A stretch of 64,000 nucleotides of DNA from Thermosulfurimonas sp. F29. Its GTDB lineage: Bacteria; Desulfobacterota; Thermodesulfobacteria; Thermodesulfobacteriales; Thermodesulfobacteriaceae. Every line of letters starts with the position of its first letter. Position 1 is the stretch's first letter. The DNA is taken from the NCBI RefSeq assembly GCF_019688735.1, contig NZ_JAIFYA010000003.1:186001-250000 (forward strand), read 5' to 3'. Positions 1 through 64,000 of this stretch are shown here, piece by piece. The notes beneath the pieces were generated by a model. That model had not been told where the DNA came from and did not search any database. It saw only the letters and a program-made list of their open reading frames with translations. The translations under genes were made by a program, and so were the position numbers.

Positions 1-1731
1 CGGGTGATAGGGGTGGAGCCGGTGCCGGGGCATCGCATTCAGGGCCTCAAGAACATGAAGGAATCCTATCCTCCGGGAATTTACGACCGCAAACTGCCCC
101 ACGCGGTAATCAATGTGGACGACGAGGAGGCCTACGAATTGAGCCGGCGTCTGGCCCGGGAGGAGGGCATCTTCGTGGGCATGAGCTCCGGGGCGGCGCT
201 GGCCGGGGCCCTGAAGGTGGCCCGGGAGATAGACGAGGGGCTCGTCGTGGTCATCTTTCCCGACGGGGGCGAGCGTTACCTCTCCACTCCTCTGTGGGTC
301 TTCCCCGAGCCTCCGCGCCGGGAGGACTTTCGCCTGACCAATACCCTCACCGGAAAAAAGGAGGTTTTCGAGCCCCTTGAGCCCGGAAAGGTCCGGATCT
401 ACACCTGTGGCCCCACGCTCAATCGCCGGCCCCATCTGGGCCTTTACCGGAGGATGCTCACCGCGGATCTGCTGAGGCGCTGGCTCGAGGCTCGGGGCTT
501 TGAGGTGAACCATGTGGTCAACCTTACCGACTTCGACGACAAGACCCTGGCCGCGGCGGAAGCCGCGGGGCGTCCCCTTAAGGAATTGACCGAAGAGCTG
601 GCCCGGGAATTCTTAGAGGACCTCCGGTTTCTCCGCATAAAGCCCGCCACCCATTATCCCCGGGTGAGCGAACACCTTTCGGAGATGGTGGATCTCACCC
701 GCCGGCTCCTTCAGAGCGGGGTGGCTTACGAAAAGTACTCCTCGGTCTATTTTGATGTCTCTAAACTTGCCGATTACGGAAAACTTTCCGGAGTGGATCT
801 TTCGGGGCTACGGCCCGGGGCCACCGTGGATCTCGACGAATACGAAAAGGATTCTCCGGCGGATTTTACCCTCTTCAAGAGGGTAACCATTCAGGAACTC
901 AAGCAGGGTTACTTCGTGGACACGGAATGGGGAAAGGTGCGTCCGGGGTGGCACATTCAGTGTGCGGCCCTGGCCATGAAGTACCTGGGGGAAAAGTTCG
1001 ACATCCACACCAGCGGTATGGACCTCCTCTTTCCCCACCACGAAAACGAACGGGCCATTGCCCGGGCCCTCACGGGTGAGGAATTCTGTCGCTACTGGGT
1101 GCACTCGGCCCTGGTGCTGGTGGAGGGCAGGAAGATGTCCGTTTCCGCCGGAAACGAGGTGACCCTTGCGGACCTCCGGGCCAGGGGATATACCGGTCGC
1201 GAGATACGGTTTTTCCTCCTGCGGACCCACTATCGCAAGCCTCTGAACTTCAGCTTTCGGGCCCTGGAGGAGGCCCGAAGGGCCCTTTCCTGGCTGACTC
1301 TTTTCTGTGGCCTCCTGGCGAGCGCACCCCGGGGTGGGAGATCCTCCGAGGCTGAAGAGGCCCTTAAGGAACTACGGGAGGGGTTTGAGACGGCCATGAA
1401 CGACGACCTCAATGTTCCTCAGGTGGTGGCCGAACTCTTTCGCTTCTCCCGGCGGTGGTATCCTCTGGTGGTGGAAACCGGCGTGCCGGAGAGCCTGAGA
1501 GACGAGGCCCTTTCCGTGCTTAAAGAAATCGACGGAGTGCTCGAGGTGCTGGTCTTTCCCGAGGAGGTGCGGGAGGAGGGGGTTCTGCGGATCGTTTCCG
1601 AGAGGGAGACCGCCCGCAAGTCCCGGGATTTTGCCACCGCCGATCGTCTGCGGGACGAACTTCGCCGGGCGGGATTCCTCCTGGTGGACACTCCTCGAGG
1701 TCCCCGGGTCTTCCGTCTCCCGGATGAGTAG
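1..1731 (+). CDS. cysS: Cysteine synthase / cysteinyl-tRNA synthetase fusion (5' partial)
   Basis: The reading frame is open from base 1, so the gene begins upstream of the window. The first ~100 residues match the C-terminal end of a PLP-dependent cysteine synthase (IGVEPVPGHRIQGLKN, VGMSSGAALAGA, FPDGGERYLST). A class I cysteinyl-tRNA synthetase follows without a break. It has CGPT near the HIGH region, WHIQCA and LFPHHENE, which together carry the usual zinc ligands Cys, Cys, His and Glu. HIGH reads HLGL and KMSKS reads KMSVS, so both signatures are divergent. The C-terminal part has the helical, anticodon-binding character of CysRS. A single polypeptide that makes cysteine and loads it on tRNA would allow channelling; that is inference. 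It overlaps the next gene by 8 nt. Confidence 0.9.
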   Translation, partial: RVIGVEPVPGHRIQGLKNMKESYPPGIYDRKLPHAVINVDDEEAYELSRRLAREEGIFVGMSSGAALAGALKVAREIDEGLVVVIFPDGGERYLSTPLWVFPEPPRREDFRLTNTLTGKKEVFEPLEPGKVRIYTCGPTLNRRPHLGLYRRMLTADLLRRWLEARGFEVNHVVNLTDFDDKTLAAAEAAGRPLKELTEELAREFLEDLRFLRIKPATHYPRVSEHLSEMVDLTRRLLQSGVAYEKYSSVYFDVSKLADYGKLSGVDLSGLRPGATVDLDEYEKDSPADFTLFKRVTIQELKQGYFVDTEWGKVRPGWHIQCAALAMKYLGEKFDIHTSGMDLLFPHHENERAIARALTGEEFCRYWVHSALVLVEGRKMSVSAGNEVTLADLRARGYTGREIRFFLLRTHYRKPLNFSFRALEEARRALSWLTLFCGLLASAPRGGRSSEAEEALKELREGFETAMNDDLNVPQVVAELFRFSRRWYPLVVETGVPESLRDEALSVLKEIDGVLEVLVFPEEVREEGVLRIVSERETARKSRDFATADRLRDELRRAGFLLVDTPRGPRVFRLPDE

Positions 1732-2392
1732 TTATTACGGGGATATTCTTCAAGAAATCTACCGGCGACTTTTCCGGCACTTCGGTCCGCAGCACTGGTG
1801 GCCTGCGGAAAGCCCCTTCGAGGTCTGCGTGGGGGCCATACTCACCCAGAACACCAACTGGCGCAATGTGGAAAGGGCCATCGAAAACCTTAAAGCCCGA
1901 AACCTGCTCTCCCCGCAGGCCCTCTATGAACTTCCAGAAGATCTTTTGGCCGAACTTATTCGCCCGGCCGGGTACTTCCGGGTGAAGGCGCGGCGTCTCG
2001 GAGAATTCGTGCGCTGGCTGGTGGAGCGCTACGGGGGGAATCTTTCGGCCCTTGAGGAGGTGGACACCGGGGAACTCCGTCGGGAACTTCTCACCCTTCG
2101 GGGCATAGGTCCGGAGACCGCCGACAGCATTCTTCTCTACGCTCTCGGGCGTCCGGTGTTCGTGGTGGACGCCTATACCCGGCGCATTCTTCTGCGCCAC
2201 GGTCTCGTCACCGAGGAGGCCGATTATCACGAGATCCAGGAGCTTTTCATGGAAAATCTTCCGGCAGACCCTGATCTTTTCAACGAATATCATGCCCTTT
2301 TGGTGGCCTGCGGGAAGCACCTCTGCCGCTCCCGCCGCCCCCGTTGCGGCGATTGCCCCCTTCAAGAAATGGGATCCGATCCTATTTTTTGA
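1724..2392 (+). CDS. Endonuclease III-related HhH-GPD DNA glycosylase, C-terminus altered by a repeat
   Basis: This is a base-excision DNA glycosylase of the HhH-GPD superfamily, 222 aa. The helix-hairpin-helix is LRGIGPETAD, followed by the conserved catalytic Asp in FVVDAYTRR. The lysine used by bifunctional Nth enzymes is not seen in the GPETAD hairpin. I chose ATG 1724, which overlaps the cysS stop, because the preceding codons encode unlikely sequence. The C-terminal cysteine loop reads ACGKHLC...RCGDCPLQE, then the protein ends MGSDPIF. Those last residues come from a palindromic repeat. The fourth cluster cysteine expected about five residues after CGDC is missing, so the [4Fe-4S] loop may be defective. 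Confidence 0.85.
   Translation: MSSYYGDILQEIYRRLFRHFGPQHWWPAESPFEVCVGAILTQNTNWRNVERAIENLKARNLLSPQALYELPEDLLAELIRPAGYFRVKARRLGEFVRWLVERYGGNLSALEEVDTGELRRELLTLRGIGPETADSILLYALGRPVFVVDAYTRRILLRHGLVTEEADYHEIQELFMENLPADPDLFNEYHALLVACGKHLCRSRRPRCGDCPLQEMGSDPIF
2366..2390. repeat. REP-like palindrome, copy R1
   Basis: The core is TAGGATCCGATCCTA-type with flanking A/T runs. It lies between two convergent genes and supplies the last residues and stop of the glycosylase and the stop codon of the transposase. Confidence 0.85.
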
Positions 2393-3029
2393 GGTTAGGC
2401 GGACGACCTCTTTTCCGTTCCTCGAATCCGAACCGACGGGCGAAGTCCGGTGGTCCCAGGGGCCTGTTCTTACGGCTGTTTTGACGCAAAAAAGCCAGAA
2501 GTTCCGGCGGCTCCGGTTGCCGTCGCCATTCCAGATAATAGGCTTTCGTCTCCGGCGTAAAGGGCGGCTCATCTAAAAATTGGGATCCGATCCTATTTTT
2601 GCTGGCCGAGGAATAGGGATAATCCTCCGGCCATTCCACCAGCCCGGCTCTCACCGGGTTGCGCTCTATGTAACGCATGACCTTCCAGAGGTAGTGTTCG
2701 TGATCCACTATGGAGGAGTGATATTTGGCCCGCCAGAGCTGCCCCTCCTGGCCGTATTTGCGGTTGTAATACTGGGTATAGGTCACCAGAAGACCCTGCA
2801 TGAATTTAACGAGATCCTCTGGAGTTTCAGGAACTACCAGGAGGTGAAAATGATTAGGCATAATACAAAAGCTCCAGATTCGGATTTCTCGTTTCCTTTT
2901 GAGATTGCCTACGATGTCAAGGAAAACTCGATAATCCTCTTCCTCGTGGAAACAGGTTTGTCCATGATTAGCCCGGGAGACGACATGATGAGGATATCCC
3001 GGTGCAATTATTCTTGGTCTTCCCGGCAT
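2382..3029 (-). CDS. REP-associated tyrosine transposase (RAYT, Y1 Tnp family)
   Basis: A 215-aa Y1-type HUH transposase. The metal-binding HUH motif is MPNHFHLLV, and the protein has the characteristic GQLWRAKYHSSIV and YIERNPVRAGLV segments and the RAYT-type tail (NRPLG...KRGRPP). RAYTs are single-copy enzymes thought to mobilise REP palindromes. Four copies of one palindrome lie in or beside this gene. One copy (2576-2600) is inside the coding region and adds KNRIGSQFL in frame after YPYSSA. The stop codon lies in copy R1. The frame is intact, so the protein may be active despite the insertion. Confidence 0.93.
   Translation of the reverse strand: MPGRPRIIAPGYPHHVVSRANHGQTCFHEEEDYRVFLDIVGNLKRKREIRIWSFCIMPNHFHLLVVPETPEDLVKFMQGLLVTYTQYYNRKYGQEGQLWRAKYHSSIVDHEHYLWKVMRYIERNPVRAGLVEWPEDYPYSSASKNRIGSQFLDEPPFTPETKAYYLEWRRQPEPPELLAFLRQNSRKNRPLGPPDFARRFGFEERKRGRPPNLKK
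2576..2600. repeat. REP-like palindrome, copy R2 (inside the transposase gene)
   Basis: Same core as R1 with one changed base in the left arm. It is read in frame on the minus strand as KNRIGSQFL. Confidence 0.85.
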
Positions 3030-3043
3030 ACTCCCCTTCTGCC

Positions 3044-3068
3044 GAAAGTAGGATCCGATCCTATTTTT
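3044..3068. repeat. REP-like palindrome, copy R3
   Basis: Lies 15 nt upstream of the transposase start codon and 31 nt from copy R4, in the same orientation. Confidence 0.85.
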
Positions 3069-3099
3069 AGCATGGTCAGTTATGACGGGGCAAGTCCGG

Positions 3100-3122
3100 A
3101 AAATAGGATCCGATCCTATTTT
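3100..3122. repeat. REP-like palindrome, copy R4 (most perfect)
   Basis: Two perfect 11-bp arms (AAAATAGGATC and its complement) around one central C. It provides the final Lys and TAG stop of the EamA transporter gene. Confidence 0.9.
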
Positions 3123-4018
3123 TGGGTGAGGGCCAGGAGAAAGACCCCCGAGACCATGACGAGGGCGGCGAAAAGGCGAAGGCGCAGGTGACTCTCCCGG
3201 AAAAAGGCCCCGCCCAGAAGAACGCCGAAGAGGATGCTGGTGCGCTTCACCGCGATCATGTAGGCCGCCGGCGCAAGACTTATGGCCTTCATGTGCGCAA
3301 CGACCATGAGAGCCTGCGTCAGTCCCAGAAGGAGCACCCCCTTTGCGTTCTCGCGGAGAAAGGAAAGGAGCGGGGGTCTTTTAAGAATTGCGAGAACCGC
3401 GGGCACGAAAAGACCCAGGATGACGAAGTAGGTCCCGGCAAACCACAGGGGATCGGAAAGGAGCACGGCCCTCTTTCCCAGAACCGAGGTTACGGCGTAT
3501 ATAAGGGCTACCCCGAACATCAGGAGAGAACCTCTCTCCCTCACCAGGGCCCGAAAGGGAGCCAGGGGCCCTTCGGAGACGGCGGGAAGGTTCAAAAGGT
3601 AACTTCCGGCCACCACCAGAAGAATCCCCCCGATGCCCGCCCAGGAAAGCCTTTCGCCCAGCACCACATACCCGGTGAGAATGATGAAAGCCGGAGTAAA
3701 AGAGAGAAGCGGCAGGGTGAGGGACAGGGGGGAAATCCGTATGGCTTCCATGTAGAGGAGGATGGCTAGGGTCTCAAGGGGAAGGAGTAACGCCACGGTC
3801 CTGACGAAGTCCGGATTCCCGAAGGCCAGAAGGGTCCGGTGCAAAAATTCCGCAGGGGAGAAGGTGGCCAGCAGGAAGGCCACCAGGAAAGGAAGGGGTC
3901 CCAGAGTGCGGGCCACGGCCATGAGGACCATGCCTTCCCGGGAAAAGAACTTTTTATTGAGCGCATCCCCCAGAGCCACGGAAAAAGCCGCGGTGAGGGC
4001 CAACCAGAACCACGACAT
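3116..4018 (-). CDS. EamA/DMT-family transporter
   Basis: A 300-aa hydrophobic protein with about ten membrane segments in two EamA repeats, typical of drug/metabolite transporters that exchange small metabolites across the inner membrane. The substrate cannot be read from the sequence. I chose the start MSWFWLALTAAF at 4018, which has an AAGGGG ribosome site; the longer frame upstream overlaps the divergent xth gene and lacks membrane character. The 3' end (FLLALTQK-stop) falls in palindrome R4, so the last residues may have been set by insertion of the repeat. Confidence 0.85.
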   Translation of the reverse strand: MSWFWLALTAAFSVALGDALNKKFFSREGMVLMAVARTLGPLPFLVAFLLATFSPAEFLHRTLLAFGNPDFVRTVALLLPLETLAILLYMEAIRISPLSLTLPLLSFTPAFIILTGYVVLGERLSWAGIGGILLVVAGSYLLNLPAVSEGPLAPFRALVRERGSLLMFGVALIYAVTSVLGKRAVLLSDPLWFAGTYFVILGLFVPAVLAILKRPPLLSFLRENAKGVLLLGLTQALMVVAHMKAISLAPAAYMIAVKRTSILFGVLLGGAFFRESHLRLRLFAALVMVSGVFLLALTQK

Positions 4019-4028
4019 CGCCGACCCC

Positions 4029-4057
4029 TTGGGAGAGGATGTGCCGAGCATTATAAT
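4029..4057 (+). promoter_or_regulatory. Promoter for xth
   Basis: TTGGGA (4029-4034), a 17-bp spacer and a perfect TATAAT (4052-4057) lie just upstream of xth in the divergent interval with the EamA gene. The leader would be only about 13 nt and carries the GGAGG site. Confidence 0.55.
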
Positions 4058-4076
4058 GTCCGGCGGAGGCGGCGTC

Positions 4077-4865
4077 ATGTCCTGGAAGGTGATTACCTGG
4101 AATGTGAACTCTCTCAAGGTCCGCATGGAACAGGTCCTGCGTTACCTGGAAGAGGAAAACCCCGCGGTGCTCTGTCTGCAGGAGACCAAACTGCGGGACG
4201 AGGCCTTCCCCGGGCGGGAGTTTGAGGCCCGGGGCTGGCGAATCCTTCACGCCGGTGGGCCGGGACGAAACGGGGTGGCCCTCGTCTTCAGGGAGGAGGC
4301 CCGGAGACCCCTCCGGGGTTTCCCGGGCCTTGAGGATCCTCAGGCCCGCGAACGAATCCTGGGAGCGGAGATTCGAGGGATCTGGGTGTTTTCCGTGTAT
4401 GTGCCCAATGGAAGCCCGGTGGGCTCGGACTATTTTCTGTACAAACTGGAATTCCTCTATCGCCTGAGGGAATTTCTGGAACGACACTTCCGACCGGAAG
4501 ACCCCTTGATCCTATGCGGCGACTTCAATGTGGCCCCGGAGGCCCTGGATGTTTACGATCCGGAGCTTCTCGAAGGGCAGATATGTTTTCACGAAAGAGA
4601 ACGCGCGGCCTTTCGTCTTCTTCTCGAATGGGGGCTTGTTGACGCCCTGCGCCTGAAGCACCCCGGGCGTTCCGGTCTCTTTTCCTGGTGGGACTATCAG
4701 TTCGGGGCCTTCCGGGCCAACCGGGGGATGCGGCTCGACCACATACTCCCGACCCGTCCTCTGGTTGAAAAACTGGCGGACTGCTTTATTGACCGCCGTC
4801 CGCGCTCCTGGCCCCGCCCCTCGGATCACGCCCCGGTGGTGGCCGTCTTTGACCTATCGGACTAA
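4077..4865 (+). CDS. xth: Exodeoxyribonuclease III (AP endonuclease)
   Basis: A 262-aa Mg-dependent endonuclease/exonuclease/phosphatase fold protein that cleaves at abasic sites and trims 3' ends during base-excision repair. Visible motifs are WNVNSLK, CLQETKL (catalytic Glu), LCGDFNVAP (Asp/Asn), GMRLDHIL and the terminal SDHAPVVAVF (Asp/His). Length is normal for the family. ATG 4077 has CGGAGG 7 nt upstream. It is divergent from the EamA gene and its 3' end overlaps the convergent flavoprotein gene by 12 nt. Confidence 0.95.
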   Translation: MSWKVITWNVNSLKVRMEQVLRYLEEENPAVLCLQETKLRDEAFPGREFEARGWRILHAGGPGRNGVALVFREEARRPLRGFPGLEDPQARERILGAEIRGIWVFSVYVPNGSPVGSDYFLYKLEFLYRLREFLERHFRPEDPLILCGDFNVAPEALDVYDPELLEGQICFHERERAAFRLLLEWGLVDALRLKHPGRSGLFSWWDYQFGAFRANRGMRLDHILPTRPLVEKLADCFIDRRPRSWPRPSDHAPVVAVFDLSD

Positions 4866-5822
4866 GTTCCCGTACTTCTCGACGATCCGTTCCACCACTA
4901 TGTGTGCGGTGTTGAAGGCCGCCATGATGCTGCCCTTCTCAAGCGCGATGTCTCCGGCCAGGAAGACCCCCGGAAGATTGGTCTCGTAGTACTCATCGAG
5001 CCTGGGCCGACCGTCGTCGAACTCCACCCCTATGCTTCTCAGGAATCCGGCCGGGGTGCTTCCCCCCAGACAGTAATAGATGCGATCGAAAACCATGGTG
5101 TTTCCATCCTTGAAGACTACTTTCACCCCTGCGGGATCCGGCTCCAGGTGGTCAATATCGGTGTTAAGCATGAGTTTGACCCGCCCCTCCCGGGCCTTCT
5201 TCTCCAGGTTTTCCAGATTTACCGGATTGATACGGAAGAACTTGGGGCGGCGATAGGAAAGATAGACCTCGTCGCATCCTTCACAGAGGAAACAGGCCGT
5301 CTCCGCAGCGGTGTCTCCTCCTCCCACCACCAGGACCTTTCCCCCGGTGGGACATTCGCACGGGGCCTCAAAGAAAACCCGATCCCGCACCTCTTTCGGA
5401 ATAGGATAGTCGGGTTTGCGGGGTTTTCCGAAGATACCTATGGCAATCACCACCACCGGAGCTTCCAGAACGAACTCCGCGCCCACCCGAAGCTTCCAGC
5501 CCTGCTCCCCTTTCTCGATGGCCGTGACTTCGCTCCGGTAGCGGATGTCCAGACCGTATTCCCGGATGTAGTTCTCCATGCGCTTTAGAAAGTCTTCCTT
5601 GGATTCGGTCTCGAAGGAACAGATCCCCAGGGGCTCCACCACCATCTTCCGGAACACGGCATCCACCCGCTTCCCGGGTCGATAAAGGCGTTGAATGGTA
5701 TCACAGAAGGTTTCGGCCTTTTCGAAGAGGACCACCGGGGCGATCTCTCTGGCCCGGGCCTCCACACCCACGGCGATCCCGGCCGGCCCGGCTCCCACCA
5801 CCGCTATTTTGGCCCTTTCCAT
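4854..5822 (-). CDS. YpdA-like NAD(P)/FAD-dependent oxidoreductase
   Basis: A 322-aa two-dinucleotide-domain flavoprotein. The FAD site is GAGPAGIAVG near residue 10, the NAD(P) site is VVGGGDTAAE near residue 165, and FLAGDIA is the C-terminal FAD contact. It lacks the CxxC of thioredoxin reductase and most resembles YpdA-type (bacillithiol disulfide reductase-like) proteins, so a low-molecular-weight thiol or other disulfide substrate is possible. It is close to UspA in the same orientation (43 nt), which would fit a stress role. The exact substrate is unknown. Confidence 0.8.
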   Translation of the reverse strand: MERAKIAVVGAGPAGIAVGVEARAREIAPVVLFEKAETFCDTIQRLYRPGKRVDAVFRKMVVEPLGICSFETESKEDFLKRMENYIREYGLDIRYRSEVTAIEKGEQGWKLRVGAEFVLEAPVVVIAIGIFGKPRKPDYPIPKEVRDRVFFEAPCECPTGGKVLVVGGGDTAAETACFLCEGCDEVYLSYRRPKFFRINPVNLENLEKKAREGRVKLMLNTDIDHLEPDPAGVKVVFKDGNTMVFDRIYYCLGGSTPAGFLRSIGVEFDDGRPRLDEYYETNLPGVFLAGDIALEKGSIMAAFNTAHIVVERIVEKYGNLVR

Positions 5823-5865
5823 GCCTTCCCCCCGAAACTGATTTTCGGGGGGCTAGCTTAGCACA

Positions 5866-6318
5866 TTATCCGCGTTTTTGAAAAGGGTTTACCGTGAGCA
5901 CCGGACAGGGGGCGGTCTTGACCACCTTTTCGGCCACGCTTCCGAAAAGGGCGCGCTCGAGCCCCTTCCGGCCGTGGGTGCCCATGATTATGAGGTCAAT
6001 GCCCTTTTCCCGGGCCACTTCGCAGATCTTTGCGGCTACCTCCCCGGTCAGGACCAGGGGTTCCACCTCGAGTCCGGAAAGATGTTCGGAAACGAAATCC
6101 TCCATCCGCTTTTGAGCCCCTTCCAGGAGCTCTTTTTCAAGCTTCTCAAGAGCCGCATGAGGGACATAGAACCCGGCATAACGCATGATGTCTTCCACTA
6201 TGAAAACCACATATAGCCTGGCCTCGAATTTTTCCGCAAATAGCCGGGCATAGCTAGCCACCCTTTCCGAGGCCTCGGTGAAATCCACCGGGAAGAGGAT
6301 GTTTTTTATTTCGGCCAT
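5866..6318 (-). CDS. Universal stress protein (UspA family)
   Basis: A 150-aa single Usp domain. It begins KNILFPVDFTEAS and ends with the ATP-binding signature GTHGRKG...FGSVAEKVV (G-x2-G-x9-G-S), followed by APCPVLTV, which is typical of the ATP-binding class. I prefer ATG 6318, which has GGGAGG six nt upstream, over a TTG two codons earlier. It is cytoplasmic and divergent from the PHP phosphatase gene. Confidence 0.93.
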   Translation of the reverse strand: MAEIKNILFPVDFTEASERVASYARLFAEKFEARLYVVFIVEDIMRYAGFYVPHAALEKLEKELLEGAQKRMEDFVSEHLSGLEVEPLVLTGEVAAKICEVAREKGIDLIIMGTHGRKGLERALFGSVAEKVVKTAPCPVLTVNPFQKRG

Positions 6319-6386
6319 GGACAACCTCCCTCGTTGAATTAAATTTGAGAACCTCTATCGAAAATTATAGCAAAAGGAGTCTCAAA

Positions 6387-7235
6387 ATGATAGACTTACA
6401 CACTCACTCCACGGCCTCGGACGGCACCTATTCTCCCGCGGAGCTGGTGCGTCTGGCCAGGGAGACGGGGCTTTTCGCCCTGGCGCTTACGGATCACGAC
6501 ACCGTGGAGGGTCTTCCCCAGGCCCTGGCCGCGGCCGAGGAGCACGGAATCCGATTCGTGCCCGGGGTAGAGATAAGCGTTCGTTTCGAGGGGCCGGGAC
6601 ACTGTCACATCCTGGGTTATTTCGTGGATCCACACTCATCGTCCCTGCGAGAGACCCTGGGGCTTTTACAGAAGGCCCGTCGCGAGCGCAATCGTCTCAT
6701 GGTGGAAAGGCTTCAGGCGCTGGGGGTGGACCTTACCCTCGAAGAGGTGGCGGCCCGGGCCGGGGAGGGAGAGATCGGCCGTCCCCACTTTGCCGCCCTT
6801 CTCGTGGAAAAGGGCGTGGTGCGGAGCGTGGAGGAAGCCTTCGAGCGGTACCTCAGGAAGGGGGCCCCGGCCTATGTGCCCAAGGCGAGGCTTGCTCCTG
6901 AAGAGGCCTTTTCCGCCATTCGGGCTGCGGGAGGGCTTCCGGTGCTCGCCCATCCGGTGCACCTCAAACTCTCCGCCGAGGAACTGACCCGCTATGTCGC
7001 CGGGCTTAAGGAAATGGGACTTGAGGGCCTCGAGGCTTATTACACCGACCACAGCAGGGAATTCACGACCCTGTGTCTGGATCTCGCCCGGCGTTACGAT
7101 CTCGTGCCCACAGGGGGGAGCGACTTCCACGGTCACAACAAACCGGACATCAAGCTGGGAAGGGGCTTCGGCAACCTCACGGTTCCGGACGAGTGTTATC
7201 GGCGTCTCCGTGAGCGGTGGGAGCACCAAAAGTAG
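6387..7235 (+). CDS. rnm: PHP-domain phosphatase, RNase AM/YciV family
   Basis: A 282-aa PHP domain protein. Metal ligands are visible in DLHTHSTASDGTYSP, LTDHDTVEG, PGVEIS, AHPVHL and GGSDFHG. The family (YciV/RNase AM, formerly TrpH) removes 5' nucleotides from short RNAs and dephosphorylates 3',5'-nucleoside bisphosphates such as pAp. ATG 6387 has AAAGGAG 7 nt upstream; an earlier in-frame start lacks a site. The stop codon (CAAAAGTAG) falls inside palindrome R5. Confidence 0.9.
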   Translation: MIDLHTHSTASDGTYSPAELVRLARETGLFALALTDHDTVEGLPQALAAAEEHGIRFVPGVEISVRFEGPGHCHILGYFVDPHSSSLRETLGLLQKARRERNRLMVERLQALGVDLTLEEVAARAGEGEIGRPHFAALLVEKGVVRSVEEAFERYLRKGAPAYVPKARLAPEEAFSAIRAAGGLPVLAHPVHLKLSAEELTRYVAGLKEMGLEGLEAYYTDHSREFTTLCLDLARRYDLVPTGGSDFHGHNKPDIKLGRGFGNLTVPDECYRRLRERWEHQK

Positions 7236-7953
7236 GATCCGATCCTATTTTCCGGAGGGCGGAGAGTTCGTCGGGCCGAAGGGGCCGGATCTCGCCCGGG
7301 CGGAGATTCCCCAGGGTTAAAGGTCCGAAACGGATGCGCACCAGGCGTTTTACCAGGGTGCCGGCGGCGGCGAAGATGCGACGCACCTCCCGTTTGCGCC
7401 CCTCGTGGAGGCGAATCTCGTAAACGCATTCCCGCCTGTTGCGACGCAACGGCCTGATCTCGTCCGGAAACACACGGCGCCCCTCGATCTCCAGACCCTC
7501 CCTGAGGATGCGCAGAAGAAGCTCCTCCCTCGGGGGACGGACCAGCCACACCCGATAAACCCGGGGGATTTCGAATCGGGGATGGAGAAGTCTCTGGGCC
7601 AGGTCTCCGTCGTTGGTGAGAAGGAGGAGCCCCTCGGAATCCCTATCCAGTCGTCCCACCGGAAAGACCCCGGAGGGAAGCCCCCGCAAAAATTTCGCTA
7701 TGGTGGGGCGCCCGTGAGGGTCGGAAAGGGCGGTAATATATCCCCGCGGTTTGTAAAACACATAGTAAACCTTCTCCGGAAGACGAACCGCGCGCCCGTC
7801 CACCTCCACCCGATCGCGTTCGGGGTCCACCCTGGTGGCCACTTCGGTGACGACGCGGCCGTTCACCTTCACCCGTCCGGCACGAATCATCTCCTCGGCC
7901 TTGCGCCGGGAGGCCACCCCCGCCCGCGCCATAAACTTGGCCAGCCGCATCAT
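7177..7953 (-). CDS. rluB: RsuA/RluB-family rRNA pseudouridine synthase
   Basis: A 258-aa protein with an N-terminal S4 RNA-binding domain (LAKFMARAGVASRRKAEEMI) and a pseudouridine synthase domain with catalytic GRLDRDSEGLLLL. It modifies rRNA, most likely 23S (RluB-like). The start at 7953 follows a GGAAAGGA site. The family normally ends near RPGEIRPLRPDELSAL. Here the frame runs 26 residues further (KIGSDPTFGAP...) through palindrome R5 and into the convergent PHP gene, a 59-nt antisense overlap, so the tail is probably a by-product of repeat insertion. Confidence 0.9.
   Translation of the reverse strand: MMRLAKFMARAGVASRRKAEEMIRAGRVKVNGRVVTEVATRVDPERDRVEVDGRAVRLPEKVYYVFYKPRGYITALSDPHGRPTIAKFLRGLPSGVFPVGRLDRDSEGLLLLTNDGDLAQRLLHPRFEIPRVYRVWLVRPPREELLLRILREGLEIEGRRVFPDEIRPLRRNRRECVYEIRLHEGRKREVRRIFAAAGTLVKRLVRIRFGPLTLGNLRPGEIRPLRPDELSALRKIGSDPTFGAPTAHGDADNTRPEP
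7228..7251. repeat. REP-like palindrome, copy R5
   Basis: Same core as R1-R4, 4.1 kb away from R4. It sits at the shared 3' end of the convergent rnm and rluB genes, stopping one and extending the other. Confidence 0.85.
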
Positions 7954-8059
7954 TTTCCTTTCCCGCTCCTGAGCCCCGGTCGAATTCTTCGCCGTTTCGT
8001 GTGGGATTTTGAGGAAAGACCCACCGTCTTCGCAGAGATGTCTCGAACACGGCACAGGA

Positions 8060-8446
8060 TCAAACGAAAATTACATCGAGTCCTTTTACCCTTTCAAAAT
8101 CACTATCCGTGGTGATCACGGCCTTACATCCCTCCTCTATGAAACCGGTCAAAATTAAGGCGTCCAGAGCAGGCAAACCGAAAGCCATGCTGATCTTCGA
8201 AGCTCTGGCGAAAGTCTCCTTCTTCAGTTCGACCACCGTGACCCCTTCACAAAAGTCTCTCAAAAACCTCATGGCCTTCTCGTAACCGATCCCCCTCCTC
8301 ATGAGCACCTTAGGAAACTCATACCATGAGACTGTACTCACGACCCCGCGCCATTTTCCGGAAGCCAGTTTCTCGGCATACCCTCTGGAGCGTTCATCTC
8401 CTTCGTATAGCTTCAGCAGGAAACCCGTATCAAGCCCGACCCTCAT
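8060..8446 (-). CDS. vapC: VapC-type PIN-domain toxin
   Basis: A 128-aa PIN-domain ribonuclease. Acidic active-site residues lie in VGLDTGFLL, TVSWYEFPKV, LPALDALIL and ITTDSDFE. VapC toxins cleave RNA (often tRNA or rRNA) when not held by their antitoxin. ATG 8446 follows GGAGAGG. It overlaps the end of the vapB-like gene by 17 nt, a layout typical of a translationally coupled toxin-antitoxin pair. Confidence 0.88.
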   Translation of the reverse strand: MRVGLDTGFLLKLYEGDERSRGYAEKLASGKWRGVVSTVSWYEFPKVLMRRGIGYEKAMRFLRDFCEGVTVVELKKETFARASKISMAFGLPALDALILTGFIEEGCKAVITTDSDFERVKGLDVIFV

Positions 8447-8696
8447 CGAAGAGCCTCTCCTTCTTTCTTTCCTTCTCTTGATAGGCATTCCAGACCTCGA
8501 TCAGACCTTCATCTTTCTCTCCTGTCCAGCGGTCCAGAAATTTCCTCATTTTGTTCTTCCTTTCCTCGTATAGAAAAAAATCCTCCAGCGCTTTCTGTAT
8601 GACCCTAGATATGGATTCTCCCGTCTCTCTCGAGAGTTCTTCCAGTCGCTTTCTCATCTCCTTCGGCAGGTAGATCGTCAACGGTCCTCCTCTCAT
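8430..8696 (-). CDS. vapB: Ribbon-helix-helix antitoxin (VapB/CopG-like)
   Basis: An 88-aa protein whose N-terminus (PLTIYLPKEMRKRLEELSRETGESISRVIQKAL) is a ribbon-helix-helix DNA-binding fold that usually represses its own promoter. The charged C-terminal half would mask the toxin. It is the first gene of the pair and overlaps vapC. Confidence 0.82.
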   Translation of the reverse strand: MRGGPLTIYLPKEMRKRLEELSRETGESISRVIQKALEDFFLYEERKNKMRKFLDRWTGEKDEGLIEVWNAYQEKERKKERLFDEGRA

Positions 8697-8811
8697 ATGA
8701 CCCCTCCGGTTCTTTTATAAGAGGAATATAAGACACCAAAAGGCTTGAATCAATCTCCTTGCCCGATCCTGTATCTGATCCCTCGGCGTAAATGTCCTTT
8801 GATCCTTATTC

Positions 8812-8850
8812 CTTCTCCGCGGAGGGAGGGGGCCTCCCTCCGCGGGGAGG
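8812..8850. repeat. Strong hairpin upstream of pmbA
   Basis: A perfect 13-bp inverted repeat (CCGCGGAGGGAGG, 3-nt loop), extendable to about 18 bp with G-T pairs. No T-run follows, so it does not look like a simple terminator. The rest of 8697-8893 shows no gene. Confidence 0.6.
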
Positions 8851-8893
8851 ATCGGGGTAAAGTTTTTGGGAATCGGGATGGAGGTATCGAATC

Positions 8894-10204
8894 GTGGAGG
8901 ACCTTTTTGAGCCTGTGGTCGAGGTGGCCCGCCGGCACGGAGTGTGGGCGGAACTATGGGGAGAGGTCACCGAGGGCCTCACCGTGGAACGGCGGGACGG
9001 AAGGGTTCACGCGGTAGAACCCTATCGGGAGACCGTATTTTCCGTGCGCATCATTCACCGGGGCCGTGCGGGCCTTTCCTACACCACCCGTGCCGAGGCG
9101 GAGGCCATAAGAAAGGCCGCCGAAAGGGCCCTGGAGCTCGCCCGCCTGTCGGAGGAAGAGGGAGCCGTCCCGGATCCGCAGCCCCTTCCAGAGGTGCCCG
9201 AGGTCCGCGTGGCGCACCGGGAGGCCGGGGAACTGGCCGGTCTTCTTGAGGAGGCGGAGGAAGAGGCCCTCACGGCCGACCCCCGGGTGCACCGGATCGA
9301 ACGGTCCGTGCTCTCCTGGTCCGAGACGCAATATCTGATCTTCCAGAGCGAGGGGGTGTCGGCCCGCTGGTCCGGCGGACACTATCAATTTCTCATCTCC
9401 GTTACGGCCCGGGAGGGAGAGGAGGAACGCTCGGCCTGGGAGTGGCGGGAGGCCCCGGCCCTGGAAAACCTGAATCTCCGGGGGCTTTCCCGGGAGGCTG
9501 CGGAAAGGGCCGCCGGGCTCCTCTCGGCCCGAAAGATTCCCTCCCGGAGGCTTCCCGTGATCTTTCCTCCCCAGGCCGCGGTCTCCCTCCTGGAAACGCT
9601 ATCCCATTCCTTCTGCGGGGACGAGGTGGCCCGGGGGCGATCCCGGCTCGCCGGCAGGGTGGGCGAACGGGTCTTCGCCCCCCACCTGACCCTGGTGGAC
9701 GATGGACTCCTCCCGCAAGGGGCGGAAACCCGTCCCTTCGACGACGAAGGCGCCCCCCAGAAGGAAACGATCCTGGTGGGCGAGGGAGTCCTGGAGGGGT
9801 TTCTCTACGATACCCGGTGGGGACGCCGGGCGGGCGTTCCCTCCACCGGCAACGCCCGCCGAGCCTCCTTCAGGACGCTGCCCTCGGTCTCCCCCACCAA
9901 TCTTTACCTCCGCCCGGGGGAACACTCCCTGGATTCCTTGCGTCGATCCGCGCCCGCCGTGCTGGAGATCTGCGAGATGCTGGGATGGCACACCACCGAT
10001 CCCATCTCCGGAGACTTCTCCGTGGGGATCTCCGGTTTCCTCCATCAGAACGGAGAACGATACCCGGTGGCCGGTCTGGCCCTCTCGGGTAACCTCTTCG
10101 ATCTTCTCCGAAGGGTGGAGGCCGTGGGAAGAGACCTTACCTTTTACGGGGATACCGGAAGTCCCTCCCTTTTAATCCCCGATCTGGATCTCTCGGGGAG
10201 CTGA
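8894..10204 (+). CDS. pmbA: TldD/PmbA-family protein, PmbA (TldE)-like
   Basis: A 436-aa peptidase U62 family protein. The family's conserved segments are present ([55 protein letters not shown] and a terminal DLDLSGS). No HExxxH metal site is seen, which fits PmbA/TldE, the partner that pairs with metalloprotease TldD in degrading or maturing peptides. No tldD is in this window. The GTG start at 8894 follows GGAGG at 8880-8884. Confidence 0.85.
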
Positions 10205-10280
10205 AACTTGCCTCCCCTCCATTAGGGGTTACCTTAAGCATAGCTGTCTTCATATCAAGATTCTGCCGACGGGGTTGAAC

Positions 10281-13028
<2,748 letters not shown>

Positions 13029-13030
13029 AT

Positions 13031-15055
13031 TTACGACCACTCCAGGGCCATCTGTCTTAGCCGGAAGAGCCGATCGCGCAGGGCCGCCGCCTTCTCGAAC
13101 TCGAGATTCCGGGCGGCCTTCTTCATTTCCTTTTCCACCCGGCGGATCTCCTTCCTGAGTTCCTCCAGACTCTCAAACCGGTCCTCGTCCTCCACCTCGA
13201 GGAGTTTCGGGAGATCCACATAGTCCGCCTCGGCGATGCGGGCCAGCGTGTCCTCCACCGCCTTGGTGATCGTGCGGGGGGTGATGCCGTGTCGGCGGTT
13301 GTATTCCTCCTGAATGCGCCGGCGACGGTTGGTCTCCTCGATGGCCTTTTTCATGGAAGGGGTGACGGTGTCGGCGTAAAGGATGACCGTGCCGTTTACA
13401 TTCCGGGCCGCCCGGCCCATCATCTGGATGAGCGAACGCTCCGAGCGCAGAAACCCCTCCTTGTCCGCGTCCAGAATGGCCACCAGCGACACCTCCGGGA
13501 GGTCAAGCCCCTCGCGCAGGAGGTTGATCCCCACGAGAACATCAAAGACCCCCCGGCGCAGGTCCCTTATGATCCTTGCCCGCTCCAGGGTCTTTATGTC
13601 CGAGTGGAGGTACTTCACCTTAATTCCCAGATCGGCGTAGTACTCGGTCAACTCCTCGGCCATGCGCTTGGTGAGGGTGCAGACCAGGACGCGTTCGCCC
13701 CGGGCCACCCGTCGGCGGATTTCGCCCAGCAGATCGTCCACCTGGTTTTCCGCGGGTCGGACCTCCACCCGGGGATCGAGAAGACCCGTGGGCCTTATGA
13801 TCTGTTCGATCACCCGGCCTCCGGACTTCTCAAGCTCGTAGGGGCCGGGGGTGGCCGAAACATAGATCACCTGGTTCACCCGGGCCTCGAACTCCTCAAA
13901 GGTCAGGGGCCGATTGTCAAGGGCCGAGGGAAGCCGGAAGCCGTATTCCACCAGGGTCTCCTTCCGGGATCTGTCCCCCCGATACATTCCGGCGAGCTGC
14001 GGAACGGTGATGTGACTCTCGTCGATGAAGATGAGAAAGTCGTCCGGAAAGTAATCGAGAAGGGTGTAAGGGGGCTCCCCCGGCCTGCGGCCGTCGAGAT
14101 GACGGCTGTAATTCTCGATGCCGTGACAGTAGCCCATCTCCTCGAGCATCTCCAGGTCGTAGAGGGTGCGCTTTTTGAGGCGTTCGGCGTAGAGGTGCTG
14201 GCCCCGTTCCTCGAACCAGCGCACCCGCTCCTCCAGTTCCTTCCGGATCTCCTCGATGGCCCGCCGGAGCCGGTCCTCCCCGGTCACATAGTGGGTGGCC
14301 GGAAAGATAACGGTATCCCTGAGGCGTCCCAGCACCTTCCCCCGGAAGGGATCAATGACCTTGATGGCCTCGATTTCGTCCCCGAAAAGCTCGACGCGCA
14401 GCGCCCGTTTTTCTTCACTGGCCGGGAAGATCTCGATCACATCCCCGCGCACCCGGAAGGTCCCCCGTTTAAAGTCGTAGTCGTTGCGTTCGTAGTGCAT
14501 GGTAACCAGGCGGCGGATTATCCGGTCCCGGGAAAGACTCTCCCCCACCCGCAGGTAGAGGTGCATCCGGGCGTATTCCTCGGGAGAGCCCAGGCCGTAA
14601 ATGCAGGAAACGCTCGCCACCACGATCACATCCCGGCGGGAGAGTACCGCGGAGGTGGCCGCGTGCCTGAGACGATCTATGAGGTCGTTTATGGAGGCGT
14701 CCTTTTCGATGTAGGTGTCGGTGGCCGGGATGTAGGCCTCGGGCTGGTAGTAGTCGTAGTAGGACACGAAGTATTCCACGGCGTTTTCCGGGAAAAAACG
14801 GCGAAACTCGTGGTAGAGCTGGGCGGCCAGGGTCTTGTTCGGAGCGATGACCAGGGTGGGACGGTTGACCCGGGCGATCACATTGGCCATGGTAAAGGTC
14901 TTGCCGGAGCCGGTCACCCCGAGGAGCACCTGGTGTTTCACCCCGGAAAGAATCCCCTCCACCAGGGCCTCGATGGCCCGGGGCTGGTCCCCGGTGGGTT
15001 TCAGCTCCGTGGCCAGGTGGAACCTTTCCTCCCTAACCCGCGGCCCGTAAAACAT
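13031..15055 (-). CDS. uvrB: Excinuclease ABC subunit B
   Basis: A 674-aa nucleotide-excision repair helicase-like protein. Visible are Walker [11 protein letters not shown], the beta-hairpin segment [16 protein letters not shown] in [29 protein letters not shown] and a C-terminal UVR motif ([25 protein letters not shown]), which contacts UvrC. ATG 15055 lies 5 nt after the stop of a RelE-like toxin gene and has no clear ribosome site of its own, so uvrB may be translated by coupling. Confidence 0.96.
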
Positions 15056-15060
15056 GACTA

Positions 15061-15330
15061 TCAAGGAAAGTGCTTATAAATGTCTTTTCTATGCAAAATG
15101 CGAACAAAAATTACCGTGTCTTCTTCAATCTCTAGGCCTATTCTGTAGTCTCCAATCTTAATTCTCCATTGGTTTGATCCGCTTCTCAATTTTTCCAAAT
15201 CTCCTTTAAACTCTGCTATCTCTCCTATGTTTTCCAATATTTCTATCGTATCCTTTACCTTTGCCAAAACAGTTTTATCTTTGATTTTCTTCAAATCCCT
15301 CTTAAAGCTTTTCTCAAACTTTACTTTCAT
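15061..15330 (-). CDS. RelE/ParE-family toxin
   Basis: An 89-aa RelE/ParE fold protein ([47 protein letters not shown]). Members are ribosome-dependent mRNA interferases or gyrase poisons; which applies here cannot be told. It overlaps the preceding antitoxin by 4 nt (ATGA), and its stop is 5 nt before the uvrB start. Its A/T-rich codon use contrasts with GC-rich uvrB, suggesting separate acquisition. Confidence 0.88.
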
Positions 15331-15527
15331 TTGGAAAGTATTTCCATTATTTCGTCCTTGCTTACAAAATCACCTTTTCTTCCCTCTTCAATTGCCTTAC
15401 TTAGAGCAACATCTTCTATGACCTCCTCCACGATTTCTTTAAACAGTTCGCGCTTCTCCATCATAATTTTAAGTAAAACTTCTTCCAAAATGGCTTTAAG
15501 TTCCTGCTCTTTCAAGGTTATTTGCAT
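15327..15527 (-). CDS. Antitoxin of the RelE/ParE-type pair
   Basis: A 66-aa, highly charged helical protein (LKEQELKAILEEVLLKIM...). ATG 15527 has a perfect GGAGG six nt upstream; the longer open frame upstream runs into the Uma2 gene and is not supported. Position and 4-nt overlap with the toxin define its role. No DNA-binding fold is obvious in so short a sequence. Confidence 0.75.
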   Translation of the reverse strand: MQITLKEQELKAILEEVLLKIMMEKRELFKEIVEEVIEDVALSKAIEEGRKGDFVSKDEIMEILSK

Positions 15528-15552
15528 TTTTTTCCTCCTGATAAAGCGTGTT

Positions 15553-16113
15553 TTATGATGGTCGGCGGAAAAGTCTGGCGAAGGGGAAGTTGATGGCGCA
15601 GGGGCCGAGGTGGAAGGTGAAATCCTCCCGCACGAACACCCCACGGCTCCGATAACGCCCCCCGGAAAGCTCGAAGACCTCGGCCTCCTCCCGATCCGGG
15701 TCCACCAGCACATAGTACTTCACTCCGGCCTCCTGATATAGGTTGAACTTGAGGATGCGGTCCTTGGCGGCGGTGGCCGCGGAAAGCACCTCGAAGACCA
15801 GGACCGGGGCCTCGGTGAGGGGTCCGTCCTCGGGGAGCTTTCCGCAGAAGACCAGGTTGTCCGGCTGCACCACCGTGTCCTCGGCGATCTTCCAGTCCAC
15901 CGGAAGAAGGGCCACGCACCCGGGACAGTCCGCCTCCTCCAAGGCCTCCTCGAGAAGACGATGGACGCGTCCGCTCAACAGCTGATGTTTGGGGCGGGGC
16001 AAGGGGGCCATGGCGTAGGGCACCCCCTGAATGAGCTCCCACCGCCCCTCCCATTGACGGTAGTCCTCGTAGGTGTAATGGGGAAAGGCCCTCAAGATCC
16101 CCGGCGAACCCAT
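15553..16113 (-). CDS. Uma2-family (DUF820) restriction-endonuclease-like protein
   Basis: A 186-aa PD-(D/E)XK-fold protein: YTYEDYRQWEGRWELIQG, VVQPDNLVFC, PVLVFEVLSAATAAKDRILKF and VKYYVLVDPD are the usual Uma2 landmarks. Function in cells is unknown; the family is common in cyanobacteria and thermophiles. I chose ATG 16113 because GGAGGAGG lies just upstream; an ATG at 16149 would overlap larC by 11 nt. Confidence 0.82.
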   Translation of the reverse strand: MGSPGILRAFPHYTYEDYRQWEGRWELIQGVPYAMAPLPRPKHQLLSGRVHRLLEEALEEADCPGCVALLPVDWKIAEDTVVQPDNLVFCGKLPEDGPLTEAPVLVFEVLSAATAAKDRILKFNLYQEAGVKYYVLVDPDREEAEVFELSGGRYRSRGVFVREDFTFHLGPCAINFPFARLFRRPS

Positions 16114-16138
16114 GGGCCTCCTCCATAAAGAGGTTCTT

Positions 16139-17344
16139 TTACTTTTCATTATAGCCGATTTTTTCGAGATATCTCTCCGTCCATCTTTCCAGGTCCTTTT
16201 TGATCCGGTGGAGGGGTTTTCTTTCCTTCAAAGCCACTCCGGCCAGGTCCTCGTGTTCGGGTTTGGCCTTGAGGCGGCCCGAGGGGGTTCGAGCCAGTTT
16301 GAGGCGCACCGTCCCGTAAGGGGTTTCCATTTCCCGCACCTCCCGCGGGAGAACGCGCCTTTTCACCCGTCGGATACGCACGCCCAGAGTGGAGGTCTCC
16401 TCCAGAACGAGGTCGGAAAGCCGGGAGACCTCCTCCGGGCGGCAGAGCACCTCGAGCCTCACCCCGGGCCGGCCCTTTTTCATGAAGCGGGGGGAAAATC
16501 CCACATCGAGAGCCCCTGCCGAAAGGAGCCTTTCGGCCACATGGGCCAGGGTCTCCGGGGTCTCGTCGTCGAGATCGGTGACTATTTCGCAGACCTCTTC
16601 TTTTCCGATGCGGGAGGAGGTTCCCACCAGGAGGCGCAGGAGGTTGGGACGGGTGCTCAGCTCGTGATGGCCGGCCCCGAGGCCCACCGTCTCGAGGGAC
16701 ATTTCGGGGAGGGGGCCGAAGCCCCGGGCGAGCACCCGCACCAGGGCCGCTCCGGTGGGGGTCACGGTTTCCAGGCGTTCCTCCACGCCGTAGACCGGCA
16801 CGCCCCTGAGGATCTCCAGGGTGGCCGGTGCCGGGAGGGGAAGCACACCGTGGGCCGTATGGATCAGGCCCTGTCCCAGAGGAAGGGGCGAGACATAAAG
16901 CTCGGTGATGCCGAGACGCTCGAGCCCCCAGAGGACGCCCAGCACATCCCCCAGGGTATCCCAGGCCGAAAGCTCGTGGAGGTTCACGGCCTCCAGACTT
17001 ACCCCGTGTACCCGGGCCTCGGCCTCAAAGATCCGTCGGAAAACCCCCCGGGCCTTTTCCCGCAACCCTTCGGAAAGATCCAGACGGTCAAGAAGGGCCA
17101 TGAACTCCGCAAACCGGGAGGGAAGCCCTCCGGGTTCGGCCGCGGAAAGGCGGACCCTCAGGGCGGAGATCCCGGCCACCGAAACGCGTTCGGTTTTAAG
17201 AATAAGACCCCCGGGGAGGGTGGACAGGAAGGTGGAAAGATCCTCTTCCGGAACCCCGGCCGCGATGAGGGCCGCCAGGAACATGTCCCCGGCCACCCCC
17301 CCCACGGCCTGGAGGTAGGCCCGCTTATTTTCCCTTTCGGTCAT
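16139..17344 (-). CDS. larC: LarC, nickel-pincer cofactor biosynthesis protein
   Basis: A 401-aa LarC/DUF111 protein that inserts nickel into pyridinium-dithiocarboxylate mononucleotide to make the nickel-pincer cofactor of lactate racemase and related enzymes. Landmarks are AVGGVAGDMFLAAL, NLHELSAWDTLGDV, PTGAALVRVLARGFG, VGLGAGHHEL and CEIVTDLDDETPETLAHV. It appears as one continuous protein, without the frameshift that splits larC in lactobacilli. LarB and LarE are not in the window. It is divergent from tRNA-Leu. Confidence 0.93.
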   Translation of the reverse strand: MTERENKRAYLQAVGGVAGDMFLAALIAAGVPEEDLSTFLSTLPGGLILKTERVSVAGISALRVRLSAAEPGGLPSRFAEFMALLDRLDLSEGLREKARGVFRRIFEAEARVHGVSLEAVNLHELSAWDTLGDVLGVLWGLERLGITELYVSPLPLGQGLIHTAHGVLPLPAPATLEILRGVPVYGVEERLETVTPTGAALVRVLARGFGPLPEMSLETVGLGAGHHELSTRPNLLRLLVGTSSRIGKEEVCEIVTDLDDETPETLAHVAERLLSAGALDVGFSPRFMKKGRPGVRLEVLCRPEEVSRLSDLVLEETSTLGVRIRRVKRRVLPREVREMETPYGTVRLKLARTPSGRLKAKPEHEDLAGVALKERKPLHRIKKDLERWTERYLEKIGYNEK

Positions 17345-17412
17345 GCCGAAAAGAATAGGATAAGATCCCGCGTTTGGCCAGAGCCAGTTTCCGGTTATAA
17401 TTTTGGGCAGGA

Positions 17413-17440
17413 TTGACAGGTTCGGGTTTTCATTTTACTT
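17413..17440 (+). promoter_or_regulatory. Promoter of tRNA-Leu
   Basis: A perfect -35 TTGACA (17413-17418) is followed after about 16 bp by a weak -10 (TTACTT, 17435-17440), ten bases before the mature tRNA 5' end. Confidence 0.5.
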
Positions 17441-17450
17441 CTTTAAACGA

Positions 17451-17537
17451 GCCGAGGTGGCGGAATTGGTAGACGCGCTGGATTCAGGATCCAGTGGGGA
17501 TACCCCCGTGCGGGTTCGAGTCCCGCCCTCGGCACCA
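17451..17537 (+). tRNA. tRNA-Leu (CAG)
   Basis: An 87-nt cloverleaf with encoded CCA. Acceptor GCCGAGG pairs with CCTCGGC, the anticodon loop TTCAGGA gives CAG, and a long variable arm and GGTTCGAGTCCC T-arm are present. The 3' end faces a decayed integrase fragment, suggesting an old integration site. Confidence 0.97.
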
Positions 17538-17714
17538 TCTTTTCCTTGATTATCACGGCTTTCAGAAAGGCGGGGTCGCTTCCAGAGACGGTGTGGGGAC
17601 ACCTTAAATAATCCCTCTCAATCCGTTGATATTCAAAGGAATTGTCGAAGGTTCGTGTTGAAAATTACTCTCAACAAGTGAGGTTTAGGGGATTCGATTT
17701 CCGATTTTGGGTGA

Positions 17715-18066
17715 TTATTCCCGATTAGAGGAAGCCTTCTTTTCCTGCTTCTCGAGCCAGTCCCCAAGGGAAACCAGCTTTCGGGACCGGTCCTCCACCT
17801 CGGAAAGGGTGATGAGCTTCGGGTTGAGACGGACATACTTCCGGGTGGTTCTCACTTCCGAATGTCCCATGTAAGCTCCAATCTCCTCATAGGAAAGGCC
17901 TGTTTGAGCAGCTGATAGGCGAAATAGTGCCTCACGCCCTCATATCAAGACCTATCTCAGCGCAAGCCTTCCTCCAGAGCTTTGAAAGCAGGGCCTCCCC
18001 GTAGTGGTCCGCCCTCGAATGCGAGAACACAAAAAGGGACCTTTTGCGCCGGAAGAAGGCTCTACC
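17715..18066 (-). pseudogene. Tyrosine integrase C-terminal remnant (two frameshifts)
   Basis: Reading leftward in three successive frames gives KRSLFVFSHSRADHYG..., then GVRHYFAYQLLKQ, then GLSYEEIGAYMGHSEVRTTRKYV. These are the catalytic R-H, G-H and Tyr regions of a tyrosine recombinase, with single-base frame changes near DMR/GVRH and LKQ/GLSY. The N-terminal half is missing. It resembles, distantly, the intact integrase at 40039-41325. It points toward the 3' end of tRNA-Leu, just as the intact integrase points toward tRNA-Arg, so it is probably what remains of an older element inserted there. The rest of 17538-18217 shows no gene. Confidence 0.8.
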
Positions 18067-18217
18067 TTTTCCCTTTATACCCGGACACAAAAATTTAGGT
18101 ACCACCACCCCGCCGTCCCTTCAGACTCAAGCGTTTCCGGGACGCGTCAAAGAGTGTCAAAAACTCGCTTATCGCAATAGGGTCTCAATTACGATGTCCT
18201 CTAACTGGGCTTTTTTT

Positions 18218-18271
18218 CGAGGAATTTGGCGCGCCCGGGAGGACTCGAACCTCCAACCTTTGGATTCGTAG
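18218..18271. repeat. attL: displaced 3' half of tRNA-Arg
   Basis: Matches 41761-41814 at 53 of 54 positions, from the anticodon loop of tRNA-Arg through CCA and nine bases beyond. It is not a functional tRNA because the 5' half is absent. Confidence 0.92.
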
Positions 18272-18477
18272 GAAAATACGCCCCTTCGTGCGAGGCAGTA
18301 AAAGCGAGAAAACGAAAGAAATCGTGCGTTCGTGAGGCGCTCTTTCTTTCCCTGGATTTTCCCTGAGTGGATGTGGTGTAGTTAAGGGTAAACATATACA
18401 ACATCTAGGGGTCCCGTGCACCGCAGCAGTGGCGAGGCATTCCGGCGAACGGGTTGAGAGGCGAGGAAAAGAGAGGA

Positions 18478-18499
18478 CCCCGGGAACTGCCCCCCGGGG
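18478..18499 (-). terminator. Terminator after the pilin-like gene
   Basis: A 7-bp GC stem (CCCCGGG) whose minus-strand product is followed by a T-rich tract, 8 nt past the stop of the pilin-like gene. The stretch 18272-18477 shows no gene. Confidence 0.55.
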
Positions 18500-18506
18500 T
18501 GGCGGG

Positions 18507-19169
18507 TTAGAAGACGAGCCAGATGTAAGCGTCACCCGACACACATCTAAAACCATTTATGACGTGCTCGCCCCACCGGACCGAGCCGTTCTCGGGACCG
18601 TCGCCGTTATCCAACCTTTCATCCAAGGCGTCGAGGAAGCGGATGAAGGGGTGGTCCGGCTCAGGCAAGCAGCGGTAATACACGTATCTGTTCCGCGGGT
18701 CGGCCTTCCAGACGTAGTCGAGCGGCGAAACGTTCGCGGACGCGCGCAGGCGAACAAATACGCGCCGGTAAGGGTTTTCGTCCGCGAGCCAGACCCAGAC
18801 CTCTGGGTCAAAAACAACTAGTTTGTTGCGCAAAACATCATCCGTGCTGAGATACCCTATGTCGAACAGCGCAGCTAGAAAGAAACCGCGACGAGAGAGT
18901 CCCGCAATATACAGCGGTTCGAGGTCTTGCGAGTATCCCTGCGTGCTCACTGTCGCATCCTTCACCCAGACATCCCCCTCACGGACGAGAGCGGACTGGA
19001 ACGCCGTTCGTACCGCCAGGACATCCTCTATCGCGGCGGCTATCCGTGCTTTTTCTATCCACTGTAGGATTAAAGGCGCAACGACCGCCGCGATAACGGC
19101 AACGACCGCGACGGCAAGAACCACCTGCAAGACCGCGCTTCCTCTCTGTCTGTGTCTCTGTCTGCGCAT
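18507..19169 (-). CDS. Type IV pilin-like protein
   Basis: A 220-aa protein with a short basic leader (MRRQRHRQRG) followed by a continuous hydrophobic helix (SAVLQVVLAVAVVAVIAAVVAP) and an amphipathic stretch, the layout of prepilin-peptidase substrates cut after Gly. The usual Glu at mature position 5 is Gln here. The C-terminal ~160 residues are a soluble domain with no family I recognise and only two cysteines. It might be a surface fibre or adhesin for DNA transfer; that is inference from its place in the element. The start follows GGGGGTGAGG. It is the leftmost gene of the element. Confidence 0.6.
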   Translation of the reverse strand: MRRQRHRQRGSAVLQVVLAVAVVAVIAAVVAPLILQWIEKARIAAAIEDVLAVRTAFQSALVREGDVWVKDATVSTQGYSQDLEPLYIAGLSRRGFFLAALFDIGYLSTDDVLRNKLVVFDPEVWVWLADENPYRRVFVRLRASANVSPLDYVWKADPRNRYVYYRCLPEPDHPFIRFLDALDERLDNGDGPENGSVRWGEHVINGFRCVSGDAYIWLVF

Positions 19170-19684
19170 ACCCTCACCCCCTACATGTTTTTCTATATGT
19201 TTGTAGGAAAGAAGAACGAGAGAAAAATTTCTTGCGTTGAGAAAAGGTTTTCGAGGACTGTTCGTCAGAAAAAAGGTTCACGGGAAAGAGAAAACAGAGA
19301 AAATTTCTGTTTATCCTCGCCTCACCTCGACGGCCTCGACCGGGTGAGGCATTCGAGGTTTTTCTTGGTTGGCTTGTAAGAGTTCCTACAAAGTAGCCAT
19401 CCACTTTACCTAAAACCTCGCCGGACCGCGTCTGAAAAACCTCTCTAACAGTTCCGCGTGCGTTCCGTGGACGGGTGGGGTCGAACCGCAGCTCAGAAAA
19501 GGCGTTCTGGTCGTTCCTGGCCTGAATATATTTCGAAATTTTAAGCGAAAATCTTAAACAGGTATCAAACCCTTTGTTAGACATATCCCCTCAAAATTCC
19601 CCCTCTATGTTTCGAAATTTTACGGATTTTTCCCTGGCTCTTCTTTTACCCGAAAAGGACAAAAAACGAGTGGGAGGTGTCGTT
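19170..19684. other. Divergent interval with possible small minus-strand ORF
   Basis: This 515-bp stretch separates the divergent pilin-like and zinc-protein genes. It holds one copy of the 18-bp palindrome (19374-19391) and a half-copy of ACAGGTATC (near 19557). A minus-strand frame at 19174-19584 (MSNKGFDTCLRFSLKISKYI...) is open for 136 codons with a weak GAGGGG site, but it crosses the palindrome and its second half looks like noise. Confidence 0.4.
19374..19391. repeat. Element palindrome, copy P1
   Basis: TTGTAAGAGTTCCTACAA, fitting consensus TTGTAnGAnnTCnTACAA. It lies between the divergent pilin-like and zinc-protein genes. Confidence 0.75.
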
Positions 19685-19903
19685 ATGAAAGTGTGGCACA
19701 GGTTCAAGTGGAAGGATGGACATAAAGTAGACGAACTTACGGCAAGGAAAGCTATCCGGTATAAGTGCCTCGACTGCTCGTGTTGGAACGAACGGGAAGT
19801 GAGAGAGTGCGTCGTGAAAGACTGCCCTCTCTACCCGTTCCGTATGGGTTACGCTCGCCCACCGGAAAGTACCGTCGAACCGCCTGCCACCGAAACTACT
19901 TAA
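19685..19903 (+). CDS. Small Cys-rich phage-type zinc protein
   Basis: A 72-aa protein. The segment KAIRYKCLDCSCWNEREV, then ECVVKDCPLYPFRMG, matches a small phage and prophage family with four zinc-type cysteines (CxxC...C...CPLxPxRxG) whose function is unknown. ATG 19685 follows GGGAGG by 9 nt. It stands alone on the plus strand with a terminator directly after it. Confidence 0.8.
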   Translation: MKVWHRFKWKDGHKVDELTARKAIRYKCLDCSCWNEREVRECVVKDCPLYPFRMGYARPPESTVEPPATETT

Positions 19904-19915
19904 CCCTCACCTCAC

Positions 19916-19940
19916 GCGACGGGACTGGACATCCCGTCGC
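19916..19940 (+). terminator. Terminator after the zinc protein gene
   Basis: A perfect 9-bp stem GCGACGGGA with a 7-nt loop followed by CTTTC, 13 nt after the stop codon. Confidence 0.65.
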
Positions 19941-20019
19941 CTTTCAACCCTTCCTTAAACGCGTCGTTTTTCCCAAAATCCGGATATACGGTTTACCGTT
20001 TGAAAACGGAACGCGTCAA

Positions 20020-20039
20020 ACAGGTATCTAGATACCTGT
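20020..20039. promoter_or_regulatory. Perfect 20-bp palindrome, operator candidate
   Basis: ACAGGTATCTAGATACCTGT is fully self-complementary. The half ACAGGTATC recurs near 19557. It sits in a 350-bp gene-free interval (19904-20253) that also holds a terminator and palindrome copy P2. Confidence 0.55.
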
Positions 20040-20178
20040 CCGCGATATTTAGCCTCAAAAACCCCGGAAAAGTAGGGGGTTTCGCGGCAAAAACAGGCGG
20101 ATTTTCGAAGGGTCCAAACCTCACCTCAGCCTCGACCTAAACCTTCGCCGCGTCTCTCGGTTCTCTCTTCTCTATCTC

Positions 20179-20196
20179 TTGTAAGAGTTCCTACAA
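20179..20196. repeat. Element palindrome, copy P2
   Basis: TTGTAAGAGTTCCTACAA, identical to copy P1, in a convergent gene-free interval. Confidence 0.75.
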
Positions 20197-20253
20197 GTTA
20201 AGCGCAGAGAGAAACAGGACCCCCGCCCCGGCGAGGGCAAGGGTGGGGTGGGG

Positions 20254-20595
20254 CTACGCTGGAAGAGGTTCCGCGTCGTCCTCGACCTCTAAGACGGGGA
20301 TAAAAGCGGAAGGGTCCCGGACGGGCGGGCGGTCGCCGCAGAGTTCCTGGATGAGAAGTCCCGCCAAAACGAACCTCACCTCGCCCAGGACTATACCGAC
20401 GTGTGTAAGAGAGGACGCGGCGTAGCGTTCCCCCAGGCGGCGGGCAAGGGCGGGAAGTTTGGGGTCCTGGCTCGCTGCGAGAACCTCGACCGCGTTAGCG
20501 GCGGTTAGGATGACCTCTGGGACGGGCGAGAACGGAAGAGCCTCGCCCGCGGCGTCGAGAAGGTTGAAGGCTTGTCGCAGCGTTTCCTGTCTCAT
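20254..20595 (-). CDS. Hypothetical protein, last gene of the replication operon
   Basis: A 113-aa mostly helical protein (MRQETLRQAFNLLDAAGE... ending EVEDDAEPLPA). I recognise no family. The start at 20595 follows GGGGTATGAG. A strong hairpin (20609-20637) separates it from the upstream small genes, so its expression may be attenuated. Confidence 0.6.
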   Translation of the reverse strand: MRQETLRQAFNLLDAAGEALPFSPVPEVILTAANAVEVLAASQDPKLPALARRLGERYAASSLTHVGIVLGEVRFVLAGLLIQELCGDRPPVRDPSAFIPVLEVEDDAEPLPA

Positions 20596-20608
20596 CTCAT
20601 ACCCCTTT

Positions 20609-20637
20609 CCCGGGGACGGTCTCACGCCGTCCCTGGG
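20609..20637. terminator. Intra-operon hairpin
   Basis: An 11-bp stem (CCCGGGGACGG with one mismatch) in the 48-nt gap between two minus-strand genes. No good T-run follows, so it could be an attenuator or RNA-processing site rather than a full terminator. Confidence 0.5.
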
Positions 20638-20643
20638 TGTGGT

Positions 20644-20907
20644 TTACATGGAACAAACGTCGTCCTCGTCTTCCTCGTCTTCGAGGTGGTCGTCGAGGTT
20701 AAAGCCCGTGTAGCCTGTGAGACGGGCGCGGAACGACAGGTCGTCGAGGAAGTGTTTATACTCATCCGGCGTGATGTCGCCTAACCGGTACGCCATCTCA
20801 GCCTCGTCTAGTAAACCACGCAGGTCGTCGAGGTAATGTGGTGAAGCCTCAGAGAGTTTCTCAAGCCTCTCGTAAAGTTCTTGTATTCTCATTTCTTGTA
20901 TTCCCAT
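20644..20907 (-). CDS. Small acidic helical protein (family member 1)
   Basis: An 87-aa protein. The segment AYRLGDITPDEYKHFLDDLSF matches the G-x-(L/I)-(S/T)-x-(D/E)-E-(F/Y) motif shared with the next three upstream genes. It ends in a strongly acidic tail (LEDEEDEDDVCSM). Function unknown; it might bind a partner of the replication machinery. The start follows GGGGGTG. Confidence 0.65.
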   Translation of the reverse strand: MGIQEMRIQELYERLEKLSEASPHYLDDLRGLLDEAEMAYRLGDITPDEYKHFLDDLSFRARLTGYTGFNLDDHLEDEEDEDDVCSM

Positions 20908-20930
20908 GGCACACCCCCTATTTGGTGTGT

Positions 20931-21206
20931 TTACATCCCCAAACCGTCCTCGGCCTCTTTCTCGTCTTCCTCGTCTTCGAGGGCGAGGGTCTGTTTGACG
21001 CGCCGGAACTCGTCGTCGGTTAGTTCCCCGTGTTTAAAAGCCTCGCGCGCCTCGGCAAGCAGGGCGCGGAATACCTCGTCTCGTTCGCGCTCGATGGTGC
21101 CTCGGTCTTGGTCAAGCAACCCGGCCTCGGCGAGTTTGAGACCGACCGCGTAATATTCAGCGATGGCGTCGACGTGTTTGAGTAAAGCGTTTGCGTTACT
21201 GGTCAT
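20931..21206 (-). CDS. Small acidic helical protein (family member 2)
   Basis: A 91-aa paralog of its neighbours (AREAFKHGELTDDEFRRVKQTLAL) with a similar acidic tail (EDEEDEKEAEDGLGM). It overlaps the next upstream gene by 11 nt, and its start follows AAGGGGTGTGAG. Function unknown. Confidence 0.65.
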   Translation of the reverse strand: MTSNANALLKHVDAIAEYYAVGLKLAEAGLLDQDRGTIERERDEVFRALLAEAREAFKHGELTDDEFRRVKQTLALEDEEDEKEAEDGLGM

Positions 21207-21390
21207 CTCTCACACCCCTTTTAGTGTGTTTTTGTCGTCCGTTAAGCATCACACCGTAACGAAGCGTAAGCAGGCGTTTTTCCAACTCAAACTCTTCCGG
21301 TGAAAGCAGACCCCACCTAACGAGGTCTCGCAGGAAGAGAAGTTCGTCCGCGGCTTGGTGTTCAAGTTCTAGCCAGTCCGCTTCTCTCAT
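21196..21390 (-). CDS. Small helical protein (family member 3)
   Basis: A 64-aa protein with the shared core LVRWGLLSPEEFELEKRLLTL, but with a basic tail instead of an acidic one. Its ATG overlaps the stop of the preceding small gene (ATGA), indicating coupled translation. Function unknown. Confidence 0.6.
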   Translation of the reverse strand: MREADWLELEHQAADELLFLRDLVRWGLLSPEEFELEKRLLTLRYGVMLNGRQKHTKRGVRDDQ

Positions 21391-21566
21391 TCCTCAACCT
21401 CGTACAGCTTTTTGAAGAGTTCGAGGGTTTCGTCTTTTAGTGAAAGCAGACCCAGTAAGCAGGCGGCGCGAAGGTCAAAAAGAAACGCCTCGGCGGGCTT
21501 CCCCGTCCGCCACGCCGCCTCTTCCAGTTCCGTCAGTTCCCTGAAGACCCGTTCTCGTCCTTGCAC
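21387..21566 (-). CDS. Small helical protein (family member 4), GTG start
   Basis: A 59-aa frame starting at GTG 21566 inside the 3' end of the polymerase gene and preceded by GGGGGTGG. It reads LFDLRAACLLGLLSLKDETLELFKKLYEVEE, similar to the core of the three downstream small proteins. Overlaps of 34 nt with the polymerase gene and 4 nt with the next gene fit a compact operon. Confidence 0.5.
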   Translation of the reverse strand: MQGRERVFRELTELEEAAWRTGKPAEAFLFDLRAACLLGLLSLKDETLELFKKLYEVEE

Positions 21567-23716
21567 TTTTCCACCCCCTTTCTTGCTTCCTCGAGGGTCT
21601 CGACGCGCCCGTCCTCGTAAACGAACAGCACGTCCTCTTCCGGGACGGCGTTCCCGCCTTTCACAAAAGGCAGAAGCTCGTCCATAGCCTCTTCCATCTT
21701 CGCACGGACTATGTCTGCTACTTCGAAACGCAGGTCCTCGCGCACGCAGTAAACCAGCTCGTCGTGAATGAGCAGGACGGGGAAAGCCGCGTCGAGCCAG
21801 CCGCGGCGGGCGAGTTCGACGCGGATTTTCACCATCGCGAGGGCGGCGATGTCAAAGCCGGTGGCCTGACCATGATAATTGAATGCTCGCTTTAACCCTT
21901 CAGCTAATGCCTTGCGTTCCGTCCACTCGCCGCGGTTGCGTTTTAGCGTAGTGTCCTTATCCCACTCTTCCTTACTGGGCGCTTTGGCTAACAGCGAACG
22001 CCCGCCCGGGGTGTAAACCCAAAACTGGCCGTCGTTGCGGTAGTAGATGCGGCGGATTCGACGATGCCAGTCGGCTATGCCCTGGTAGAGAGAAAAGAAA
22101 GCCGCGTGCCACCTCTCGCAGTCTTCAAGCGAAGGGTCCGCACCTTGCTGTTTGAGCGTCCGATAAAGGGCTCGCGGGGACCCGCCGTAAACGAGAAGGA
22201 AGTTCGCGCCTTTGCCTACCTGTCTTTCTTCTTTCGAGACTTCATCCTTGCCGAACAGCGCCGAGGCCGTGCGACGATGTAAGTCCCCGCCGTGCTTCCC
22301 GTCCACCAGGACCTCTCGCATCTTCTCTTCCTTTGCAAAGTGGGCGACTATGCGTATCTCTTGTCCGGGAAAATCGGCTCTGATAAAAACGAACCCCGGC
22401 GGTGGGACGAGCAGGTCCTTCTTGTACTGCCGCGGGATTTGAAGTAGGTTGGGGTTGCGGCAGACATAGCGCCCGGTCGAAGCCCCGCAAGCGCCGACGA
22501 TGATACGCGCCGGGTCCGCCGCTACGTAACCGGCTAACAGGTCGAACTCTTTTTTAATCTTCCCCAACTCTATCGCCTCAATGACCAGGTCTACCGCGTC
22601 CGGGGGAAGCTTCCCCGCCTCAATCATTTTTACGAGCTCGGCCTTGGCGGTTTTGTTGAAGCCGTCAACCTCGACCCCAAACTTGCGCAGTCTCTCGACA
22701 ATCTTCCGGTTCTGCGAGTACTTGAAACCCCACTTCCGGGCGAAGTCTTCCCCGCGTTTATCTACTGCCTTTCTCAACTCTTCCACGCGTTCTGTGTAGC
22801 GAGGATTGACGCGGTAGTAACGTTTGAGGGAAGTTTCGAGCCGGACGTGTTCAACGAGCCAAACGCAGAGCAGGTCCAGGCCGTCCCGCTTCCAACCCGC
22901 CCGTAACAGCGCGTCGCGTTGCGCTCTGTAAACGTGTAAAAGAACCGCGGCATCCCTGGCGGCATACTCGAGCTGGCTCTGGGAAAGTTCCGTTTTGTTC
23001 CAGTCTGAGGCTTGCTCGTCTTTTGAAAGTTCGAGGTCGAGATACTTTTTCACCACCGACGCGAGGCTCGGTCCCGGCACGGTGGGACGCCGAGCATGGG
23101 TACCCTGAACTAGACGTTCAAAAATCATTGTGTCCCACACTCTGGACGGAATCTCAGCCCAGGTCCCGGCGGCCTCGCGCCAGACGGCGAGGTCAAACGC
23201 CGCGTTGTGGAAGACCCACAGTTTGTCTTTCCCCACCTCAAAAAGGCGTCTCAACCGCCCGGCGGCGTCGCCCAGGGCGAAAAGGTCGAGTATGTAGACC
23301 TTCCTACGTCCGGTGTAAATTGAGAAAAGCCGAGGCTTCATTCGCCAGGGTATCACCTTTTCCGCGGCGTCCTTGTCTTCAGCGACGGTCTCAAAATCCG
23401 CGTAGACCACCTTTGCCTGAGAGACCGCCCGCAGGGCTTCTTCAAAACCCGCATCGTCCCTCACCAGGACCCACTCGCAATCGAGAGGGTGTTTTGTAAG
23501 GATTCCTACATTTGAAGTGTCTTTGGTAGGTTTGGTAGGTAAAACGGTCCGGGGCGTCAAGCGGAAAGGCTTCTCTTCCGCCGCCCGCCGCGCCTTGACC
23601 GCTTCCACCAGGCGGCTGCGGCGAGGGGTGGGGTGGCGGTTCGTCTTAAGGCGAACCGCCAGTTCCACTGCCCGCTCGTCCCTCTCGAAGTCAAGCGCCA
23701 ACCTCAACCAAGCCAT
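21533..23716 (-). CDS. Family A DNA polymerase with 3'-5' exonuclease
   Basis: A 727-aa replicative-type polymerase. The proofreading exonuclease is complete: DFE (107-109), N171/D175 in HNAAFDLAVW, and Y251/D255 in YAARDAAVL. Polymerase motif A is RADFPGQEIRI (D448, E453), a variant of DYSQIELR. Motif B is RQVGKGANFLLVYG (R498, K502, F506, Y510), and motif C is HDE 651-653. There is no 5'-nuclease domain. The start follows GGAGGT. It lies in one operon with the primase-helicase and Rep-like genes, so it probably copies the element. The host's own Pol I is not in this window. Confidence 0.93.
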   Translation of the reverse strand: MAWLRLALDFERDERAVELAVRLKTNRHPTPRRSRLVEAVKARRAAEEKPFRLTPRTVLPTKPTKDTSNVGILTKHPLDCEWVLVRDDAGFEEALRAVSQAKVVYADFETVAEDKDAAEKVIPWRMKPRLFSIYTGRRKVYILDLFALGDAAGRLRRLFEVGKDKLWVFHNAAFDLAVWREAAGTWAEIPSRVWDTMIFERLVQGTHARRPTVPGPSLASVVKKYLDLELSKDEQASDWNKTELSQSQLEYAARDAAVLLHVYRAQRDALLRAGWKRDGLDLLCVWLVEHVRLETSLKRYYRVNPRYTERVEELRKAVDKRGEDFARKWGFKYSQNRKIVERLRKFGVEVDGFNKTAKAELVKMIEAGKLPPDAVDLVIEAIELGKIKKEFDLLAGYVAADPARIIVGACGASTGRYVCRNPNLLQIPRQYKKDLLVPPPGFVFIRADFPGQEIRIVAHFAKEEKMREVLVDGKHGGDLHRRTASALFGKDEVSKEERQVGKGANFLLVYGGSPRALYRTLKQQGADPSLEDCERWHAAFFSLYQGIADWHRRIRRIYYRNDGQFWVYTPGGRSLLAKAPSKEEWDKDTTLKRNRGEWTERKALAEGLKRAFNYHGQATGFDIAALAMVKIRVELARRGWLDAAFPVLLIHDELVYCVREDLRFEVADIVRAKMEEAMDELLPFVKGGNAVPEEDVLFVYEDGRVETLEEARKGVEKCKDENGSSGN
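23494..23511. repeat. Element palindrome, copy P3 (within the polymerase gene)
   Basis: TTGTAAGGATTCCTACAT, one arm position off the consensus, inside the 5' part of the polymerase coding region. Confidence 0.55.
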
Positions 23717-23751
23717 CGCCGCACCTCCTATTTAGTTTTGTTGTTCCCCTT

Positions 23752-23789
23752 TAATGGGGCGGGCTGTATAGAACAGCCCGCCCCATTTA
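23752..23789. terminator. Large symmetric hairpin between Rep-like and polymerase genes
   Basis: The arms ATGGGGCGGGCTGT and its complement surround a 6-nt loop with A/T flanks on both sides. Next to it is a 12-bp direct repeat (AAAGTTATTGTT twice, about 23790-23813). It may be a terminator/attenuator or part of the origin beside the iterons. Confidence 0.6.
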
Positions 23790-23826
23790 AAGTTATTGTT
23801 AAAGTTATTGTTAAGGGCTGAAACGG

Positions 23827-24639
23827 TTACAGCCTCAAGGGTTTCCGGGCACGAGCGTCCGTTTTGGGTCCGCGAAGCGTCCGTTTTGGGTCCGCGAAGC
23901 GTCCGTTTTGGGTCCGCGCGAAAAGTTTGTTTTCGAACCTGAGCGAACCGTCCGCGGCATGCGAGAGAGGTATGTTTAGTAGAGGGGCTATCCGCGAAAC
24001 GTGTTTGCGGTAGAACTCTCTTACGTGCCGGATGCGAGGTGAGGGGGCATATACGTGTAATGTTAGTATCTTCCAGAGAAAATCCTCTCTTTTCCCCTGT
24101 CTCAGGTCTCTAGCGTGTGCGAGAAGCTTTAAATATGCATAGCGCGCATGTCGTCCACGCAGAGCGTGAAAAAGGCGCACGTCCAAGGCAACGCAAGCCC
24201 CTTTATTAAGGGCGGATATCCAGGTTTTAAGGAAAACATCGTCGAACTCTACATAAATACCCTGGTCAAGCACGGTTCTACGCAAAATACGTTCAAAACG
24301 CGGGATTTTAGGTGATTTATAGACGCTATCTTTCGTATTACATTTAAAAGAGGTCAGGAAACGGACGCTTTCTCGTATTCGTTCTCGCGTTTTGGCGTTT
24401 AACGGAAGAGCACAGACTCGCGCTACTTCGTGTGCGCTCGTTTTAAGCGAGAAGTACTTTCCTTTTTGGCGGTACAAAGCTACCAAAGCGGCGAGAACGA
24501 GGGTGTCAAAAGGATTTATGCGGTAGGTGTAGAAAACACCCGCGACGCAGTCTACGTCGTCTTCATGTTCGATACGTCGCGCAAAGACCCAGGGACCGGT
24601 TAAAAACCAGTTTGGTATGCGTATGCTAGACTTTTGCAT
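23827..24639 (-). CDS. Plasmid Rep-like replication protein
   Basis: A 270-aa protein with a winged-helix-like first half (NPFDTLVLAALVALYRQKG..., EVARVCALPLN) and a second basic helical region (RHARYAYLKLLAHARDL...). This layout is reminiscent of iteron-plasmid initiators, but no signature is decisive. Support comes from context: three 22-bp tandem repeats form the 3' end of its own gene, and the neighbours encode a primase-helicase and a polymerase. ATG 24639 follows GGGGGTGATAAG. It overlaps the upstream gene by 14 nt. The C-terminal tail is translated from the iterons. Confidence 0.5.
   Translation of the reverse strand: MQKSSIRIPNWFLTGPWVFARRIEHEDDVDCVAGVFYTYRINPFDTLVLAALVALYRQKGKYFSLKTSAHEVARVCALPLNAKTRERIRESVRFLTSFKCNTKDSVYKSPKIPRFERILRRTVLDQGIYVEFDDVFLKTWISALNKGACVALDVRLFHALRGRHARYAYLKLLAHARDLRQGKREDFLWKILTLHVYAPSPRIRHVREFYRKHVSRIAPLLNIPLSHAADGSLRFENKLFARTQNGRFADPKRTLRGPKTDARARKPLRL
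23855..23920. repeat. Three tandem 22-bp iterons, candidate origin
   Basis: Units at 23855-23876, 23877-23898 and 23899-23920 share GCGTCCGTTTTGGGTCC; only the last two bases of the third unit differ. The 22-bp spacing (two helical turns) is typical of Rep-binding iterons. They lie inside the Rep-like coding region. Confidence 0.8.
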
Positions 24640-26578
24640 TCTTATCACCCCCTTTGACGGATTTACCAGTTTCGCTGAGAGCATCTTGTATGCACTGCGG
24701 TTTCGCTGTCTGGTAGGTTAGCTCTTCATCCTTCCGGAAGAGGTTTAGATAGACCGTGTCAAATTTACTTTGTCTGTTAGCTTTGACGCACACCGCAGCG
24801 ACCCAGTCGCGACATGCCTCAACAGCGTGGGATTTGAGTTTTCTGATAGAAGGCGGCAACCCAAGATGCGCTTTTAGAAGCGCGACGACAAAACGAGTGG
24901 TATTTTGAATGTTCATTACGCCTGAAATGGCGCTTGCTATCAACTCTTTATTGTCAAAATCTAAAGCTTCTTTAGCTATCTCGCTAAGAAGAGCTTTGTT
25001 CATGTGGTGAAGAATGAAGATAGTAGCGCCCGTCTTTTTTGCTATGTGGTAGAAGTGTTTAAACGTTTCGGTGACGTCCAGATTGTTATTTGCATCCACG
25101 CCTAAGGCTGAAAGGTGGTCTACGAAGATTAGCGAGAAACCTTCGTGGGCCAGCGCGGTTACGTAGCTGAGCAGTTTCTGGGCTTCTGGTGTAATGCGCT
25201 CGTGACGGAAAAAGCGCATACCCGGAATGTCGAGCGTTTCATCGTCCTCGATGACAAACCAGGTTTCGGCTTTGCTTCGTTCTAGTAAAAACGCCCGGTC
25301 CTGTTCTGGGAGGCGGGCTTTTAGCCAGGACAGCCTTTCTAACAGGTCTACGCGAGGCTCTTCGAAAGAAATAAAGGCGGCCTTCAAACCTTGAAGCCCT
25401 GCAAGTAGGCAGACATAAAGAGCGAGGGTAGTTTTCCCCACTTCACCAAACCCCGCGAGCAGAGCAGCGCTACGACGGGGGATGTGAAATGGGACTTCTA
25501 ACAACGGCGTTGATTTTTCAATGTTGTCAGCGTCAAGGAACGCGTCCCTGCGGTGAAGGTACAGTTCGGGGAAGGCTTTTTCAGCTTCGGCGCGAATCGT
25601 CAGACGTTCTATCTGCGCATTTTGAAGAAAATGCGCTCTACTCTCGCAGAGACGTAGAAAATTTTCTCTCGAAAGAGAAACGTCTTTGAAAGCTTCATCC
25701 GGGTCTTTAGCGTGAGGATTAAGGCTTTCGTACCGTAAAACGAAGACATCCGCGAACCTGATTCGCCGCAGAGCCTCTTTCAGCGCCTCGAATCCGGCGC
25801 GGTCCCGGTCGGGGGCAAGGATGATGATGGGAAAAATTTCAGCGAGCATTCGTCCTACCTGTGGTAAGGCAGACGCCCCACCCGCCGCAACGGGAACGAT
25901 TGAGGGGTCCCGGACGGCTCGCGCTATTTGAAGAGCATCAAACTCACCTTCGACCAGGACCAGGGCTGTTTGTGACGGTTCTAGAGGTCGTCTGGCAAAG
26001 AAGACGATATTTCCGCCGTCGTTTGAGTTGTCTGAAAAGAAGAATCGCTTTTCGCGGGGTGGACGAAACTTCCAACGGCTCAGCCCGGTGGTGGGGTCGT
26101 GATAACGGAAAGCGATGTAAGCGGAACCATCGCGTTCTTCTATACTCAAGACGCCTTCTAACAGGAAGTCGGCGGCGTCTTCACCAAGGCGCTCGCGTAG
26201 GTATTTGAAACAGTCGTCTTTTGAGTACTTTTTTTCTTCCCGGTGGGTTTGAGGGACTTCCGGTTCAACATCCCCATTTCTGTCTGAAATAGAGAGTTTA
26301 TCTGCTTCAATGTGACCTGATATCTGACAGCCGAAGCATTTAAAGCGAACCTTGTTTTCCCCGGTTCCCTTACGCAAGCTTAAGGTGAACGAAGGTGAAG
26401 TGTCTTTTCTTCCCACTCTTTCAGGGTGGAAGGGGCATAGCGCCGTGTGGTAAAAGTACCCAGCGCTTTCGCGGAACGGCGACCAGGTGAAGTCATGGTT
26501 GGGAAACTGTTTTTCTAGCTGCTTGCGAGCTTCCTCGAGAAGCTTGACCGCATCCTCTTTCCTTGCTACTTTATTCAT
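24626..26578 (-). CDS. Primase-helicase (CHC2 zinc, TOPRIM and RecA-like domains)
   Basis: A 650-aa fusion resembling phage T7 gp4 and plasmid primase-helicases. The N-terminal zinc motif is C48-x2-H51...C81-x2-C84 (CPFH, CFGC). The TOPRIM domain has E210 in LVEGEFDALQ and D257-R-D259 in LAPDRDRAG. A RecA-type ATPase follows with Walker A GFGEVGKT (376-383) and Walker B LIFVDHLSALG near 471. It would unwind DNA and prime the lagging strand. ATG 26578 follows GGAGGT. It is the second gene of the replication operon. Confidence 0.88.
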   Translation of the reverse strand: MNKVARKEDAVKLLEEARKQLEKQFPNHDFTWSPFRESAGYFYHTALCPFHPERVGRKDTSPSFTLSLRKGTGENKVRFKCFGCQISGHIEADKLSISDRNGDVEPEVPQTHREEKKYSKDDCFKYLRERLGEDAADFLLEGVLSIEERDGSAYIAFRYHDPTTGLSRWKFRPPREKRFFFSDNSNDGGNIVFFARRPLEPSQTALVLVEGEFDALQIARAVRDPSIVPVAAGGASALPQVGRMLAEIFPIIILAPDRDRAGFEALKEALRRIRFADVFVLRYESLNPHAKDPDEAFKDVSLSRENFLRLCESRAHFLQNAQIERLTIRAEAEKAFPELYLHRRDAFLDADNIEKSTPLLEVPFHIPRRSAALLAGFGEVGKTTLALYVCLLAGLQGLKAAFISFEEPRVDLLERLSWLKARLPEQDRAFLLERSKAETWFVIEDDETLDIPGMRFFRHERITPEAQKLLSYVTALAHEGFSLIFVDHLSALGVDANNNLDVTETFKHFYHIAKKTGATIFILHHMNKALLSEIAKEALDFDNKELIASAISGVMNIQNTTRFVVALLKAHLGLPPSIRKLKSHAVEACRDWVAAVCVKANRQSKFDTVYLNLFRKDEELTYQTAKPQCIQDALSETGKSVKGGDKNAKV

Positions 26579-26634
26579 GCAGGGACCTCCTATCCGTTCT
26601 TCTTGCCCTTTCCTCGCCCCCGCCCGTCGGGGGT

Positions 26635-26940
26635 TTAATTTGTTTGAGGTTCCCAAATAGGGACGAGGTTCTCGTCCGCGTCGAGGGTGAACCCTGTAGG
26701 GACGCGGTAGATTTTCGCCACTCGCCCTCGACTGTCCCGAACGATGCGCAGAAAGCCTTTCCGAGCCATTCTTTGCAAGGCTCGCTGTATAGTTGTGAAG
26801 CCAAGCGAGGTGTGCCTGGCTACTTGCGGGCTGGTAATCTCACTACGCCCGGCGAGGTAAGCGTGAATAAGGATGCTTTTTTCCACTGTGGACATCCCGC
26901 GCCCTCTAAGGATTGTTTCGACGACAGTTGCATTCTTCAT
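26635..26940 (-). CDS. Winged-helix transcriptional regulator
   Basis: A 101-aa protein with a winged helix-turn-helix (EITSPQVARHTSLGFTTIQRALQRMARKGFL). It is the first gene of the replication operon and is preceded by a 24-bp inverted repeat, so it may control its own operon. I chose ATG 26940, six nt after GGGGGTG; ATG 26946 is directly on that site. Confidence 0.7.
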   Translation of the reverse strand: MKNATVVETILRGRGMSTVEKSILIHAYLAGRSEITSPQVARHTSLGFTTIQRALQRMARKGFLRIVRDSRGRVAKIYRVPTGFTLDADENLVPIWEPQTN

Positions 26941-26966
26941 TTTCATCACCCCCTGCAAAATGTCTT

Positions 26967-26990
26967 TTTATTCATGTTTAAATGAATAAA
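26967..26990. promoter_or_regulatory. Inverted repeat operator candidate upstream of the replication operon
   Basis: The 9-bp arms TTTATTCAT and ATGAATAAA lie around a 6-bp A/T spacer, 26 bp upstream of the regulator start. Confidence 0.6.
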
Positions 26991-27099
26991 GATTGAGGAA
27001 AACTAAACCATTAAGTCCACTTTTAACCTGAGACCTGGACCGCCCGGACCGCCCGGTCGTCGAGGGGTTCCGGCGGCGAGAGGCGGGACGGACGCTAAC

Positions 27100-27117
27100 T
27101 TGTAGGACTTCTTACAA
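27100..27117. repeat. Element palindrome, copy P4
   Basis: TTGTAGGACTTCTTACAA, about 160 bp upstream of the replication operon. The interval 26991-27206 shows no gene. Confidence 0.75.
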
Positions 27118-27206
27118 AACACACGAAACGAAACCCCGCCGCCCTGGGTTTCGGCGACGGGGGTTTTTGAGGTGAGGCGTATGGTGAGAGGGAAGGGTTT
27201 TGCGCT

Positions 27207-27835
27207 TTAGTTGAAAAGGCGAGGGAACCGGCGGTGCAGGAACGCTTTCAGAGATGTTCCCCGGGCGAGGACGAATTCAGCGGGCATAGAAGAGAGGGGG
27301 ATGATAAGGAAGGCGGACGAACCGTCCCGGTTCCACTTGAGGCGGCCGGGGATGCGTTCGTTTTTCTTTACAAACTCGCGGAAGACGGCGAGGTCTGCCA
27401 GGACCAGGAAGCGAAATCCGTCTCATCCGGTGCGGCGATAGCGTAGAAGAGGAAGTCCGCGTGACCTTGAAGGATTTTATCGAGTTCGGTTTCGCAATTT
27501 CGACGGATAGCGCGCAGAGTGATTTCCTCTCGCATTGTCTCGAAAAAGCGTTCCGCTCGCGGGAAACGTCTCACTCGGCAGGCGACGCGGGCGCCGCGGC
27601 TTTCGAGAACCATGAAGTCCGTCGCCTCGTCTCGGTCTATTGAGAGAGGTGCGACCGGGGCGAGGATTGAAGAAAGAATCGTTTGGACGTGAGGGACGAA
27701 CCGGTCCGCCCACAACCAGTCGCGGCGGACGGCGCGGGAAACGTAATCAGGAACATCCTGGCGAGGTTGCAGTCGGGCTTGCGCGAGGTTTTTCTCTTCT
27801 TTATAAAGGTGAGAGAGACTGTCTAACCTTTCCAT
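27207..27835 (-). pseudogene. Frameshifted phage-type PD-(D/E)XK nuclease-like gene
   Basis: The first frame (MERLDSLSHLYKEEK... to DFASW) contains EATDFMVLESRGARVACRVRR and CETELDKILQGHADFLFYAI, which match a phage family of predicted nucleases. It then ends early at 27368. A second frame continues with FLVLADLAVFREFVKKNERI...AFLHRRFPRLFN to a stop at 27207-27209, which is the expected continuation. The break is near 27412. Loss of one TTCCTGG unit from a tandem pair would explain it. It could also be a sequencing error or a recoding event. Confidence 0.65.
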
Positions 27836-28558
27836 CACCTTTCCCCCTTCCGCCTCTTCCGGTTCCACCCCCGCCGGAAGAGGCTTTTCTCTTTTTGTTA
27901 AAAATCAAAGAAATTTCCGAGAGGAAAAGTGGATAGGAACCATCTCTTTTTATTGAGGGAAAGGGTATTGACGGGGTGGCGGGTGTAATTTTCTTGAGAA
28001 GGTAAACCTGAGACGCCTTCTTCCGGCGAGGCCGGGCGTTTTCTTCCTCGGAAGTCGAGGCGACGCTTTCTTCCGCCTCTCGGCGGTCGCCTCACTTCGG
28101 AAAGGGTTTCATCGCCTTCTTCCTGCTTCGCAGGACGCCTCACCTCGGAAGACTTTCTCAGTCGCCTTCTTCCGCCTTACGGCGGTCGCCCCACCCGTGC
28201 GCCGCCCTGGGGAAAGGATTCCTGCCTGAGCACCGCATTCCGCCTTCGGCTTCCGCCTCCCGGCGGATTTTCCACCGCGCAATTCCTTCCCCCCTCTCGG
28301 CGGCGCACGGAACCTCGACCTCGACTACAACCTCAACCTCGACTTCAACCTCGACCACGGTTTTAACCTCGGCGGTCTCTCGGCTCACAGACGGACCGCC
28401 TTCAAAAGAAATTTCGTTCTCAGTCGAGGCTTTAAAACAGGTTTTCGTGAAAATGCCGTTGGATTTCAATTTTAGTCTTCTTCTCTTTTTCTCTGAGATT
28501 TCTTTAAACAAATAATAAAAACAGAGGCAAAACGAACACGAGGAAGGGGGTAAGGGTG
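27836..28558. other. 723-bp gene-free stretch rich in repeats
   Basis: It contains the 50-bp-period hairpin array (28012-28190), degenerate further hairpins to about 28303, a low-complexity tract of CCTCGA-type repeats (28316-28375) and an A/T-rich end before the next gene. Frames crossing it are low-complexity and lack ribosome sites, so I see no credible gene. Confidence 0.6.
28012..28190. repeat. Array of four hairpin units, 50-bp period
   Basis: Hairpins at 28023-28035, 28073-28086, 28122-28134 and 28172-28185 are each preceded by a CGC(C/T)TTCTTCC-like box and mostly followed by CGCCTCAC(C/T)TCGGAA. The stems change together (CCGGC/GCCGG, CCGCC/GGCGG, CCTGC/GCAGG, CCGCC/GGCGG), so pairing is kept while sequence is not. 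Confidence 0.7.
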
Positions 28559-28858
28559 ATGAGGAAAGGCGAATTTTTCAAGATTTGTTTTCTAGGAACG
28601 GTCTTGGGGGTTTTACTGGGGTTTTTAATTGCGTTGTCTGTCGCTCTTTTTCCTCGCGCTGTGGGAACCGTCGTCCAGTTCTGGAACGAACGCTCTATCC
28701 ACGTCCGGGCGCAGGATTTGTCCGCGCTAGTCGAAGACGGCACCTGCCGTCTTCTTATCTTGGGTGACTCTCACCGGCGCGGCTCGCGAGACGGTCTGCG
28801 GGCGGTGCTGGCGTGTGAAGACAAGTATGAAGACAAAAATACGCAGAAGGGGGTGTAA
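28559..28858 (+). CDS. Small single-pass membrane protein
   Basis: A 99-aa protein with one transmembrane helix near residues 8-32 (IC FLGTVLGVLLGFLIALSV region) and a soluble C-terminal part (CRLLILGDSHRRGSRDGLRAVLAC). I recognise no family. ATG 28559 follows GGGGGTAAGGGTG. It ends 2 nt before the next gene, so the two are probably co-expressed. Confidence 0.6.
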   Translation: MRKGEFFKICFLGTVLGVLLGFLIALSVALFPRAVGTVVQFWNERSIHVRAQDLSALVEDGTCRLLILGDSHRRGSRDGLRAVLACEDKYEDKNTQKGV

Positions 28859-28860
28859 AA

Positions 28861-29556
28861 ATGAAAGCAAAAGCAAAAACGAAAACTCTACTTTTGGCGC
28901 TGGTTCTCTTCCTTTTTGCCTTCGCGGTCGTGGGGACGGCGAGGGCGATGGATGCTGATGAAGGGGATAAATATTTTCTCGGTATGATGGATAAGGTGAA
29001 GAAAGAGGAAGTTCCGAACGTGGTTCGTGCGATGATGCCGCCGAAAAAGGTTCTGGATAGGCTGGCGAAGTATTACGCGCCGGAATTCGGGGTTTCGGTG
29101 AGTGACGCGAAAGAGGCGTTCCGTTCCTCGGTGACGACCGAGGCGAGGAAGCTTGTCTATTGTCTCAAGCGGTTCTACAAATTTGGCAAAATCCGCCCTA
29201 TGACGGAAGACGAGGCGAAGAAGTTCGAGGGAATGAAGCAGTATGAGGCCGCAGAGCGTGGAATAACGGTCGTTTACGACAATGATTTTTACAACGACCA
29301 AGACCTTCAAATAGCTGGTGTGGATAAGGCGAAGCAGTGTGCTTACTGGTTGTATAAAGATGGAAAAACCGGAACGGTGTTTATACCGCGCATGTGCGAG
29401 GTAGACGGGAAGATGTTTCTCACTGGGCTTACGGTATTCGCCCGGGGCGTAAAGACCCGCGACATGTTCGGAAGTCCCGCGGCTAGGGTTCCCATGCAGA
29501 TTTTGCAGTGCTATTCCATCCAGGATAACGGCCCTGGCGTCGGGTTGATGTTCTAG
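28861..29556 (+). CDS. Secreted protein of unknown function
   Basis: A 231-aa protein with a clear Sec signal peptide (lysine-rich start, LLLALVLFLFAFAVVG, likely cut after TARA). The mature part is soluble, helical at first (KKEEVPNVVRAMMPPKKVLDRLAKYY), and holds four cysteines that could form disulfides in the periplasm. I recognise no family. GGGGGTG precedes the start and a good terminator follows. It might take part in contact or transfer functions; that is a guess from context. Confidence 0.65.
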   Translation: MKAKAKTKTLLLALVLFLFAFAVVGTARAMDADEGDKYFLGMMDKVKKEEVPNVVRAMMPPKKVLDRLAKYYAPEFGVSVSDAKEAFRSSVTTEARKLVYCLKRFYKFGKIRPMTEDEAKKFEGMKQYEAAERGITVVYDNDFYNDQDLQIAGVDKAKQCAYWLYKDGKTGTVFIPRMCEVDGKMFLTGLTVFARGVKTRDMFGSPAARVPMQILQCYSIQDNGPGVGLMF

Positions 29557-29588
29557 CCGCACCGCCTCACCTCTTCCCCCTTCCTCGG

Positions 29589-29626
29589 GGGCGGTCCCGG
29601 TTTCTCTTCCGAGACCGCCCTTTTTT
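29589..29626 (+). terminator. Rho-independent terminator
   Basis: An 8-bp GC stem (GGGCGGTC) plus an inner 3-bp stem, followed by TTTTTT, 33 nt after the secreted-protein stop. Confidence 0.85.
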
Positions 29627-29665
29627 GTGTTTCGAGGTTCCGGGTTGGGGTTGAGGTGAAATTAA

Positions 29666-29683
29666 ATGTATGACTTCATACAA
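29666..29683. repeat. Element palindrome, copy P5
   Basis: ATGTATGACTTCATACAA, one arm base off the consensus, between two convergent terminators. Confidence 0.7.
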
Positions 29684-29706
29684 GTTATCGAGAAACGAAA
29701 AGATAG

Positions 29707-29734
29707 GGGGGCGGCGAGGTTCCCCGCCGCCCCC
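29707..29734 (-). terminator. Terminator of the leftward membrane-protein operon
   Basis: A 10-bp GC stem (GGGGGCGGCG) whose minus-strand product runs into CTATCTTTTCG, 27 nt past the last gene. Confidence 0.7.
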
Positions 29735-29760
29735 GGCAGTAGGTGAGGGGCAGCGATGCG

Positions 29761-30036
29761 TTACATTCCGAACCCGTCCTCGTCCCAGTCGTCCCAGTCG
29801 GGCTGATAGTCCCGCGGTGGGATGCGGATAGAGGCAGCGTCATCTCGTCCCCACCGCAGGTCGTCCAGGCGGTTAGCTACGAGGTTGACAGTTCCGTCTA
29901 TGGTGCTCAATTTTTCACTTTGAGTGTCCACCTTTTTAGCTAGTTCTCGCAGGGTTTCCCAGAGCGCCTGGACCTGTCCTTTCAAAACCGCGTTTTCTCG
30001 TTCTAGAGCCTCGATGCGTTTTTCGAGTTCATTCAT
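29761..30036 (-). CDS. Coiled-coil protein with acidic tail
   Basis: A 91-aa protein. Residues 1-60 form a heptad-rich coiled coil (NELEKRIEALERENAVLKGQ...), followed by a Trp/Asp-rich acidic tail ending DEDGFGM that recalls the tails of the small acidic proteins at 20.6-21.2 kb. ATG 30036 follows GGGGGTG. Function unknown; it is the last gene of this operon. Confidence 0.65.
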   Translation of the reverse strand: MNELEKRIEALERENAVLKGQVQALWETLRELAKKVDTQSEKLSTIDGTVNLVANRLDDLRWGRDDAASIRIPPRDYQPDWDDWDEDGFGM

Positions 30037-30065
30037 GTTTACACCCCCTATCGTTTTTGATTATG

Positions 30066-30701
30066 TTAAATGAGTCCCCTTTCACGCAAAATATGTTTTG
30101 CCTCGACCGGGTGGATTTGCAGGTATACCGCCGTCGTCGTGAGGCTCGCATGACCTAACAGGTTCTGAACGAGCGTGAGAGGCACCCCTGCGCGGATGAG
30201 TTCGATTGCGCGGGTGTGCCGCAGGATATGCGGGTGGGACAATTTACGCGGTATCCCCGCCTCTTCAGCTCGCGCTCGGAAGACCTTGCGGAAGTTCGCC
30301 GGGTCGAGTTTGAAAAGCCGTCCTCTCAGGTCCGGGTGAGCTACAAGGATTTGCGAGAGTTCGGCGACGACATTTGCGGGAAGAAAGACGGTCCGAGTCG
30401 CCTCACCGCGGCGTTTCAGCGTGCGTATCCTCACCTCTGCGTTCCGCCAGTCGATGTCGGTATCGTCTTGTATTGCCAGGACCTCACCCAGGCGGGCGCC
30501 GGTGAAGCGTAAGACGAGAAAAGTCGCCCAATACCGGGCGCGCCTTTTCCTTTCTCGTTCCGTGCGCGCAGAGTCAAACCAGGCTTGGAATTGTGCGGTC
30601 AGTGAGTTCACCTGCACCTCGCTCAAGTAGGACGGAAGCCCCCGCCCGGTTGAGGCGGGGGTGAGGACGCCTTTCGAGGTTCGGACGGCTAGAGTATGCA
30701 T
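30066..30701 (-). CDS. Small XerD-like tyrosine recombinase (catalytic domain only)
   Basis: A 211-aa recombinase with all catalytic residues visible: Arg in FTGARLGEV, Lys in TLKRRGEAT, His-x-x-Arg in HILRHTRAIE, His in LLGHASLTTT and Tyr in AVYLQI. The N-terminal core-binding domain is very short or absent. The element has another, full-size integrase beside its attachment site, so this one may resolve dimers or replication intermediates of a circular form. AAGGGGGTG precedes the start. Confidence 0.85.
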   Translation of the reverse strand: MHTLAVRTSKGVLTPASTGRGLPSYLSEVQVNSLTAQFQAWFDSARTERERKRRARYWATFLVLRFTGARLGEVLAIQDDTDIDWRNAEVRIRTLKRRGEATRTVFLPANVVAELSQILVAHPDLRGRLFKLDPANFRKVFRARAEEAGIPRKLSHPHILRHTRAIELIRAGVPLTLVQNLLGHASLTTTAVYLQIHPVEAKHILRERGLI

Positions 30702-30713
30702 GGTAACACCCCC

Positions 30714-31541
30714 TTAGAGGATACTTCTACGACGGAACGGCAGAATCCGGGTGGGTTCCGTCGTCGAGGTTTCGGGCGAGGTTGGGGTTTTAGGTTCTTT
30801 TTCAACCTTCTTAGCTTCTCTTATCCTTACCTCATTAGCTTTCTTGATGAGTTCCTGTCTGGCTTGACGGTAGATGTTATCAGCCAGTTCGTCCGCAATC
30901 GACTGCATAGACCACCTCTCGCGGTGCCAGACGAGACTCTTCAATCTCGCCCAGCTATCCGTCAGCTCTTCAAAAAGCCGCGTAATGTCGTCGCGAGGGG
31001 GGACGGTGCAAACATGGAACGTGTGCAAGACCGACCTGGTCGTTTTCGTCACGACGCCGTGTGTGGTATAGATTTTTCGCTTTTCTTCTAACGGAACCTC
31101 TTCCCTCACCTGGATTATGAGTCGCCACCGTTCGTCGTTATCTTTTTTCTTTTGTTCTTCCTCGTCTTCACGCATATCCTCTCTGTTCTCGACTTTTACG
31201 CCTGATGGAATGTAACGGACGAGCATAACTGTATCACATTCAAGTAAGAAATCCGGGTCAAGAGGGTCGCGTCCGCGCAGGAACTGATGCAATTTCTGTT
31301 CGCTCTTCGATGGTTCTTTCCTGCGTTTTCTCTTCGCCCAAGCGAGAAGCGCGGTCTGGCAAGCGCGGCAAAGTTTCGTAAAGAGCATCCATTCCCGGCG
31401 AACCATCTCGCGCCAGAGGTCCTCGTGTTCGCCCAGTTTCGCGTCTTTCGCCCAGTCCGGAAGAACCTCGTCTAAGACCATCCAAAACTCGCCCATCGCC
31501 TCGTTTCTTTCTACCGCTTCAATTGCATTCATCTGCCTCAT
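30714..31541 (-). CDS. Hypothetical protein of the transfer operon
   Basis: A 275-aa soluble, charged protein with a Trp-rich helical start (EFWMVLDEVLPDWAKDAK), a central acidic linker (EDMREDEEEQKKKDNDE), a possible beta region (WRLIIQVREEV...HTFHVCTVPPR) and a Pro/Thr-rich tail. I recognise no family. The start is uncertain (31541 or 31532). It lies between the large membrane protein gene and the XerD-like gene on the same strand. Confidence 0.6.
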   Translation of the reverse strand: MRQMNAIEAVERNEAMGEFWMVLDEVLPDWAKDAKLGEHEDLWREMVRREWMLFTKLCRACQTALLAWAKRKRRKEPSKSEQKLHQFLRGRDPLDPDFLLECDTVMLVRYIPSGVKVENREDMREDEEEQKKKDNDERWRLIIQVREEVPLEEKRKIYTTHGVVTKTTRSVLHTFHVCTVPPRDDITRLFEELTDSWARLKSLVWHRERWSMQSIADELADNIYRQARQELIKKANEVRIREAKKVEKEPKTPTSPETSTTEPTRILPFRRRSIL

Positions 31542-31719
31542 CCTTCTTCCCCCTTTCAACTACCTTTTTTAATAATATGAAGAAGAGTGAAACAGAGGAA
31601 AACAGGACCAGAGCTTCCACTTTTTATCCGCTCAGAATCCTTAATTTTCAAGGCTTCTCGGTCGTGGTTGATTACCTTCAATCGAGGTTTCTACCCGAAA
31701 ATGGATAAAAACGAGTAGA

Positions 31720-31758
31720 GATAAAAGAGAGGGACGGCCTCGACCGTGAGACCGTCCC
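31720..31758 (-). terminator. Terminator after the large membrane protein gene
   Basis: A 7-bp stem (GGGACGG/CCGTCCC) with an inner CTC/GAG pair; its minus-strand product is followed by TCTCTTTTATC. It lies 16 nt past the stop. Confidence 0.7.
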
Positions 31759-31773
31759 GAGAGGGGGTGAGGG

Positions 31774-34355
31774 TTAGAGGGTTTTTTCCAGGTCTTCGAA
31801 GGTCTCTGCGCCTCTGCCCTTAGCGAACGCATCCGCCCTGGGGGATAGGCTGTCCGCGACGGTCTTTACCGCCGCGCCTTCGCCGCCTGCGAAGGCGGTC
31901 GTTATCCGGTTTTGAGCTTGTGCTTCCGCCTGCTGGAACACCCCCGTCACCGCGCCCATCGAGAACGCGCCGTAAAGCATCGGGCGATACTCTTGTCCGA
32001 AGACCACCTGGTGGGCCAACATGGGAAGAAGAGTCAAGCCGAAACTCAAACCGAGAGGCCAGAACAAATCCGTTATCAGTTTGAGAGGGTTTTGGACGCT
32101 TAACCCTAGAAAACTGTGCATGTATGCGTTCAATATTGACCAAAAATAAGTCAAACCGTTCGAAAACAGATTCGAGATAAAACTCAGCGTCATCGCGCTT
32201 GCCACGCCGAGAGCCGCGAGTTCCGCACCCACCGCTACCGGGACGAAAGCAAATCGCGCCATCGGGATGAGCGAGAATTCCCCTCTCTGCTCGTCCGCGC
32301 CCACCGTAGCCGTCATGGTCTTTCCGAACGCAAAGAGCAGCCACACCGGTAATAACGCTATCCCCGCCGTGGTTCCATAGAGAGCGGTAAAGTAGCCGAG
32401 GGTATACATGAGAAGTAAGCCTGAAACCGGAAGCATCGAGAGAGCCATGATGGCTATTCTTACCGGTCCTTCGAAGAGTTTGACCGCTCGCGAGAGAAAA
32501 GTAGCGAGTTTCGAAACTATCTGGTCGAGGCCGAGTTTTTTGAGGAATTTCGCTGTGAAACCGGTTCCTACTACGCCTGCCACAACCTCATTACCGTTAA
32601 TCCAGTCGTCGGTCTCTTTATTTTCGCTTACCCCAGGCTCTTTAACTTTGAACCCCGACCACGGAATTATCCCTTTTACGGGCGCAAGCGCGCTTCTCAG
32701 AACGCCGGACGCGTCCGCGAGGTTCCCATACTCGCCGGGTCCGCCCTCACTACCCGGAACGAGAGGCACCACCTCGGCAAACACCAACCGGTCCGTGAGA
32801 AGCGAAGCGTAGACGGAAGAATTGCCGAACCGGTACTCGTCGTACTTGTCGATGTTCCTTTGCGCAACCTTTCTCATGTAGAGAAGAGCGCCGGTAATGT
32901 TTTTTCCCAGCTCAAGACACGCCCGGTTGGCGCGAAACTGGGTGTCGTCTGAACGCAACAACTCGTCGTATTTCCTGTACGCGGCCTCGAGATTTTCAGG
33001 GCTACTACAAGCCTCGTCCCGGACGCTGAAGCCGAAGTCCGCAGAGTCGAGAAGCCCCGCAAGCGCGCCTATCAAAGAGTTTCCACCGCCGAGAGAGAAA
33101 CTACCGCCGAAAAACTCGCCTACAAGGTTGTTTACGATATCGTTCAGGCTGCCGAACCCTTGCCCGCTTCCGGTACTTGCCACCGCAGGTTTTTTCACCT
33201 TCACCTTGCACGGGTCGAGGACCTGGACGAGGCCATCGCCTCTTTCCCAGTCCACATCGTCCGGGTGAATGTCGAGGTCTGCCCTGCAATTTTCGAGAAA
33301 GAGCGGAAGGTGAGTGCGCACAAACAGCTGAGGTGAGACGCCCGCTTTCTGCGCGTCGAAGTAGTTCTGCCCCACGTTTGCCGTGACTATCGCGGGGTTT
33401 TCGTCGAGGGTCCCCTCACGGGCGAGTTTCACTATCCGGTCCATCGGAACCGCCTTGGTCACATAAGCCACGTCGGGACTCTTTACCCGCCGCACGGCGT
33501 ACCTCGCGTATCCATACACCCCGCCAGGGAACCTCTGAAGGCTTGGCGCGACGATGGTCGTCTCAGGCAACTCCCCCGCGCCGTATACTTCCGCGCTGTC
33601 TGCCAAGGCCGCAAACGAGTAGTCGCTGAACCGTCCTTGTCCCTTTAAAGCCCTTTCTGCGTCTTTCATCGCCCTTCGTATTTTCCCCGCGAGGAACTTC
33701 CCCTTGAACACATCCAGCTCGGCCAGGTGTGACGCGGTGAACGATAGCGAAGCGAAGGTGTTGTAGAGAAAGATGAGAGCCTTCCCCGCCCCGGAACGGC
33801 TGGAAACCTCGTTTAAGGCGGCGAGCGCGCCGCGCAGACCTTTATCCCCGCTTCCCGGCTCGACGACATAGACGGTCATAACTTCTTTCTTGAACTCGCC
33901 CGTAGCGCAGGCGTTCTCGCCGGGAAGCGTCGCAAACGACACGCCCTCGGTGAGGTACGCGTACGCCTCAAACGGCATTCCGCCGAAAGCGTCCACCTTG
34001 ACCTCACGGGCGTCGTTGCCGGGGTTGAGAAAGGTGATTGCGCGGTTAACGCTCGTTCGAAACCGGGATTCCACGCTGTCGGGAATAACCGACCTGTCCC
34101 CCACCTTAATGACCGCGCCTAAGAGAAGCGTAATAAGAAAGGTATTCAATACCAACTTCGCCGCCCAGATGGCAATGGCATCCGGTCGCCTATGAAGTGC
34201 GTCACCAGAGAAACCGTGAGGTAGTAGACGACCACGACGGTAGCTATCGCGGGCAAAGCATAGAGAAGGATGGTAAAGACTCGCGCCATCAGTTCCGCCT
34301 GATGCGCGTCGAAAGCAAGTATCTGAGAGGTGGCTGATAGAGAAAGTCCGTCCAT
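31774..34355 (-). CDS. Large polytopic membrane protein, possible DNA-transfer channel; frame change near 34180
   Basis: The true start is probably ATG 34355 (MDGLSLSATSQILAF), preceded by GGGGGTGAGG. That frame encodes a membrane helix (LLYALPAIATVVVVYYLTV) but stops at 34146. The frame one base back continues from DAIAIWAAKLVLNTFLITLLLG for about 800 residues to 31774. It has a large extracytoplasmic region containing cysteines and then five or so helices (ALSMLPVSGLLLMYTLGYF, FAFVPVAVGAELAALGV, FWPLGLSFGLTLLPML). It is either one gene with a frameshift or two overlapping genes. The architecture recalls TraG/VirB6-like channel proteins, but I see no decisive motif. Confidence 0.6.
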
Positions 34356-34548
34356 TTTCCCTCACCCCCTGTTTTTCCTTTTTCCATAATTAAGTTCCGG
34401 GAACGGTGAGGGAAAACATAAATTTCTCTCTATGTCCTTCAGCTTTCCCCTACTCTGTCGCGACTTTCGAGGGTGTTCTGAGTAATTTTCTCTCTTCTTT
34501 CCTGTTTCGTATCTTCTTTAAAAAAGAGAACAGACAGGGGGTTTAGAA

Positions 34549-34920
34549 ATGAACAAAGCGGCTTGGAAGAAGTTTCTTCCCTACACGGTTGAAGACGGTT
34601 TGGTTCGTTACCCCTGCCCCTTGTGTCACGAGGGTGAGGTCCAGGCTGAAGTGGAACGAGAGAGGAAGCAACGGATTTTGGGCGGGGTGACGGTCGAGGT
34701 TGAAACCGGCATCGCATCTTGTTCCGCCTGCGCGGCGCCACAGGCGCTTCATATCCGTCGCGAGTACGACTACGAGGAATGGGAAGTAAAAGAGACTATT
34801 GAGGTGGTTTATCGAGATTTTAACGCTTTATGCTGGCGTATCGGTTATCAGCGCGAAAGAACAGCGAAAGTTAGCTGTATCCCTGAATTTTTCTTGCCAG
34901 AGGTGGGGGATGAGGGGTAA
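34549..34920 (+). CDS. Zinc-ribbon protein upstream of the coupling ATPase
   Basis: A 123-aa protein with two CxxC pairs (YPCPLCHEG and ASCSACAAP) forming a likely zinc ribbon around a beta-rich segment (GGVTVEVETG). I recognise no family. GGGGT precedes the start, and the 3' end overlaps the coupling-protein gene by 11 nt. The 34366-34548 interval before it holds only the two divergent gene starts. Confidence 0.65.
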   Translation: MNKAAWKKFLPYTVEDGLVRYPCPLCHEGEVQAEVERERKQRILGGVTVEVETGIASCSACAAPQALHIRREYDYEEWEVKETIEVVYRDFNALCWRIGYQRERTAKVSCIPEFFLPEVGDEG

Positions 34921-36700
34921 AATTTCAGCCGCGACGGTTAAAACCCGCGTCGTCCGCATCCTCGACCGCGCTTTCGCTTGGTTAGACGATTTACGACTCA
35001 GACCGGGACATCTGTTTCTTATCTGGCTCGGTCTGTCGGGACTGTTTTTTATCCGCGAAGTGGGGGCCTGGGTTGCTCAAAGACTGGTAGAGTATCCTTG
35101 GGGTCTTCGTTTCCTCGCCGCCTTTCCTCACGCGGCAGACGGGGGGATTAATTATGCTCTCTACAACGCTTACCTATCCGCCATCCTCGCCACCGTTCCT
35201 GTCGTCATCCTCGCTCTCAGTTATGGCGACTTTTCCCGCTATGGACGGGCAAGAGATGAGAAAGTCGCGCTGGATGTGCTGGCAGGCTGGCTCTCGCGGC
35301 GGGCGGAACTCGCGCAATTGCGCGGACGCATCGAGTTCGGACGCGTCGTGGACCCTCGTTCGTTGCGCCTGGGTCCGAGGTGGGGGGTGAACTTAGAGCA
35401 GCTATTGAGCCCCCACTGCTTCATTTTTGGACAGTCGGGGTCGGGGAAGACGAGTACTAGCCTCGTCCATTTTCTTCGCCGCTACGCGGGGGACTCTCAA
35501 GTGGGCTGCCTTGTCTTCGACGCAAAAGACGGTCTCATCAGGTGGACGGACCAGGCAGGGTTACCTTTCCGCTACGCCGGACCCGTTCTGGATGGAATAG
35601 ACGAGAAAAAGAAAGCTAGCGTGAGTTTGCTGTCGTTATGCTGGACTTATCCGACGCTCATTGACGGTATTAGGCGTATTTTTATCGATTATCTGAAAAT
35701 CCCCGATGATGCTAACACGAACCAGACCGACCCCAGTGCGTCCCGGTGGGAACGCTACGGAAAGGAATGTTTCGCGGGACTCGTGGCGTGGTGGGTTTTG
35801 GTTGAAAAGATGAAGAAACAGGAATTAACAAACAGAAAGCTTTATCAATACGTCCGTTCGTTTCACTTTCAGCAAATACCTCAATTTTATGAGGAATTGC
35901 GCTCTCTGTCTCAAGCAAGCGACAGAGAGACGGCAGAGTTAGCTAGTTTCGCTTTGAACGCCCTGTCACCCCTCGCAGGGAAGAAGCAGGGTGAGCACGC
36001 GGAAAGCATCAAAACCAACGTTCGCCAGGTTTTGGAACTATTTGGTTCTAGTGATTTTGCAGAATTCGCCCAGGGCGAGGAAGTGGACCCTATTGCACTT
36101 CTTAATCAAGGGGCGAATCTCTTTTTCACTACGATGTCACGGGGTCGAATCTTACCAAGCCTCTACAACATCTTTCTAAACTACATCCTGCAGCAATTCA
36201 CCAACGACGCCCCTCGCCTTCGCTTGGTGGTGTTGGTAGATGAGGCAAGCAGTTATAGTGTTAAGATGATGCAGGACATCCTCGATAAGGGGCGCAGCTG
36301 GGGTGTCTCTCTCACCTGCGTCTGGCAAGATTTGCATCAAATCTCGCGCATTTACGGCGAACAGAACGCCCGGGCGTTTCTTACAAATGTGAGCCTGATT
36401 TTCGCTTATGTCCTCTCAGCGAAAAGCATCGGCGAGATAATCGACTGGAAATTGGGCACGGATTTGATTACACGCGAGAGAACCCCCGCCCCGGCTCACG
36501 CGGCAAGGTTCGGGTTGCCGTTTTTGGGGTCTCACCAAGAACAGATTAGAGAAGCGCGGGTTCCCATCGCCACCCTCTTGGATGTTCTTGGTCGCGTGAA
36601 CGAGAAATACACCCGCCAGGGGGTGGGGATGGGCTGCCTTGTGATGGCAAATTTAAAAAGCGGTTTGCGCAGATTTTTAAGCGTCAACGAATGGGTGTAA
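34910..36700 (+). CDS. VirD4/TraD-like type IV coupling ATPase
   Basis: A 596-aa membrane-anchored motor. Two transmembrane helices (about 34-50 and 87-104) precede a RecA/FtsK-type domain with Walker A GQSGSGKT (174-181), Walker B LVVLVDE (439-445) and the coupling-protein motif VWQDLHQISRIYG. Such proteins recruit the relaxase-DNA complex and pump DNA through the inner membrane. The start at 34910 follows AGAGGTGGGGG. A MobV-type relaxase gene lies 1.4 kb downstream on the same strand. No VirB4 ATPase is found in the element. Confidence 0.85.
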   Translation: MRGKISAATVKTRVVRILDRAFAWLDDLRLRPGHLFLIWLGLSGLFFIREVGAWVAQRLVEYPWGLRFLAAFPHAADGGINYALYNAYLSAILATVPVVILALSYGDFSRYGRARDEKVALDVLAGWLSRRAELAQLRGRIEFGRVVDPRSLRLGPRWGVNLEQLLSPHCFIFGQSGSGKTSTSLVHFLRRYAGDSQVGCLVFDAKDGLIRWTDQAGLPFRYAGPVLDGIDEKKKASVSLLSLCWTYPTLIDGIRRIFIDYLKIPDDANTNQTDPSASRWERYGKECFAGLVAWWVLVEKMKKQELTNRKLYQYVRSFHFQQIPQFYEELRSLSQASDRETAELASFALNALSPLAGKKQGEHAESIKTNVRQVLELFGSSDFAEFAQGEEVDPIALLNQGANLFFTTMSRGRILPSLYNIFLNYILQQFTNDAPRLRLVVLVDEASSYSVKMMQDILDKGRSWGVSLTCVWQDLHQISRIYGEQNARAFLTNVSLIFAYVLSAKSIGEIIDWKLGTDLITRERTPAPAHAARFGLPFLGSHQEQIREARVPIATLLDVLGRVNEKYTRQGVGMGCLVMANLKSGLRRFLSVNEWV

Positions 36701-36711
36701 GGGGTGAAGAG

Positions 36712-36969
36712 ATGCAAAAACAACCTCGACGTCTCGATTCGCTGCTAAGGAATGCCCTTCGAGGGCAGGGAAAACTGCTTTTACAAGACACAGAACGCAT
36801 TGAAGCCGAGAGACGGCAGATGCTGCGCATCCTGAGCGACCCCATCCTCTGGTTCGGTCCGGACTGGAAAAACTGCTTCCGCCGCCGTCCCCGCTACCCT
36901 CAAGTTTCTATACACGAAGCTTTCAGCCCGGAAGAACTCTTCGGTCCCAACTGGCGAGATATGATTTGA
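36712..36969 (+). CDS. Hypothetical protein
   Basis: An 85-aa basic protein that ends with a repeated phrase (ILWFGPDWKNCF and ELFGPNWRDMI share FGPxW). I recognise no family. GGGGTGAAGAG precedes the start. It lies 11 nt after the coupling ATPase gene, so it is probably in the same transcript. Confidence 0.6.
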   Translation: MQKQPRRLDSLLRNALRGQGKLLLQDTERIEAERRQMLRILSDPILWFGPDWKNCFRRRPRYPQVSIHEAFSPEELFGPNWRDMI

Positions 36970-37043
36970 CAGGTTTTCGAAGAATGGTCGCCGGAAAACC
37001 CTCAAAACCGCCCTCAGAAATCCCTGAAAACGGGGTCGAGGTC

Positions 37044-37445
37044 ATGAGTGATAGAAAAAAGAAAACAGGTCTTCAAAAAGACGCCGATTTCGACCTGGAC
37101 TGGTTCGACTGGCTGTTTCCCATGCCCGGTCACGTCCCCAACCCTCGCGGCGTAGACCCGGACGAGGCGTTCCGGGACGAGAACGAGAACAGGAACAAGA
37201 ACGAAACAGAACAGGTCGAGGTGGGGAATCGGAACGACGCTAAAACCAAACCCTCGCCCCCACCCCTCAAAGAGCGCGTCGTTATCAAACGCATCCCCGC
37301 CCGGGTGGACGCACCCTGGGATGACGACGCCTTCCTCGACGCTATAGCAGACGCGGTCGCTTCCGCCGTCCTGGACGAGGCCGTCCGGCTGCGAGAAGAA
37401 GCGGAAACGAGGAAGGGAATGGCAAGGGTGGGGAAAGAGAAATAA
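37044..37445 (+). CDS. Hypothetical acidic, low-complexity protein
   Basis: A 133-aa protein with a Trp/Asp-rich start (DFDLDWFDWLFPMPGH), an Asn/Glu-rich linker (ENENRNKNETE) and a helical end (DDAFLDAIADAVASAVLDEA). I recognise no family. The start is uncertain: a TTG at 36966 or ATG 36984 would add an N-terminal stretch. Confidence 0.5.
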   Translation: MSDRKKKTGLQKDADFDLDWFDWLFPMPGHVPNPRGVDPDEAFRDENENRNKNETEQVEVGNRNDAKTKPSPPPLKERVVIKRIPARVDAPWDDDAFLDAIADAVASAVLDEAVRLREEAETRKGMARVGKEK

Positions 37446-37960
37446 ACCCAGGGCGGGGGTTCCCTTCACTCAGAATTATTCCTGACGAGTGGGTGGGAAT
37501 AATTCTATGCGCGGGAATTTGTTTGGGTGGGAATACGGGCTCTTTATTTCTCTTTATTTTTGGGTGGGGTTGGGGTCGAGGTGGAAGTCAAGGTCGAGGT
37601 CGGGTTGGGTCGGGTCCGGGCGGTCCGGGAAGAACTCGCCTCGCCTAACTTGTCCTAACTTGTATGACTTCATACAGGTTCATACAAGTTTACGCCTGAG
37701 ACTGAGACCCGCCCGCCCGAGACCGAGACCGGACCGCCGGGACCTAGAAACCCTCACCCGCCCGCCTGAAACCGAGACCGGGACAGCCTGCTCTCTGCTG
37801 GGATTTTACTTCCTTCGTAATCATGCGCCTTTTTCTTTTCGTTAGAAAATCTAGGCGCAGGATTTTCCTCGCTTCTTTTTTCTTTCAAAGAGGCTAAGCG
37901 TAATAATTCTAACAAAGGGAAAATCTTACAGAGGGAATTATTCACGAGAGGTGAGAAACG
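37446..37960. other. Structured noncoding region upstream of the relaxase operon; candidate oriT
   Basis: No gene is visible in 515 bp. It holds an 11-bp inverted repeat (37472-37482 with 37496-37506, AGAATTATTCC), related AATAATTC/GAATTATT arms at its right end (about 37903-37941), palindrome copy P6, direct repeats of CTAACTTGT and of a GAGACCGAGACC-type block (37683-37780). MobV relaxases usually nick at an inverted-repeat oriT just upstream of mob, which fits the position; the nick site itself is not identified. Confidence 0.45.
37660..37677. repeat. Element palindrome, copy P6
   Basis: TTGTATGACTTCATACAG, followed at once by another half-site (TTCATACAAG) and preceded by two CTAACTTGT half-sites. 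Confidence 0.7.
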
Positions 37961-38113
37961 ATGCCGCTGAGTGACGAAACCCTCGCTGAGATTTTGATGG
38001 ACTTGAATAAAAAGAAATGCTCAGGGTGCTGGCACCGGTTCTGGCTAGACCTCGCCGCCCTCGCCGTCGTCGCGGGGTTGGCGGTGATGGTGATACTGCT
38101 ACTCAAATCCTAA
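37961..38113 (+). CDS. 50-aa single-pass membrane protein
   Basis: A short frame MPLSDETLAEILMDLNKKKC... with a CxxC (KKCSGCWH) and one C-terminal membrane helix (AALAVVAGLAVMVILLL). AGAGGTGAG precedes the ATG, and the stop is 16 nt before the relaxase start, so it probably shares its transcript. Small membrane partners near relaxase genes are common, but no family is recognised. Confidence 0.6.
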   Translation: MPLSDETLAEILMDLNKKKCSGCWHRFWLDLAALAVVAGLAVMVILLLKS

Positions 38114-38129
38114 GTAGGGGGTGATGCAA

Positions 38130-39338
38130 ATGCCTAAGAGTATCATACGAACCGGGAATGCTTTTATCCTGCAATTCAAGAGCTACCATCTCACCGATTC
38201 GGTTAAGGTCTTCCAGCACAATGTGAGGACCAGGGACTCGAAATGGGTCGACCCCACCCGCAGCGACCTCAACCTCTACTGGCAGGTCGAACCGAACCGG
38301 AAAGATATCGTCACTCATTTACAAGAGAGCTATCTTGGAAGAGTCGCGGCTTGGATAGGCGGGGGCGAACTCGCCGCTAGCCTGTTCGTCTTCGCTCTTC
38401 TCGAAGCCACCATCCGCCATTTGCGCGACCACCTCGTCCCCGCGGACGTTCGCACCTTCGAGGAACGAAAACAGGAACTGGAACGCCTCGCCGACAGCGG
38501 GGCTACGGAACTTCCCCCGGACTTCTCTTTCGCACCCTTCGCAAGGAAAGACCGCACGGTGTTTGTCCACGAGTGGGTGGTGAGCGCATCCAGTCCGTTC
38601 TTCCACAGCTTGATAGGTCGAGAACTGGTGAAAAGAGAGGATTATGAGGAAATAAGCCGGAACCCTAAACTTTTAGAGTGGGTAGCGGATAACATCCGCT
38701 TTTTCGGAAAAATCTACCGTTATTCCACCATAATCGCTACTCTTCACTTGGACGAGAAGGTCCCGCACCTTCACATCATGACCGCCCCGCTTTGGTTCGA
38801 TAGCGACCGCAGCCGCTTGTATTGGTCCGGTAAAAAGTTTTTGGGGGACAGGTATTCCGCCCGGTACCGGTTCTACGAGATTTTGACGAGTTACGAGGAA
38901 GCCGTGGGACAGAAGTACGGTTTAGGCAGAGGTCTTCGACAGGAACTCACCGGGCGAGACAAATACAACGTCCCCATCCAGGTCGTTCGCAAACTCACCT
39001 CGGCCATCCTCGCAGAAATCCGCCAGAGACTCGAACAGGGGGAAAAAATCGAAGACATCCTGGGGGATGAGAGGTTGTACGCCGGAATAAACAAGCACAT
39101 GAACTACACCGCCGAGATTACCGCCCAGAAAAACGAGGAACTGCTCAGAGAGGTTAGGGCTTTGCGGGACGAGAACCGGCGTCTCAAGGAAGCCCTCGAA
39201 GAGTTCCTGAACGCCCGGTCCGCAGAGGAACTCGTCACCGTCCAGACCAAGTTCGCTACCGCCCGCGCTAAACAGTCCGAGACGGTCGAGGCTGTCGAGG
39301 ACGAAAGAGTCGAGGAAACGGAAGCGCAGACCGCGTAA
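38130..39338 (+). CDS. mob: MobV-type relaxase (Mob/Pre family)
   Basis: A 402-aa plasmid mobilization enzyme. The N-terminus has the Mob/Pre phrase HNVRTRDSKWVDPTRSDLNLYW, and the metal-binding motif is HLDEKVPHLHIM (H206, D208, E209, H213, H215). A long helical C-terminus (ITAQKNEELLREVRALRDENRRLKEAL) would serve dimerisation. Members nick one strand at oriT and lead it into a recipient. ATG 38130 follows GGGGGTGATGCAA. The region upstream is rich in inverted repeats. Confidence 0.85.
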   Translation: MPKSIIRTGNAFILQFKSYHLTDSVKVFQHNVRTRDSKWVDPTRSDLNLYWQVEPNRKDIVTHLQESYLGRVAAWIGGGELAASLFVFALLEATIRHLRDHLVPADVRTFEERKQELERLADSGATELPPDFSFAPFARKDRTVFVHEWVVSASSPFFHSLIGRELVKREDYEEISRNPKLLEWVADNIRFFGKIYRYSTIIATLHLDEKVPHLHIMTAPLWFDSDRSRLYWSGKKFLGDRYSARYRFYEILTSYEEAVGQKYGLGRGLRQELTGRDKYNVPIQVVRKLTSAILAEIRQRLEQGEKIEDILGDERLYAGINKHMNYTAEITAQKNEELLREVRALRDENRRLKEALEEFLNARSAEELVTVQTKFATARAKQSETVEAVEDERVEETEAQTA

Positions 39339-39351
39339 AGGGGGTGATAGG

Positions 39352-39741
39352 ATGACGAGGGAAAAAGAAAAGATGATTTCCGAGAATGACCGCATCCTCT
39401 CTTGCGCACAGAATATACAGCTCGCCTGGATGTTCGCAGGACACCTACAGCAATACGGTCACACTATGAGCGATGACGACGCTCAGGTGTGGTTCCAGCG
39501 TCTCTTCGACCTCATCCAGGCCGCTAGCGTGGGCGCGGCCTCGCTGAGAGGATACCGCTTGTCCGGGGTCCGGGACTTCTTCGCTGCGCAATTGCGTCAA
39601 ATCTTCGAGGAAGCGCGGAATCTTTACACCCGCCGGTTCCCTGATTTGCAAGCGCCGACCTTCCGCGAGGTTTGCCCATACCTCGCCTGTCCGTCCTGCT
39701 CTTTCCAGGACGACGAAACGGACGCTCAAGGGATGTCTTAG
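39352..39741 (+). CDS. Hypothetical protein downstream of the relaxase
   Basis: A 129-aa helical protein (NIQLAWMFAGHLQQYGH..., FAAQLRQIFEEARNLY) ending with a Cys cluster (CPYLACPSCSF), perhaps a metal site. I recognise no family. GGGGGTGATAGG precedes the start. It is 13 nt after mob and is followed by a terminator, so it closes the relaxase operon. Confidence 0.65.
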   Translation: MTREKEKMISENDRILSCAQNIQLAWMFAGHLQQYGHTMSDDDAQVWFQRLFDLIQAASVGAASLRGYRLSGVRDFFAAQLRQIFEEARNLYTRRFPDLQAPTFREVCPYLACPSCSFQDDETDAQGMS

Positions 39742-39746
39742 AAAGA

Positions 39747-39772
39747 GGTGCGGCGCAGTACCGCGCCGCACC
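39747..39772 (+). terminator. Terminator of the relaxase operon
   Basis: A perfect 10-bp stem (GGTGCGGCGC) with a 6-nt loop, 5 nt after the stop codon. The T-run is weak. Confidence 0.65.
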
Positions 39773-39815
39773 CCTTCCATTCCTCACCTCGTATTTGTGC
39801 GCCTTTTTCTACCGC

Positions 39816-39954
39816 CAGGATTTTCTTTCGCGAAGAGTTATTCCTCAAAAGGCGCGGTATTTTACCTCGACAGGATTTTCTCTCGTTAAGAGTTATTCCT
39901 GAACCCGACAGTAAAATCCTAGGGTCGGATTTTCCTACCCACTTAAGAATTCCT
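39816..39954. repeat. Three 30-bp direct repeats upstream of the integrase
   Basis: Units at 39816-39845, 39871-39900 and 39925-39954 share GGATTTTC and a terminal (A)AGAGTTATTCCT; the first two differ at four positions and the third is more diverged. Starts are 55 and 54 bp apart. The remainder of 39773-40038 shows no gene. Confidence 0.7.
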
Positions 39955-40038
39955 AATCGAAATCCAGTGACCATTCTGCGGATTTCGTCCGCCGTTCTTT
40001 TTTCGAAACGCCCCCGAAACCGAAATCGGGGGTGAGGG

Positions 40039-41325
40039 ATGAGAGACGCGCTTGACGACCTGTTCTCGGTCGTGATAGTACCGGTACCCGGAAGGGGGAA
40101 GAAGACCGTGCGTGTCTATCCCAGACCGGCGAGGTGTCCTAAATGTAAGAAGCCATATAAAGAGGACCCTCGCGTCGGGTTCCGGTGTCCTCGCTGTCGT
40201 TCGAAGCCTGAACGTCTCTTCGTAAGCCTTAGCTGGCAGGGGAAGCTCGTCCGAGTCTATAGCGACAAGCAGGGGAATCCTCTCACCGACTTCCGCCAGG
40301 CGCAGAGGGTGCTGCAGCTGATAGCTCACGAACTTGAGACCGGCGAGTTTGACCCGACCCGGTGGGTGAAGAAGGAAGCGGAAAAGTTCCTCTTCAAAAA
40401 CCTCGCTCAGGAATACCTTGAAGAGCGAAAGAAAGCCATGACCCCTGCCGGGTTCGCCTCAAAAGAGTCCTGGTTCCGCAAGTGGCTCATCCCCACTCTA
40501 GGCGAACTCGATGTCCGAGACCTGAAAGCCTACCACCTCAACGACCTCAAAAAGGCCATGCTCGACGCCGGGCTTTCAAAGAGTTCGGTCAAAAAGGCTT
40601 TCGTGGAACTGAGAGCCTTCCTCAACTGGCTCAAGAGGCTTGAGAGAATAGAAAGACTTCCCTATTTCCCGGACAGAGACATTCGCCCGGAAGAACCGCC
40701 TATCCGCTGGCTTTCGCCGGAACAGCAAGCGTTGATTTTGTCTTACATCCCGCCGGAACACCGGAACATAATCGAGTTTGGCTTTCTCACCGGGCTTCGG
40801 ATAGGGGAACTTCGCGCCCTCATGTGGGACGCCGTGGACCTGCGGGAAGGCTACATCCTCGTCTTTCGGACCTTCTCAAACGACCGCTTGCTCGAAACCC
40901 CGAAAGAGAAAGCCGCGAAAGTTATCCCTCTCGTGGGACGCATCCGGGAAATCATCCAGGAACAAGCCAGACAAAAACGGTCCATGTTCGTCTTCTCTTA
41001 CCGGGACCCTCACTATAAAGAGAGATGGACCGCCTACCCCTACAAAAGGTTGCTCGACATCTTCAAACAAGCCGCAAAGAAAGCCGGAATAAACATTTCT
41101 CTCTACGCTGCTATTCGGCACAGTTTCGCCATGCAGAGATTGAAAGGTGGGTATTCTTACGAAGAGGTTGGCGCCGCCCTGGGACACAAGTCCCCGCAGA
41201 CCACGAGAAGGTATGCCAGACTCAGGGCTGAGATGGTGGAATCCATCTTCGCCTCGCCGGTGAAGGTGGTGTCCATCGAGGAAGCCCGGAAGAAACGAAG
41301 GAAAAACGGGGGCAAAGATGGATAA
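40039..41325 (+). CDS. int: Tyrosine integrase of the element
   Basis: A 428-aa recombinase next to attR. An N-terminal zinc ribbon (CPKCKKPYKEDP...CPRC) and arm region precede a SAM-like core-binding domain (about 120-215) and the catalytic domain with TGLRIGELRAL (Arg), TPKEKAAKV (Lys), AAIRHSFAMQ (Arg), LGHKSPQTT (His) and RRYARL (Tyr). The first His of the usual HxxR is Ala (AAIR). It should integrate the circular element into tRNA-Arg. ATG 40039 follows GGGGGTGAGGG. Confidence 0.92.
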   Translation: MRDALDDLFSVVIVPVPGRGKKTVRVYPRPARCPKCKKPYKEDPRVGFRCPRCRSKPERLFVSLSWQGKLVRVYSDKQGNPLTDFRQAQRVLQLIAHELETGEFDPTRWVKKEAEKFLFKNLAQEYLEERKKAMTPAGFASKESWFRKWLIPTLGELDVRDLKAYHLNDLKKAMLDAGLSKSSVKKAFVELRAFLNWLKRLERIERLPYFPDRDIRPEEPPIRWLSPEQQALILSYIPPEHRNIIEFGFLTGLRIGELRALMWDAVDLREGYILVFRTFSNDRLLETPKEKAAKVIPLVGRIREIIQEQARQKRSMFVFSYRDPHYKERWTAYPYKRLLDIFKQAAKKAGINISLYAAIRHSFAMQRLKGGYSYEEVGAALGHKSPQTTRRYARLRAEMVESIFASPVKVVSIEEARKKRRKNGGKDG

Positions 41326-41491
41326 GAAAACAGAAGTCGAAAGGATAATCGAGTTCCTCGAAAAAGAAGGGTTCCAACCCGTCACCGAGGAACACAAAAA
41401 CGAACACTGGTACAAAACCGCCATGGCCCCGGTGGACTGCTTCGAGGAAGAAGAACAACCTGCCCTCACCAAGAAGTCCGGCGCTAACTAA
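41318..41491 (+). CDS. Small acidic protein overlapping int
   Basis: A 57-aa frame (MDKKTEVERIIEFLEKEGFQ...) starting in the last codons of int with CGGGGGCAAAG upstream. It may be co-translated with the integrase. Its position would suit a recombination directionality factor, but no DNA-binding motif is visible, so this is only a guess. The interval 41492-41760 after it shows no gene. Confidence 0.5.
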   Translation: MDKKTEVERIIEFLEKEGFQPVTEEHKNEHWYKTAMAPVDCFEEEEQPALTKKSGAN

Positions 41492-41760
41492 CCGGTCGCT
41501 TCACCTTAAACCCTCTTCCTTACCGCTTCCTAACCGGGCTTCATTCCGTCGTTTTTAGCCCAAAACAAAATCACCCGTAATCGCCGAAAACCGAGAACAG
41601 ACCCCCTGATTTAACAGAGATTTAACGCATCGTGCTACCGGAACCGTGTCGAAAAACAAACGAGAAGTCGGGGGGTTATGCGAAACTTTCCCTGGGTTTT
41701 CTCTCGCAACTCGTTCTCAATAAGAGGCGTCAAGGGGTGTTTCGTAAGTGGGGAACTTAT

Positions 41761-41814
41761 CGAGAAATTTGGCGCGCCCGGGAGGACTCGAACCTCCAAC
41801 CTTTGGATTCGTAG
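41761..41814. repeat. attR: 3' half of the intact tRNA-Arg
   Basis: Direct-repeat partner of 18218-18271 with one mismatch (41765 versus 18222). It runs from the anticodon loop past the CCA end. Confidence 0.92.
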
Positions 41815-41846
41815 TCCAATGCTCTATCCGATTGAGCTACGGGCGC
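41770..41846 (-). tRNA. tRNA-Arg (ACG)
   Basis: A 77-nt cloverleaf with encoded CCA. Acceptor GCGCCCG pairs with CGGGCGC, the anticodon loop CTACGAA gives ACG, and the T-arm has GGTTCGAGTCC. Its 3' half is supplied by the integrated element, and its 3' end faces int. Confidence 0.97.
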
Positions 41847-41940
41847 ACCACTCCCAATTCTAATCTCCCCGGTTCGCCTTGGCAAGGGGGCCAGTTTCCT
41901 GTAATTATGAAGGCAAGATCCGCGGAGGGAGGCCGTCTCT

Positions 41941-42846
41941 ATGCCCATCATGGAAAACTCGCTACCCACCGAAGGCCGTGGCGCTAAAATCATCCTGGGA
42001 GAACCCGTGCAGCGGGGCTACTTCTACGGATACGAGGGAATCGTCCTCCACGAGGAAGGAGGCGAGCAGGCCATCCTGGTTATGGAAAACGCCTTCTGGG
42101 GGAGGATTCTCTTTATCAACGGCACCGCTCAGTTCACCTCCCGGGACGAGTTCATCTATCACGAAGCCCTGGTCCACATTCCCTTCCAGGCCTTCCCCGA
42201 AGGACGGGTCAAAAAGGTCCTTATCTGCGGGGGCGGGGATTACGGAGCGGCCCGGGAGGTCCTCAAGTATCCGGAGGTGGAAAAGGTCCTCATCGCCGAT
42301 ATCGATCCCCGGGTCCCCCGGGTGGTGCGAGAATTCTTTCCGGAACTCCTGCCCTCCAATCCCTCGGATCCCCGCCTAGAGCTCCTCACCGTGGATGCCT
42401 TCAAGCTGGTGGAGGATCTGGTAAAGCGCGGGGAGAAGTTCGATCTCGTCATCGTGGATTCCACTGACCCCGATGTGTCGGTGGCAGACTATACCATAGA
42501 ACTCTCCCATTCCCTTTTCAGCGAGGATTTCCACCGGATGCTCCTTAAGCTGGCTCCTGAAGGAGCTATCGTGCAGCAGGCCGCCACCCCCTTCACCATG
42601 AAGGACATCCTGGAAGGCTCCTACACGGTCTTCAGGAAGGTTTACGGGAAGGAGACCCATTGTTACCGGGCCTGCATTCCCTCCTTTGGGGGGGATAATG
42701 CCTATCTACTGAGGTTTCCGGGGGATCCCCGGGAGCCCCGGCGCAAGTCCGTTCCCGAGACCCACTACTATACCCACGAGGTCCACCGGGCCTCTTTTGC
42801 GCTTCCGAAGTTCTGGCTAACGGAGGTGCTGGAAAAAGATGAGTAA
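41941..42846 (+). CDS. speE: Spermidine synthase (polyamine aminopropyltransferase)
   Basis: A 301-aa aminopropyltransferase using decarboxylated S-adenosylmethionine. The binding motif is LICGGGDYGAAREVLKY, with IADIDPRVPRVVREFFPEL, the LVIVDSTDP catalytic region and THCYRACIPSFGG. Polyamines stabilise nucleic acids and are notably long or branched in thermophiles, so substrate range may be wider than putrescine. It starts a tight run of genes and overlaps the next one by 8 nt. Confidence 0.9.
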   Translation: MPIMENSLPTEGRGAKIILGEPVQRGYFYGYEGIVLHEEGGEQAILVMENAFWGRILFINGTAQFTSRDEFIYHEALVHIPFQAFPEGRVKKVLICGGGDYGAAREVLKYPEVEKVLIADIDPRVPRVVREFFPELLPSNPSDPRLELLTVDAFKLVEDLVKRGEKFDLVIVDSTDPDVSVADYTIELSHSLFSEDFHRMLLKLAPEGAIVQQAATPFTMKDILEGSYTVFRKVYGKETHCYRACIPSFGGDNAYLLRFPGDPREPRRKSVPETHYYTHEVHRASFALPKFWLTEVLEKDE

Positions 42847-43555
42847 GATCCTGGGAATTCTCGGTTCCCCTCATTCCTACGGAGGGTCGGGGTCTCTTTT
42901 GCGATGCGCGTTGCTTGCCGCCCAGGAGCTGGGTTTCGAGACCGAACTGGTGGAACTTTACCGGGAAAGAATCGAACCCTGCCGCGGCTGCGTTCAGGAC
43001 GAGGAACCCACCTGTAAGTACCCCTGCATTTTCGAGGACTACGGCCGAGAGATCCTGTTCAAACTCAGGGAAGCGGACGGATACATCGTGGCCTCACCGG
43101 TTTACTGGTATGCCCCATCGGGGCCTCTCAAGATCCTCATCGACCGCATGACCGCTCTCGAAAACATGGTGGCCTTCGGAGAGCCCAGCTATGTGGAGGG
43201 GAAGGCGGTGGGGGTCATCACCGTTGGGGCCGACGCCGGAGCCACCCTGGCCGGGGCTTACCTCCTCACCGTGCTCAACGCCATGGGGGCCATAATCCCC
43301 CCCTGGGCTCACGCCTATTCCCACCGGGGAAAGGAGGCCCTTTTCGACGACCGGGCCGTGATGGATGCCATCAATGTGGGACGTCTGGTGGCCGGGCTCC
43401 TCCTGCGAGTAAGGGGACAGAACGGACCCCTCACCTACCTCGACGATCCGGATCTGCGGGATCGGATCCGGACCGCCGTGCTCGAGGAAAAAAGACGCTG
43501 GGAGGCGCAGTATGGTTCAGAACGGCTCTCCCTTTGCGGAAAATCCGGTGCTTAA
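42839..43555 (+). CDS. NAD(P)H-dependent FMN reductase / flavodoxin-fold iron-sulfur flavoprotein
   Basis: A 238-aa flavodoxin-like protein: GILGSPHSYGGSG binds FMN phosphate, ADGYIVASPVYWYAPSGPLK is the usual mid motif, and a Cys cluster (CRGCVQDEEPTCKYPC) resembles the site of iron-sulfur flavoproteins. A redox role in an anaerobe is likely; the substrate is unknown. It is in the speE operon and overlaps the nitroreductase gene by 44 nt. Confidence 0.82.
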   Translation: MSKILGILGSPHSYGGSGSLLRCALLAAQELGFETELVELYRERIEPCRGCVQDEEPTCKYPCIFEDYGREILFKLREADGYIVASPVYWYAPSGPLKILIDRMTALENMVAFGEPSYVEGKAVGVITVGADAGATLAGAYLLTVLNAMGAIIPPWAHAYSHRGKEALFDDRAVMDAINVGRLVAGLLLRVRGQNGPLTYLDDPDLRDRIRTAVLEEKRRWEAQYGSERLSLCGKSGA

Positions 43556-44048
43556 GGCCATTTACGGCCGGCGCAGCATTCGCGAATACACCGACGAGAT
43601 CCCGCCCCGGGAGCTCGTCCTGGAGATCGTCCGGGCCGGAATATGGGCCCCCTCGGGGCTTAACAACCAGCCCTGGCGATTTGCCATTGTGTGGAACCAG
43701 GAAGTGCGGGAGAGGCTGGCGGAGCTCACCCGTTACGGAGAGATCATTCGGCGGGCTCCGGTGGTGATCGCCGTCTTTCTGGATCAGAAGGTCATGTATC
43801 ACCAAATCAAGGACCATCAGTCCGCCGGGGCCTGTCTGGAAAACATGCTCCTTGCGGCACACGCCCTGGGACTGGGCGGAGTGTGGCTGGGTGAAATCCT
43901 GAAAAATGGCGATCGGGTGAGGGAGGTGCTGGGGCTCCCTGAGGGGCTGGAACTGGCCGCGGTGGTGGCTCTGGGATACCCCAACGACCGGCGCAAGCGC
44001 ACCGGTCGCAAACCGCTCGAGAGTTTCATCCTCAAGGAGATCCATTGA
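43512..44048 (+). CDS. Nitroreductase-family protein
   Basis: A 178-aa FMN-dependent nitroreductase fold. GRRSIREYTDEIPP binds FMN, APSGLNNQPWRFAIV and GLGGVWLGEI are typical of the family. Substrates vary from nitro compounds to flavins, so none is assigned. It overlaps both neighbours, so it is probably co-translated with the FMN reductase-like gene, a possible electron-transfer pair. Confidence 0.85.
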   Translation: MVQNGSPFAENPVLKAIYGRRSIREYTDEIPPRELVLEIVRAGIWAPSGLNNQPWRFAIVWNQEVRERLAELTRYGEIIRRAPVVIAVFLDQKVMYHQIKDHQSAGACLENMLLAAHALGLGGVWLGEILKNGDRVREVLGLPEGLELAAVVALGYPNDRRKRTGRKPLESFILKEIH

Positions 44049-44599
44049 GGGGGCTGGCTGCATTTTTTCTGGCGCTCTTTTTCCTCGGGGCCTCGCAGGC
44101 CCTGGCCCTCAGGATACGAGACCTTAATGTGGCCCCCTATCGTGATTATCTACTGATATACGCCTATCTGGAGGATCTCCCCTGGGAAGACCTCAAGGAG
44201 GCCCTCCGACACGGTCTCGGCCTGACCTTTAACTTCAAAATAGAGGTCTATAGAGTTAGGCGTCTTCTCCGGGACGAAAAGTTCTTTGAGGAGAACATTG
44301 CCCGTACGGTTTACTACGATCCGGTCAAAAACATCTACTATGTACAGACCGTAGGCGCGCTGGAGTCCCCTCGCCGGGCCACCTCCCCGCGTCAGGCCCT
44401 GATGCTTGCGGCAAACCTCGAGGGAGTTCCCCTTTTCCCTCTCGTGCGACTCAAGCCGGGAGTGCGGTATCGATTGAAAGTCCGGGCCGAGGTCCGGAAA
44501 ATAACCCGGGTGGGCTGGCCCAAAAAGATAATCCGTTTCCTGCTATTCAAAGGGGATACCCTGGAATCTTCGTGGGCCACTCTTAGTTTTTCGCTATGA
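44045..44599 (+). CDS. DUF4390-family exported protein
   Basis: A 184-aa protein with a signal peptide (AAFFLALFFLGASQALA) and a mainly beta mature part (DYLLIYAYLEDL..., FNFKIEVYRVRRLLRD). This matches DUF4390 proteins, usually encoded just before NtrY-type kinases and perhaps acting with them in the periplasm. The TTG start overlaps the previous stop and has GGAG six nt upstream; it overlaps the kinase gene by 4 nt. Confidence 0.78.
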   Translation: MRGLAAFFLALFFLGASQALALRIRDLNVAPYRDYLLIYAYLEDLPWEDLKEALRHGLGLTFNFKIEVYRVRRLLRDEKFFEENIARTVYYDPVKNIYYVQTVGALESPRRATSPRQALMLAANLEGVPLFPLVRLKPGVRYRLKVRAEVRKITRVGWPKKIIRFLLFKGDTLESSWATLSFSL

Positions 44600-46767
44600 G
44601 CCTTTCTCGAGAAGAAATACTGAAAATTCGCCGGGAAGTTCTCTTCATTCTTCTGGGGCTGGGTCTTTTCGCCCTGCTCGTTTTCGTGGAATTCCGGGTC
44701 TTTCAGATCCTGCCCTGGAGCTTTTCCGGCCAGAATCTGGTCATCTTTGCCCTGATCCAGATCAATCTCATCCTGCTCCTTCTGGTGATCTATCTGGTGT
44801 TGCGCAACATTCTCAAGACCATTTTCGAGGCCCGCGCCACTCGCATATCAAGTAGCCTGCGCATAAAACTGGTGCTTTCCTTTCTGCTCCTTACCTTCGT
44901 TCCTGCTCTTCTCCTTTTCATGGTCTCCCACCGGTTCATCGAGACCAGCCTGGAATACTGGTTCGGGAGCAATCTCGATCAGCAACTGGAAAAGGCCCTC
45001 CTCGAGGCCCGGGCCTACTATCAGGATCGGGAGCGGGAGATCCTCCTTAAGCTACAGGAGTTCGAGAAAGGGTATCTGCGGCGGACGAAACACCTTTCTT
45101 CCCGCTCTCTTCGTCACTGGAGACGCCGTCTAGGGCTGGACACCCTGGAGGTTTACGATACCCGGGGAGGGATCCTCAAGCGCTCCTACGCTCGGGGGGT
45201 CAAACAGAAGGCTTTGGGTATTCCACCCTCCGTATTGCGCCAGCTAATTTCCTCGAAGGCCCCCGTTTCGGAAAACAGTGAACTAGGAACCAGGGTTCTC
45301 CTGCGGGTCTTCCTGTATGCTTCCTATCGCGGTCAACCGGTGGTGGTGGCCGGAGGGAAGTTCCTGGATCCCGGGCTGGAAAAATTGATCAAGGACATCA
45401 GTTCCGGTGTGGGGCTTTATCAGCAGCTCAAGTTCCTGCGGGCCCCGCTCAAGACCTCGCTTCTTCTCCTCCTGCTGCTGGTCACCCTTCTTACCATATT
45501 CGTGGGGGTCTGGTTCGGGATGCGGTTTGCCCGACGGCTTACCGATCCTCTCCAGGAACTGGCCGAGGCGGCGGATCGAATCGCCGCCCGGGACTTCGAA
45601 GTGAGTCTCCCGGAAGAGACCCCGGACGAGGTGGGAGTCCTAGTCAAGGCCTTCCGCCGGATGACCGGCGAGTTGCGGCATTATCGGGAAAGGGTGGAGG
45701 AGACCACCCGGGCGCTGGCCGAAGCCAACGAGGAACTCAAGAGACGCACCGCCTATCTCGAGACCGTGCTCTACAACATTACCGCCGGGGTGCTGGCGGT
45801 GGATCGGAAGGAGCGCCTCACCCTCACCAACCACCGCGCCCGGGAGCTTCTGGAGATCCCCCGATCGCCGGAGGGACGGCCTCTGGCCGAGGTGGTCTCC
45901 GAGGAGCTTCTAGGGGCCTTTCGTGAGCTCATGGAAAGGGCCAGCCGTGATCGGCCGGCCTTCCTCCCGGTAAGGTTGATGCAGGAAAAGGGCCCCCGGG
46001 TGCTGGGACTCACCGCCGTGCGCCTACCGGAAGAGGCCTTCCCGGGCTATCTTTTCCTGGTGGAGGATCTAACGGAGAAGGAGCGCATGGAGAGACTCGC
46101 CGCCTGGCGGGAGGTGGCCCGCAGAATCGCCCACGAGGTCAAAAATCCCCTGACTCCCATCCAGCTTTCCGCTCAACGCCTGCGGCGCAAACTCTCCGAA
46201 AAACTCTCCCCGGAGGACCGGGAGGTTCTGGCCCGCTGCACCACCACCATCGAAAAACAGGTGGAGGAGTTGAAGCGCCTGGTAAACGAGTTTTCGGCCT
46301 TTGCCCGTCTGCCCGGACTCCGTCTGGAGGAGAACGACCTGGGGGAGGTCCTGCGCGAGGTGGTGGCCCTCTACCAAGAGGCTCACCGGGAGGTGCGGTT
46401 CCGGGTGGAGGCCGAACCCCTCCCCCCCTTCCTTTTCGATCGGGATCAGATAAAAAGAGTTTTCCTGAACCTCTTCGACAACGCCATAGCCGCCATGGAG
46501 GAGAGGGGCGAGGTGCGGGTGCGCGTGGTAAGAGAGGCCGACTGGGTAAGGATAGAGGTGGAGGATACCGGTCCGGGGATTCCTCCGGAGATCCTCCCCC
46601 GGCTCTTCGAACCGTACGCCTCGGGAAAGGGAGGCACGGGCCTGGGACTGGCCATAGTCAACTCCATCGTTCAGGGGCACGGGGGAGAGATCCGGGCGGA
46701 GGAAAACCGGCCTCACGGGGCCCGGTTTGTAATCCGCCTTCCCTTCCGCAGGAGGCCTCATGCCTGA
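44596..46767 (+). CDS. NtrY-like sensor histidine kinase
   Basis: A 723-aa inner-membrane kinase. Three N-terminal helices (about 12-35, 43-66, 91-112), an extracytoplasmic region, a fourth helix near 290-310, a HAMP domain, a coiled coil, a PAS domain (about 390-480), HisKA with RRIAHEVKNPLTPIQLSAQ, and HATPase motifs NLFDNAIAAME, EDTGPGIPPE and GTGLGLAIV. It would phosphorylate the NtrX-like regulator encoded next. NtrY/NtrX control nitrogen or redox and envelope responses; the signal here is unknown. Confidence 0.9.
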   Translation: MSLSREEILKIRREVLFILLGLGLFALLVFVEFRVFQILPWSFSGQNLVIFALIQINLILLLLVIYLVLRNILKTIFEARATRISSSLRIKLVLSFLLLTFVPALLLFMVSHRFIETSLEYWFGSNLDQQLEKALLEARAYYQDREREILLKLQEFEKGYLRRTKHLSSRSLRHWRRRLGLDTLEVYDTRGGILKRSYARGVKQKALGIPPSVLRQLISSKAPVSENSELGTRVLLRVFLYASYRGQPVVVAGGKFLDPGLEKLIKDISSGVGLYQQLKFLRAPLKTSLLLLLLLVTLLTIFVGVWFGMRFARRLTDPLQELAEAADRIAARDFEVSLPEETPDEVGVLVKAFRRMTGELRHYRERVEETTRALAEANEELKRRTAYLETVLYNITAGVLAVDRKERLTLTNHRARELLEIPRSPEGRPLAEVVSEELLGAFRELMERASRDRPAFLPVRLMQEKGPRVLGLTAVRLPEEAFPGYLFLVEDLTEKERMERLAAWREVARRIAHEVKNPLTPIQLSAQRLRRKLSEKLSPEDREVLARCTTTIEKQVEELKRLVNEFSAFARLPGLRLEENDLGEVLREVVALYQEAHREVRFRVEAEPLPPFLFDRDQIKRVFLNLFDNAIAAMEERGEVRVRVVREADWVRIEVEDTGPGIPPEILPRLFEPYASGKGGTGLGLAIVNSIVQGHGGEIRAEENRPHGARFVIRLPFRRRPHA

Positions 46768-48124
46768 GATCCTGGTGGTGGACGACGAAAGGAGCATCCT
46801 CGAGAGTCTGCGGGACATCCTGGAGGACGAGGGCTACAGCGTGAGGTGCGTGGAAAGCGGCGAGGAGGCCCTCCGCCTCGTCGAGGAATCTCCCCCGGAT
46901 CTGGTACTGCTGGACATATGGTTGCCCGGGCTCGACGGCATGAAGGTGCTCGAGCGGCTTCGCCAGGAGCATCCCACCCTCCCGGTGGTCATGATTTCCG
47001 GGCACGGCACCATAGAACTGGCCGTCCGGGCCGTGAAACTGGGGGCCTTCGATTTTCTGGAAAAACCCCTTTCCTACGACCGGGTAATCGTTACCGTGGA
47101 GAAGGCCCTAAGGATGCGGGCCCTTTCCGAGGAGAACCTGAGGCTGCGTTCCCGTCTGCGGGAGCCCGGTCTCACCGGGGAGTCCCCGGCCATTCGGGAG
47201 GTGCGCGAACTCATCGCCCGGGTGGCTCCCACCGAGGCCACCGTGCTCATCCAGGGAGAGTCCGGTGTGGGCAAGGAGGTGGCCGCCCGGATGATCCACA
47301 ATCTTTCCCGGCGGGCTCAGGGGCCCTTCGTGGAGGTTAACTGCGCCGCCATTCCCGAAAACCTCATCGAAAGCGAACTTTTCGGACACGAAAAGGGGGC
47401 CTTTACCGGGGCCACCCGATCCCGCCGGGGTAAGTTCGATCAGGCCCACCGGGGGACGCTCTTTCTGGACGAGGTGGGGGACATGAGCCTTTCGGCCCAG
47501 GCCAAGGTCCTGCGGGTAATCCAGGAAAAGAGGTTTGAACGGGTGGGCGGGGATCGGACCATTGAGGTGGATGTGCGCATCATCGCCGCCACCAACAAGG
47601 ACCTCCGGGCCGAAATGGAGGCCGGTCGTTTCCGGGAAGACCTCTACTTCCGGCTCAATGTGGTTCCCATCGTGATCCCCCCCCTGCGCGAACGACCGGA
47701 GGACATCCCCCTCCTGGTGGAGGAGTTTCTGGACGAACTTTCCCGGCACAGCGGGCTGGGGAGGAAGGTGATCTCTCCGGAGGTCCTGGAGGTGTTGAAG
47801 CGCTATCCCTGGCCGGGAAATGTGCGGGAACTGAAGAACCTCATCGAGCGTCTGGTGATCATCTCTCCGGGGGAGGAGATCACCCTGAACGATCTGCCCC
47901 GGGAGTTTCTGGATTATGCCGAGCGCGCCCGGGGTGGAGGGGAGATCCCCGAGTGGCTGCGGGTGGCCGACTTCAAGACCGCCCGGGAGATGTTCGAAAG
48001 AGAATTTCTGCGTCGGAAACTCGAGGAATACGGTGGGAACATCTCCCGGATGGCGCAGGCCATCGGTCTCAGGCGCAGTTACCTCCATCGCAAACTCAAG
48101 GCCCTGGGGCTCTCGAGGGAGTAA
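46760..48124 (+). CDS. NtrX/NtrC-like sigma-54 response regulator
   Basis: A 454-aa activator: receiver domain with VDDERSILESL, phospho-acceptor Asp in LVLLDIWLPG and a Lys in LEKPLSY. The AAA+ domain follows with Walker A GESGVGKEV, GAFTGA (needed to contact sigma-54), Walker B TLFLDEVGDM and REDLYFRLNV. A Fis-type helix-turn-helix closes the protein (NISRMAQAIGLRRSYLHRKLKAL). It overlaps the kinase gene by 8 nt, confirming the pair. Confidence 0.93.
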   Translation: MPEILVVDDERSILESLRDILEDEGYSVRCVESGEEALRLVEESPPDLVLLDIWLPGLDGMKVLERLRQEHPTLPVVMISGHGTIELAVRAVKLGAFDFLEKPLSYDRVIVTVEKALRMRALSEENLRLRSRLREPGLTGESPAIREVRELIARVAPTEATVLIQGESGVGKEVAARMIHNLSRRAQGPFVEVNCAAIPENLIESELFGHEKGAFTGATRSRRGKFDQAHRGTLFLDEVGDMSLSAQAKVLRVIQEKRFERVGGDRTIEVDVRIIAATNKDLRAEMEAGRFREDLYFRLNVVPIVIPPLRERPEDIPLLVEEFLDELSRHSGLGRKVISPEVLEVLKRYPWPGNVRELKNLIERLVIISPGEEITLNDLPREFLDYAERARGGGEIPEWLRVADFKTAREMFEREFLRRKLEEYGGNISRMAQAIGLRRSYLHRKLKALGLSRE

Positions 48125-48126
48125 GG

Positions 48127-49650
48127 GTGCCCGCTTTCAGCCGGACTCTTTCCGAAAAGGAATTCGTGATCACCTTTGAGCTGGTGCCCGGACGCAGCAC
48201 CCGCACCCGGCATTACCGACAGATTATTCGTTTCGCCGAGGCTCTCGCCGGGGAGGGGCTTTTCGACGCCCTTTCCATCACCGATAACGCCGGGGGACAT
48301 CCGGCTCTGGCCCCGGAGGCTCTGGGACGGGAGCTCCGCCTCATGGGGCACGAACCCATCATTCACTTTTCCTGCAAGGACAAAAATCGCAATCAAATAG
48401 AGAGCGATCTCCTGGCCCTGGATCGAGAAAGGTTGCACACCCTTCTGATTCTCACGGGGGACTATCCCCGCTACGGATACCGGGGCCGGGCCAAGCCGGT
48501 CTTTGACCTGGATTCGGTATCCCTCCTGCGCCTGGTTTCGGAGATGCGGGAGGGGTTTCACCTCCCTCCCGAGGTGCCCGGCGGGGGGCTTCGTCTTCCC
48601 CCCATTCCCTTCTTTCCGGGCTGTGTGGTGAATCCCTTCAAGTGGACCGAGGCCGAGACCGTTCTTCAGTACTTCAAGCTCCTTCGTAAGATACGGGCCG
48701 GGGCCTCTTTCGTAATTACGCAGGTGGGGTTTTCGGCCCGCAAGTTCCAGGAGTTGCTGTATTTCCTGGATGAGGAAGGGATCAGGGATCTACCGGTGCT
48801 TGCCGGAGTCCTGGTCATGGATCTGCGTCTGGCTCGCCTTCTCCATCGGGGGGTGGTGCCGGGGATAACCGTTTCGGAAAGACTTCTGCGCCGGGTGGAA
48901 CGGGAATCCCGCGCCCCGGACGGGGGAAAGGAGGCGGCGCTTTCCCGGGCCGCCCGTCTCATAGCCGTCTGCCGGGGGCTGGGTTTCCGGGGAGTGCACA
49001 TCTGCGGGGCCCCGCTCGATCCCGTGGCGGCGCGAGAACTCCTTCACATGGCCGGGGAGTTTTACCCCCGCTGGCGGGAATTCCTGCCGGAATTCTCCGA
49101 ACACCCGGAAGGGGCCTTCTTCCTCTACCGGGAGGATCCGGAAACCGGACTCAATGTCCCGCAAAGAGTGCCCCCGGGTCCTCCCCGGTCCGGAGGGATC
49201 CTCTACCGGTTTTCCCGCCTGGTTCACCGGATCTTTTTTTCCCCTCGCGGACGCCTCTTACCCGTGTGGAAAAAACTGGCCGAGCGCGTGGCCGGAAGTT
49301 CCCTCGAAAAACACTTCACCCGGATGGAATACTGGTTCAAGAAAGCCCTCTTCGACTGTCAGGAGTGCGGGGATTGTGTACTGGCGGAAATGGCCTTCCT
49401 CTGCCCCCAGAGTCAGTGCGCGAAGTACCTCCTCAACGGTCCCTGCGGAGGAAGCCAGGAAGGATGGTGCGAGGTGTATCCCGGGAAACGCCGTTGCGTG
49501 TATGTACGGATCTACGAACGTCTCCGTCCGGAGGAGCGCCGGAGCAAGCTCCTTTCCGGAGAACTTTCCCCGCGCGACTGGGCCCTCTTCCGGACCTCTT
49601 CCTGGCTGAACTTCTATCTGGGACGCTCTAACTCCCCACCGGAAGAGTGA
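48127..49650 (+). CDS. metF: Methylenetetrahydrofolate reductase, MetF-MetV type fusion
   Basis: A 507-aa protein. The first ~300 residues are the MetF barrel (FVITFELVPGRSTRTRHYRQ, SITDNAGGHPALAPEAL, TLLILTGDYPRYGY, GASFVITQVGFS). The C-terminal ~110 residues are a MetV-like cysteine domain (CQECGDCVLAEMAFLCPQSQ, GPCGGSQEGWCEV) that probably binds a Fe-S cluster or zinc. In acetogen-type pathways MetF and MetV act together to form methyl-THF in the Wood-Ljungdahl methyl branch; here they are fused. GTG 48127 lies 2 nt after ntrX and follows GGGAGTAAGG. Confidence 0.85.
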   Translation: MPAFSRTLSEKEFVITFELVPGRSTRTRHYRQIIRFAEALAGEGLFDALSITDNAGGHPALAPEALGRELRLMGHEPIIHFSCKDKNRNQIESDLLALDRERLHTLLILTGDYPRYGYRGRAKPVFDLDSVSLLRLVSEMREGFHLPPEVPGGGLRLPPIPFFPGCVVNPFKWTEAETVLQYFKLLRKIRAGASFVITQVGFSARKFQELLYFLDEEGIRDLPVLAGVLVMDLRLARLLHRGVVPGITVSERLLRRVERESRAPDGGKEAALSRAARLIAVCRGLGFRGVHICGAPLDPVAARELLHMAGEFYPRWREFLPEFSEHPEGAFFLYREDPETGLNVPQRVPPGPPRSGGILYRFSRLVHRIFFSPRGRLLPVWKKLAERVAGSSLEKHFTRMEYWFKKALFDCQECGDCVLAEMAFLCPQSQCAKYLLNGPCGGSQEGWCEVYPGKRRCVYVRIYERLRPEERRSKLLSGELSPRDWALFRTSSWLNFYLGRSNSPPEE

Positions 49651-50746
49651 GAAGAGGCGAAAGCCCCTTTCCCTTGGAAGCCTCCAGGGCAAAGAGCTGC
49701 TGAAGCAGAACGAAGGTGGCCTTGGTGCTGGGATCGGTATCGGAAAGGTAAAACCATCGTCCCCGGTAATGCACGGCGAGCAGAGCCCCGGAGGGGAAGG
49801 TGGAACTTTCGCGAACCCGAAAGAGGTCTCCCAGGACCCGTTTCCAGTCAAAGGGCCGTCCATCCGGAAGCCTGGTGAGGACGACCCGCCCCTCTGCCAC
49901 ATCCCTTTCCGGGACCTCCACTCCCTGGGAGAGGTAGAAAAGCACCCCGATGAGGGAACGGGTCTCCACCCGAATACGATCCGGCCCGGGTTCGGCCTCC
50001 GGCCCTACCAGGGGGTAATAGGAGGCCCGGGTCAGGCGGAGGAGACGAAGGACCTCCCGCGTTTCCGCAAGATCCCGGGCCTCGGGAGAGATGAGGAGGG
50101 CCGGAAAAGCCCGCCCTTCCCTTTCCAGGAACACGAACCGAAGATAACCGTGTCGGCGCAGGTTTTCCAGGGCACGACTGACCCGCAGAAAGGTCTCAAA
50201 CCTCGGCGGTTTCGAAGGCGTAGGCCCGGAGGCGGTGGGAGCGTTGGGGACCCCGTTTAACCCCTGCACGCAGAGACGCAGAACCCGATCCACGCGCCAT
50301 CCGGAGTTGAGCAATAAGACCAGGTGTTCCACCGGTATGGGGGAAAGAAGTCTCCTGGCGAACTCCTCCCCCTGAAGCGGTACGAAGGTAAAGGTGGGTT
50401 TTACCGCATAGGAAAACCCCAGGCCGAAGCTATAGGAATCGGGATAGGCCTCGTTCACCCTGGCTCCGGCGGAAAGATCGCCGGAAAATCCGTACTGGGT
50501 GGAGATGCTGGTGACCTCCAGGAAGACCGGGGGTTCCCCGTAGCGCAAACGGACCAGGTTGAGGATCATCTGTTCGGCCAGCGAGTGCTGCAGGGCCCGA
50601 TTGAAGCCCAGGGAGGATTGCTTAAGTTCCGCGCCCGGGTGGAGGGCGCAAGAGGTCAGAAGGAGTGCACCCGCCAGGAAAAACCCTTTAACCCACGAAC
50701 CGACGGACCAGGTCCTCGAGTTTCCGGCAGACCTCCTGCCAGTCAT
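49628..50746 (-). CDS. Predicted lipoprotein of unknown function
   Basis: A 372-aa protein with a lipobox (FFLAGALLLTSC), so it is likely anchored in a membrane after cleavage. It continues with SLGFNRALQHSLAEQMILNLVRLRYGEPPVFLEVTSIS, a pattern seen in uncharacterised envelope proteins. ATG 50746 lies 59 nt inside the reverse gyrase 3' end; no better in-frame start is visible nearer the signal peptide. The 3' end overlaps the convergent metF gene by 23 nt. Confidence 0.7.
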   Translation of the reverse strand: MTGRRSAGNSRTWSVGSWVKGFFLAGALLLTSCALHPGAELKQSSLGFNRALQHSLAEQMILNLVRLRYGEPPVFLEVTSISTQYGFSGDLSAGARVNEAYPDSYSFGLGFSYAVKPTFTFVPLQGEEFARRLLSPIPVEHLVLLLNSGWRVDRVLRLCVQGLNGVPNAPTASGPTPSKPPRFETFLRVSRALENLRRHGYLRFVFLEREGRAFPALLISPEARDLAETREVLRLLRLTRASYYPLVGPEAEPGPDRIRVETRSLIGVLFYLSQGVEVPERDVAEGRVVLTRLPDGRPFDWKRVLGDLFRVRESSTFPSGALLAVHYRGRWFYLSDTDPSTKATFVLLQQLFALEASKGKGLSPLLTLPVGS

Positions 50747-53700
50747 CCTGCCCCTCCTCGATGCGATCCATAAGGGTTTCCAGTTCCCGGGTAAACTCTT
50801 CGGAGACGAGGTGGGGAAAATCCCTCCGTAGCACCTCGTAAACCTCTTTCCCCAGGTGGGTGGGCACCAGGCGGCCTCCCTTTATGGCCTTGACATAGCC
50901 CCGGGAAAGCAGGGTGCTAACGATTTCGGCGTAGGTGGAAGGGCGTCCCAGGCCGCGTTTTTTCATTTCCTGAACCAGGGTGCCCTCGGTGAAAAGCGGT
51001 TTGGCCGAGACGCTGCGAAGCCGTATCTCTTCCGGCCCCCCCCGGGGCTGAAAGAGGGTAAGGGGTTCCCACAGCCGGTCGTGTCCGGGGCGAAGCATCT
51101 CCACCGGAGCCCGATCCTCCCAGGAAAAGTCCGATACGGTAAAACGCAGGCGAGCCACCTTAACCCGGGGATTGCGGCACTGGCTGGCCATGAAACGCCT
51201 GAAGATGAGGTCGTAGAGACGCAGGGCATCCCTTTCGTTTTCCAGGGAGAGAAGACCGTGAGCCACCCGCGAGCGCAATTCCCGGAGATCCCAGGGCCGG
51301 GTGGGACGGATGGCCTCGTGGGCCCCGCCTTCCCCCCAGGCCCGGGGGAAAAAGAAGTCCGCCCCGAGCGTCTTTTCCAGATAGGGGCGGGCCACCTGAA
51401 AGCGTCCGGCCTCGGAGACCCGGGTGGAATCGGTGCGGTGGTAGGTGATGAGCCCGCTTTCGAAGAGGTGCTGAAGCAGGGTCATGGTGTATCGGCTGGT
51501 GAAACCCAGGCGGGTGTGGGCTTCCTCAAGCACGGTGTCCGTAGTGAAGGGAGACGGGGCGGGGATCTCCTCCTCCGACTCCTCCAGGACTTCCCACCGC
51601 AGGGTACCGAACTCCTCCTTCAGGGATCGGGCCCTGCGACCGTCCTCGAGTTCCAGGGTGAAACGGCGACCTCCCAGGCGGAAACTCAGGAGATAGCGTT
51701 TGCGACCGGCCTCCCTGGCCCGCTCGATGACCCAGCCCAGCACCGGGGTCTGAACCCGTCCGGCCGAAAGGCCTCGCCGGGAAAAGACCCGCCAGAGATA
51801 ACGGGAAAGGGCAAACCCCACCCACCGATCCGCCACCCGGCGGGCCAGCTGGGCTTTTACCCGGGCCGTGTTGAAATCCTGCGGCCGGGCCAGGGCCTCC
51901 CGCAGGGCCCGGGGGGTAACCTCGTGAAACTCGAGCCGCCGGATGTTGGCCTGATACGGGCGCAGGGAGATCATGAGATCGTAGGCGATCTTCTCGCCCT
52001 CGGCATCGGGGTCCGAACCGATGAGGACCTCGTCGGCGGAAAAGGCCACCCGCGCCAGCGCCGCAAGGATCTCCCCCTTGTCCCAAACCCTCCCCCCAGG
52101 ACACCTTTCCTTTACTTCCTCCGGATCCACCAGTTCCTCTCCGGTATCCTGACAACGCTTGATGGTATCGAAGAGGGGCCGATAACGGCCGTCTTCGGAA
52201 AACACTCCGAACAACCCCCGCCGGCGGGAGAGGTTGAAGACATGGCCCAGGGAGGCCGTAACCATGAGAAGCCGGTCCTCGGTGGGAATCTCGTAAACGA
52301 CGACCCGTCCCAGGCGTCTATGGGATGGTCTTCCCCAGAAGGAGGCAATGGTTCGGGCCTTGTGGGGGCTTTCCACCACCAGGAGGGTGCTTCGGACCTT
52401 CGGAGTGCGTCCTTCGCGGAGCCCCCGACGGGCCTCGGTGAGCCGGCGGGAAACCTCCTCGAGATTTAACTCCGGGAGGGGACGGAAGTCCGGTGGCTCC
52501 CCGAGGAAAAAACGAAGTCGATGTTTAAGGCTCGCGAGAGCCCGGCGACTTTCCGCAAGCACCACGGATAGCCCCGGGAGCACCCCCCGGGCCGAAAGTC
52601 GGGACACCCTGCCCGAGGCCTGAAGATAGGCCGCGGCGTCTCCTACCACCACGAAAAGCTCCCCCTCCCTCTCCTCCAGAAAGACCTCCTCGGAGGAACG
52701 CAGCCTTTCCCGAAAGGCGCTCTCCGAAAGACGCGTCTCAAGGAAGTGCCGGATTTCCCTGAGACGGGCCTCAATCCTGGGATACCGGGGAAGGTCCTCC
52801 GCTCTGAGGGTAAGATAGTTGCGGAGATAGCGCAGGTGAGCCGTCGCCTCGGTCTCCTCCTCGCCTTCGAAAACCGGAAGCAGGGCCGAAAGGAGGGCGT
52901 AAAGGTTCTGGGGAGAAAGCTCCAGCCGCAGGGAGAACACATGCTTGGGCACCCCCACGAACACGGCGTAGCGCAGAACCTCCGGAAGATCGAGCCCCCT
53001 GACCAGAGGATTCCCCAGGTGAGCCAGCCCCACCGCCACCTCGAAGTCCCCTCTTTGCAACCCTTCCACGAGTTTTTCCGGAGAGGCCTCCAGATAGGAG
53101 ACCGCTCTGATTCCGTTTCGGCGCAAAAATTCGGTAAACCGCGGCACCTCGGCTTTACCCAGATCCTCGGAGAGGAAGATAAGCCCTCCGGCTCCCAGGC
53201 GCCGACAGACCTCCACGGCCTCGGAAAAGAGTTTGTCCCGGGGCACCTCAAGATAGGCATCCAGGACATTTCGAAGGGTGGAGGTGGCCCGCTGAATGTC
53301 GAAACCGAGGAGCTGCTGGAAAAGGACCACCCGCGAGGTTCGGGGTTTGAGGGTAGCCGAGGAGATAATCAGGCGGGCCCGCCCTCCCCTCTCCCGGATG
53401 CCGTTTAGGAGTTCGAAGTCGTGGTCCGTTTTGCGGGGTTTTAGGGCCAGAAGAATCTCCTCTTCGGTGAATCCCAGTACGCGAAAGAGGGTCTCCAGGT
53501 GCCTGGAGCGCTTGAGAAAGGCGTCCACATCGTCCACGAAGACCAGCGAAAAGGCGATCCGGGCAAGCTCCGGGCCGTGTTGATACATGAAGGCCGAGGT
53601 GGCTACCAGGATCTCGTAGTCGCCCGCGGCGAAGGCCTCCTTGTCCCGCCTGCGCCCCCGATAGGCCAGAATTTTCCGCGAGATCGATAGCCTTTCGGCC

Positions 53701-54104
53701 AGAGCCTCGAGCCTTCCGTGCAACTGATCACAGAGGAGACGGGTGGGGACCACGATGAGGCTTTTTCCCGGATTTAAGAGGGTGAGAAGTAGCCCGAAGG
53801 TGGTCTTTCCCGATCCGGTGGGGGCCACGATGGCGAAGGACTCCCCTAGGAAAAAACGCTTGGCCCAGGTCTCCTGAAGGCTCGAGGGAGCGTGCCCCAC
53901 GGCCCGTATAAACATCTCCCGGAAGTGGGCCAGTTTTTCTCGGGCCTCACAGAAGGGACGAAGCCCGAGGAGTCTTTCTTCAGGAAGGGCGCAGGGCTCC
54001 TCCGGCTCGGGAAGACACCTCTCGCAGGGCCATCCCGCAAGGAGCCGGTCGTCTCCGATCTCGCCGCCGCAGTTCGGACATCCGTGGGCCAGGGAAAAAA
54101 GCAT
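50688..54104 (-). CDS. rgy: Reverse gyrase
   Basis: A 1138-aa fusion of a helicase-like domain and a type IA topoisomerase that introduces positive supercoils; it is the hallmark of hyperthermophiles. N-terminal zinc finger CPNCGG...CERC (9-30), Walker A APTGSGKT (94-101), DDVD box, SSATLKPRT; then TOPRIM with LVVESPHKARTIASFWG and GSDPDAEGEKIAYD, and catalytic Tyr in LITYHRTDSTRVS. It is complete. The start overlaps the stop of the Fe-S/DUF3786 gene (TAATG), so translation is probably coupled. Confidence 0.97.
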   Translation of the reverse strand: MLFSLAHGCPNCGGEIGDDRLLAGWPCERCLPEPEEPCALPEERLLGLRPFCEAREKLAHFREMFIRAVGHAPSSLQETWAKRFFLGESFAIVAPTGSGKTTFGLLLTLLNPGKSLIVVPTRLLCDQLHGRLEALAERLSISRKILAYRGRRRDKEAFAAGDYEILVATSAFMYQHGPELARIAFSLVFVDDVDAFLKRSRHLETLFRVLGFTEEEILLALKPRKTDHDFELLNGIRERGGRARLIISSATLKPRTSRVVLFQQLLGFDIQRATSTLRNVLDAYLEVPRDKLFSEAVEVCRRLGAGGLIFLSEDLGKAEVPRFTEFLRRNGIRAVSYLEASPEKLVEGLQRGDFEVAVGLAHLGNPLVRGLDLPEVLRYAVFVGVPKHVFSLRLELSPQNLYALLSALLPVFEGEEETEATAHLRYLRNYLTLRAEDLPRYPRIEARLREIRHFLETRLSESAFRERLRSSEEVFLEEREGELFVVVGDAAAYLQASGRVSRLSARGVLPGLSVVLAESRRALASLKHRLRFFLGEPPDFRPLPELNLEEVSRRLTEARRGLREGRTPKVRSTLLVVESPHKARTIASFWGRPSHRRLGRVVVYEIPTEDRLLMVTASLGHVFNLSRRRGLFGVFSEDGRYRPLFDTIKRCQDTGEELVDPEEVKERCPGGRVWDKGEILAALARVAFSADEVLIGSDPDAEGEKIAYDLMISLRPYQANIRRLEFHEVTPRALREALARPQDFNTARVKAQLARRVADRWVGFALSRYLWRVFSRRGLSAGRVQTPVLGWVIERAREAGRKRYLLSFRLGGRRFTLELEDGRRARSLKEEFGTLRWEVLEESEEEIPAPSPFTTDTVLEEAHTRLGFTSRYTMTLLQHLFESGLITYHRTDSTRVSEAGRFQVARPYLEKTLGADFFFPRAWGEGGAHEAIRPTRPWDLRELRSRVAHGLLSLENERDALRLYDLIFRRFMASQCRNPRVKVARLRFTVSDFSWEDRAPVEMLRPGHDRLWEPLTLFQPRGGPEEIRLRSVSAKPLFTEGTLVQEMKKRGLGRPSTYAEIVSTLLSRGYVKAIKGGRLVPTHLGKEVYEVLRRDFPHLVSEEFTRELETLMDRIEEGQDDWQEVCRKLEDLVRRFVG

Positions 54105-54904
54105 TACCGGATCCCTGCCACCTCAAGCCATCTTTCGGTAAATCGTTCCGCACAGAAGACCAGGGACTCCAGATCCAGATATTCCAGGGCCAGACGGTCG
54201 TAAAGGACCTTGGCCTCCGGGGGAAGCCCCTCCTCGGGCTCGGGACGCCAGAAGTGGATCCGGAGGGGAACCCGGGGAAGCACATAGACCTCAAAGGATA
54301 GATCCGCTTCGGCGGGAATTTCCCGCGTGCGGAACGACGAAAGGGCCTTCCGCAGGGTCGCGAATCGTTCCGAAAGGGCCCGGGCCAGCCTTTCCTCGGC
54401 ATATCGCCTGAGGGTGGCCACCTTGGAGACCGAATTGGGAAAGGTCTCCAGCCCCACGAATTCTCCGGAAAGAGGGGCCTTTCCCCCGAAACGAACATAG
54501 TTGTAAAGAAGGATCTGATCCCGGGGATCCAGTTCCAGGCCGTCGATACGACGGGCGGACCGCGGGGTGAGTTCCACCAGGCCGTCGAGGTAGGGAATGA
54601 GGAGCCTCCCCTCCCGCCATTCCACTCCGAGCCCCCCGGCCCGGGCGCGAAGATCCAAGCCGGCCACCTCGGTCTTTACCTCCTCGAGGATGCGCCAGGC
54701 CTGATCCAGTTCGGAGGAGGGATTCGGACCTCCGGAAAGGGAAAGCCCTTCGAGATTCGCGTGGGGACAGTCCCGAGGGGTGCGTTTTCCGGAAAGGAGA
54801 GCCACCGCAAAGGCCAGACAGGAGAGCTCTCCGCACTCCCCGCAGTTGGTTTTGGGGAGATGCCTGACGATCTCAAGCGGGGTCAAACCCATCGCGGGTA
54901 TCAT
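54104..54904 (-). CDS. Fe-S domain / DUF3786 protein
   Basis: A 266-aa protein. The N-terminus is a four-cysteine Fe-S domain (LPKTNCGECGELSCLAFAVAL...CPHA), like that of corrinoid Fe-S proteins. The rest resembles DUF3786 (LIPYLDGLVELTPRSARRIDG, DQILLYNYVRFGGKAPLSGEFVGLE). A role in C1 or corrinoid chemistry is possible but not shown. It is coupled to reverse gyrase by a TAATG overlap and is divergent from carD. Confidence 0.75.
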   Translation of the reverse strand: MIPAMGLTPLEIVRHLPKTNCGECGELSCLAFAVALLSGKRTPRDCPHANLEGLSLSGGPNPSSELDQAWRILEEVKTEVAGLDLRARAGGLGVEWREGRLLIPYLDGLVELTPRSARRIDGLELDPRDQILLYNYVRFGGKAPLSGEFVGLETFPNSVSKVATLRRYAEERLARALSERFATLRKALSSFRTREIPAEADLSFEVYVLPRVPLRIHFWRPEPEEGLPPEAKVLYDRLALEYLDLESLVFCAERFTERWLEVAGIR

Positions 54905-54922
54905 AGCATCCTCGCCCCGTTT

Positions 54923-54951
54923 TTGAAAGAGGCCCGAAACAGGGGTATAAT
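54923..54951 (+). promoter_or_regulatory. Promoter of carD
   Basis: TTGAAA (54923-54928), a 17-bp spacer and a perfect TATAAT (54946-54951) give a leader of about 37 nt carrying GGGGGTAGGGGAG. Confidence 0.7.
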
Positions 54952-54994
54952 TGTTAAAAATTCACCCTTTAAATCCGGGAAGGGGGTAGGGGAG

Positions 54995-55483
54995 ATGTTC
55001 AATATAGGAGATATGGCGGTTTATCCTGCGCACGGCGTGGGGGTCATTGAGGCCGTGGAAAATAAGGTCATAGGGGGGGAGGAAAAAACCTTTTATGTGA
55101 TGCGTATTCTCGAGACTAACATGACCGTTCTGGTCCCCAAGGACAACGCCCAGAGGGTCGGACTTCGCAGTCTTATTTCCAAGGAGGAAGCGGCCCGGGT
55201 TTACGAAATCCTCGGCACCAAAGAGCTTTCCTTTAATCATCAGACCTGGAATCGGCGCTATCGGGAATACATGGAAAAACTCAAAAGCGGTTCCATCTTC
55301 GAGGTGGCGGAGGTGTACCGGGATCTTCATCTGGTAAGCCGACAGAAACCCCTTTCCTACGGAGAGCGCAAACTCTTCGATACGGCCCGATGTCTTCTGG
55401 TAAAGGAGCTGGCCCTGGCCGAAAATCTCGAAGAGGACGAGGTGGAGAGGAAGATTCGGGAGGCGCTGGCTCAGGCACCCTAA
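54995..55483 (+). CDS. carD: CarD/CdnL-family RNA polymerase-binding regulator
   Basis: A 162-aa protein. The N-terminal Tudor-like RNA-polymerase interaction domain is MFNIGDMAVYPAHGVGVIEAVE, and the helical C-terminal domain contacts promoter DNA (YREYMEKLKSGSIFEVAEVYRDL, LSYGERKLFDTARCLL). These proteins stabilise open promoter complexes, often at rRNA genes. ATG 54995 is preceded by a purine-rich site. It starts a long rightward operon with the PIN-TRAM gene 12 nt after it. Confidence 0.92.
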   Translation: MFNIGDMAVYPAHGVGVIEAVENKVIGGEEKTFYVMRILETNMTVLVPKDNAQRVGLRSLISKEEAARVYEILGTKELSFNHQTWNRRYREYMEKLKSGSIFEVAEVYRDLHLVSRQKPLSYGERKLFDTARCLLVKELALAENLEEDEVERKIREALAQAP

Positions 55484-55495
55484 GGAGAGAGACTT

Positions 55496-56524
55496 TTGAG
55501 ACGCTACCTGATTCCTTTTCTTCTAGTAGGTACGGCGGCCCTTCTCGGTTTCGGGGTGGTTCGTTACTTTCCCCCCCGTGGTGGTCACCCTCTTTCCCCC
55601 TGGGCGGGGCTTGCCGGAGGGGCGGGGGTGGGGCTTCTCGTGCTTTTTGCGGAAAGACTCATCCGCCGTCTGCCCCTGCTTCAGATCGTGGGAGGAGCGG
55701 TGGGACTCCTTCTGGGACTGGCCCTGGCCCGATTACTCTCCTCCCTCTTTGCTCCTCTGGGGCAGGGGGTCTGGGCGGCTTTCGTGTATTCCATGCTGGC
55801 CCTGGCTCTGGGATACCTGGGGCTGGTGGTGGGAGGGCGCCGTTTTTCGGAAATCCGTCTCCCCGAGGGACTATTTCATCCCCTCTCCTATGTTTCCAAA
55901 AAATTTCCCCGTAAAGAATGTCCCAAGGTGGTGGACACCAGCGCCATCATCGACGGACGCCTGGCCGACATCTGTGAGACCGGCTGGCTTGAGGGGCCAC
56001 TCATCATTCCCAACTTCGTGCTCCGCGAGCTTCAGCATGTGGCCGACAGCCGCGATCACTCCCGTCGGGAGAGGGGCCGCCGGGGGCTCGATGCTCTGAA
56101 CCGGATTCGGGAGTCCGGTCGGGTAGAGGTGCGCTTCGTGGATCAGGACTATCCCCGTATTCGGGACATCGACGCCAAGCTGGTGAGGCTCTCCCGCGAC
56201 CTCGGAGCCAAGCTCATCACCACCGACTACAACCTCAACAAGGTAGCCAGGCTCAAGGGAGTAGAGGTGCTCAATGTCAACGAGCTGGCCCTGGCCCTGC
56301 GTCCGGTGGTTACCCCGGGGGAGGAACTCAAGATCGAGGTCATAAAGGAGGGCAAGGAGCGGGATCAGGGCGTGGGGTATCTACCCGACGGAACCATGGT
56401 GGTGGTGGAGGGAGGACGCCGGCTCATCGGAAAGGAGGTCGAAGTGGTGGTGACCAGTGTGCTCCAGACCCCGGCCGGACGCATCGTGTTCGGTAAACCC
56501 CGGAGCGTGGCTCAGGCGGCCTGA
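55496..56524 (+). CDS. Membrane PIN-TRAM domain protein (YacL-like)
   Basis: A 342-aa protein with about four N-terminal membrane helices (1-125). A PIN domain (VVDTSAIIDGRLADI, LRELQHVADSRDHSRRERGRRGLD, LITTDYNLNK) and a C-terminal TRAM RNA-binding domain (GVGYLPDGTMVVVEGGRRLIG) follow. The family is a probable membrane-bound ribonuclease often encoded beside carD or isoprenoid genes. The TTG start is preceded by AAGGAGAG. Confidence 0.85.
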   Translation: MRRYLIPFLLVGTAALLGFGVVRYFPPRGGHPLSPWAGLAGGAGVGLLVLFAERLIRRLPLLQIVGGAVGLLLGLALARLLSSLFAPLGQGVWAAFVYSMLALALGYLGLVVGGRRFSEIRLPEGLFHPLSYVSKKFPRKECPKVVDTSAIIDGRLADICETGWLEGPLIIPNFVLRELQHVADSRDHSRRERGRRGLDALNRIRESGRVEVRFVDQDYPRIRDIDAKLVRLSRDLGAKLITTDYNLNKVARLKGVEVLNVNELALALRPVVTPGEELKIEVIKEGKERDQGVGYLPDGTMVVVEGGRRLIGKEVEVVVTSVLQTPAGRIVFGKPRSVAQAA

Positions 56525-56526
56525 AG

Positions 56527-58197
56527 GTGCCCCGCATCCGGCTGCTTCCCGAGGAAGTCCATTCCAAGATCGCCGCCGGGGAGGTGGTGGAACGCCCGGC
56601 CTCGGTGGTTAAGGAACTGGTGGAAAACGCCCTGGACGCCGGGGCCTCGCGGGTGGAGGTGGAGCTTGAGGAGGGAGGGCTCCGTCTCATACGGGTATCC
56701 GACGACGGCGAGGGGATGGAACCGGAGGATCTCAGACTTTGCTGGCGCTCGCACGCCACCAGCAAGATCGCCGGTCCCGAGGATCTCCTCCGGGTGGTGA
56801 CCTACGGGTTCCGGGGGGAGGCCCTTTACAGCATTGCCCGGGTCTCCAGGTTGACCATCCTTTCCCGTCCCCGTCAGGCCGGCGAGGGCTACCTCCTGCG
56901 GGTGGCCTTCGGTCGGGAGGAAGCCTTCCGCCCCGCCGCTTCCTCCCCGGGAACCACCGTGACCGTGGAGGCCCTCTTTCGGGATTATCCCGCCCGGAAG
57001 GCCTTTCTCAAGAGCCCCAGGGCCGAAGCCGGCCGGGCCCTGGAGAGTTTCCGGTTGCTCGCCCTGGGGCGTCCGGAGGTGCGCTATCGGTTCCGACACG
57101 ATGGCCGCGAGACCTTCAGGTGGCCCGGAGGGACCCGCCGGGGCCTCCTTTCGCGCCTTCTCCGGGTCCCCGAGGAGGACCTCCTCGAGCGCGTTTACGA
57201 AAGGGGAGCCTATCGTCTGGAGCTGATCCTTACCCCGCCGGAGAGGGCCTTCTCCACCTCCCGATATCTCTTCGTGCTGGTTAACGATCGAGTGGTGAGG
57301 GACCGATCTCTGATCGCGGCCCTGCTCGAAGGGGTGCGGGCCGCCTTTCCCGGGGGGCGTTTTCCCGCAGGGGCGCTGGCCCTTTATGTGCCCCCCCACC
57401 TGGTAGATGTTAATGTGCATCCCGCCAAGGCCGAGGTTCGCTTCCGGGATGAGGGGGAGGTGTTTTCCTTCGTGCGCAGCGCCGCGGAAAGGTTCCTTTC
57501 CCGCACCGTAAGGACCCCTTCTCCCCCCTCCTCCGGAGACGACCTCCCCCTCAGCCCCTCTCCTAAAATCTTCTCCGCCCGGGCCGGTGAAGAAAAGCGC
57601 TCTCTCAAGGTGGGGGAGGATACCCTTCCCTTCCGGGAACCCGTTTCCCGTAAGGAAGGATTCCGCTTTCTGGGACTCCTTAGGGACACTTACGCCCTCT
57701 TCGAGGTGGAAGAGGGGGTGCTTTTTCTGGACTTTCACGCCGCCCACGAGCGTCTCCTTTTCGAGGAATGGCGTGATCGGGGGGGAGAGGCCGAGGAACT
57801 TCTCTTCCCGGCGGTGTTCGAGCTTTCCGAGGAAGCCCGCGAGAGGCTCGCCCTTCTCGGGGAGGCCCTGGAGAAGGCGGGCTTTCGGGTGCGCGAGGCG
57901 GGTCCCCGGGAGATTGTGGTGGAGGCGGTTCCCCGGGGGGGCGGTTTTCCCGCGGCCGAGGAATTGCGGGGCCTGCTCGAGGAGGGGATCTCCCCCGAGA
58001 GTTTCCGGGATAAGTTCGCGGCCCGGCTGGCCTGTCGGCTGGCCCGGAAGGCCGGAGAACGCCCGGAGCCCCGGGAAGCCGAGGAGCTTCTCCGGAAGGT
58101 CCGGGAAAAAGGCCTCGAACGCTGCCCCCACGGCCGTCCCCTTTTCTGGCTGGTGAGCTGGCATGAGCTGGAAAGACGCCTCGGACGCAAGGTCTAA
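56527..58197 (+). CDS. mutL: DNA mismatch repair protein MutL
   Basis: A 556-aa GHKL ATPase: IAAGEVVERPASVVKELVENALDAG, DDGEGM, RSHATSKI and GFRGEALYSI form the nucleotide site. The C-terminal domain holds DFHAAHERLLFEE, close to the DQHAxxExxxxE endonuclease motif, and a late CPHGRP motif, so it is probably a nicking-type MutL. The GTG start is 2 nt after the previous stop. It overlaps miaA by 35 nt, a neighbour pair seen in many bacteria. Confidence 0.95.
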   Translation: MPRIRLLPEEVHSKIAAGEVVERPASVVKELVENALDAGASRVEVELEEGGLRLIRVSDDGEGMEPEDLRLCWRSHATSKIAGPEDLLRVVTYGFRGEALYSIARVSRLTILSRPRQAGEGYLLRVAFGREEAFRPAASSPGTTVTVEALFRDYPARKAFLKSPRAEAGRALESFRLLALGRPEVRYRFRHDGRETFRWPGGTRRGLLSRLLRVPEEDLLERVYERGAYRLELILTPPERAFSTSRYLFVLVNDRVVRDRSLIAALLEGVRAAFPGGRFPAGALALYVPPHLVDVNVHPAKAEVRFRDEGEVFSFVRSAAERFLSRTVRTPSPPSSGDDLPLSPSPKIFSARAGEEKRSLKVGEDTLPFREPVSRKEGFRFLGLLRDTYALFEVEEGVLFLDFHAAHERLLFEEWRDRGGEAEELLFPAVFELSEEARERLALLGEALEKAGFRVREAGPREIVVEAVPRGGGFPAAEELRGLLEEGISPESFRDKFAARLACRLARKAGERPEPREAEELLRKVREKGLERCPHGRPLFWLVSWHELERRLGRKV

Positions 58198-59107
58198 AAA
58201 GATCCTGGCGGTGGTGGGGCCCACCGGGGTGGGCAAAACCGCTCTGGGAATAGAACTGGCCGAGCGCTTCGGCGGAGAGATCGTAAACTTCGATTCCGTC
58301 CAGGTTTACCGGTACCTCGATATCGGAACGGCCAAGCCCACCCCAGAGGAACGGGCCCGGGTGCCGCATCATCTAATCGACATCCTGGAGCCGGACGAAC
58401 CCTTCAACGCCGCGGCCTTCGTGGAAAGAGCCGATTGCGTCATCGCCGAAATAGTCGCCCGGGGAAAAGTCCCCATCCTGGTGGGGGGGACGGGTCTTTA
58501 CCTGCGGGCCCTGTTGCACGGGCTTTTCCCGGTGGAGGTTCCGGAGGAGCTCCGGCGGACCCTGAGGGAAAGGCTAAAACGGGAAGGGCTTTCCGTTCTT
58601 TATCAGGAACTCAGACGGCGGGACCCCGAGGCCGCCCGGCGTATCCATCCCCACGATCGGGTGCGGGTGCTGAGGGCCCTTGAGGTGTGTCTGGCCACCG
58701 GAAAGACCTTTTCCGAAATGGTGCGGACCCACGCCTTCCGCGAGCGTCGCTATAAGGCCCTCAAGATCGGGCTTCACCTTCCCCGGGACGAGCTCTATCG
58801 CCGGCTGAACGAACGGGTGGATCGCATGCTCGAGGCCGGCCTCCTCGAGGAGGTGAAAGCCCTTCTTGAAAGGGGATTCTCCCCGGAGCTCAAGCCCCTC
58901 CAATCCATAGGCTACCGCCACATGATCGCCTACCTTAAAGGGGAGGTCTCCCTGGAGGAGGCCGTGCGGCTCATGAAAAGGGACACCCGTCGCTACGCTA
59001 AACGCCAGCTCACCTGGTTTAGGGCCGATCCCGAGGTAAAATGGTTCCTCCCCACCGAACGGGAAGGGATTTTCGCGGAGGTGGAGAGATTTCTATTGGA
59101 GGTTTGA
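58163..59107 (+). CDS. miaA: tRNA dimethylallyltransferase MiaA
   Basis: A 314-aa enzyme that adds an isopentenyl group to A37 of tRNAs reading UNN codons. P-loop VVGPTGVGKTALGIELA, DSVQVYRYLDIGTAKP, LVGGTGLYLRALLHG, and the tRNA-contact segment QSIGYRHMIAYL and KRQLTWFR are visible. The start lies inside the mutL 3' end. Another tRNA-modifying gene (mnmA) lies downstream. Confidence 0.95.
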   Translation: MSWKDASDARSKKILAVVGPTGVGKTALGIELAERFGGEIVNFDSVQVYRYLDIGTAKPTPEERARVPHHLIDILEPDEPFNAAAFVERADCVIAEIVARGKVPILVGGTGLYLRALLHGLFPVEVPEELRRTLRERLKREGLSVLYQELRRRDPEAARRIHPHDRVRVLRALEVCLATGKTFSEMVRTHAFRERRYKALKIGLHLPRDELYRRLNERVDRMLEAGLLEEVKALLERGFSPELKPLQSIGYRHMIAYLKGEVSLEEAVRLMKRDTRRYAKRQLTWFRADPEVKWFLPTEREGIFAEVERFLLEV

Positions 59108-59201
59108 ATTTCCAGATAATTGTAATTTTTAGACGCAAGGTTGAAAAAATAGAAAATCCATTGTATTTACCACTCTAAATTTCCCCATAGAGGTGATGAG
59201 G

Positions 59202-60947
59202 ATGGAAGAAAGGAAGTTATTCGCTCCCTCTCCCAAGAAGGTGGCGGACAAAACGAAGACTCCCGAGGAGACCATCGTCGAGGTGGAGGAGGCCTTTCGC
59301 CGCAGCGGGCTACGGGTCTTCCGGGAACTGCGTCGCATTGACAAGGGGCGATTGGGGATTCCCGTGTACATAAGCATTTACGACCTGGATGGACAGAAGA
59401 CCACCGGAAATTACAAGCAGATGGGCAAGGGGGCCACGGACGAGCTTTCCCGGGCTAGTGCCCTCATGGAACTGGTGGAGCGTTTCTCTCTTTTTTCCTT
59501 CGTAAAGGGACGGGCTCGTGAGCGGCTTTCCACTCTGGCGGAACTCGGGGAAGGAACTCTTTCGGTGGAGGAACTCCTCGAGTCCGTGGACGATCCGGAA
59601 AAGGACAGCCGGGTGCACGATCTCCTGAGGAGGGTCCTTCCGGAGGTGCCTTTCCACATGGTTCCGGCCCTGGATGTGGCTGAACGCCGTCCGGTGCAGA
59701 TTCCCTTTTACTGGTTCTGGATCCTTTACGAATACAACGGTTCAGCCGCCGGAAACACCTACGCCGAAGCCGCGGTTCAGGCCACCTGTGAGCTTATTGA
59801 GAGGCATGTCTCCGCTCTTTCCCATCGTCTGCGGGCCCCCATGCCGGAAATCCGCCGGGAATCCATCTCCGGGGAGGGGGATCGCCTGTGCCGGTGTTTC
59901 GAGCGACTGGGGATTCGGCTCTGGATTCGGGACATGACCTACGGTATGCCGGTGCCCACCGTAGCCGCCATGGCCATGGATCCCTCCACCTTCCCCGAGC
60001 GGAGCGAGATCGTTTACGCCTCGGGGACGGGAACCAGTCCCGAAAGGGCTCTCATTCGGACCCTTACGGAGATAGCCCAGCTGGCCGGTGACTTTGACAC
60101 CGACGGACGATACCTGGAAAGTGCCCTCCCCAAATTTGCGGACCTGGAGGAAGCCTCCTATGTGACCGATAAGTCCGGGGAGCTGGATCTTTCGGATCTT
60201 CCCAACATCTTCGCCTCGGATCACACCGTGGAGTTGGAAACCCTGGCCCGGGAGCTTCGCGAGAGGGGATATCGGCTCTTCATGGTGGATATCGGTCATC
60301 CCGACCTGAATCTTCCCGCGGTTTACGCGATAATCCCCGGGGCCCTTTTCCGGGAACGGACCCGCATTTCACCTCTTTATCATCTGGTTCGTACCGTGGC
60401 CCTGTATCTTCCGGGGAACAAGGCCCTTCCCATCATCCGGACTCTGCTGGAGGAGGTAAGGGATCGATACTATCTCTGGGGATACTACGGGAAGCTTCTT
60501 GCCGAGGAGGGGAACGCGCAGGAGGCCCTTCGGGCCCTGGAGAAGGCTCTTTCCTGCGGGCCGGATCCCGCGGATCGGCCGGCCCTGATGGCTCATCTCG
60601 CTGAGGTGAACCTGCGCCTTGAGCGCTACGCCGAGGCTCGAAAGGCCGCGGAGGAGGGACTGGCGATTACGGACATCCCCGAACTCTGGAATCTCCTGGG
60701 ACGGGCCTGTTTCAAACTCAGGGATTATACGGATGCTCTGGCCGCTTTTCTGCGGGCGGTGGAACTGGAACCCTCTTCCGCGGTGGATTACGCCAACGCG
60801 GGTTATTGCCTGCGGGAGCTGGGGGCTCCCTCCGAGGCCCGACGGTTTTTCGAAATGGCCCTTTCTCTGGATCCCACTTTGAAAATGGCCCGGGAGGGGT
60901 TAGAGTGGTGTGAGAGCCGTACGAGAGAGGAGGGCTCCCATGTATAA
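59202..60947 (+). CDS. YcaO-domain protein with C-terminal TPR repeats
   Basis: A 581-aa protein. The YcaO ATP-binding residues are seen in SRASALMELVERFS, ATCELIERHVSAL and GTGTSPERALIRTLTEIAQL. YcaO enzymes activate peptide backbone amides with ATP to give azolines or thioamides, or act with RimO on ribosomal S12. Residues about 420-570 form tetratricopeptide repeats (AEEGNAQEALRALEKALSCG, RYAEARKAAEEGL, DYTDALAAFLRAVELEP), likely for partner binding. No azoline precursor peptide is obvious nearby. GAGGTGAT precedes ATG 59202. It overlaps the next gene by 8 nt. Confidence 0.85.
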   Translation: MEERKLFAPSPKKVADKTKTPEETIVEVEEAFRRSGLRVFRELRRIDKGRLGIPVYISIYDLDGQKTTGNYKQMGKGATDELSRASALMELVERFSLFSFVKGRARERLSTLAELGEGTLSVEELLESVDDPEKDSRVHDLLRRVLPEVPFHMVPALDVAERRPVQIPFYWFWILYEYNGSAAGNTYAEAAVQATCELIERHVSALSHRLRAPMPEIRRESISGEGDRLCRCFERLGIRLWIRDMTYGMPVPTVAAMAMDPSTFPERSEIVYASGTGTSPERALIRTLTEIAQLAGDFDTDGRYLESALPKFADLEEASYVTDKSGELDLSDLPNIFASDHTVELETLARELRERGYRLFMVDIGHPDLNLPAVYAIIPGALFRERTRISPLYHLVRTVALYLPGNKALPIIRTLLEEVRDRYYLWGYYGKLLAEEGNAQEALRALEKALSCGPDPADRPALMAHLAEVNLRLERYAEARKAAEEGLAITDIPELWNLLGRACFKLRDYTDALAAFLRAVELEPSSAVDYANAGYCLRELGAPSEARRFFEMALSLDPTLKMAREGLEWCESRTREEGSHV

Positions 60948-61362
60948 AAGAGGTCTGGTTTTACGGTTTCCGGCCGAGGTGGTGGATCAGCCCATCGTCT
61001 GGCGTCTGGTCAAGGATTTCGACCTCTCCTTCAACATTCTGAAGGCCACCATCCTCCCCGGAAAGGAAGGCATCATGGTGATGGAGCTTTCCGGGCACCC
61101 CAAAAAGGTGTCGCAGGGGCTCGAGTACCTGCGCGGGCTGGGGGTGGAGGTCAGGCCCATCGGGCAGGAGATCCGGCGCCGGGAGGACCTCTGTATCCAC
61201 TGCGGCTCCTGTACGGCGGTCTGTCCCACGGGAGCCCTTTCGGTCAACCGTGAAACTATGGAGGTGGTCTTCGATCCCGACCGTTGCAGCGCGTGCGGCA
61301 TGTGCGTCACCGCCTGCGTGGTGCGGGCCATGGAGGTGCGACTTGAACGCGAAGCCCTATGA
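60940..61362 (+). CDS. NIL-domain ferredoxin
   Basis: A 140-aa protein: an N-terminal NIL domain (about 1-75, FDLSFNILKATILPGKEGIMVMEL) and two 4Fe-4S motifs (CIHCGSCTAVCP and CSACGMCVTAC). Such proteins act in sulfur transfer to homocysteine in anaerobes, together with a COG1900/HcyS-type protein that is not in this window, or in corrinoid metabolism. AGGAGGG precedes ATG 60940. It lies between YcaO-TPR and mnmA with overlaps on both sides, pointing to linked sulfur chemistry. Confidence 0.85.
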   Translation: MYKRGLVLRFPAEVVDQPIVWRLVKDFDLSFNILKATILPGKEGIMVMELSGHPKKVSQGLEYLRGLGVEVRPIGQEIRRREDLCIHCGSCTAVCPTGALSVNRETMEVVFDPDRCSACGMCVTACVVRAMEVRLEREAL

Positions 61363-62408
61363 TCGCGGTGGCCATCTCCGGGGGGGTGGACAGTGCCTTT
61401 GCGGCCTGGGCCCTCTCCCGGACCCAAAAGGTCTTCCTCCTTCACGGCCTCTTCGTGCCGGAAGCCTCTGATCCGGAAAGACCCCTCCGCATAGCCGAGT
61501 TCCTGGGGCTCCCCCTTCGGGTGGTGGATCTGCGCCGGGAGTTCCGGGAAAGGGTTATCCGTTACTTCCGGGAGGCCTACGCCCGGGGGCTAACCCCCAA
61601 TCCCTGCGTGATCTGCAATAGAGAAATCAAGTTCGGGCTGCTGCTGGCGAAGGCCCGGGAACTGGGTGCCGAAAGACTGGCCACCGGTCATTACGCCCGG
61701 GTGGTCTACGACGCGAACCTTAAGCGCTATCTTCTTCTAAAGGGGCGGGATCCCCGCAAGGACCAGAGCTATTTTTTACATCAGCTCTCCCAGGAGGCCC
61801 TCTCCAGGGTGGTCTTTCCCCTGGGGAAGCTCCTCAAGGAGGAGGTCGTCCGCGAGGCCGTCCGCATCGGTCTTTTCAACCTCACGGCTCCGGAGAGCCA
61901 GGAGGTCTGTTTCATTCGGGGGGATTACAGGGAACTTTTCGCGGACCTGGACTTCCCCCCCGGGGACATAGTGACCGTGGACGGTAGGGTAGTGGGGCGC
62001 CATCGGGGGCTTTATGCCTACACCGTGGGACAGAGACGGGGGCTCGGGCTGAGGCTGGGGCGTCCCTACTATGTGGTGAGGCTGGATGCCCGGAGAAACC
62101 GGGTCGTCGTGGGGGAAAAGAAGGATCTTTTCTGCCGGAGTTTTCTCGTGGGCGGGGTGAACTTCATCTATCCCCTGGATCCGGGAAGGCCCTTTCGGGC
62201 GGAGGTGCGGATCCGCTACCGTCACCGGGAGGCCCCGGCGGAAGTGCAACCCTTGGCGGACGGCCTTTACCGGGTAATATGGGAAAGACCCCAGAAGGCC
62301 GTGACGCCCGGGCAGTTTGCGGTCTTTTACCGGGGGGATCTGGTGCTTGGTGGGGGAGAGATCCTTCCGGAGGAGGACGATGGCCAGGATCAGGTTTCTT
62401 CCGTTTGA
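61359..62408 (+). CDS. mnmA: tRNA-specific 2-thiouridylase MnmA
   Basis: A 349-aa tRNA thiolase that makes s2U at the wobble position of Lys, Glu and Gln tRNAs. The PP-loop is AISGGVDSAFAAW; the catalytic cysteines are in LTPNPCVICNREIKFG and ESQEVCFIRGDYRE. YTVGQRRGLGL marks the C-terminal beta domain. Length is typical. The start overlaps the ferredoxin stop (ATGA), so the ferredoxin could donate sulfur or electrons; that is inference. Confidence 0.95.
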   Translation: MIAVAISGGVDSAFAAWALSRTQKVFLLHGLFVPEASDPERPLRIAEFLGLPLRVVDLRREFRERVIRYFREAYARGLTPNPCVICNREIKFGLLLAKARELGAERLATGHYARVVYDANLKRYLLLKGRDPRKDQSYFLHQLSQEALSRVVFPLGKLLKEEVVREAVRIGLFNLTAPESQEVCFIRGDYRELFADLDFPPGDIVTVDGRVVGRHRGLYAYTVGQRRGLGLRLGRPYYVVRLDARRNRVVVGEKKDLFCRSFLVGGVNFIYPLDPGRPFRAEVRIRYRHREAPAEVQPLADGLYRVIWERPQKAVTPGQFAVFYRGDLVLGGGEILPEEDDGQDQVSSV

Positions 62409-64000
62409 GGTGGAGGTAGAGGCCGAGGAGGGGGAAAATGTCCTTCATGCGGCCATGCGGGTCGGGGTGCACATCAACGCCTCGTGCGGAGGGGCGGGGG
62501 TGTGCAATAAGTGCCGGGTGTTTTTGGAGGAAGGACGCGCACGCGGAGAGGAACTTCCGGACGGGGGCTACAAGGCCTGCACCCTCGTCCCGGATACCGA
62601 TCTCGTGGTGCGGGTGCCGGTGGAGAGCCATCTGGATCGGCGCGCCCTCCTGCGGGCTCCCAAGCGCCGGGCCACCGCCTGGCTGGCCGCCGCCGAACTG
62701 CGAGCCGTCTCCCCGGAGCCGGCCTTCCGGCGCGTCTTCCTCGAGCTTCCGCCCCCGGACCTCTCCGACAACCTCCCCGACCTCCGCCGGCTGAAAAGGG
62801 CCCTCCGGGAAAGGACGGGGACGGAGCCGGAGGCGGAATGGAATCTTCTCCGCTCCCTTCCCCATGTGCTGCGGGAGGAGAACTTCCGGGTCACGGTGGG
62901 TCTCTACGACCACCCTGAAAGAAACCTCCCGGTGATAAGGCAGGTCTGGCCGGGAGATCGATCCGGCCGGGGACTTGCCGCCGCTGTGGACATAGGCACC
63001 ACCACCCTGTGCGCGGAACTGGTGGACCTTCGCGAGGGACGGGTGCTGGCGGAGACCTCGGATTACAATCCGCAGATCAGTTACGGCGAGGATGTAATAA
63101 GCCGCATCGAATTCGCCCGGCGGGAAAAGGGTCTGGCTCTTCTTTCCGAAAAGGTGCGAGATCGGGTGGGCGGACTCATCAGGGAACTGTGCGAGAAGGC
63201 CGGAGTGGCTCCGGAAGACCTCGACCTCGTTTCGCTGGCCGGCAACACGGTGATGACCCATCTCTTTCTGGGACTTGAACCGCGTTTCCTCCGGGAGAGT
63301 CCTTATGTGCCGGTGGCGGCCTTTTATCCTCCGGTTCCGGCGCGGGAGCTCGGTCTTCCCGTCGCCGAGGGGGCCATGGCGGAATTCGCCCCCTCGGTGG
63401 CCAGTTATGTAGGGGGCGACATCGTGGCCGGGGTGGTGGCCACCGGATTTTTCGAGGAGGAACCCCTCACGCTTTTCATCGACATCGGGACCAACGGGGA
63501 GATCGTGGTGGGTAATCGAGACTTTCTGGCCTGCGCGGCCTGTTCGGCGGGGCCGGCGTTCGAGGGTGGAGGGATCCGCCACGGAATGCGGGCCACCTCC
63601 GGGGCCATCGAGGCCGTGCACATAAATCCTCATACCCTTGAGCCCATGATCCTCACCATAGGAGGTAAGCGAGCCAAGGGAATCTGCGGTTCGGGGATCA
63701 TCGCCCTTCTCGCCAACCTCTTTCTCACCGGTCTCGTGGATCGATCCGGAAAGTATCGCCGGGATCTGGATCATCCCCGACTCCGGGAGGGCCGGGACGG
63801 GTGGGAGTATGTGGTGGTGTGGGCGGAGGAGTCCGCCACCGGGGAGGACATCGTTTTCACGGAGGCCGACATCGACAATCTGATCCGGGCCAAGGGAGCC
63901 ATGTTTGCGGGCTATCAGACCCTGCTTGAGTCGGTGGGACTTTCGGTGGAAGCGGTGGAGCGGGTCATTCTGGCGGGAAACTTCGGAAGTTATCTCGACC
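62380..64000 (+). CDS. RACo-like corrinoid activation protein (3' partial)
   Basis: The frame starts at ATG 62380 after GGAGGAGG and runs off the window end, about 540 residues so far. An N-terminal plant-type 2Fe-2S domain has C36-x5-C42-x2-C45...C67. A linker follows, then an ASKHA ATPase (AAVDIGTTTLCAELVD, SLAGNTVMTHLFLG, LFIDIGTNGEIVVG, KGICGSGIIALL, VILAGNFGSYLD). This is the DUF4445 layout of RACo, which reductively reactivates Co(II) corrinoid proteins of the Wood-Ljungdahl pathway. The client protein is not visible here. It overlaps mnmA by 29 nt. Confidence 0.9.
   Translation, partial: MARIRFLPFEVEVEAEEGENVLHAAMRVGVHINASCGGAGVCNKCRVFLEEGRARGEELPDGGYKACTLVPDTDLVVRVPVESHLDRRALLRAPKRRATAWLAAAELRAVSPEPAFRRVFLELPPPDLSDNLPDLRRLKRALRERTGTEPEAEWNLLRSLPHVLREENFRVTVGLYDHPERNLPVIRQVWPGDRSGRGLAAAVDIGTTTLCAELVDLREGRVLAETSDYNPQISYGEDVISRIEFARREKGLALLSEKVRDRVGGLIRELCEKAGVAPEDLDLVSLAGNTVMTHLFLGLEPRFLRESPYVPVAAFYPPVPARELGLPVAEGAMAEFAPSVASYVGGDIVAGVVATGFFEEEPLTLFIDIGTNGEIVVGNRDFLACAACSAGPAFEGGGIRHGMRATSGAIEAVHINPHTLEPMILTIGGKRAKGICGSGIIALLANLFLTGLVDRSGKYRRDLDHPRLREGRDGWEYVVVWAEESATGEDIVFTEADIDNLIRAKGAMFAGYQTLLESVGLSVEAVERVILAGNFGSYLD

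Follow-up and report, generated by a model that had tools for sequence, protein, structure and literature searches.

What kind of mobile DNA joins a phage-style synthesis set (primase-helicase and proofreading PolA) to plasmid-style mobilization (MobV relaxase and VirD4-type ATPase), and does it copy itself? The question is raised by a 23.5-kb element at about 18.2-41.8 kb in the window, that is, the whole stretch of 64,000 nucleotides of Thermosulfurimonas sp. F29 DNA analysed here, in which both sets were found as an earlier note had described them. Mobilizable elements are usually thought to depend on host DNA synthesis. In our reading, to which we give a probability of roughly 0.7, the locus represents an integrative and mobilizable element (IME) whose replication set is unusually full and which borrows the mating pore of a helper.

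Borders and integration site

The element is flanked by a direct repeat derived from tRNA-Arg(ACG), spanning the 3' 45 nt of the tRNA gene through the anticodon loop. Of the 54 positions, 53 are identical in the two copies, and 49 of these form an uninterrupted exact run (18223-18271 = 41766-41814); the tRNA-derived repeat of the earlier note therefore stands, and its length of 54 bp was slightly generous. The G+C content is mostly 0.50-0.58 in the element, compared with mostly 0.58-0.65 in the flanks. Borders, repeat, intact tRNA gene and lower G+C all agree that an integrated element is real, and the integrase reported next to the repeat is of the tyrosine type and lies next to the intact tRNA gene (Table 1).

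In other genomes of the same genus, the same genes lie downstream of tRNA-Arg and the left side differs; among the genomes compared, we found neither a copy of the element beside tRNA-Arg nor an unoccupied site whose left flank matches. Beside its own tRNA-Arg, the relative G001 retains about 390 bp that resemble the right end of the element, an indication that related elements use this site. The integrase family is distributed across the genus and beyond, and no shared cargo was found near its other copies, several of which lie on contigs that end too early to tell. The 57-aa ORF that overlaps the integrase stop is a candidate directionality factor, judging from its position and from the conservation of its DNA in G001, in G005:C56 and at C1:531897 of the host itself.

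Table 1. Features of the element, in window coordinates (the start codons chosen for its genes are guesses)
Feature	Position	Strand	Evidence or remark
attL	18218-18271	.	partial copy, 3' part of tRNA-Arg
Type IV pilin/pseudopilin-like protein, 220 aa	18507-19169	-	weak: PHROG 2.5e-8, NCBIfam 5.5e-4
Palindrome copy 1, exact	19375-19390	.	
Palindrome copy 2, exact	20180-20195	.	
Family A DNA polymerase, 727 aa	21533-23716	-	DNA_pol_A 4e-40; 3'-5' exonuclease 5e-23
Palindrome copy, 1 mismatch	23495-23510	.	inside polymerase gene
Perfect hairpin, 15 bp, 5-nt loop	23753-23787	.	between rep and pol; z -8.8
AT-rich 12-bp direct repeat TTAAAGTTATTG, 2.3 copies	23787-23814	.	candidate unwinding element
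Putative Rep-like initiator, 285 aa, orphan	23827-24684	-	start perhaps 24639
Three tandem 22-bp iterons	23854-23919	.	inside 3' end of rep ORF
Primase-helicase	24626-26578	-	AAA_25 3e-17; Toprim_2 9e-7; CHC2-type Zn ribbon 7e-5
Winged-helix regulator-like protein, 107 aa	26635-26958	-	MarR_2 5e-4; first gene of replication run
Palindrome copy 3, exact	27101-27116	.	upstream of wHTH-primase-rep-pol run
231-aa ORF	28861-29556	+	N-terminal hydrophobic segment; possibly secreted
Palindrome copy 4, exact	29667-29682	.	
Second, XerA-like tyrosine recombinase, 211 aa	30066-30701	-	catalytic domain only (domain searches)
Orphan membrane protein, 792 aa	31774-34152	-	from TTG overlapping upstream stop
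Single-TM ORF, 69 aa	34149-34355	-	stop overlaps start of 792-aa ORF
Zn-ribbon-like protein, 123 aa	34549-34920	+	overlaps coupling ATPase start
VirD4/TraG-type coupling ATPase	34910-36700	+	TraG-D_C 1e-8; T4SS-DNA_transf 9e-8
Intergenic region with inverted repeats	37445-37960	.	upstream of mobV; candidate oriT region
Palindrome copy 5, exact	37661-37676	.	upstream of mobV
Single-TM ORF, 50 aa	37961-38113	+	directly before mobV
MobV-type relaxase, 405 aa	38121-39338	+	Mob_Pre 5e-6; MobV 3e-16; readable HxDExxPHxH motif
Tyrosine integrase, 428 aa	40039-41325	+	Phage_integrase 3e-19; PHROG integrase 2e-47
57-aa ORF	41318-41491	+	overlaps integrase stop
attR	41761-41814	.	overlaps 3' half of intact tRNA gene
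tRNA-Arg(acg), intact integration target	41770-41846	-	ARAGORN

Replication genes, origin-like cluster and palindromes

The polymerase, primase-helicase, relaxase and coupling ATPase, all named in the earlier note, passed the domain searches with readable catalytic motifs. Every exonuclease and polymerase motif can be read in the proofreading family A enzyme, and domain searches found no 5'-nuclease domain in it; in trees it forms a long branch without a firm partner. The primase-helicase is of the DnaG type, with a CHC2-type zinc ribbon, a TOPRIM domain and a RecA-like ATPase (the listed ORF extends to 26656, and the likely ATG is at 26578). Because no clamp, SSB, ligase or 5'-nuclease was recognised in the element (nor any SSB match among the ORFs scanned), the statement that it carries its own replisome was too strong.

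A strong hairpin, AT-rich repeats and iterons lie within 170 bp, and the iterons adjoin the AT-rich region and the candidate initiator gene, as in the layout of iteron replicons. The cumulative GC-skew minimum of the element, newly observed here, falls on this cluster, at 23749, GC skew and gene strand being partly confounded in the element. The putative initiator was assigned from its position and the iterons: no homologue was found in Pfam, NCBIfam, PHROGs (nothing below 0.39), plasmids or PDB, and its AlphaFold model is uninformative (pLDDT 37). Of the Rep-like protein with iterons proposed earlier, the three 22-bp iterons are thus present and the Rep identity is the weakest part. The position of the iterons within the coding end of rep, together with the want of a recognisable initiator family, counts against our reading of the element.

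Also new here is the palindrome TGTANGANNTCNTACA, of which the 2.35-Mb genome contains five exact copies, all five in the element and between called genes. About 0.06 copies per genome are expected from base composition, a comparison for which the pattern had first been defined on the element and the genome was counted afterwards. The palindromes are probably bound by a regulator encoded by the element, most likely the winged-helix protein, which would put the replication and mobilization genes under one switch.

Mobilization and rival readings

The coupling ATPase (listed ORF beginning at 34799) has two N-terminal TM segments, and the relaxase reaches a MobV score of 60, under the NCBI cut-off of 100. 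No pMV158-type nic sequence was found in the form searched. The 792-aa membrane protein has an N-terminal TM, a long middle region and three predicted C-terminal TMs, and could, as a guess, be a transfer-channel or exclusion protein. Pfam scans found no other pore families of a T4SS in the element, and a PF19044 search of the genome for VirB4-type ATPases matched contig C4 only, where a TraC/VirB4-like locus is also recognized (TIGR02746 3.5e-25). At the level of genes, the element has the features of an IME, namely a site-specific integrase with att repeats, its own relaxase and no recognised complete mating-pore set, and shows no T4SS with VirB4 of the kind that defines an ICE.

From these genes and sites we infer the following steps. 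The integrase, perhaps with the coupled 57-aa protein, would recombine the tRNA-Arg repeats, and excision would free a circle of about 23.5 kb and leave an intact tRNA gene behind. On this circle, the initiator-like protein may bind the three iterons and open the adjacent AT-rich repeats; the primase-helicase would then unwind and prime, and the element's own polymerase would extend, with clamp, SSB, ligase and primer removal supplied by the host. For transfer, the relaxase would nick an oriT upstream of its own gene, and the VirD4-type ATPase would pass the strand to the mating pore of another element, for which the locus on C4 is a possible helper.

The gene content also admits a bolder reading, in which the element represents a self-copying mobilizable lineage, whose excised circle is copied by the DnaG-type primase-helicase, the orphan initiator with its iteron origin and the proofreading family A polymerase, largely without the host replicative polymerase, and in which one regulator of its own, acting on the five palindromes, couples replication to MobV/VirD4 export; we regard this as possible but doubtful. 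Conversely, the polymerase and primase-helicase could act after transfer, in DNA repair or completion, or could limit competing DNA, in an ordinary IME that is copied passively with the chromosome. Mutants of Ppol, the primase-polymerase of ICETh2, still replicate or excise that element, and Ppol is reported to act against environmental DNA (PMC7693054), so the polymerase of the present element might not replicate it either; this polymerase also matches the PADLOC model of RT-associated PolA, through the shared PolA domain only. However, the initiator-like gene, iterons, AT-rich repeats, primase-helicase and polymerase are clustered behind one upstream palindrome, which gives them a replicon-like look, and small cyanobacterial plasmids place a primase-helicase gene directly before the exo/PolA gene; a role outside replication thus seems unlikely.

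That the element is a decayed ICE or integrated conjugative plasmid, which lost its mating-pore genes, might be suggested by its own VirD4-type ATPase, the two orphan TM proteins nearby and the pilin-like gene; with its large genes intact as open frames and no VirB4-type ATPase of its own, we consider this quite unlikely. Still less probable, and indeed very improbable, is the reading as a decayed phage or phage satellite, with replication genes retained and mobilization genes acquired. A primase-helicase beside PolA is common in phages (for example, phage Softsoap), and polymerases about equally close to that of the element occur on viral contigs, but the element's own enzyme shows no firm grouping with phage enzymes; the relaxase, coupling ATPase and iterons are plasmid features, and none of 20 element proteins matched capsid, terminase or other structural, packaging or lysis functions in PHROGs at the level of sequence profiles. 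When the polymerase was used in profile scans, related enzymes turned up at 80 genome loci and 80 viral loci; one of these loci has a weak match to the primase-helicase, and none has a match to the relaxase, coupling ATPase or initiator. Direct scans of viral contigs found one weak locus for the polymerase and none for the primase-helicase, coupling ATPase, relaxase or membrane ORF.

In 297 genomes of the phylum, the polymerase (at 1e-30) and the orphan membrane ORF (863-aa query) matched only themselves; the coupling ATPase gave weak matches there and none in plasmids, and the primase-helicase gave weak partial matches in 99 relatives. The two findings that the earlier note had set against its own proposal, a gene order matching a named phage or plasmid family and hidden capsid or terminase genes, were both sought, and neither was seen, the latter among the 20 proteins scanned. 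Its proposal of a new class in thermophiles holds in so far as the searches turned up no relative that shares this gene order, but the element is a single copy and each ingredient is known elsewhere; the link to thermophiles is plausible, but with no second full copy found it is not established. If the IME reading is true, an element with its own initiation, priming, unwinding and proofreading synthesis would make phage-type replicons and IMEs harder to tell apart, and its compact, presumably thermostable pair of primase-helicase and proofreading PolA would be useful for biochemistry.

Comparison with known systems

Every component is known from other mobile DNA, and we found no other element with the same combination. 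The contrast drawn earlier, that own polymerases are typical of phages, does not hold, because cyanobacterial plasmids and published integrative elements carry their own polymerase or primase. In pAL20118a, pDongsha4a and pGM04, a polymerase of the same architecture (27% identity over about 620 aa) lies beside a primase-helicase, with a tyrosine recombinase nearby in the first two, as in the element, and conjugative plasmids of Nostoc, Aulosira and Oscillatoria encode the same polymerase type. However, these relatives are recorded as plasmids with different initiator candidates, and the cyanobacterial plasmid primase is of the archaeo-eukaryotic type fused to DnaB_C, whereas that of the element is of the DnaG type with an AAA_25 ATPase.

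The MobV IMEs (Tn4451, Tn5520, ATE-1 and IMESag-rpsI) integrate, encode a MobV relaxase but not a mating pore, and require a helper, and some IMEs encode a replication initiator (PMC5704250). The present element adds to this plan a VirD4-type coupling ATPase, a primase-helicase and a proofreading polymerase, and has tRNA-Arg as its target; its relaxase is only about 26-28% identical to plasmid MobV. Pipolins are likewise tRNA-integrated bacterial elements with a tyrosine recombinase and their own replicative polymerase, but the latter is the primer-independent piPolB of family B (PMC7385651), whereas the element has a family A enzyme and a separate primase. The Pol-SSB systems of SCCmec and related ones of Bacillota also place a family A polymerase on a mobile element near a helicase and recombinases; some of these polymerases have a full 3'-5' exonuclease, and they were proposed to be primases with a partner SSB (PMC10061031). 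In contrast, the element has a DnaG-type primase, no SSB that we recognised among the ORFs scanned, and tyrosine, not serine (Ccr), recombinases.

The PrimPol-PV1 elements are similarly tRNA-integrated, conjugative or mobilizable, and equipped with a primase and a helicase, but the primase is of the AEP type, and the available part of their description includes no family A polymerase (PMC5862659); the primase here is of the CHC2/TOPRIM type. ICETh1 and ICETh2 of Thermus resemble the element as small thermophile elements at tRNA genes with a tyrosine integrase, and ICETh2, with 47-nt repeats, carries a primase-polymerase plus a helicase; its enzyme is a PrimPol, and the parts of these reports that we consulted mention neither a family A polymerase nor MobV nor VirD4 (PMC7767461, PMC7693054). 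The element would be a clear test case of whether the polymerases that mobile DNA carries are there for replication or, as with ICETh2, for another role.

Borders and insertion site

The borders of the integrated element that the earlier note had placed at 18218–41814 are sound, and the observation made there, tRNA-Arg repeat and integrase included, was confirmed with minor corrections; the repeat, described there as 54 bp, is identical at 53 of 54 positions, 49 of them consecutive. Because the tRNA-Arg(acg) gene is intact (ARAGORN), the right copy corresponds to its 3' half and the left copy is a remnant. The tyrosine integrase adjoins the intact copy, and the G+C content is mostly 0.50–0.58 within the element versus mostly 0.58–0.65 in the flanks. 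The tRNA-Arg gene and the genes downstream of it (right flank) recur in the other genomes of the genus and in several further relatives, with about 70–78% DNA identity, but the left side of the locus in those relatives is unlike that of the window. The insertion target is thus conserved, but no clean empty site with a matching left flank was found among these genomes. In another genome of the genus, about 390 bp resembling the right end of the element lie next to its own tRNA-Arg, as a relic of a related element. The two 36-bp repeats just upstream of the integrase gene (86% alike) are possible arm-type sites. Immediately outside attL, broken pieces of another integrase from this family face tRNA-Leu(cag), a relic of an older element at this neighbouring tRNA gene.

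Features of the element and its surroundings (window positions)
Feature	Position (strand)	Remarks
tRNA-Leu(cag)	17451–17537	
Integrase fragments	17811–18051 (-)	
Direct repeat	18218–18271; 41761–41814	
Type IV pilin-like protein	18507–19169 (-)	Cargo unusual for a mobilizable element
Polymerase (pol)	21533–23716 (-)	3'-5' exonuclease and family A polymerase; catalytic motifs readable; without 5'-nuclease
Cumulative GC skew minimum	23749	
Initiator-like protein (rep)	23827–24684 (-)	
Primase-helicase	24626–26578 (-)	
Winged-helix protein	26635–26958 (-)	107 aa
18-bp tandem repeat AACCTCGACCTCGACTTC	28311–28370	3.4 copies; coding potential poor here
Inverted partners of AACCTCGACCTCGACTTC	37561–37602; 30758–30793	
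XerA-like recombinase	30066–30701 (-)	
Membrane protein	31774–34152 (-)	792 aa
Transmembrane ORF	34149–34355 (-)	69 aa; TTGA overlap with the 792-aa ORF
Coupling ATPase	34910–36700 (+)	
Relaxase (mobV)	38121–39338 (+)	
36-bp repeats	39813–39848; 39868–39903	
Integrase	40039–41325 (+)	
Right-end ORF	41318–41491 (+)	57 aa
tRNA-Arg(acg)	41770–41846 (-)	

The integrase family is common in the genus and the family, and two more long copies exist in the host genome. Integrases of this family were located on host contigs C2 (474121–475368, 67%; 95758–96492, with an internal stop) and C1 (675267–676460, 42%), which indicates that several elements with this type of integrase, differing in their cargo, reside in the host; none of the replication and mobilization genes was found beside other copies of the family, some of which are on short contigs. 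At C1:531897–532019, DNA 86% like the start of the right-end module (57-aa ORF) likely represents a relic or another element.

Gene content and replication region

Among named families, the polymerase best matches the bacterial "bifunctional 3'-5' exonuclease/DNA polymerase". In the primase-helicase, a DnaG-type zinc ribbon and TOPRIM are fused to a RecA-like ATPase; the relaxase is MobV-like, and the coupling ATPase combines TraG/TrwB domains with two membrane segments at its N-terminus. The initiator-like protein, the 792-aa membrane protein and most of the small proteins are orphans. Hidden capsid or terminase functions, which the earlier note named as a possibility, were sought by a PHROGs scan, and none of the 20 proteins scanned gave a credible structural or packaging match. 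The overlap of the 69-aa and 792-aa ORFs suggests translational coupling, or alternatively may reflect a frameshift or assembly error.

Between rep and pol are a hairpin with a perfect 15-bp stem (z -8.8 for the RNA fold) and, after it, the AT-rich 12-mer TTAAAGTTATTG in 2.3 copies, followed by three 22-bp iterons within the end of the rep ORF. The skew minimum coincides with this cluster; gene strand may contribute to the skew, but its sign switches inside a same-strand gene run. Together these features support, but do not prove, a theta origin.

All five exact copies of the palindrome TGTANGANNTCNTACA in the 2.35-Mb genome are inside the element, which makes up 1% of that sequence (about 0.06 copies expected from base composition), a post hoc count, since the element itself had supplied the pattern beforehand. 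Such exclusivity is nevertheless hard to explain by chance. The five copies are between called genes, with the central GA[CG]TTC in the same orientation in each, and a sixth, with one mismatch, is inside pol. One copy precedes the winged-helix/primase/rep/pol run, and another precedes mobV. We favour the copies as putative operators for the winged-helix protein; alternatively, they are putative sites for the small XerA-like recombinase.

Proposed cycle and comparison with known elements

In the favoured scheme, the integrase would excise the element, the circle would replicate in the theta mode from the iteron cluster by Rep, the primase-helicase, PolA and host helpers, and MobV with the VirD4-type ATPase would transfer it via the pore of another element. 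A candidate helper is a possible conjugative element on host contig C4, where a 912-aa TraC-like ATPase (TIGR02746, 3.5e-25) lies close to genes for a PilT-like ATPase, a secretin and pilins (about 22–41 kb) and a T4CP-like frame occurs at 139 kb; the contig ends show no terminal overlap. The strongest caution comes from a thermophile precedent, ICETh2, whose primase-polymerase is dispensable for its replication (PMC7693054): an element-borne polymerase is no proof of self-replication.

Searches of the phylum sample, plasmids, phages and viral contigs gave no close relatives for the proteins of replication and mobilization. In a profile scan of named genomes, the nearest relatives of the polymerase (about 27% identity) were in cyanobacteria, an Aquificaceae genome and Pyrinomonadaceae, and viral polymerases scored similarly; in two trees it formed a long branch that joined no other sequence firmly, so that neither a phage nor a plasmid origin is favoured. 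The same gene order was sought elsewhere, as the earlier note had proposed, and the combination did not turn up. The note's suggestion of a new class joining phage-type replication to plasmid-type mobilization is partly supported: the combination holds, but each ingredient is known, and the element, with one copy known so far, is a novel IME variant and not yet a proven class of its own.

A review covers both MobV IMEs and those that carry replication initiators (PMC5704250), and AEP-primase IMEs use tRNA genes as integration sites (PMC5862659). Pipolins are tRNA-integrated and encode a family B polymerase (PMC7385651), and PolA-SSB pairs occur on SCCmec and Bacillota elements (PMC10061031). 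Exo/family A polymerases of this kind are also found on conjugative cyanobacterial plasmids, and phages likewise carry them. In the plasmids pAL20118a, pDongsha4a and pGM04, a primase-helicase gene immediately precedes the exo/polymerase gene; however, the primase encoded there is archaeo-eukaryotic, whereas that of the element is DnaG-type.
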